Assembly (NCBI GenBank): GCA_003563255.1
Contig: PWSL01000285.1
Coordinates: 1-24,487, forward strand
DNA from: Desulfonatronospira sp.
GTDB lineage: Bacteria > Desulfobacterota > Desulfovibrionia > Desulfovibrionales > Desulfonatronovibrionaceae
Direction of reading: 5' to 3'
DNA: 24,487 nucleotides
Shown: one piece after another, positions 1 through 24,487 of the stretch
Layout of the letters: the number at the start of each line of letters is the position of its first letter
Numbering within the stretch: the first letter of the stretch is position 1
Made by a program: the position numbers and the translations under genes
The notes under the pieces: model-generated
The model's database searches: none
Told to the model about the DNA's origin: nothing
The model's input: only the letters and a program-made list of their open reading frames with translations

Positions 1-30
1 GCACGGCGTAAACTCCCCTCCCATGGAAGA

Positions 31-122
31 AAGTATGGGGGTATGGGGGTATCCATGTGTGGGTGTAAAGATGTTTTGACTCCCATACGCCCATACTCCC
101 ATACGCCCATACTCCCATACTT
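31..122. repeat. G-rich minisatellite forming a long inverted repeat
   Basis: The left arm (31-52) reads as repeated GTATGGGGG units. The right part (79-120) is 2.6 copies of the 16-base unit ACTCCCATACGCCCAT. The left arm pairs with 101-122 over 22 positions with two mismatches, so the block can fold into one long hairpin. The top strand of the left arm also has G runs that could stack. No reading frame is associated with it, and its role is unknown. Confidence 0.75.
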
Positions 123-185
123 CTTAAGGCCGGGGGTGGTTGTATGAGCTCCCTTCCTTTTTCGGTTGTTGCCCTGAAGGGGCCT

Positions 186-213
186 CTTTTTCCGCGCAGG
201 GTGGCGGAAAAAG
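186..213. repeat. Short perfect hairpin
   Basis: CTTTTTCCGC (186-195) pairs perfectly with GCGGAAAAAG (204-213) around an 8-base loop. It could be a bidirectional terminator-like structure, since T and A runs lie inside the stem, but no gene ends within 250 bases. It may simply be part of the surrounding repeat-rich gap. Confidence 0.5.
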
Positions 214-217
214 CTTA

Positions 218-246
218 TAGCACAAATTTCGGAACAACATGTTGGT
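218..246. repeat. Dispersed 29-bp repeat, copy 1 (second copy at 24134-24162)
   Basis: The core ACAAATTTCGGAACAACATG and the following TTGGT recur in the same orientation near the other end of the window. The match is 28 of 29 positions, with the only difference at the fourth base. The segment contains the palindrome CAACATGTTG. Both copies lie in gene-free DNA. Confidence 0.8.
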
Positions 247-314
247 AACTTCTTTCTGACACCCTGTCTGCCCGGTTCAACAGACCGCAGGTCTCCGTCG
301 CAGACGGGTTTAAC

Positions 315-449
315 GTAACCATTCAGGGGGGCAGGTACCGGCCAGGGGGACAGTCCCCCGACACTTTTCCTGCACAAATACAAAAAGTACAGACACGAAA
401 TTTTGTGAAGCTGCATAATCATTAACTTAGCGGGGGACAGTCCCTGGCC
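315..449. repeat. Family C/REP-core composite palindromic element
   Basis: The left end GTAACCATTCAGGGGGG (315-331) is the terminal sequence of family C elements seen elsewhere in the window. Inside, a GGCCAGGGGGACAGTCCCCC arm (340-359) pairs with GGGGGACAGTCCCTGGCC (432-449), closing a loop of about 70 bases. The matching family C right end is not visible here, so the copy is probably truncated or diverged. It has no coding capacity. The gap 1-470 holds only this and the repeats listed before it. Confidence 0.65.
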
Positions 450-470
450 TGTCTGGTTTGAGAGCTTTGT

Positions 471-1253
471 TCATCCCGGGCCTTGACTGCTCAAGGGACG
501 CCGCGCCACGAAGAACTCATAGGCGTAATAATCGCAATAGCGGCGGTGCAACTCAGGCTCCCGGGCGAGCTGGTCCAGTATGGCCGAGGCTTCATTATCT
601 CCTGCATACTTGCCGCGTAAGCTTGCAATGCGCGCCTCCATGGGTGAGTAGAAATCTTCCCACCATGCTTCATCCGGCAACGTGAAGTGCCCCACAAGCT
701 CGAATCCACAGTTCAGTATCGCTGCCACATCATCGCCTACCCACCCCATGTCCGGGTAGTCCAGGTCGAAACCGGCCTTTACTTCGGCAGGGGCATTCTC
801 CTTGCGCCAGACCGCATCGGTAAAGACAAGGTAGCCGCCGGGGCGCAAAAGTCCATAACAGAGGTAAAGGGCGTGTTGCAGTCCGATGCTGTAGAGCGCA
901 CCCTCGGACCAGATAAGATCAAAACTTCCAGGTGGTTGCTCCAGGCGGGCCATATCTTTGACCATCGCTCTGACGCGCTGCGAGAGACCGTGCTCAGCTA
1001 TAACCGCCTGCAGCTGTTCAATGCTCGGCGCATGGCTGTCCACGGCCACAATGGAACCTAATGTCATTTCGGCAAGCTGGAGGGTCTGTCCGCCGACACC
1101 GCACCCCAGGTCGAGGATCGCGGGGGACCCCCGCAAGTCGCGGCAAAGGCCAAGGGCCCTGACGGCACTGGCGCGGTTGCCGGGGCCCTGGCGGGGCAGG
1201 GTCTCGTAAACCTCGAAAAAAATCTCCCAGTAGCGGGGACCTGGCTCGTTCAT
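471..1253 (-). CDS. Class I SAM-dependent methyltransferase
   Basis: A 260-residue protein with the Rossmann methyltransferase signature. Motif I is ILDLGCGVG (residues about 46-54), followed by an acidic strand end in IVAVDSHAPS and a post-motif region DLIWSEGALYSIG. The ATG at 1253 was chosen because the N-terminus MNEPGPRYWEIFFEVYETLP is typical of this family, which starts close to this point. The frame stays open to 1403, but the upstream part is basic and unlike the family. No strong ribosome binding site precedes the ATG. The substrate cannot be told from sequence; a small-molecule methyltransferase acting in the cytoplasm is likely. It stands alone, 310 bases from the next minus-strand gene, and ends beside the repeat block at the window start. 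Confidence 0.85.
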   Translation of the reverse strand: MNEPGPRYWEIFFEVYETLPRQGPGNRASAVRALGLCRDLRGSPAILDLGCGVGGQTLQLAEMTLGSIVAVDSHAPSIEQLQAVIAEHGLSQRVRAMVKDMARLEQPPGSFDLIWSEGALYSIGLQHALYLCYGLLRPGGYLVFTDAVWRKENAPAEVKAGFDLDYPDMGWVGDDVAAILNCGFELVGHFTLPDEAWWEDFYSPMEARIASLRGKYAGDNEASAILDQLAREPELHRRYCDYYAYEFFVARRPLSSQGPG

Positions 1254-1563
1254 AGCGGTTGGGCTAATATATCTGACAGCCTTGGATGAGATAAATGCAT
1301 AACTGCTCCTTTTTGTTAATTTTTTCCTTTGCGACCTTAGCGCCTTAGCGTGAGAAAAATATTTTGGGTTGCAGGCACGTCCCGCGTTAGACCTTCCTCT
1401 CATAATCAGCCTGCCTGAACACGTAGAACATGAACCTCACTGTCAAGTCTGCCTACTAAAAGAGAAAAGCAGGGGACAGACACTCCCGGACCTTGCAGAC
1501 CCGGGCCGTTTCACCTTTACCAAGTAGGCTTAGCAGCCGGTATCCTCACAGACTGCGCATAAT
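1254..1563. other. Gene-free gap with degenerate repeats
   Basis: No supported gene. The stretch near 1331-1352 (GCGACCTTAGCGCCTTAGCG) looks like a degenerate short tandem motif. Positions 1471-1486 carry a fragment of the GGGGACAG repeat core (CAGGGGACAGACACTCCC). It probably holds the promoter of the methyltransferase, but I could not pick out convincing boxes. Confidence 0.5.
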
Positions 1564-2286
1564 TTACCATAGACGCCGGGCGAAAAATTCCGGAAAACCC
1601 CGCTTAAGTATGCCCTTTGCTGTCTTTTTAATGCTGTACTCCACGAAGCGGACCTCCAGTCGCCTTGTGTCAGGCTCCCAGATGACGTACTTGGCCCGGT
1701 TGTCCCCGTCCCTGGGCTGACCAACGCTGCCCACGTTGACCACTGCCTTGCCAACTTCAAGAAAATAGACTCCTTTGCTCAGTTCCATCCTCCTGATATC
1801 AGAATCTACATCCTGGATCAGCTCCAGATCGTGAGTATGTCCCACAAAGGCGACTGAATCATCCATTTCCTGAAAAATCCGGAAGAAATGGGATTCTTCC
1901 AGATCAAAAAGATACCTGGTTATTGAATCCGGGGGACAGCCGTGCACCAGGAGCATGCCGTGCTCCCGGCGGGATTCCGGCCAGGGGGAGATGATCCGCC
2001 TGGACTTCTCGGAAACGAGGCTTTCCACCTGGGCGAAATGCTGCCTGGTTGTTGTATTGAAATAGTATCTGGCATAAGTTTGAAGCAAGGCCAGTTCATG
2101 ATTGCCCAGCACGCAGTGAACGTCCAGTCTCTGCAGAAGCCTGACCACGCGGTCAGATTCCGGACCATAGCTTATGGCGTCTCCCAGAAAAAAGCATTCC
2201 TGCACCCTTTGTTCCCTGATATCCCTGACGACCTCCTTGAAGGGCTCCATATTGCCATGGATATCCGAAAATATCGCCAAACGCAT
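1564..2286 (-). CDS. YfcE/MJ0936-like metallophosphoesterase
   Basis: A 240-residue calcineurin-like phosphoesterase. The metal-binding motifs appear in family order: DIH near residues 8-10, GD near 35-36, GNHE near 61-64, then VHG and GHTH in the second half. The protein probably hydrolyses a phosphodiester or phosphomonoester using two bound metals. The exact substrate is not predictable. The ATG at 2286 is chosen because it puts MRLAIFSDIHGN at the extreme N-terminus, as is usual, and GGAAG lies about 8 bases upstream. A GTG at 2319 would add 11 residues. It follows nadA on the same strand with a 106-base gap, so co-transcription is possible but functionally unexplained. Confidence 0.88.
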   Translation of the reverse strand: MRLAIFSDIHGNMEPFKEVVRDIREQRVQECFFLGDAISYGPESDRVVRLLQRLDVHCVLGNHELALLQTYARYYFNTTTRQHFAQVESLVSEKSRRIISPWPESRREHGMLLVHGCPPDSITRYLFDLEESHFFRIFQEMDDSVAFVGHTHDLELIQDVDSDIRRMELSKGVYFLEVGKAVVNVGSVGQPRDGDNRAKYVIWEPDTRRLEVRFVEYSIKKTAKGILKRGFPEFFARRLW

Positions 2287-2392
2287 GACCTGCTTCCCGT
2301 TGGCATCCAGGATTTGCACACTTTGCGCTTGACCCCGGTGAAATAGAAAGAAATTTCACTGGGCAAGCGCGAAATGTGAAGTTTAGACGTTA

Positions 2393-3460
2393 CTAACTTT
2401 TCAAGCTGCGGGAGAATTCAAGCATCCTCTCCACCGCCACCCTGGCCCGGCGGCCAGTTTCCGGATCAACATGGATCTCGTTTTCTCCGGTTTCCAGGGT
2501 TCGAGCCAGGTTCTGCAGCCCGTTCATGGCCATCCAGGGACAATGGGCGCAGGCGATGCATTCCACTGTCTCCCCGGCGATGGGGGCTGGAATAAACTCC
2601 TTGCCCGGGGCTGCCTGGCGCATTTTGTGAAAGATTCCCCGGTCCGTAGCCACAATGAACTTTTTGTTGGGCAACTCCTGAGCCGCCTTGATAATCTGGG
2701 TAGTGGAGCCCACCACGTCAGCCTGCTCTATGACCTCCCGCGGCGACTCCGGATGCACCAGGACTCCGGCGTCTGGAATGTCCAGACGCATCTGCTTCAG
2801 GGCCTCGGCCTTGAATTCCTCGTGCACTACACAGGCCCCGTCCCAGGATATGAGATCAGCCCCGGTTTGTTGCCGGACATAATCTCCCAGATACTTATCC
2901 GGGGCCCAGAGAATCTTTTCGCCCTTTTCATGCAGGTGTTTGACCACTTTTTCGGCTATACTGGAGGTGACCACCCAGTCTGAGCGGGCTTTGACCTCGG
3001 CGCTGGTATTGGCGTAAACTACCACATTCCGGTCCGGATGCACATCACAGAAAGCTGAAAACTCCTCTGCCGGACACCCCAGGTCCAGGGAGCAGGTGGC
3101 GTCCAGGTCCGGCATAAGCACTTTTTTTTCCGGGTTGAGTATTTTGGCCGTCTCGCCCATAAAGCGCACCCCGGCCACCACCAGGGTGGAAGCTGGATGT
3201 TCGTTGCCGAAGCGGGCCATGTCCAGGGAGTCTGATGTGAACCCCCCGGTCTCGGCAGCCAGCTCCTGCAGATAAGCAGACACATAGTAATGGGCCACCA
3301 GTACGGCGTCTTTTTCCCTGAGCAGAATTTTTATCCTGTCTTTCAGTTCCTGCCTGGCTTCCGGGGCCAGATTCTCTTCCAGCTGTTCAATGGTCTTTCC
3401 CTGGGGAAGATATTGTCTGATAAGTTCCGAATCCAGAGCTCTGGCATTTGCTTCAATCAT
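2393..3460 (-). CDS. nadA: Quinolinate synthase A (NadA)
   Basis: NadA condenses iminoaspartate with dihydroxyacetone phosphate to make quinolinate in de novo NAD synthesis, using an oxygen-sensitive [4Fe-4S] cluster. The 355-residue product is of normal length. It has the cluster cysteines Cys123 (in [10 protein letters not shown]), Cys210 (in DGACVVHEE) and Cys307 (in [10 protein letters not shown]), spaced as in the E. coli enzyme (113, 200, 297). It also has the repeated-fold segments [15 protein letters not shown] and GSTTQIIKA. The ATG at 3460 is set by a very strong ribosome binding site (AGGAGGAAAT directly upstream); the frame runs further to 3562 without support. No nadB or nadC lies in the window, so the partner enzymes, or an aspartate dehydrogenase route, must be encoded elsewhere. 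Confidence 0.97.
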
Positions 3461-3570
3461 ATTTCCTCCTTGAAGCTGCTGCATCTGAAATAATATAATA
3501 ATATAGAACCAATCACCATCCCGGTCAACTTGCCTTGATTCAGGCTCATCAGCCAGAGACAACAGGTTTT

Positions 3571-3630
3571 GTAAGCATTCAGGGGGGCCTCATTGGTAAT
3601 CCCAGGCACCAGCCACCCCTGAATGGTTAC
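3571..3630. repeat. Family C element, complete 60-bp copy
   Basis: It begins GTAAGCATTCAGGGGGG and ends CACCCCTGAATGGTTAC, so the ends are inverted repeats matching at 15 of 17 positions. It lies in the divergent gap between nadA and the U32 gene. The interior is only about 26 bases, making this the shortest copy and useful for defining the family ends. The rest of the gap 3631-3872 shows no gene. Confidence 0.75.
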
Positions 3631-3681
3631 CAGGTTTCGAGGGTTTATGTCACCAATTGGACAGGCTGGAAAATTATTGAG

Positions 3682-3695
3682 TTTTCGCTGTAGTG
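3682..3695. repeat. Family B right-end fragment
   Basis: TTTTCGCTGTAGTG is the reverse complement of the CACTACAGCGA terminal sequence of the family B element at 7427-7664. Only this end is present, so it is a solo end or relic. Confidence 0.5.
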
Positions 3696-3872
3696 CTGAA
3701 AGGCCGCAAAAACCTCCATGGGCCGAATCCAGGAACCTGCAGAAGATGTAAAATAGCTTATTCGGTTCTGTTTGCAGGCTCTAATACTTGCGGTCATGGG
3801 TACTTTGCTGTTATCAGATCTGTAACAGGCCGCTTAAGGCACTGCCTCAAACCTTTTAACCCACCATTTACC

Positions 3873-5807
3873 ATGACCAGACCCGAAATCCTGGCCCCGG
3901 CCGGGCAGGAGGCCTCATTTCTGGCCGCCCTGGCCGCAGGAGCGGATGCAATATACTGCGGGCTCAAGCATTTCTCGGCCCGGGCCGAGGCGGACAACTT
4001 TTCCCTGTCCCGGCTGGCGGCCCTTAGACAGCTGGCCGGGGAGCAAAACGTCAGGGTCTACGTGGCCCTGAACACCCTTATAAAGCCCCAAGAGTTAGAC
4101 AAGGCCGGACGTCTCCTGGACCGTCTGCAGCGTTTTGTCCAGCCCGACGCGGTCATCTTTTCCGATCCGGGCCTGGTGGATATCGCCCGCCAGGCCGGCC
4201 TGGAATGCGAGCTGCACCTGTCCACTCTGGGGGCTCTGACCTCGCGCACCGGCCAACGCCGGCTTGCAGACCTGGGAGTATCCAGAGCTGTTCTGCCCCG
4301 GGAACTGGATATTGATGAAATCAGGAAAACCGCGGACAAGAGCCCTTTGCAGCTGGAAGTATTCGTGCACGGAGCCCTGTGTTACGGTGTGTCCGGGCGC
4401 TGCTGGTGGAGCAGCTACCTGGGAGGCAAAAGCGGGCTGCGCGGGAGGTGCGTACAGCCCTGCCGCAGGAGCTATGATTACAAGGGACAGCGAGGCAATT
4501 ACTTTTCCTGCCTGGACCTGGAACTGGATGTACTGGTAAAAACCCTGCTTACCGTGCCCAACCTGTCTGCCTGGAAAATAGAGGGCCGTAAAAAGGGAGC
4601 CCACTACGTATTTTATACCACCACTGCCTACAGGCTGTTGCGCGACAATCCTGATGATGCAGGCACCAAAAAAGAGGCCCAGGGACTTCTGGAGCAGGCC
4701 CTGGGCCGCAAGAGCACTCATTACAACTTTTTGCCCCAGAGACCTTTTGTGCCCTTAAGCCCTGCCCGGGAGCCGGGCTCCGGAAAACACCTGGGTGCAG
4801 TCAAAGGAAGCCGCAGCAAAAGCTATATCAATCCGGCCATCCAGCTTTTACCCGGGGACCTGGTGCGCGTGGGACAGGAAGGCGAACCCGGCCACAAACT
4901 GATAAAAATCAAAAAAACCGTACCCGGCAAAGGCCGCTTTGACCTGCCCGGAAGCTGCAGGCCGGGTTTGCCTGCTTTTCTGATAGATCGCCAGGAAACA
5001 GAACTGACAGGGCTGATCCAGAACCTGGAAAGTAAAATACTTGATCCTGAAATCAGGCCCGGTGCCAGCCGGTTTATATATCAGTTGCCTGCACCACTAA
5101 AAAAGAAAAGTGCCCGGGCCTTAAATCTGGAGGTCTTTCGCTTTGCCCCGCGCAAAAAAGGCCCCCTGGGTATTCACTTGAGCCTGGATCCTCAAAGAGG
5201 CGTGATCTCCGGCCCGCTCCGGGACAACTGGTATTTTCTGCCCCCGGTAATCTGGCCCAGGGAAGAAGAAGAGTGGCAGGAAATCATAACAGGTCTACAA
5301 AAAAAAGGCGCCCGGAATTTTGTCCTGGGGTCCGTGTGGCAGGTGGACATGTTCAAGACACCGGAAAAACTAAATCTCTGGGCAGGGCCTTATGCCAACA
5401 TCGCCAATCCGGCTGCGCTGAAAATACTGCAGGAAATTGGATTTAAGGGGGCGGTGCTAAGCCCCGAGCTATCCAGGGAAGACTTCATGCAGATGGCCCA
5501 CAAGGCCTGCATCCAGGTGGGGATAGTCATCAAAGGGCTATGGCCGGTATCCATCTCCAGGACCTTTGCCTCGGAAGCCAGGCCTTTCCTGCCTTTTATC
5601 AGCCCCAAAAAGGAAACCTTCTGGGCTGCCAAACGAGATGCCAATATTTATATTTACCCTAACTGGGAAATCAATCTAACCGAGTTTGAATCCGACCTGC
5701 GCCGGGCCGGCTTCTCCCTGCTTCTGCACTTAAAAGAACCTTTGCCCAAAAAAATCACCCTGAAAGACCGCCCCGGGCTCTGGAACTGGGAACAGGGGCT
5801 GATTTGA
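3873..5807 (+). CDS. U32 peptidase-like Fe-S protein (RlhA/TrhP/UbiU superfamily)
   Basis: The N-terminal half has the U32 TIM-barrel pattern: EILAPAGQEASFLAALAAGADAIY at the start, then the superfamily hallmark VFVHGALC (Cys170), SGRC (Cys177), GGKSGLRGRC (Cys193) and QPC (Cys197), with another cysteine at 213. In characterised relatives such as UbiU, four such cysteines hold a [4Fe-4S] cluster, and members hydroxylate rRNA, tRNA or ubiquinone precursors using prephenate or oxygen-independent chemistry. At 644 residues it is near the size of E. coli RlhA (U32 plus DUF3656). The C-terminal part (about 490-620) looks like a second barrel-type segment. An RNA-hydroxylation role is inference. 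The ATG at 3873 was chosen because homologous sequence starts there; the 60 codons upstream are cysteine-rich junk-like sequence. Confidence 0.85.
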   Translation: MTRPEILAPAGQEASFLAALAAGADAIYCGLKHFSARAEADNFSLSRLAALRQLAGEQNVRVYVALNTLIKPQELDKAGRLLDRLQRFVQPDAVIFSDPGLVDIARQAGLECELHLSTLGALTSRTGQRRLADLGVSRAVLPRELDIDEIRKTADKSPLQLEVFVHGALCYGVSGRCWWSSYLGGKSGLRGRCVQPCRRSYDYKGQRGNYFSCLDLELDVLVKTLLTVPNLSAWKIEGRKKGAHYVFYTTTAYRLLRDNPDDAGTKKEAQGLLEQALGRKSTHYNFLPQRPFVPLSPAREPGSGKHLGAVKGSRSKSYINPAIQLLPGDLVRVGQEGEPGHKLIKIKKTVPGKGRFDLPGSCRPGLPAFLIDRQETELTGLIQNLESKILDPEIRPGASRFIYQLPAPLKKKSARALNLEVFRFAPRKKGPLGIHLSLDPQRGVISGPLRDNWYFLPPVIWPREEEEWQEIITGLQKKGARNFVLGSVWQVDMFKTPEKLNLWAGPYANIANPAALKILQEIGFKGAVLSPELSREDFMQMAHKACIQVGIVIKGLWPVSISRTFASEARPFLPFISPKKETFWAAKRDANIYIYPNWEINLTEFESDLRRAGFSLLLHLKEPLPKKITLKDRPGLWNWEQGLI

Positions 5808-5824
5808 AATACCACCAGGTTAAT

Positions 5825-5915
5825 GTAACCATTCAGGGTGTCCTCGGTGATGACTAACGGCACAAGACCAGAGGACTGTCCCGCACTTATTTTTCTAAAG
5901 CTCGCATCTGTAAAT
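5825..5915. repeat. Family C element, left part
   Basis: It begins GTAACCATTCAGGGTG and continues TCCTCGGTGATGACTAACGG, then GAGGACTGTCCCGCACTTAT. It closely matches the left half of the complete element at 19484-19638, including a shared CTCGCATCTGTAAAT tail. The right half and right end are missing. It sits 18 bases after the U32 stop codon and just before the DUF2283 gene. Confidence 0.75.
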
Positions 5916-5938
5916 CGCAAAGTATTGGAGGCAACAGC

Positions 5939-6163
5939 ATGAAAATAATTTATGACCAGGAAACTGATACTCTGACCCTGATATTTTCTGAAGCAACCAT
6001 TGAAGAGAGTGATGAAGACAAGCCCGGAGTCATTTTGGATTATGACAGCACGGGCAATCTGGTCTCCATGGAAATCCTGGAAGCCTCCAAACGGGTAATG
6101 AAGCCCTCTGCCATCGAATATCACGTGGCACCTGAAGCAAAACCTGCAACATTTCAGGGATAA
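5939..6163 (+). CDS. DUF2283 family small protein
   Basis: A 74-residue acidic protein starting MKIIYDQETDTLTLIFSEATIEESDE and continuing with a DYDSTGNLVSMEILEASKR core. This is the usual DUF2283 pattern of a short beta-rich fold. A good ribosome binding site (TTGGAGG) lies about 8 bases before the ATG. DUF2283 proteins are widespread and often sit beside toxin-antitoxin or mobile loci, but no molecular function is established. Here it stands alone between a truncated family C repeat and the convergent ycjF-like gene, whose stop lies 18 bases beyond its own. No partner DUF4258 toxin-like gene is visible on either side. Confidence 0.85.
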   Translation: MKIIYDQETDTLTLIFSEATIEESDEDKPGVILDYDSTGNLVSMEILEASKRVMKPSAIEYHVAPEAKPATFQG

Positions 6164-6181
6164 TCAGCTTGTTTTTCTACT

Positions 6182-7408
6182 TTATATCGGCCGCACCATC
6201 CTGCGGGCGTGCCGTCCCAGACGCCAGACCAGAAAGCCGTTCAGGGCGCCTTCCCCGGCTTTGGGCAGGGCATAGCGTGTTGCATCGGCAGCTGCGGAAA
6301 CCCCAGTGGCGAAGGATATCTCCCCGAATATGCTCTCGTAATAATCCCCGAAGGTCTCTACTCCGGCCTCTGAATGTTCCCCGATAATCCCGCTCAGGTA
6401 GGCCTGAATAATGGACCGGGCCAGGATGGTCAGGCTCTGGCCCATGGCCGGGCGCAGGTTGTAGATCTGCAGAAGCTCGCTTATGAGCTTGAGGGATGCG
6501 TAGAGGACAATTAACTGATCAATAAACTTAATGGGCGAGGCAGCCGTACCCAGACCCACATTGCGGCTGTAGAGGCGGATTCTTCTGTTGGCGGCCCTGT
6601 CCAGGGCATGGACAAAGGTTTCATCCATCTGCTTGAGCCAGGTGGCTGAGTCCAGGTGACCGTAACTGTCCAGAAGATTCTGACGGTAAGAATCAATTCT
6701 GGCCAACTCCTGCCTGTCCAGTCCCAGGGTGTCCGCGTCAACATCTTTTACCTTGTAATCCTTGAGATAACCTGCCAGCACCTCCCTGGCTTCATCCTGC
6801 TTCTGCTGGGCCAGCCAGCGGAATCTGCGTCTCTGAGCCAGCATCTTCAGAGCATTTATGTCCACTTTGGATAGACTGCGAAAGGCCAGAAACCTTCCTG
6901 CAAGCTTGATGATCACCACCAGGATCATGGCCGAAAAAAGGGCAAAGCCGAATACAGCCAGGATATTCCAGGGCATGTTCAGTGCAGCCACCTGCCCGGC
7001 GAATCTGACCCCCTGGCTGACCAGGAAAAGCCCGAGAACTGCCCCCAGGAATACCGCCGTCCACAGGGCTGTCCTGTAAATGACCCTGGGAATCCGGATA
7101 CCGGTACGTTCCAGGTCCAGCATCTTTTCTTCCAGCTGCCTCTTGAGCTTTTCCTGTTCCCGGCGCAGTTCTTCCATTTCCTCAGGAGAAACGTCTCTTA
7201 CCTCATGCTGACTTCCTGGTTCAGGATCAGGCTGTCCCAGACCGGTATCACTTCCCCGCATACCTTTATCCCTGCCGGTCATGTTTTCTTTGGTTGCCCG
7301 GGATTCCGGCTGTTCAGGGGCTGGCTGTTTCTCAACTGTGTCCTGGTGGTCACCGTATGGCTGGTCCAATGGATCACCCAGAACTGGACTTCGTTGCTTA
7401 ATCATCAT
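6182..7408 (-). CDS. YcjF-like membrane protein (DUF697/UPF0283)
   Basis: A 408-residue protein with four parts. A charged proline-rich N-terminus (1-70) is followed by a coiled coil (about 74-101, rich in E, R, K and L). Two transmembrane helices come next (about 112-132 and 147-170). A soluble C-terminal domain carries the DUF697-type segment NVGLGTAASPIKFIDQLIVL. This is the architecture of E. coli YcjF, an inner-membrane protein of the phage-shock regulon encoded next to the YcjX NTPase. The start at 7408 is picked for the AGGA box about 8 bases upstream; ATG codons occur in tandem (7408 and 7405). Its presumed partner ycjX lies at 9098-10441 on the same strand but is cut off by an opposing gene. 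The region upstream of the RBS is occupied by a family B element, so its promoter has probably been displaced. Confidence 0.85.
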   Translation of the reverse strand: MMIKQRSPVLGDPLDQPYGDHQDTVEKQPAPEQPESRATKENMTGRDKGMRGSDTGLGQPDPEPGSQHEVRDVSPEEMEELRREQEKLKRQLEEKMLDLERTGIRIPRVIYRTALWTAVFLGAVLGLFLVSQGVRFAGQVAALNMPWNILAVFGFALFSAMILVVIIKLAGRFLAFRSLSKVDINALKMLAQRRRFRWLAQQKQDEAREVLAGYLKDYKVKDVDADTLGLDRQELARIDSYRQNLLDSYGHLDSATWLKQMDETFVHALDRAANRRIRLYSRNVGLGTAASPIKFIDQLIVLYASLKLISELLQIYNLRPAMGQSLTILARSIIQAYLSGIIGEHSEAGVETFGDYYESIFGEISFATGVSAAADATRYALPKAGEGALNGFLVWRLGRHARRMVRPI

Positions 7409-7426
7409 TATATATCCTGTGCATAT

Positions 7427-7664
7427 CACTACAGCGAAACATATTTATTGACCTCCGGGGACTGGCTCTTTTGCCGCCGGGATTTTTGAGCAGTTGACAG
7501 TTATCCATCGGCAAAAGAGCCAGTCCCCTTCCAGCTTTGTGTTAATTATTGCCTCGGCTACCGGGGACAGGCACTTTTGCCGACCTTAAACCGTAAAACG
7601 GCCGGACTATCAGACGGCAAAAGAGCCAGTCCCCTTCCAGCTTAAATAAAGTGTCGCTGTAGTG
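7427..7664. repeat. Family B element with two nested hairpins
   Basis: The ends CACTACAGCGAAAC (7427-7440) and GTGTCGCTGTAGTG (7651-7664) are inverted repeats matching at 13 of 14 positions. Inside are two palindromes. GGGGACTGGCTCTTTTGCCG (7457-7476) pairs perfectly with CGGCAAAAGAGCCAGTCCCC (7509-7528). GGGGACAGGCACTTTTGCCG (7563-7582) pairs with a second copy of the right arm (7615-7634). There is no reading frame of note. It begins only 18 bases upstream of the ycjF-like start codon. This looks like a non-autonomous palindromic element with a duplicated internal REP pair. No clear target duplication was found. Confidence 0.8.
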
Positions 7665-7754
7665 ATACCGGCCCGGGTAAAAGAGTTTGATGCAGCGTTG
7701 ACAAATTACACACGTTCTCATAATGATCACTCAAGTTTATGGTTATCTGCTTGG

Positions 7755-7874
7755 TATCTGTTTAGCGCTATGCATTTAGCACGGGGACTGGCTCTTCTTG
7801 CACTTATTTTTAGCTGATGTGAAGATCATTACTGAAAAATAAGTGCGGGGAGAGCCAGTCCCCTGCTTTCCCTT
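7755..7874. repeat. Family A element, copy 1 (loop reversed)
   Basis: The left end is TATCTGTTTAGCGCT, then GGGGACTGGCTCTTC. The arm CACTTATTTTT pairs with AAAAATAAGTG, and the loop (7814-7833) reads CTGATGTGAAGATCATTACT. The right arm here is GAGCCAGTCCCC rather than the GTGCCTGTCCCC of other copies, followed by CTGCTTTCC. The outer right terminus (AGCGCTAAACA) is missing. With the family B element it fills the 7430-7930 gap upstream of the cysteine desulfurase. Confidence 0.85.
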
Positions 7875-7930
7875 TTGACTCTCAAGTGAATCAAATATTT
7901 TACTGCCAGGCTGCTGCCTGAAATAAGACC

Positions 7931-9067
7931 ATGAGACCTCTATATTTTGATTATAATGCCACCACGCCGGTGCATGAAGACGTGGTTCAGGCCATGCTGC
8001 CCTTTTTCACTCAGAAATTCGGCAATCCCGGGTGCGGGCATATGTACGGAATGCAGGCCCGAAAGGCAATGGAGATTGCCAGGGAAAAAGTTGCAGGGCT
8101 TATCAATGCCGACCCAGGGCAAATATTTTTCACCTCCTGTGCTACTGAATCCAACAACCAGGTTTTGTCGGGAGTGCTGCAACCTCATGAGGAGTTGATA
8201 GTTTCAGCAGTTGAACACCCTTCGATAATAAAACCGGCCCATGAACTTTCAAGGACAGGCGTAACAGTCCGGACAGTATCCGTGGACAGTGACGGGCTCG
8301 TAGATCCGGACCAGCTCCTTGAGAAGCTTTCGGACAAGACGAAGCTGGTCAGCATTATGCTGGCCAACAACGAAACAGGTACTATCCAGCCTGTGGCGGA
8401 TATTACATCCAGGACGCAACCAGTAGGTATCCTGGTGCATACCGATGCTGCCCAGGCTGTAGGCAAGATACCGGTTGATGTCAAAGATCTCAAGGTGGAC
8501 TTTCTCAGCATTGCCGGTCACAAAATGTACGCACCCAAAGGCATAGGAGCTTTGTATGTCCGGGATCCCGGCACCCTGAAACCTTTGCTCTACGGCGGGG
8601 GGCAGGAAAAAGGGCTTCGCTCCGGAACCGAAAACATCGCTTATATTGCAGGCCTGGGTCAGGCTGCTGAACTTGCAGGCAGGGACACTGAATCCGAAGT
8701 CCGACGTCAGAAGCTTCTGGGAAAAAAATTTATACAGGGCCTGTCCAGGATAGACAGGGACTTTGTGCTGCACGCACAAAACGCTCCCAGGCTTCCAGGA
8801 ACCATGTCCATAGGCTTTGCAGGCTGCAGGGCCGGTGACATCCTGTCCGGCATGATCGCCTGTAACTTGGCGGCCTCTGCAGGTGCTGCATGTCACGGCG
8901 ACAATCTCAGTATGAGCCCGGTTCTTGAGGCCATGAGTGCTGACCCGTATTTCGGTCTTGGCACCATCAGATTTTCCTGGGGCAGAATGACAGCAGAAAA
9001 GGACATTGAGGAACTCTGCAGCAGACTGGAGTTCGTATTCCATGACTTTCTGATCCGCCCGGGTTAG
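7931..9067 (+). CDS. NifS/IscS-type cysteine desulfurase, selenocysteine-lyase-like
   Basis: A PLP-dependent fold type I enzyme of 378 residues that would remove sulfur from cysteine, or selenium from selenocysteine, leaving alanine. Visible residues are His96 (AVEHPS), the PLP contacts Asp172 and Gln175 (HTDAAQA), the PLP lysine Lys198 (SIAGHKMYAPKG) and the persulfide cysteine Cys321 (SAGAACHGD). The motif around Cys321, the segment YGGGQEKGLRSGTEN and the N-terminus YFDYNATTPVHEDV resemble eukaryotic selenocysteine lyase (SVGAACHSD) more than E. coli IscS (SSGSACTSA). The match is from memory, so substrate remains open. No iscU, iscA, selA or selD is adjacent. It is divergent from ycjF, convergent with ycjX (30 bases apart), and lies between them. 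The ribosome binding site before the ATG is weak. Confidence 0.92.
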   Translation: MRPLYFDYNATTPVHEDVVQAMLPFFTQKFGNPGCGHMYGMQARKAMEIAREKVAGLINADPGQIFFTSCATESNNQVLSGVLQPHEELIVSAVEHPSIIKPAHELSRTGVTVRTVSVDSDGLVDPDQLLEKLSDKTKLVSIMLANNETGTIQPVADITSRTQPVGILVHTDAAQAVGKIPVDVKDLKVDFLSIAGHKMYAPKGIGALYVRDPGTLKPLLYGGGQEKGLRSGTENIAYIAGLGQAAELAGRDTESEVRRQKLLGKKFIQGLSRIDRDFVLHAQNAPRLPGTMSIGFAGCRAGDILSGMIACNLAASAGAACHGDNLSMSPVLEAMSADPYFGLGTIRFSWGRMTAEKDIEELCSRLEFVFHDFLIRPG

Positions 9068-9097
9068 CTTGAGTCCTTCTAAAAAAGGTTGTCTTCC

Positions 9098-10441
9098 TTA
9101 AGAGGAAATAAATTCAAACACCCGGTCCAGGCCCAGATGCCTGGGGGGGATGAGATAGTTTTCCGGTGCATCGGGGTAGACCCGGAAAAATGGATAATCA
9201 CCGGCTGACCAGTTTTCAGGCCATGTCACTGGGAGTTCTGGCACGCTGTACTCCTTGAATTCCCTGCCTGGATTGTCCCTGGCTATTTTGCCCTTGAGCC
9301 TGCGCACCCCACTCACCGGAAACGTGGAGTGACAGGCACTGCAGACAAACCATTCGCTTTTCACCTGGGGCAGCATCTTGCCGGCCCTCTCGGTCATCAT
9401 CCGTAAAAGACCAATGAGACGTCTGTTCTCTATGTCCATGGGGTGTACCAGGTCAGCCTTGGCCGCCACAAAGGCCACCCGGTTCAACCTCTTCTGCCAG
9501 AATTTTAAATACCTCAAAAGCAGGGTCCCCAGGTCTGAGCGGGGCCGCATTATCTCAAAAAGATCCAGGAGTATCTGACGATTATCATTGTAGCGCCCCA
9601 CCCCGCCGGCCAACAGCGATGGAATGTCCACCAGGACCACCAGGGAGCCGGCCTGGGAAATATTTTCAAATACCGGCAGGGCTACTTCCTTTCGGTATAT
9701 CCTGTATTCCACCGACATCTTCCTGGCCAGTTCCGGGTTGTCCCGGCGGGCTTTTTCAGGCAGAGGTGCAAACTGACGTCCGGCAGTCAGCCCGGCCGGC
9801 CTGCTGGAAGCAATTTCTTCCACGGTGCCTGGTGCAGCGGTCTGCCCCTGCTGGTCCAGCAGGAAGACTGAAGGGGTGATTAGGGGCTTGTAGGCCAGGA
9901 TGAGACGGGCCAGAGTCTCCCGGTACAGTGCCAGGAGCCTTTGGGTTTCAATTTTTTGCCCCCGGATATATTCCAGGTAAGGGCCGGCGGCCCTGGCATA
10001 GTCGTGGTGCCTGCTGAAATGGGACAGAACATGGTCCGACCACTGGGAGTAGCTGTTGAATGCTGCAATTGCAGCATCAGCTATGCGCTCCCCGGGAAAA
10101 TCAAAAAAGGACATCCTCTGGGTATGCAGCATCCAGTCCGACCGCCGGAACTGGCAGGTGTACTGGGAGCAATCCATGGTCTTCTGCGGCCACCTGCCCC
10201 TGGCCAGTTCCTCCCGAAAGGTGGAATGCGTAAAATAAGGAGGCCAATCGCCCCTGGAGGGAATCTCCCTGAAGTCTGTGATGTCCACACCTTTGCCCAC
10301 ATGAAAATGACCCTGGCCGAATTCCATGAGATGCGAAACGAGGGAAGTAATGAAAACAGTCTTGCCGCCCCCGGCTATTCCGGTGACCACCACGTTGTTG
10401 TGCTGCCTCAAATTGAGAGCGTTGCGCATGAAACTTTTCAT
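9098..10441 (-). CDS. YcjX-like P-loop NTPase (DUF463)
   Basis: A 447-residue protein with an N-terminal Walker A motif GIAGGGKT (residues 21-28) in the context VVVTG...VFITSLVSHL. This matches the conserved opening of YcjX (VTGLSRSGKTAFITS). Further family marks are FFDFPGERIAD, LVVLVDIPSLLAGG and the base-recognition-like FVAAKADLVHP. YcjX proteins are stress-linked cytoplasmic NTPases, encoded with YcjF in the Psp regulon of enterics; biochemical function is not settled. The start at 10441 (ATG) is the best of three options; a TTG at 10465 and an ATG at 10429 remain possible because the SD is poor. The gene ends 30 bases from the opposing desulfurase. Confidence 0.9.
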   Translation of the reverse strand: MKSFMRNALNLRQHNNVVVTGIAGGGKTVFITSLVSHLMEFGQGHFHVGKGVDITDFREIPSRGDWPPYFTHSTFREELARGRWPQKTMDCSQYTCQFRRSDWMLHTQRMSFFDFPGERIADAAIAAFNSYSQWSDHVLSHFSRHHDYARAAGPYLEYIRGQKIETQRLLALYRETLARLILAYKPLITPSVFLLDQQGQTAAPGTVEEIASSRPAGLTAGRQFAPLPEKARRDNPELARKMSVEYRIYRKEVALPVFENISQAGSLVVLVDIPSLLAGGVGRYNDNRQILLDLFEIMRPRSDLGTLLLRYLKFWQKRLNRVAFVAAKADLVHPMDIENRRLIGLLRMMTERAGKMLPQVKSEWFVCSACHSTFPVSGVRRLKGKIARDNPGREFKEYSVPELPVTWPENWSAGDYPFFRVYPDAPENYLIPPRHLGLDRVFEFISS

Positions 10442-10552
10442 TCTGGAATGACATCCTTGTTGCAAAATTTTGCGATGAATAAAAACCTGTTGGCAGAAGA
10501 AACCAAAACCAGTACCTTTTGGCAGATATATCCGGGGCAGGCAAGAAGTAAA

Positions 10553-10605
10553 GTAACCATTCAGTTGGTACTCTATGGTGGTTCCTTGATCCCGGCCTGA
10601 GGACC
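10553..10605. repeat. Family C left-end fragment
   Basis: It begins GTAACCATTCAGTTGG and continues with TGGTGGTTCC, weakly resembling the interior of other family C copies. It lies in the divergent gap (10442-10664) between ycjX and azlC. The rest of that gap shows no gene and should hold the two divergent promoters. Confidence 0.5.
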
Positions 10606-10664
10606 ATCCCGCACCTGGGTTGCGGGTGTAGTTCGCGTTAGTATTATTTCATGTCAGGGAAAAA

Positions 10665-11390
10665 ATGAAGACTTCCACAGAGGATAAAGACAGCACTCAG
10701 ATTGTTTTCACCCGCAAAGGAATGCTCCAGGGTTTTATTAAGTGCATCCCTCTGGGTCTGGGCGTGTTCGCTTATGGCCTGGTTTTCGGGGTTCTGGCGG
10801 TCCAGGCCGGCATGAGCCCCCTGCAGGCACAGATAATGAGCCTGACAGTATTTGCGGGCGCATCCCAGCTCATGGCCCTGGAACTATGGGCCACGCAACT
10901 ACCCGTCCTTGCACTTACCGTTACAGTATTTGCGGTTAACATGAGGCACCTGCTCATGGGTGCTGCCATGCGGGACTGGCTGGTTCGTCTTCCTCCCGGC
11001 AAAACGTATTTCAGTCTTTTCTTTATGACAGATGAGTCCTGGGCACTTTCAGTGAAAGAAATGGCTTCTGGCAATAAGGACGCGGGGTTTTTTCTGGGCT
11101 CGGGACTGTGCATCTACTTTTTCTGGAACAGTGCCACAGGTCTTGGAGCCACCATGTTTACCCTGGTGGACAGACTTTTTGCTGACCCGGCTGTTCTTGG
11201 CCTTGACTTTGCCTTTACAGCGGTATTTATAGCTCTACTTATATTTTTCTGGAAAGGAAAATCTCAGGTACCGGTATGGCTGATTGCAGGTATGGTGGCC
11301 TGGATTGTTTTTCTGCTTCTGCCCGGGAAGTGGTATATCATCCTTGGCGGACTGGCCGGAGGAATCGCTGGAGCCATAAAGGATGCTTGA
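10665..11390 (+). CDS. azlC: AzlC/YgaZ family branched-chain amino acid exporter, large subunit
   Basis: A 241-residue polytopic membrane protein with about six or seven hydrophobic helices. The family's conserved elements are the start of the permease domain GFIKCIPLGLGVFAYGLVFG, the FAGASQLMALEL helix and the AVNMRHLLMGAAM segment. Together with AzlD it forms an exporter for branched-chain amino acids, as YgaZH does for valine and methionine in E. coli. The ATG at 10665 follows a modest AGGG box. azlD overlaps its end by 8 bases, indicating translational coupling. No Lrp/AsnC regulator is adjacent, unlike the azl operon of Bacillus. Confidence 0.95.
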   Translation: MKTSTEDKDSTQIVFTRKGMLQGFIKCIPLGLGVFAYGLVFGVLAVQAGMSPLQAQIMSLTVFAGASQLMALELWATQLPVLALTVTVFAVNMRHLLMGAAMRDWLVRLPPGKTYFSLFFMTDESWALSVKEMASGNKDAGFFLGSGLCIYFFWNSATGLGATMFTLVDRLFADPAVLGLDFAFTAVFIALLIFFWKGKSQVPVWLIAGMVAWIVFLLLPGKWYIILGGLAGGIAGAIKDA

Positions 11391-11694
11391 AAGCAGCGGA
11401 TTCATCTTTGCCGCGGCCATAGTACTCATGACCGCGGCCACCTATATTACCCGGGCCGGGGGTCTTTTTATCATCAGCAGAATCGCTCCTACCCAGCGCC
11501 TGCAAGCTTTTTTGAATCATGTGCCGGCTTCAATCCTGGTGGCCATAATTGTTCCCAGCCTTGTGGACAAAGGCCCGGCTGAGTTTATTGCTGCAGGCTC
11601 AACCGCGGCAGCAGCTATTCTTACCCGCAACCTGATCATATCCCTGCTGACAGGTCTGATATGTGTTTCTCTTTTAAGGACCCTGATTTTTTAG
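11383..11694 (+). CDS. azlD: AzlD/YgaH family exporter small subunit
   Basis: A 103-residue membrane protein with about three to four helices. The family signature lies in AATYITRAGGLFIISRIAP near the start and FLNHVPASILVAIIVPSLV in the middle. It pairs with AzlC to form the branched-chain amino acid exporter. The ATG at 11383 lies inside the azlC end (8-base overlap). Its TAG stop shares its final G with the first base of a family C repeat (GTAAGCATTC), so an insertion may have supplied or trimmed the C-terminus. The length is nevertheless normal for the family. Confidence 0.93.
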   Translation: MLESSGFIFAAAIVLMTAATYITRAGGLFIISRIAPTQRLQAFLNHVPASILVAIIVPSLVDKGPAEFIAAGSTAAAAILTRNLIISLLTGLICVSLLRTLIF

Positions 11695-11750
11695 TAAGCA
11701 TTCATGGGGTGCCGTATCCGGCCCGGGGACAGTCCCCGCGAGACCTTTTT
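11694..11750. repeat. Family C left end with GGGGACAGTCCCC palindrome
   Basis: GTAAGCATTCATGGGGTG at the start is a family C terminus. GGGGACAGTCCCC (11725-11737) is a near-palindromic REP core. No right end is present. It is followed at once by a family A copy, giving back-to-back elements after azlD. Confidence 0.6.
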
Positions 11751-11753
11751 ATT

Positions 11754-11872
11754 GGATGTGGCATGGGGACTGGCTCTCCCCGGACTTATTTTTCAGTAAT
11801 GATCTTCACATCAGCTAAAAATAAGTGCGGGGGTGCCTGTCTCCTGCTTTCTTTATAAGCGCTAAACAGATA
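11754..11872. repeat. Family A element, copy 2 (loop forward)
   Basis: GGATGTGGCATGGGGACTGG leads into CCGGACTTATTTTT. The loop (11795-11814) reads AGTAATGATCTTCACATCAG, and the right arm is AAAAATAAGTGCGGGGGTGC, then CTGCTTTC and the outer end AGCGCTAAACAGATA. The left outer end is lost, apparently where the family C fragment abuts. Confidence 0.85.
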
Positions 11873-12013
11873 CACAAACGCTAAGTTGTGTGAACCTGCA
11901 CAGAATTAAACGCTCTGAATATATACGATTATTCCGGCTGAACATATATCCGGCATTGGCGATTGACAATTACTCGGCCCTGGGATAAACAGCACAGGAT
12001 TGTACTGGAGGGA

Positions 12014-12090
12014 GGGGACAGGCACCTCCGCACTGATTTTATGGCAGAAAGGCTGCAGAATATTTGAAAAAAGTGCGGGGAAAGTCAGGC
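12014..12090. repeat. Diverged palindromic REP element upstream of glnH
   Basis: GGGGACAGGCAC is followed by CTCCGCACTGATTTT. The reverse arm is AAAAAAGTGCGGGG (12066-12080), after a loop containing the small palindrome GCAGAAAGGCTGC. The architecture is that of family A, but the loop sequence is unrelated. It lies just upstream of the putative glnH promoter. The remaining part of the 11695-12163 gap, about 11873-12013, shows nothing I can name. Confidence 0.65.
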
Positions 12091-12107
12091 ATCATGCGAC
12101 ATAACCG

Positions 12108-12136
12108 TTGAACAGATGCTGTAATGGAAGTTTAGT
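12108..12136 (+). promoter_or_regulatory. Possible sigma-70 promoter for glnHPQ
   Basis: TTGAAC (12108-12113) and TTTAGT (12131-12136) are separated by 17 bases and lie about 28 bases before the glnH start codon. Each box matches the consensus at four of six positions, so this is a weak prediction. Confidence 0.35.
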
Positions 12137-12163
12137 TTTATTTTTTAATTTATGGAGGTATCG

Positions 12164-12925
12164 ATGAAAAAAAAAGGTTTTATTTCAAGTCTTATTTTAG
12201 GCGTCTTTTTGTTCATGAGCATGTTTGCAGGACAAGTACATGCTAAAAAACTTACTGTTGCTGTTGATACGGCATTTGTGCCTTTCGAGTTCAGGTGCCC
12301 CGATACAGGAGATTATATTGGATTCGATATTGATCTCTGGGATGCCATTGCAGAAAGAATCGGGGTAGAGTATGAGCTTCAGCCCATGGATTTTTCCGGC
12401 ATTGTTCCAGCTCTGCAGACGGGCAGCGTGGATGCCGCTCTGGCAGGGATCACCATTACTGCCGCACGCGAAAAAGTAGTTGACTTCTCCCACCCCTACT
12501 ACGACAGCGGTCTTAGTATCATGGTAATGAAAGACAATGACGAAATCCAGGGTCCTGAAGACATAGAAGGCAGGACCATTGCTGTTCGCACAGGCACCAC
12601 CAGCGCAGACCATGCCCCCAGGCTCAATCCTGCAGATATCGTCATGTTTCCCAACATTGAGGCTGCTTATATGGAGGTCCGCGCTGGACGTGTGGACGCA
12701 GCCATGCATGACACCCCGAATGTGATGTACTATATCCAGACAGCCGGTGACGGACAGGTAAAGGCCGTGGGCCCACGCATGCAGTCCCAGTCCTACGGCA
12801 TAGGCTTTCCCCTTGGAAGCGAACTGCGAAATGACGTAAATGTCGCCTTTCTGGAACTGGTGGACTCGGGTGAATACGCCGAGATATACAGGAAGTGGTT
12901 CGGCACAGACCCCAACCCCAGATAA
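12164..12925 (+). CDS. glnH: Polar amino acid ABC transporter, periplasmic binding protein
   Basis: A 253-residue family 3 solute-binding protein. Residues 1-27 form a signal peptide (MKKKGFISSL, hydrophobic core, then QVHA with cleavage likely after Ala27). The mature part begins KKLTVAVDTAFVPFEF and holds the ligand-pocket segments GFDIDLWDAIAERIG, GITITAAREKVVDFS and GTTSAD, and ends with the usual YRKWFG motif. It would bind glutamine or a similar polar amino acid in the periplasm and deliver it to the GlnP-type permease. The ATG at 12164 is set by TATGGAGG 9 bases upstream; an ATG 12 bases earlier lies before that RBS. It is the first gene of a three-gene operon, followed by a terminator-like hairpin and two repeat elements. 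Ligand specificity is inferred only at family level. Confidence 0.93.
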   Translation: MKKKGFISSLILGVFLFMSMFAGQVHAKKLTVAVDTAFVPFEFRCPDTGDYIGFDIDLWDAIAERIGVEYELQPMDFSGIVPALQTGSVDAALAGITITAAREKVVDFSHPYYDSGLSIMVMKDNDEIQGPEDIEGRTIAVRTGTTSADHAPRLNPADIVMFPNIEAAYMEVRAGRVDAAMHDTPNVMYYIQTAGDGQVKAVGPRMQSQSYGIGFPLGSELRNDVNVAFLELVDSGEYAEIYRKWFGTDPNPR

Positions 12926-12931
12926 TTTCCT

Positions 12932-12968
12932 GCCCCGCAGGTTAAACCTCCTGCGGGGCTTCTCTCCT
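12932..12968 (+). terminator. Terminator or attenuator hairpin after glnH
   Basis: GCCCCGCAGG (12932-12941) pairs perfectly with CCTGCGGGGC (12950-12959) around TTAAACCT, then TTCTCTCC. It lies 7 bases after the glnH stop. Such a hairpin commonly stabilises the binding-protein mRNA and lets only some transcription continue into the permease. The T-run is weak. Confidence 0.65.
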
Positions 12969-12980
12969 CACCGGTTTCGG

Positions 12981-12998
12981 CATCCCCTGAATGGTTAC
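12981..12998. repeat. Family C right-end fragment
   Basis: CATCCCCTGAATGGTTAC is the reverse complement of the family C terminus. No left end is found nearby, so it is a solo end between glnH and glnP. Confidence 0.6.
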
Positions 12999-13079
12999 AT
13001 ATGGATCAGCTCACTTTTTGTTTTTACTGACTACTGCGACTGGCAATATGACTTTTTGCACTCGCATCTTTTTAATACC

Positions 13080-13212
13080 GTATCTGTTTAGCGCTTTGGA
13101 TGTGGCATGGGGACTGGCTCTCCCCGCACTTATTTTTCAGTAATGATCTTCACATCAGCAAAATAAATGCGGGGGTGCCTGTCCCCTGCTTTCCTTTAAA
13201 AAAGGGCTAAAC
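13080..13212. repeat. Family A element, copy 3 (loop forward)
   Basis: The left end is GTATCTGTTTAGCGCTTTG, then GGGGACTGGCTCTCCCCGCA, the loop AGTAATGATCTTCACATCAG (13139-13158), the right arm GCGGGGGTGCCTGTCCCC, and the outer end GGGCTAAAC. Part of the right inner arm is shortened (AAAATAAATGC). Confidence 0.88.
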
Positions 13213-13306
13213 TTTTACATTTTTTCTGACTACTGACTACTGACTACTGGCCACTGACTACTGCGACTGGCAATATGACTTTTTGCACTCGCATCTTTTT
13301 AATACT

Positions 13307-13439
13307 GTATCTGTTTAGCGCTTTGTGATGTGGCATGGGGACTGGCTCTCCCCGCACTTATTTTTCAGTAATGATCTTCACATCAGCAAAAAAAAGTGCG
13401 GGAGTGCCTGTCCCCTGCTTTCCTTAAAAGCGCTAAACA
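13307..13439. repeat. Family A element, copy 4 (loop forward)
   Basis: It has the same layout as copy 3, with the loop at 13367-13386, the left end GTATCTGTTTAGCGCTTTG and the right outer end AAAAGCGCTAAACA. It ends only 21 bases before the glnP start codon, so the RBS of glnP lies immediately beside the repeat. Confidence 0.88.
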
Positions 13440-13460
13440 ATCTTACATTAAGGTTGACTT

Positions 13461-14117
13461 ATGGATTTTCAATACGATTTTGTTCTTTCCACCCTTCCTC
13501 AGTTGATGAAGGGAGTAAGGCTGACTATCCACATTACGGTTTACGGACTTCTGGGGGGAGTTGTGCTTGGAGTGGTCACCGGTCTTATAATGGCTTACAG
13601 GATACCTTTTCTCCGCTGGATTGGAGCCACCTATGTATGGATCATCAGGGGGACCCCGATAGTGGTGCAGGCCATGTTCGTCTACTTTGCTCTGCCGCTG
13701 GCCATGGGTATCCGCATGACCGGAGTATATGCCGCTATTCTTGTCCTGGCCATAAACGCCGGGGCCTATATTTCCGAGATAGTCAGAGGGGCAGTCCTGT
13801 CCATCAGCAAGGGGCTGGTGGATGCAGGACTGGCCCTGGGTCTTTCCAGGATTCAGGTTACAGGATATGTTGTGGGCCCCCTGGCTTTTCGAAGAATGAT
13901 TCCTCCCCTGGGCAATCAGTTCATCATCGGACTGAAAGACACTTCACTGTTTATTGTCATAGGAGTCGGCGAGTTGACCCGCCAGGGCCAGGAAATAATG
14001 GCTTCATCATTCAGGGCGTTGGAAGTATGGACTGCAGTTGCAATTATATATCTGCTTCTGACCACTGTGCTGGCGCTTTCCCTGCGCTGGCTGGAACGGA
14101 GAATGAAGATAATATGA
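13461..14117 (+). CDS. glnP: Polar amino acid ABC transporter permease
   Basis: A 218-residue HisM/GlnP-type inner-membrane permease with about five helices. The N-terminus ([20 protein letters not shown]) is the classic opening of the family. The cytoplasmic coupling (EAA) loop lies about residues 112-145, with [20 protein letters not shown] followed by LGLSRIQ. After it come [20 protein letters not shown] and a final helix. It would move the amino acid delivered by GlnH across the membrane, probably as a homodimer since only one permease gene is present. An AAGG box lies about 8 bases before the ATG. The stop overlaps the glnQ start (ATGA at 14114-14117), showing tight coupling. Confidence 0.94.
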
Positions 14118-14842
14118 AAATCGTTGAATGTAAAAAAGTATGCAAAAGCTTTGGAGAGGCCAAAGTCCTGCATGATATCGACCTGTCCATAGATGCCGGC
14201 GAAGTTGTGGTTGTCCTGGGTCCTTCGGGTTCCGGCAAATCAACCCTGTTGCGGTGCTTCAATGTCCTGGAAACCATCACCTCCGGAGATCTCCTGGTGG
14301 ACGGCAAAAGCGTTATAGATCCTGATACGGATATTCGACATATTCGACAGGAAGCCGGCATGGTTTTCCAGCAGTTCAACCTGTTTCCTCAAATGACCGC
14401 TTTGCAAAATGTGGCATTCGGTCCCAGGAAGGTCAGAGGAATCCCCAAAAAAGAAGCTAATGAACTGGCCATGGAGCTATTAAAAAAGGTGGGACTGGCT
14501 GAAAGGGCCACTTATCACCCTTTCCAGCTCTCAGGAGGGCAGCAGCAGCGCGTCGCCATTGCCAGGGCTCTGGCTGTTAAACCCAAGCTCATGCTGTTTG
14601 ACGAGCCTACCTCTGCTTTGGATCCGGAACTCAAAGGTGAAGTTCTCTCAGTGATGCGCTCCCTTGCATAAGAAGGCATGACCATGATAGTGGTATCCCA
14701 CGAGATTCGATTTGCCCTCAACGTAGGCAACCGGCTGATCTTTATGGATGATGGCCGCATTATTCACGATGGTGATCCCAGGGAACTATATGAAAACCCT
14801 CCCACAGAGAGGTTGCGGGACTTTCTGCACGCCATTCAGTAA
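14114..14842 (+). pseudogene. glnQ: GlnQ-type ABC ATPase interrupted by an in-frame TAA
   Basis: The frame encodes a full 242-residue amino acid transporter ATPase except for a TAA at 14669-14671 (codon 186). Before the stop are Walker [10 protein letters not shown] (36-44), the Q-loop FQQFNLFP, the signature [15 protein letters not shown] and Walker B plus D-loop [14 protein letters not shown]. After it, still in the same frame, come EGMTMIVVSHEIRFAL, which contains the switch histidine, and a normal C-terminus to 14842. Relatives usually have Glu or Lys where the stop is (as in LAEEGMTM), so one base change from GAA or AAA explains it. The truncated product would lack the H-loop and be inactive. 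ATGs at 14678 and 14684 could allow reinitiation of the last 55 or 53 residues. Alternatives are readthrough or a sequencing error. Confidence 0.9.
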
Positions 14843-14927
14843 TGACCTGATCACCGGCTGGTTAATAATGATTTCCGGGCAAGGCCGGCAGTTGCATGCA
14901 GTATGGGAGCGTTTCAGATAGCACCGC

Positions 14928-14969
14928 AAAAAATTTTCCTGGTCCGGGGCACAGAGCGACCGGACCAGG
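14928..14969 (-). terminator. Rho-independent terminator of the coiled-coil gene
   Basis: Read on the minus strand, CCTGGTCCGG and CCGGACCAGG form a perfect 10-bp stem (14960-14969 with 14938-14947) around a 12-base loop, followed by AAAATTTTTT. It lies 19 bases past the stop of the gene at 14988-15305. From the plus side it could also close the glnHPQ transcript, though without a T-run. Confidence 0.75.
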
Positions 14970-14987
14970 AAGATTCCACGACCAGGG

Positions 14988-15305
14988 TTATTTCTTGGGT
15001 CCTTCCCTGTAAGCCCGTTCAAACTCTTCTTTGGCTTTGGAAAAACTCTTTTTCCACGCCGACCAGGATTTTTCCATGCCCTGTTTCAGGTCCTCCCAGC
15101 CTGACTCATCCTTATCCCGGACGTTTGACAATTTGCTTTCCAGTTCTTTGAGCTTTTTACGCAACTCCAGCATCTGCTGCTGATATTCGTCCTTGAGTTC
15201 TCCCTCGGCCTGAGCGGCTTCCTCCGTCAACTTGTCCAGGTCCTTGTTTAATTCGTCCATCTTGACCTTGAGTCTGAGAATATATTCGTCCTTATTTTCG
15301 TCCAT
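14988..15305 (-). CDS. Coiled-coil protein, Sll1863-like stress family
   Basis: A 105-residue highly charged protein without signal or membrane segments. Residues about 8-68 form a long coiled coil (heptads in RLKVKMDELNKDLDKLTEEA and MLELRKKLKELESKLSNV). A conserved-looking tail follows, with WEDLKQGMEKSWSAWKKSF and KAKEEFERAY. This arrangement matches the small coiled-coil proteins annotated as Sll1863-type stress response proteins, whose function is unknown. A strong ribosome binding site (AAGGAGGAAG) lies about 5 bases before the ATG. It is a single-gene unit with its own terminator, convergent with the glnHPQ operon. The family assignment is from pattern memory. Confidence 0.8.
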   Translation of the reverse strand: MDENKDEYILRLKVKMDELNKDLDKLTEEAAQAEGELKDEYQQQMLELRKKLKELESKLSNVRDKDESGWEDLKQGMEKSWSAWKKSFSKAKEEFERAYREGPKK

Positions 15306-15385
15306 TCAACTTCCTCCTTATTCCTGAATAGGCATTTCATATCAGGTCACCTCTTTGCTTGGCAAGCATGATGCGCCTGAAAAAC

Positions 15386-15462
15386 CGACTTTTTGCTGGA
15401 AAATCAACCATGGCCGGCTCTGCTTTATTGATTGCAATCTATGATGCACCTGCAAAAAGTCG
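15386..15462. repeat. Inverted repeat with CGACTTTTTGC arms
   Basis: CGACTTTTTGC (15386-15396) pairs with GCAAAAAGTCG (15452-15462). The preceding ATGATGCGCCTG also resembles the ATGATGCACCTG beside the right arm. The GACTTTTTGC motif recurs at about 13050, 13277 and 15733, so it belongs to a further small dispersed repeat family. Confidence 0.6.
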
Positions 15463-15483
15463 AGAAAATGAATAATTCAGAAA

Positions 15484-15658
15484 TCAACAATCCGTAACTT
15501 CTCAATAATTCTGGGCGATCTTACACTAAGAAAATACCTGGATTCCGGCTTTCGCTGGAATGACGAATGAAAACAGGTCGTTGCATTGTGATGTCATACC
15601 GGCGGAAGCCGGTATCCAGGAATACTGCCCGGAGTTATTGAGAAGTTACTCAACAATC
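15484..15658. mobile_element. Family D element with 9-bp direct repeats
   Basis: The ends GTAACTTCTCAATAA (15494-15508) and TTATTGAGAAGTTAC (15635-15649) are a perfect 15-bp inverted repeat. The flanks TCAACAATC (15484-15492) and TCAACAATC (15650-15658) are an exact 9-bp direct repeat, as expected of a target-site duplication. The interior has CTGGATTCCGGC and TGGAATGACG facing GTCATACCGGCGG and GGTATCCAG. This is a motif pair found in many bacterial intergenic repeats. There is no reading frame, so the element is non-autonomous and was moved by a transposase encoded elsewhere. Confidence 0.85.
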
Positions 15659-15717
15659 TACATAAATATTTGATTTTACTGACATCTGACGTCTGATCTC
15701 TGACGTCTGTGACGTCT

Positions 15718-15747
15718 GTGACTGCAAAAATGACTTTTTGCAGTCAC
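15718..15747. repeat. Perfect 13-bp hairpin preceded by TGACGTC repeats
   Basis: GTGACTGCAAAAA (15718-15730) pairs perfectly with TTTTTGCAGTCAC (15735-15747) over a 4-base loop TGAC. Upstream, 15680-15720 is a degenerate tandem array of TGACGTCTG units. No T-run follows, so it is not an obvious terminator. It shares GACTTTTTGC with other repeats in the window. Confidence 0.7.
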
Positions 15748-15799
15748 ATCATCTATTATAATCTTATCAATTTTTAACCATGAATTCACGGGGTTCTGC

Positions 15800-15827
15800 T
15801 TGACAAAAAAAAGTATGCGCTTAAAAT
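15800..15827 (+). promoter_or_regulatory. Sigma-70 promoter upstream of the CocE/ATP-grasp unit
   Basis: TTGACA (15800-15805) is a perfect -35 box. TAAAAT (15822-15827) matches five of six -10 positions, with a 16-base spacer. Transcription would start near 15834 and read through a family A insertion (15891-16030) before the hydrolase start at 16070. The rest of the 15306-16069 gap holds the repeats listed separately and no gene. Confidence 0.6.
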
Positions 15828-15882
15828 GAGAAACGCATTTACTTAAGTAATAATGAAAATTTCATTGTATCCGAATATATTG

Positions 15883-16038
15883 AACTTTGCGTAACAGTTT
15901 AGCCATTTGCAGGTGGCACGGGGACTGGCTCTCCCCGCACTAATTTTTTGCTGATGTGAAGATCATTACTGAAAAATAAGTGCGGGGGTGCCTGTCCCCT
16001 GCTTTCCATAGAAAAGGGCTAAACCGTTAAAACTTTGC
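15883..16038. mobile_element. Family A element, copy 5, with 8-bp direct repeats (loop reversed)
   Basis: The element 15891-16030 (140 bp) has ends GTAACAGTTTAGCC and GGCTAAACCGTTAA, inverted repeats matching at 12 of 14. AACTTTGC flanks it on both sides (15883-15890 and 16031-16038), an exact 8-bp direct repeat. Inside are GGGGACTGGCTCTCCCCGCA, the loop CTGATGTGAAGATCATTACT (15951-15970), GTGCGGGGGTGCCTGTCCCC and CTGCTTTCC. This copy defines the full length of the family and shows that it inserts as a unit. Confidence 0.9.
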
Positions 16039-16069
16039 CAAGAAAACCGGCAATACTGGGTGTACCTGA

Positions 16070-18076
16070 TTGAATAAGACAAGTAAAATCCATGTAATTG
16101 AAAACCAGTGGATCCCCATGAGTGACGGCTGCAGGATAGCAGCCAAGATATGGCTGCCTGTATCAGCTGAAAAAAACCCCGTACCAGCCATCCTGGAGTA
16201 CATCCCCTACAGAAAAAGAGACATTAAGGCCAGGCGTGATTCCCAGATACACGGTTTTTTTGCTGAACACGGCTACGTCTGTATCCGGGCGGATCTGCGT
16301 GGAAGCGGTGACTCAGAAGGAGTGCTCAGGGATGAATACCTTAAACAGGAACTCGACGACGGGATGGAGATCCTGACCTGGATTGCTTCTCAGCCCTGGT
16401 GCAATGGCCGCATTGGCATGATGGGCATTTCCTGGGGCGGATTCAATGCTCTGCAGATCGCCGCCCTGCAGCCTCCCCAGCTCAAAGCCGTAATCTCGGT
16501 CTGCTCCTCGGACGACAGGTATGCCGACGACATCCACTACATGGGAGGCTGCCTGCTTACTGACCAGCTCTCCTGGGCCTCCACCATGTTCGCCTACAAT
16601 TCCTGTCCTCCTGACCCGCTAATAGCCGGAGAAAAATGGAAGGACATGTGGATGGAAAGGCTGGAGGGAAGCGGGCTGTGGCTGAAAAACTGGCTTGGCC
16701 ACCAGAAGAAGGACTCCTACTGGAAACACGCATCAATCTGCGAGGATTACAGCGCCATTCAGGTGCCTGTATTCGCTGTCAGCGGCTGGGCTGACGGCTA
16801 TTCCAACCCTGTTTTCAGGCTGCTTGAGAACCTTTCATCTCCGGTCAAGGGCCTTGTGGGACCCTGGGGACATAAGTACCCACACATGGTCGAACTGGGT
16901 CCGGAAATCGATTTTCCCGGGGAATGCCTCAGGTGGTGGGACAAATGGCTGAAAGGCGTTGAAACCAGCATCATGGACGAACCACCGTTGCGGGTCTGGA
17001 TGCAGGATACGGTTTCTCCCCTGGTTTCCGAAAGGCCCGGGAGGTGGGTGGCGGAAGATAAATGGCCCTCACCCGACATCAAAAGCCTGGAACTGTGCAT
17101 CACCTCTTACGGACTGGAAACCCAGCCCAACAGGAATAACCGCGACCGCTGCATGGAGATACAAAGCCCCTTGAGTGTTGGGCTTTTCGGTGGCAAATGG
17201 TGTTCATACTCTGAATCCACCGATCTGCCCTGGGACCAGCGCGAGGAAGACGGCGGAGCCCTGGTCTTCGAGACACCCCCCCTGCAGAAAAGAACCGAGA
17301 TCCTGGGAAGACCCATGGCCCTGCTGGAGCTGTCTTCCAACAAACCCCAGGCCATGGTGGCGGTCAGGCTTTCGGACATCGGCAAGGACGGCCGAGGCAC
17401 AAGGGTTACCTTCGGCCTGCTGAACCTGACTCACAGGAACAGCCATGAATCCCCGGAAGAACTGGAGCCGGATCAAAAATACCTGGTCAGGGTTCCCATG
17501 AACTTTATCGCCCAGAGCTTTCCCGCCGGACACAGGATCAGGCTCTCGATATCCACCTCTTACTGGCCAGTGGCCTGGCCTTCTCCAGAACCGGTAAAAA
17601 TCTCACTTTATCCGGACAGCTCCAGACTTGTCCTGCCTGTAAGAAATCCCTCAACACTGGATCAAACCCTTGCCCCTTTTGATCCTCCGCCTGCCCTGGA
17701 GGGCATAAAGACAACCCTTCTGGTACCGGCAAAAAGGGAATGGACCGTGACGCACAACTTGGCCGACAATACAGTCAAGGTAAACGTAGTCAACAACGAC
17801 CCCAAAATACTACTGGAACCCATCAACCTCGCCATACAGAAGGATGTCCACGAAACTTTCTCCTACTCCAGCAACAACTACGATACAGTGCGGGGAGAGG
17901 TGGTTTCCAGGAGAAGCTTTCAAAGAGACGGCCTGGAACTGTCAACCATAACCAGGACGGTACTGACCTCCACCAGAACACATTTTAAAATCACAGCCAC
18001 CCTGGACGCTTTTGAAGGAGACGCCAGGATTTTCAGCAAAAGCTGGGATGAAGACATACCCAGGGAACTGGTTTAG
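16070..18076 (+). CDS. CocE/NonD family alpha/beta hydrolase (X-Pro peptidase S15-like)
   Basis: A 668-residue serine hydrolase. The alpha/beta core has the nucleophile Ser121 in GISWGG, the acid Asp242 in SGWADGY and His268 in GPWGHKYP. Tyr44 in LEYIPYRK occupies the oxyanion-hole position known from cocaine esterase. A jelly-roll C-terminal domain follows (about 325-560), with IRLSISTSYWPVAWP as its typical closing segment, and about 110 extra residues beyond. Family members cleave acyl esters, amides or X-Pro dipeptides. There is no signal peptide. The start is uncertain: TTG at 16070 is the first codon after an in-frame stop and keeps the family-like IENQWIPMSDG, whereas the ATG at 16118 would cut into it. 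It is probably co-transcribed with the ATP-grasp gene 85 bases downstream. Confidence 0.9.
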   Translation: MNKTSKIHVIENQWIPMSDGCRIAAKIWLPVSAEKNPVPAILEYIPYRKRDIKARRDSQIHGFFAEHGYVCIRADLRGSGDSEGVLRDEYLKQELDDGMEILTWIASQPWCNGRIGMMGISWGGFNALQIAALQPPQLKAVISVCSSDDRYADDIHYMGGCLLTDQLSWASTMFAYNSCPPDPLIAGEKWKDMWMERLEGSGLWLKNWLGHQKKDSYWKHASICEDYSAIQVPVFAVSGWADGYSNPVFRLLENLSSPVKGLVGPWGHKYPHMVELGPEIDFPGECLRWWDKWLKGVETSIMDEPPLRVWMQDTVSPLVSERPGRWVAEDKWPSPDIKSLELCITSYGLETQPNRNNRDRCMEIQSPLSVGLFGGKWCSYSESTDLPWDQREEDGGALVFETPPLQKRTEILGRPMALLELSSNKPQAMVAVRLSDIGKDGRGTRVTFGLLNLTHRNSHESPEELEPDQKYLVRVPMNFIAQSFPAGHRIRLSISTSYWPVAWPSPEPVKISLYPDSSRLVLPVRNPSTLDQTLAPFDPPPALEGIKTTLLVPAKREWTVTHNLADNTVKVNVVNNDPKILLEPINLAIQKDVHETFSYSSNNYDTVRGEVVSRRSFQRDGLELSTITRTVLTSTRTHFKITATLDAFEGDARIFSKSWDEDIPRELV

Positions 18077-18161
18077 GTTTTCCTCTTTCATGGCATTTTA
18101 CCTGCCTTTTCCAGAATAACACCTTCAACCCCTCAAGCTAAGCTTATCCGGAGACATTTTC

Positions 18162-19466
18162 ATGCCTAAAAAGAATATTTTTATTGTCGGTTTGGACGAA
18201 TTCAACAAACAACTTCTGCAGCAGCTCCCCCAGGCATCTGAGTGTGAATTTCACGCTGCCCTGGATATCTCTGACATAAGAAATGTCCAGTCCTATGATA
18301 TGCAGCACCTTATAGACAAAGCTGTGTCCAGGATGGAGGCTTTTGAAGGTTCGGTGGACGGAGTAGCTACCTATTATGATTTTCCCGGCACAGAACTTGT
18401 GCCCATACTTGCCAGGCGCTTCAACCTGCCCGGCCCCACCCTGGAAAGCGTTATCAAATGTGAACACAAGTACTGGAGCAGGCTGGAACAGAAAGAAATC
18501 ATTCCGGAACACATCCCGAGTTTTCAGGCCTTTAATCCCTTTGATTCCAGGGCGTATGAAAAAATCCAGGTCCTGCCGCCTTTCTGGATCAAGCCCATAA
18601 AGTCCTTCAAGTCTTTTCTGTCCTTCCGGGTCAGCGATGAAAGCCAGTTTGAGGAAGCCGTGGACAAAATCAAAAAAGACATCGGCTTCATGGGAGAACC
18701 GTTTAAATACCTTATGCAGAACTACGCCGAGATACCCTACGAAATGGCCTACATGCAGGAAAACTGCCTGGCTGAATCACCCATTGGGGGTCTGCAGTGT
18801 ACACTGGAAGGCTACTGCTGCAATGGACAAGTGGTGGGCTACGGGATCGTGGATTCCATTCAGGAAATAATGAGTTCTTCATTTGCCAGGTACCAGTACC
18901 CCTCTATTCTGCCCCTGGAGATCCAACACAGGATCATGGACATAGCCAGAAAGGTCATCACCCATATAGGTCTGGACAATTCAGCCTTCAACATGGAGTT
19001 TTTTTATCACCAGACCTCAGGACAGGTCTATCTCCTGGAGATAAACCCCAGAATATCCCAGGCGCACACTGACCTTTTCGCCAAAGTCCACGGCTATTCT
19101 CATCTTTCCATCATGCTGGACCTCTGTCTGGGCAGAAAGCCCCGGGTTATGGAAAGAAAGGGGGCCTTCACCGCTGCCGGCAATTTTATGGTCAGAACCT
19201 TTGAACAGGGGGTGGTGGTCCAGGCTCCTGGACCGGAACAGATTAAAAAAGTGCAGGAAATGTTTCCAGACACAAAGGTTAAAATTATGGTTAAACAGGG
19301 CGACAGACTCTCGGAGCTTCTGGCCCTGCAGGACAGCTACAGTTACGAACTGGCCAATATCATCATCGGAGGCAAGGACGAATCGGACCTGCTGGAAAAA
19401 TATAACAATGTACTTGATATTTTGAGCTTCAAGATCGATAAGGAGGAATATATAGCAGAAATATAG
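18162..19466 (+). CDS. ATP-grasp carboxylate-amine ligase-like protein
   Basis: A 434-residue protein with an N-terminal pre-ATP-grasp Rossmann-like part (KNIFIVGLDEFNKQLL) and an ATP-grasp fold. Visible marks are the nucleotide-binding lysine Lys144 in FWIKPIKSF, the acidic metal ligand Glu279 in NMEFFYH, and Glu293, Asn295 and Arg297 in LLEINPRISQAH, as in biotin carboxylase and D-Ala-D-Ala ligase relatives. It would activate a carboxylate as acyl phosphate and join it to an amine or thiol; the substrate is unknown. CGGAGA lies 8 bases before the ATG. It directly follows a hydrolase of the opposite chemistry (bond cleavage), suggesting a shared small-molecule or peptide substrate. No biotin carrier or other pathway gene is nearby. 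Confidence 0.85.
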   Translation: MPKKNIFIVGLDEFNKQLLQQLPQASECEFHAALDISDIRNVQSYDMQHLIDKAVSRMEAFEGSVDGVATYYDFPGTELVPILARRFNLPGPTLESVIKCEHKYWSRLEQKEIIPEHIPSFQAFNPFDSRAYEKIQVLPPFWIKPIKSFKSFLSFRVSDESQFEEAVDKIKKDIGFMGEPFKYLMQNYAEIPYEMAYMQENCLAESPIGGLQCTLEGYCCNGQVVGYGIVDSIQEIMSSSFARYQYPSILPLEIQHRIMDIARKVITHIGLDNSAFNMEFFYHQTSGQVYLLEINPRISQAHTDLFAKVHGYSHLSIMLDLCLGRKPRVMERKGAFTAAGNFMVRTFEQGVVVQAPGPEQIKKVQEMFPDTKVKIMVKQGDRLSELLALQDSYSYELANIIIGGKDESDLLEKYNNVLDILSFKIDKEEYIAEI

Positions 19467-19483
19467 CACCACAGGACGGCACA

Positions 19484-19638
19484 TCCCATCAGGGGGTCCT
19501 CGGTGGTGACTCATGGCATTAGGCCAGGGGACTGTCCCGCACTTATTTTTCTAACTCTCGCATCTGTAAATTGTTCATCAGAAAAAAATAAGTGCGGGAC
19601 TGTCCTCCTGGCCGGTATCTGCCCCCCTGAATGGTTAC
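19484..19638. repeat. Family C element, complete long copy
   Basis: It starts TCCCATCAGGGGGTCC (a diverged left end) and ends CCCCCCTGAATGGTTAC. Inside, GGGGACTGTCCCGCACTTAT pairs with ATAAGTGCGGGACTGTCC, with CTCGCATCTGTAAATTG in the loop. The left half matches 5825-5915. The CCGCACTTATTTTT arm is shared with family A, showing that the families exchange parts. It fills the gap between the ATP-grasp gene and the antitoxin-like gene. Confidence 0.8.
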
Positions 19639-19682
19639 AACGAAACGAAGCTGCTGTTTCTCATTCCATGGTAATGTAAGGT

Positions 19683-19910
19683 TTATTGATGGGCGGTATA
19701 TTCATCGAGAAGTCTGCGAATCATTTTTTGATATTGGGTATTATATTTTTTTGCTTCCTTCTTAAAAAAATCCACACTCGTTTTGCTCAGAGTAATTGTG
19801 ACCTTAATGGTTTCATCTTTTAAAGCAAGCTCTTCCGGCGATGGAAGAAAGTCAGAGACGACCTTGACCTTCCCCATTGGTTCGTCCGTGTACTTGATTT
19901 TCTCTTTCAT
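19683..19910 (-). CDS. Ribbon-helix-helix (CopG/BrnA-like) antitoxin, apparently orphan
   Basis: A 75-residue protein beginning MKEKIKYTDEPMGKVKVVSD, then DFLPSPEELALKDETIKVTI, and SVDFFKKEAKKYNTQYQKMI as the helix-turn part, ending RRLLDEYTAHQ. This is the common CopG-type antitoxin layout, in which a beta strand (IKVTITLSK) makes the DNA contact and two helices follow. Such genes usually pair with a BrnT/RelE-like toxin gene directly upstream. Here the upstream side (19911-20156) holds only the divergent crcB leader, and downstream lies a repeat, so no toxin partner is visible. The ATG at 19910 follows an AAGGA box; a TTG at 19931 would add seven residues. Confidence 0.82.
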   Translation of the reverse strand: MKEKIKYTDEPMGKVKVVSDFLPSPEELALKDETIKVTITLSKTSVDFFKKEAKKYNTQYQKMIRRLLDEYTAHQ

Positions 19911-19994
19911 AAATTTTTTTTCCTTCGCCAATATCCGGCGCCGATTATTCTGATTATGTTCTTTCTATATATTGTAATCGTTACCATTAAAGAA

Positions 19995-20024
19995 TTGACT
20001 CTGGGCACTTCTTGAGGATATGTA
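19995..20024 (+). promoter_or_regulatory. Possible promoter of the fluoride riboswitch transcript
   Basis: TTGACT (19995-20000) matches five of six -35 positions. TATGTA (20019-20024), after 18 bases, is a poor -10 box. A start near 20031 would place the RNA 5' end just before the aptamer, which is why I report it despite the weak -10. Confidence 0.35.
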
Positions 20025-20034
20025 GTTCCATGAA

Positions 20035-20104
20035 GGGGATGGAGTTCCCCCTGGTAACCGCCGTGATGCTGATGACTCCTGTTATTTCTGAAAATGTGGC
20101 GGTT
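20035..20104 (+). ncRNA. Fluoride riboswitch (crcB motif) aptamer region
   Basis: The conserved pieces occur in order: GGGGATGGAGTTCCCC (20035-20050), a short linker, AACCGCC (20056-20062), and GCTGATGACTCCT (20068-20080). These match the crcB motif consensus of GGNGAUGG...UUCNCC...AC and GCUGAUGACUCCU, which binds fluoride with three magnesium ions. GGCGGTT at 20098-20104 can pair with AACCGCC and may be part of the switch. The aptamer lies directly before an intrinsic terminator and the fluoride channel gene, the classic arrangement. Confidence 0.92.
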
Positions 20105-20117
20105 TTGTATATTATCA

Positions 20118-20142
20118 GCCACGCCTTGAGCGTGGCTTTTTT
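20118..20142 (+). terminator. Riboswitch-controlled intrinsic terminator
   Basis: GCCACGC (20118-20124) pairs with GCGTGGC (20130-20136) around CTTGA, followed by six T residues (20137-20142). It lies between the fluoride aptamer and crcB with only 14 bases left before the start codon. Fluoride binding would be expected to prevent this hairpin and allow expression. Confidence 0.9.
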
Positions 20143-20156
20143 GTGGAAATAATGTC

Positions 20157-20531
20157 ATGAACAAGATATTGTTGCTGGCGGTGGCCGGGGCCTGTGGAAC
20201 GCTTCTTAGATACTGGCTGTCAGTAGCCATGCACACCATTCTTGGACCCGGCTTTCCCTGGGGTACCTGGGCGGTGAACATCCTGGGATGTTTTCTGTTC
20301 GGCCTTTTCTGGATAATGATTCTGGAACGAGGAATTTTACCGGCTCATTTGCGCATCGTTGTTCTAGTGGGGTTTATGGGGGCATTCACCACCTTTTCCA
20401 CCTACATCTTTGAGTGCTCGGCCCTGATTCAGGACACTCAGTGGTTCAAACTGGGCCTGAACATTCTGGGACAGAACATCCTGGGCTTTTTTGCTCTTTA
20501 TCTGGGGATTGTGCTGGGAAGATTTATCTGA
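20157..20531 (+). CDS. crcB: Fluoride ion channel CrcB/Fluc
   Basis: A 124-residue inner-membrane protein with four helices that forms dual-topology dimers expelling fluoride. It has the family residues GACGTLLRYWLS near the N-terminus, PWGTWAVNILGCFLFG (the asparagine of helix 2) and GFMGAFTTFSTYIFE (helix 3 with the phenylalanine-box and central threonine/serine residues). The ATG at 20157 has only a weak GGAA-type ribosome binding site, consistent with control at the transcriptional step by the riboswitch just upstream. A single gene is present, so a homodimer is expected. Its stop codon lies one base before a family A repeat element. Confidence 0.97.
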   Translation: MNKILLLAVAGACGTLLRYWLSVAMHTILGPGFPWGTWAVNILGCFLFGLFWIMILERGILPAHLRIVVLVGFMGAFTTFSTYIFECSALIQDTQWFKLGLNILGQNILGFFALYLGIVLGRFI

Positions 20532-20532
20532 G

Positions 20533-20689
20533 GTATCTGTTTAGCGCTTTGCATGTGGCACGGCTTCCTGCCCGGAGGCATACAGCCCGGAGGAGGACTG
20601 GCTCTCCCCGCACTTATTTTTAGCTGATGTGAAGATCATTACTGAAAAATAAGTGCGGGGTGCCTGTCCCCTGCTTTCCTTCTAAAAAA
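20533..20689. repeat. Family A element, copy 6 (loop reversed, with internal insertion)
   Basis: The left end GTATCTGTTTAGCGCTTTGC begins one base after the crcB stop. A 30-base extra segment, CTTCCTGCCCGGAGGCATAC plus CAGCCCGGAG, interrupts the left arm before GGACTGGCTCTCCCC. The loop CTGATGTGAAGATCATTACT lies at 20624-20643, then GTGCGGGGTGCCTGTCCCC and CTGCTTTCC. The outer right end is replaced by a family B end. Confidence 0.85.
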
Positions 20690-20703
20690 GTGTCGCTGTA
20701 GTG
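20690..20703. repeat. Family B right end abutting the kinase stop codon
   Basis: GTGTCGCTGTAGTG is identical to the right end at 7651-7664. The next three bases (20704-20706) are the TAA stop of the minus-strand kinase, so the repeat ends exactly at the coding boundary. Confidence 0.75.
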
Positions 20704-23700
20704 TTACTCCTGTTCCCGTAAAAAACTCTCTATCTCCTGCCTGGTATTCTCAAACCTTGCCTGCAAAATTTTAACCTGTTCCGGCAATTGCTTAACATCG
20801 TTATCCCTGAAAAGCTGCTCCAGCCGGGCTGCAGTTTCAGACAACGGCATGCAGCCTGTATTGCCCGAGGTGCCTTTAATAGCATGGGCCGTCTTCCGCC
20901 CCCTGTTGTCTATGCCTGCCTCTGCCTCCTCCTGGATGATTCTTATTTGATCTGGAACTGTCTGCAGAAAGGCCGTCATGATTTCCGCTGCAAGCTCTAT
21001 ATCTCCATCCAGTCTTTCCATGAGGGCTGCCCGGTCAAAAAAAGTAACTGTCTGTTCAGACGCAGCAACAGAACCTCCGGATAAGCCTTGATTTGATGCA
21101 CGCATATCCTGGTTTTCCAGCTCCTTCCGGGGTGACTCGAGCAAAGACAGCCACTGGTGGATCTTTTGCTGCAGGGTCTGACTTCTAACCGGCTTGGTAA
21201 TGTAATCATCCATACCGGCATCCAGACACTTGTCCTTATCGTCCTTCATGGCATGAGCCGTCAATGCTATTATAGGGATCCTGAATCCAGTGCCTCCAGA
21301 ATCTCTCTCAAGGACTGCGATGTCGGAGTGCATTTCTTTCTCCAGTTTTCTTATCTGCCTTGCCGCTTCCAGACCGTCCATGCCGGGCATCTGGATGTCC
21401 ATGAGCACCAGATCCACCCCACCGTTTTTAAAAACCTCCAGCGCCTCTATGCCATCCTGGGCAAAGACCGCCTCATGGCCCAGCTTGTCCAGTATCTTTC
21501 CAACCACCATGCGGTTTACCTGGTTGTCTTCAGCCAAAAGTATCCTGCCCGGCCTGTCTGCATGCTTATTATGTACTGCGTCTGGGCTATCATCTCGTTC
21601 ACCCTGTTCACATTGAAACATATCGCGGTACAACACAACGGTAAACCAAAACCTGGAACCCTTGCCTGGAGTACTTTCAACACCGATTTCTCCACCCATG
21701 AGATTTACAAGTTGCCTGGAAATAGCCAGGCCAAGCCCTGTACCCCCCTGCCTCCTGGAAGAACTGCTGTCTACCTGGGAAAATTTGTCAAAAAGCCGGT
21801 CGACCTTGTCGGTTTCTATTCCAACCCCGGTATCCAGAACCTCGAAATAAATCAGGTATTCTTGTTCTATCTGGTATTTCAGAGATACGTTCAGCCTGAT
21901 TTGCCCTTGATCGGTAAATTTCAGGGCATTGCCGGTGAGATTGGATAACACCTGCATCAATCGCAGGTCATCTCCACACACACAGGAAGGCAGATCACTG
22001 GACAGGTGGCAATGAAACTGAAGGCCCTTGTGCTCGGCCCGCAGAGCCATATCCCTGCAGATATCTTCCACCACCCGGTGCAGGTTGAAATCATTGTGGG
22101 ATATTTCAAGTTTGCCGGCCTCGATCTTGGAAAAATCCAGGATATCGTTTATCAGTCCAAAAAGAGTCTCGCCGCTCGACTTTATGACCCTGGCGACCCC
22201 CTCTTGCTCTTTACTCAACCCGGAATCCAGCAGGTGCTCTGTCATTCCGATGACACCGTTGAGGGGGGTGCGGATCTCGTGGCTCATATTGGCCAGGAAC
22301 TCGCTTTTGGCCTGGCTGGCCTCTTCTGCGGCCTGTTTGGCCTGGACCAGTTCTTTTTGTGTGTTTTTCAGCTTGGTAATATCCTGAAAAGAGGTGTAAA
22401 CCATGTGCGGGGTTTCAGAGCCCGGGCGAAAAAGAGGGACTGCATTAATGACTATCCATCTGTAATCCTGCTGAACGGTGTTGTATACTCCCATGACCAC
22501 CATGTTAACTTTCCGGCCGGTCTTCAAAGCCAGCATGGCCGGATGTTCATGACCGGGAAAAGGGGTCCCGTCCTCTTGCAACGCATGCCACTCAGGATCC
22601 ATGGACGTCCGCCCCTGCATCTGATCCAGCGACAGCCCCAGTATCTCCAGAGCCGCCGGATTTGCCTCTATGATACTGCCACCTGCATCCTGATAGACCA
22701 CCCCCTGAGACATGGTCTCGAAAAGTATCCTGTGTTTTTCTCTGGCATGCCGTGCTTCCAGTTCAGCAGCGGCACGGACTGCAAAAATCCTCAGCAGGGA
22801 ATGAGTCTGGGGATCCTCCTGCATGGGTTTGTCGTCCATCAGGGCCATAATGCCGCAAACATTGCCTTCGCTGTCCCGCAGAGGTGTTCCCCAGTAACTG
22901 TGGGCATTTACTTCTGTGAGCAGATGATCATTGGGAAAGGCTTTCTGCACATCGTTTTGGAAAAAGCATGTTTGCCTGTTCACCAGGTTTGCACACGGTG
23001 TACCTTTGAGATGGTATGAAAAGTTGTCTTCAAAATGGTCACTGTCCCAGACCGCTATGGTCCTGGCAATTTCCGGGTCATGTCTTTCCACCACCGCAAC
23101 AAGGGCAAACCTTTTCTGCTGGGAAACAGCCAGATACCTGACCAGGAACCGGAAAATATCCTCATCGTTTCTAGCGCCGCTCTCTGCTATTACCTTCAGG
23201 GTTTCCTGGTAATTCTTGAGCTGGGAAATATCCTGGAAAACAACCACCGCCCCTGATTGCTGATTGTCTATAAAAATCGGGGTGACATTCAGCCATACTG
23301 GAAATATGCGGCCGTCTTTTCTAAAAAAAATATCTTCTCTGTGCCTTGGTTGCCCGTCTTGAAGTGTCTTGAATACAGGGCACTCCTGGACAGGGTAAAC
23401 CCTGCCGTCCGGATAGTGGTGATGAAAGAGAAGATGCTGATTCTTCTGCAGAAGTTCTTCTTCTGAAAACCCGAGTATTTCAACTGCGGCAGGATTAACA
23501 AAGGTACATATCCCCTCACTGTCGACACCGTATACCCCTTCTCCCAGGGCGCTTAGAAGAGTACTCTGCATCTGAAACTGGCGCAAGACCTCCTGCTGAG
23601 AATCTTTTCGCCGGCTTATATCGGAAATAAATCCCTGATAATATTTCTCCCCACTTGCTTTACTTGTCATGACCCGGACATTCATGGAGATCCAGAAAGT

Positions 23701-24006
23701 GGAACCGTCCAGGCGTTTGTGCAGACTTTCAAAATTGGAAACCTCCCCATGGGTTTCCAGCAGTTGTTTATACCTCGCCCTTTCGCCGGGGTCTGCATAT
23801 ACTTGGGTTGCAATATCAGTAACCTGCGCCAGCATGACCTCCTGGGAAGGGTAGCCGTACATCCGCGCCATTTCAGGGTTGACCTTTAAATACCTCCCCA
23901 GCGGGGTAGATTGAAAGATACCCACTGGAGCGGCGTTAAATATCTCCTGCATCTCTTCCATGCTGTAATCATAAAAAGTACTGCAGGGTTTTACTGTCTT
24001 ATCCAT
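20704..24006 (-). CDS. Soluble hybrid sensor histidine kinase (PAS-PAS-GAF-PAS-HisKA-HATPase-REC-HPt)
   Basis: A 1100-residue phosphorelay protein without membrane segments. The order is PAS 1 (about 20-132), PAS 2 (145-265), GAF-like (271-420), PAS 3 (425-545), a short coil, HisKA with phospho-His576 (NMSHEIRTPLNG), and HATPase with the N-box (TGNALKFTD), DTGVGI and GGTGLGLA. A REC domain with Asp870 (LVLMDIQMPGMDG) follows, with an insertion around 885-908, then an HPt domain with His1041 (TAHAIKGTSGN). Cytoplasmic signals such as redox state or small ligands are likely inputs. A phosphotransfer route His576, Asp870, His1041 to an unlinked response regulator is expected. The ATG at 24006 follows CGGAGA; ten more residues upstream are possible. 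No response regulator is adjacent. Confidence 0.95.
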   Translation of the reverse strand: MDKTVKPCSTFYDYSMEEMQEIFNAAPVGIFQSTPLGRYLKVNPEMARMYGYPSQEVMLAQVTDIATQVYADPGERARYKQLLETHGEVSNFESLHKRLDGSTFWISMNVRVMTSKASGEKYYQGFISDISRRKDSQQEVLRQFQMQSTLLSALGEGVYGVDSEGICTFVNPAAVEILGFSEEELLQKNQHLLFHHHYPDGRVYPVQECPVFKTLQDGQPRHREDIFFRKDGRIFPVWLNVTPIFIDNQQSGAVVVFQDISQLKNYQETLKVIAESGARNDEDIFRFLVRYLAVSQQKRFALVAVVERHDPEIARTIAVWDSDHFEDNFSYHLKGTPCANLVNRQTCFFQNDVQKAFPNDHLLTEVNAHSYWGTPLRDSEGNVCGIMALMDDKPMQEDPQTHSLLRIFAVRAAAELEARHAREKHRILFETMSQGVVYQDAGGSIIEANPAALEILGLSLDQMQGRTSMDPEWHALQEDGTPFPGHEHPAMLALKTGRKVNMVVMGVYNTVQQDYRWIVINAVPLFRPGSETPHMVYTSFQDITKLKNTQKELVQAKQAAEEASQAKSEFLANMSHEIRTPLNGVIGMTEHLLDSGLSKEQEGVARVIKSSGETLFGLINDILDFSKIEAGKLEISHNDFNLHRVVEDICRDMALRAEHKGLQFHCHLSSDLPSCVCGDDLRLMQVLSNLTGNALKFTDQGQIRLNVSLKYQIEQEYLIYFEVLDTGVGIETDKVDRLFDKFSQVDSSSSRRQGGTGLGLAISRQLVNLMGGEIGVESTPGKGSRFWFTVVLYRDMFQCEQGERDDSPDAVHNKHADRPGRILLAEDNQVNRMVVGKILDKLGHEAVFAQDGIEALEVFKNGGVDLVLMDIQMPGMDGLEAARQIRKLEKEMHSDIAVLERDSGGTGFRIPIIALTAHAMKDDKDKCLDAGMDDYITKPVRSQTLQQKIHQWLSLLESPRKELENQDMRASNQGLSGGSVAASEQTVTFFDRAALMERLDGDIELAAEIMTAFLQTVPDQIRIIQEEAEAGIDNRGRKTAHAIKGTSGNTGCMPLSETAARLEQLFRDNDVKQLPEQVKILQARFENTRQEIESFLREQE

Positions 24007-24133
24007 ATTGTCTCCGGGCGATTTGCTTGCGAACATTGCCCATCTCTGAAGATCCCATTGGAGTCAGTCTCAGTGTCTGAACTTGATAACTGGACAGTCA
24101 AAAGTTTTTTGTAATTATAAATTATTCGGCGCT

Positions 24134-24162
24134 TAGTACAAATTTCGGAACAACATGTTGGT
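24134..24162. repeat. Dispersed 29-bp repeat, copy 2
   Basis: TAGTACAAATTTCGGAACAA followed by CATGTTGGT, matching 218-246 at 28 of 29 positions in the same orientation. Confidence 0.8.
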
Positions 24163-24487
24163 CGTTAAAATCGGTTCGTGGTGCCTGGTTCTTCGTTCCT
24201 GGTTACCTCTCGTTCCCGGGCTCCAGCCTTGGGGAGCTTAGTTCTTGCGGCACCAGCCGTTTCTTAAAAAATGTGGCTGCAGCTACAAAAAAGCGATGTC
24301 CCCAGGCTGGAGCCTGGGAACAAGAAAAGAATAAAGAGCCCAGGCAGCCTGGCAGGCGAGACACCCTGCAGGACAGGCACCACTCTTCAACCGTGAGCGG
24401 CAAAGCCGCCCGCCTGTCCCGTGAAACAAACGTAGTTTCAGCGTAGCTGGTTTCACTGGGATGTGCAACGAAGTTGCCCGTGCCAAA
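24163..24487. repeat. Gene-free tail with imperfect long inverted repeat
   Basis: GTTCCCGGGCTCCAGCCTTG (from 24212) pairs with the arm ending GGAGCCTGGGAAC (24299-24321), with one mismatch and one extra base. CCAGGCTGGAGCCTGG is itself palindromic. Further short palindromes are GGCAAAGCC (24400-24408), GTGAAAC with GTTTCAC (24421-24427 and 24450-24456) and GCAACGAAGTTGC. No supported gene is present up to the window end. The kinase promoter should lie at about 24007-24130. Confidence 0.55.

Follow-up and report, generated by a model that had tools for sequence, protein, structure and literature searches.

Hairpin elements in the window

The window, that is, the whole stretch of 24,487 nt that was analysed, holds 18 main open reading frames, a fluoride riboswitch (the sole match of an Rfam search) and six copies of a nested hairpin element together with two related elements:

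7754..7876, plus strand: copy 1, with a reversed loop, the A arm on the left and the A-type 12-mer GGGGACTGGCTC at both sides
7814..7833, minus strand: loop of copy 1, reversed (P state)
11752..11873, plus strand: copy 2, loop forward, without the left terminal repeat
11795..11814, plus strand: loop of copy 2, forward (Q state)
12000..12105, unstranded: related element, inner stem similar, loop different
13080..13218, plus strand: copy 3, loop forward, part of a tandem duplication that also includes copy 4
13139..13158, plus strand: loop of copy 3, forward
13307..13439, plus strand: copy 4, loop forward
13367..13386, plus strand: loop of copy 4, forward
15891..16030, plus strand: copy 5, loop reversed, variant terminal repeats GTAACAGTTTAGCC / GGGCTAAACCGTTAA
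15951..15970, minus strand: loop of copy 5, reversed
19489..19638, unstranded: nested palindrome related to the copies but from a different outer family, sharing the inner stem CCCGCACTTATTTTT and having another loop
20533..20690, plus strand: copy 6, loop reversed, A arm with an insert of about 30 nt, right end of another outer family
20624..20643, minus strand: loop of copy 6, reversed

The initial annotation had ascribed one asymmetric outer order to all copies, and on re-reading them GGACTGGC stands on the left and CTGCTTTC on the right in six of six; the further motif GGGGACTGGC is exact in five, copy 6 having GAGGACTGGC besides its left-arm insert. The loop AGTAATGATCTTCACATCAG likewise reads forward at 11754, 13080 and 13307 and as its reverse complement at 7755, 15891 and 20533, as had been described. 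The arms of copy 1 measure 29 nt and are 90% complementary, and copy 6 is chimeric, its right end (AAAGTGTCGCTGTAGTG) coming from a different outer family. Copies 3 and 4 do lie in a tandem segmental duplication, with 73 nt at 99% and a spacing of 227.

Copy 5 is flanked by the 8-bp target duplication AACTTTGC, and the relatives G006 and G002 have the empty site. Among the matches listed, no such element lies at the orthologous sites of copies 3 and 4 in G006, G001 and G010 or at that of copy 6 in G006 and G002, and the sites of copies 2 to 6 gave target-site information only and no loop-1 orthologous pair. Near the site of copies 3 and 4, G006 carries a different nested palindrome, and its intergene corresponding to that of copy 2 holds a worn A-half and no loop.

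Element architecture and mobility

The elements are MITEs of about 138 bp (mostly 136-152 bp), short, non-coding, bounded by terminal inverted repeats with the ends GTATCTGTTYAGCGC and present in many copies, the 28-mer of the A arm being found at 274 places in the own genome (G000) and 51 in G006 at up to 3 mismatches. Target duplications of 8 bp with at most one mismatch flank 64 of 94 two-ended elements, a tally summed over classes in which a loose matcher filed some chimeras and loop-3 copies as 'T2P' or 'T3P', labels that do not enter the loop counts. Shuffled pairs gave 0.5 of 179 in an earlier set, in which most elements were listed on both strands and which served only for this control and for the lengths. 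Together, the terminal repeats and duplications suggest mobilisation by a predicted DDE-type transposase. Of the 11 reversed and 10 forward loop-1 copies with both ends, six in each group have the duplication (up to one mismatch).

Within the nested, imperfect inverted arms, loop 1 comprises 23 bp closed by a stem of 13-16 bp (consensus CCCCGCACTTATTTTT / AAAAATAAGTGCGGGG), and the single strands fold into hairpins in all four cases tested (z -6.3 to -9.3). Stem covariation, another trace that template switching would be expected to leave, is weak: five double variants match where 1.8 would be expected (p 0.03), and two of these are the same change in G010.

The modules of these elements are combined across families. 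One type of outer arm occurs with four or more different inner stems and with several loops, one core is found within four outer end types, and chimeras join C-left to A-right arms (L148, L150, L181, L184), A to E (L011), E to C (L041) and B to F (L045). The arm insert CTTCCTGCCCGGAGG... accompanies four loop types, and with loop 1 it occurs in both directions. Furthermore, outer and inner arm types are mixed in four copies (L002, L013b, L180 and L189, the last also a chimera).

Loop direction across genomes

The 20-mer of loop 1 occurs at 18 exact places in the 3.52-Mb own genome and at 45 with up to 3 mismatches, and its reversed control at none; a broader scan of contigs with the loop 20-mer found a single hit, on a Clostridia MAG that lacks the element arms there. 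In all direction counts, copies identical over the loop and 30 nt per side were entered once, and in the relatives the best 40 candidates per genome were scored where more existed. Among own-genome copies with standard outer arms, loop 1 is reversed in 26 and forward in 11, so that the claim of exactly half, although true of the window, is an accident of it; in two relatives all three loop-1 copies are forward. Loop 2, which sits on the stem of loop 1, is forward in 46 and reversed in 4 copies of outer family I (forward/reversed 35/1 in G000, 9/3 in G006 and 2/0 in G010) and forward in 16 and reversed in 2 of outer family III, arm classes there being assigned by script. Its reversed copies thus span two outer families and two genomes. 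For G000, 73 of the 86 loop-2 places were fetched, 10 at contig ends and three others (C102, C119, C204) being left out, and the counts of 26 and 35 include L038 and L185, two stemless copies omitted from the arm comparison and its tree. For loop 3, which has a different stem, 20 copies are clearly forward and one, L071 in G002, has its outer arms reversed; loop 4 is reversed in none of seven copies in G010.

The central loop therefore really does occur in either direction between unchanged arms: the spacer is reverse-complemented, the order of the flanking arms is kept, and inverted arms of at least about 10 bp, here the 13-16-bp consensus stem, adjoin it. The inverted state is limited to the loop between symmetrical stems and extends over three loop types. 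Reversal frequency differs greatly among loops, and template switching, discussed below, gives on its own no account of this.

Chance and palindrome ambiguity are ruled out as sources of the two directions by the asymmetric outer arms and the specific loop 20-mer. An assembly artefact was considered, the own genome being in 532 contigs, and rejected: reversed loop-2 copies are also present in the 5-contig assembly of G006 (L073, L116, L117), and two assemblies agree on one reversed loop (L087 in G000, L103 in G006).

Opposite loops at one orthologous insertion

At one insertion shared by the same-genus relatives G006 (L117) and G000 (L235/L240), loop 2 lies in opposite directions, the arrangement being A-[CTAAAGGATGACTGACACATTT]-B in G006 and A-[AAAACCTGTCAATCTTCCTTTAG] in G000. 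The left flank and A half match at 93% and the B half and right flank at 87%, and among the matches listed G001 and G002 have the empty site. The own-genome loop of this decisive pair lies on a single contig (C431) together with the left unique flank and the A arm, and C431 and C481 overlap by 39 bp at their ends. Six of the seven orthologous pairs agree in loop direction and one is opposite; the search for an orthologue of the reversed G006 copy L116 gave partial flanks and no pair among the matches listed. Opposite loops at one orthologous insertion, together with six agreeing pairs, indicate that loop direction changes after insertion, but rarely.

Between the two loops at the L117 locus, 4 of 20 positions are different, a larger number than the flanks would lead one to expect (chance 0.05-0.24). 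Loops identical to that of G000 are present at other loci, and when the reversed G006 loop was compared with the extracted loops, none matched it with 3 or fewer mismatches in 20. Because of these four differences and the identity of the G000 loop to loops elsewhere, replacement by the loop of another copy is a possible cause of the difference at this locus.

Loop direction and arm sequence

For the arm comparison, 35 of 39 copies were kept after removal of tandem and segmental duplicates (L015b, L019b, L019c, L003b), which leaves a reversed:forward ratio of 22:13 for loop 1; that for loop 2 is 4:45. No arm site separates the two states of loop 1 (best Fisher p 0.014 of 150 tests), and the nearest neighbour by arms has the same loop direction in 40% of cases against 52% expected. 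The arm tree, weak in that 4 of 32 inner branches are well supported and the arms recombine, implies 13 changes of direction against 10.7 with shuffled labels. The arm results count against fixed sub-families and not against few flips.

Origin of the reversed loops

On balance, we regard it as probable that the elements are non-autonomous MITEs whose loops were inverted by template switching between hairpin arms during replication. A putative transposase would spread the MITEs, leaving 8-bp target duplications; as replication crosses the hairpin, the growing strand would jump to the opposite arm or strand, take the wrong strand as template for the loop and then return, so that the loop and part of the symmetrical stem would be inverted and the asymmetric outer arms left untouched. 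Reversed loops may later have spread through transposition too. The inversion of the loop within unchanged inverted arms, put forward by the initial annotation, is supported, including by the one orthologous site where two genomes differ in loop direction, and its proposal of a single-strand hairpin mechanism is in keeping with a replication error at hairpins. Template switching in the hairpin as the agent is what we infer from this pattern. The four mixed-arm copies look as arm homogenisation would leave them, as far as their sequences indicate.

The main rival, which we consider possible but distinctly less probable, is that conversion or recombination through the shared stem swaps in the inner stem-loop of another copy, which may land either way because the stem is symmetrical. 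The shuffling of inner modules and outer arms among families, the insert joined to four loop types and to loop 1 both ways, and the identity of the G000 loop at the L117 locus to loops elsewhere all favour it. However, two exchanges within stems of 13-16 bp would be required, no extracted loop matches the reversed G006 loop to within three mismatches, and the target duplications kept on reversed and forward loop-1 copies oppose crossovers there, although not conversion. A broader reading, to which we give similarly modest credence, takes the nested-palindrome mobile elements of the genus as a combinatorial shuffling system, with the stems as exchange hotspots and flipping as its visible signature. 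Exchange between copies would then, again tentatively, affect every level of the element: the outer ends, the middle blocks, the inner stems, and the loops together with their direction.

It is unlikely that flipping is coupled to transposition, with a transposase or host enzyme nicking and re-resolving the hairpin and thereby resetting direction at some insertions. The elements are indeed mobile, with intact duplications on reversed and forward copies alike, but the L117 locus has one site, one arm order and opposite loops, which places the change after insertion, and the strong dependence on loop type is not predicted by a reset at each jump. Less probable still are two stable sub-families, one per direction, each amplified from a separate master copy following a single ancient flip. 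The forward state of the relatives' loop-1 copies accords with this, as amplification in the own genome may have started from a reversed master, and the idea may still fit some loop-1 copies; two fixed sub-families are nevertheless unsupported because loop direction does not follow arm sequence, the opposite L117 states show a later change, and sub-families with different arms, which the initial annotation had named as the refuting outcome, were looked for and not found. A dedicated site-specific recombinase working an inverton-like switch, also proposed there and favoured by the inverted repeats themselves and nothing further, is highly improbable, since a Pfam scan (E up to 1e-5) of the 18 main window ORFs found none, direction is kept in most orthologous pairs and two recombinase sites only 23 bp apart would have very little room for synapsis.

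Relation to known systems

Template switching finds its closest precedents outside bacteria. In Saccharomyces, spacers of inverted repeats are inverted by template switching only with arms over 9 bp (PMC8604942). The likeness lies in a spacer inverted between short inverted arms, arm homogenisation as a companion product and recurrent events, whereas the yeast spacers in that account measure a few bp and lie in genes and the present loop measures 23 bp and lies in dispersed bacterial mobile elements (PMC8604942). The minute inversions of chloroplast trnH-psbA involve a 25-27-bp loop between arms of at least 18 bp and are homoplasious, the two forms accounting for 19 and 16 of 35 sequences (PMC2903610). 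Hairpin geometry, homoplasy and the commonness of both forms are thus similar, but a single organelle locus is compared there over species and individuals, and here many dispersed copies within one bacterial chromosome (PMC2903610). The initial annotation knew of no description of loop flipping in such elements; our literature search likewise found none of hairpin-loop flipping in bacterial MITEs among the records listed, although the chloroplast hairpins and yeast spacers show the same geometry.

Among bacterial elements, a review of MITEs mentions inversion for Correia elements, which are likewise short and non-coding with terminal inverted repeats; there the element inverts, and here the loop alone turns within fixed arms (PMC10969869). 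REP and REPIN elements with their RAYT transposases are similar as high-copy palindromes with varied stems and loops (PMC3116915; PMC3733652). The present elements differ in having terminal inverted repeats with 8-bp duplications, which are suggestive of a DDE-type transposase. The own genome has four Y1_Tnp matches, and across these loci no consistent link of the elements to Y1 genes was seen, 12-mer core motifs occurring at L214 only, as is expectable given hundreds of copies.

Most invertons are switched by invertases. Here, by contrast, the scan of the 18 main window ORFs found no recombinase, and the segment that turns is very short. The reversal of a segment between inverted repeats is the common trait (PMC11892184). 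Loop flipping is most likely a process already described in chloroplasts and yeast, here in bacterial mini-transposons, and most likely a by-product of DNA copying over hairpins and not a new switch.

Implications

Loop inversion is hereby documented in a family of bacterial mobile elements that is present many times in each genome, and so many copies would let rates and the dependence on stem and loop length be measured by sequence alone. Loop direction is an unsafe sub-family marker in MITEs and REP-like elements, and copies of such families may differ by one flip which, in an alignment, is scored as several clustered substitutions. If the shuffling reading is true, such MITEs would be natural recorders of hairpin template switching in the bacterial chromosome.

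Element structure and mobility

The elements, about 138 bp long when complete, are built of nested repeats around a central loop:

Outer terminal repeat: GTATCTGTTYAGCGC, with the variant GTAACAGTTTAGCC in window copy 5
A arm, on one side: GCATGTGGCAYGGGGACTGGCTC
B arm, on the opposite side: GTGCCTGTCCCCTGCTTTCC
Symmetrical inner stem, inside the A/B arms and enclosing the loop: CCCCGCACTTATTTTT / AAAAATAAGTGCGGGG

As single-stranded DNA they fold with z of -6.3 to -9.3 in the four examples computed. Because their insertion leaves 8-bp duplications, these elements are MITEs: window copy 5 is flanked on both sides by AACTTTGC, with an empty site in the relatives G006 and G002, and duplications with at most one mismatch accompany 64 of the 94 elements with both ends, summed over classes (shuffled flank pairs: mean 0.5 of 179, from an earlier set in which most elements were entered on both strands). 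The A-arm 28-mer, allowing three mismatches, occurs at 274 places in the genome of origin (G000; 3.52 Mb in 532 contigs, the window being one entire contig, C114) and at 51 in G006. Four matches to Y1-type transposases were found in the genome; the 12-mer core motifs are present at just one of these four loci, so no link to the elements emerges.

Several variants were also recorded. In G006 the same MITE has recently expanded in a 151-bp form whose stem is CCGGGACCCACTTG; no fewer than 24 copies have equal scores, and every clear copy examined is forward. L019 (C54) and L015 (C329) are short tandem arrays with a unit of about 103-104 bp and uniform loop direction, and L201 (G006:C4), in the intergene that corresponds to that of window copy 2, retains a worn, loopless A-half.

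Other features of the window comprise:

20026-20088: fluoride riboswitch aptamer (RF01734, 49 bits), upstream of crcB
20157-20531: crcB
About 14100-14850: amino-acid ABC transporter ATPase, downstream of solute-binding and permease genes, with an in-frame stop within the coding stretch, the gene being broken or the sequence in error

Loop direction in the window and genome-wide

Re-reading of the sequence upholds, with small corrections, the initial annotation's claim that the six window elements share one outer order and are split in loop direction. The 20-mer of their loop (loop 1) occurs at 18 places exactly and at 45 with up to three mismatches in G000, the reversed control giving none genome-wide. 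Of the own-genome copies with standard A/B outer arms, 26 carry loop 1 reversed and 11 carry it forward; in relatives it is forward (2/2 in G006, 1/1 in G010). In nine further own-genome copies of loop 1 the outer arms are chimeric or of another type. Loop 2 (…GTCAATCATCCTTCAG), carried on the loop-1 stem, is found at 86 places in G000, 73 of them fetched, and at 18 in G006. With A/B arms it is forward in 46 copies and reversed in 4 across G000, G006 and G010, a count excluding reversed L087, the G000 orthologue of a G006 copy already counted; in the C/D-end outer family (CACTACAGCGAAAC…) it is forward in 16 and reversed in two (L160, L167) by the script's arm classes. Loop 3, on a different stem, is clearly forward in 20 cases, with 4 short and 3 unclear, among the latter L071 of G002 with reversed outer arms, and loop 4 (G010) is forward in 7/7. 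Since other loops also show reversed copies, at very different counts, reversal is not peculiar to loop 1, and its frequency varies greatly between loops.

Fixed arm-linked sub-families, judged from the arms of 35 loop-1 elements (22 reversed, 13 forward, four duplicates removed), are not supported. The genome-wide tabulation and arm comparison that had been proposed did not yield two such groups: nearest neighbours share direction in 40% of cases against 52% expected, between-minus-within arm distance is slightly negative, and no arm site is diagnostic of direction (best Fisher p 0.014 among 150 tests). The arm tree needs 13 direction changes against 10.7 with shuffled labels, a number that does not estimate flips, because good support on just 4/32 inner branches leaves the tree poorly resolved and both arms and loops have been shuffled from copy to copy.

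Orthologous insertions

Among fetched loci, loop direction is identical within all six orthologous pairs (L083/L101, L087/L103, L165/L199, L187/L200, L190/L198 and L182/L061), every one of which carries loop 2, L187/L200 having one flank only in common. The stretches around L087/L103 and L083/L101 are 98.8-99.2% identical in two genomes, although similarity between these two is mostly about 80% in the window genes, which suggests recent transfer.

A seventh pair emerged on searching the locus of L117, a reversed G006 copy. G000 has the same insertion there with the same arm order, divided between contigs C431 and C481 (overlapping by 39 identical bases) and with extra sequence inserted beyond the loop. 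The loops run in opposite directions, AAAACCTGTCAATCTTCCTTTAG adjoining the A arm in G000 and CTAAAGGATGACTGACACATTT in G006. Given the empty site in G001 and G002, the insertion is a single shared one, and its loop was later either inverted in place or exchanged for an inverted one. Replacement is possible because the two loops differ at 4/20 positions, somewhat above the expectation from flank divergence (chance 0.05-0.24), and loops identical to that of G000 occur at other loci.

Mechanism of loop inversion

Template switching across inverted repeats both homogenises the arms and inverts the spacer, two outcomes described together in yeast (PMC8604942); chloroplast hairpins of nearly the same geometry as these elements flip recurrently (PMC2903610). 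Spacer inversion is clear here, and signs of arm homogenisation are thin: outer and inner arm types are mixed in four copies (L002, which is window copy 1, L013b, L180 and L189, the last also a chimera), and matched stem changes are in small excess (5 against 1.8 expected, p 0.03).

Exchange of inner modules between copies, the principal rival to template switching, does occur in some form, since cores recur across several outer families and some elements are chimeric. In L148, L150, L181, L184, L011, L041, L045 and L026, outer ends from two terminal-repeat families are joined by a common core. An A-arm insert of about 30 nt, CTTCCTGCCCGGAGGCATACAGCCCGGAGG (window about 20563-20592; also L026, L033, L107, L110, L137, L138, L169 and L229), occurs with four loop types in at least three genomes. 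The dedicated recombinase suggested in the initial annotation is not supported, given that none is encoded among the 18 main window ORFs, the spacer is very short and orthologues are mostly stable in direction.

Among papers on bacterial MITEs and palindromes in one open-access library, represented mostly by titles and abstract openings, no description of loop flipping inside MITEs was found; a MITE review mentions inversion of Correia elements (PMC10969869). Loop flipping in these elements is real and instructive, a known kind of event in a new setting.
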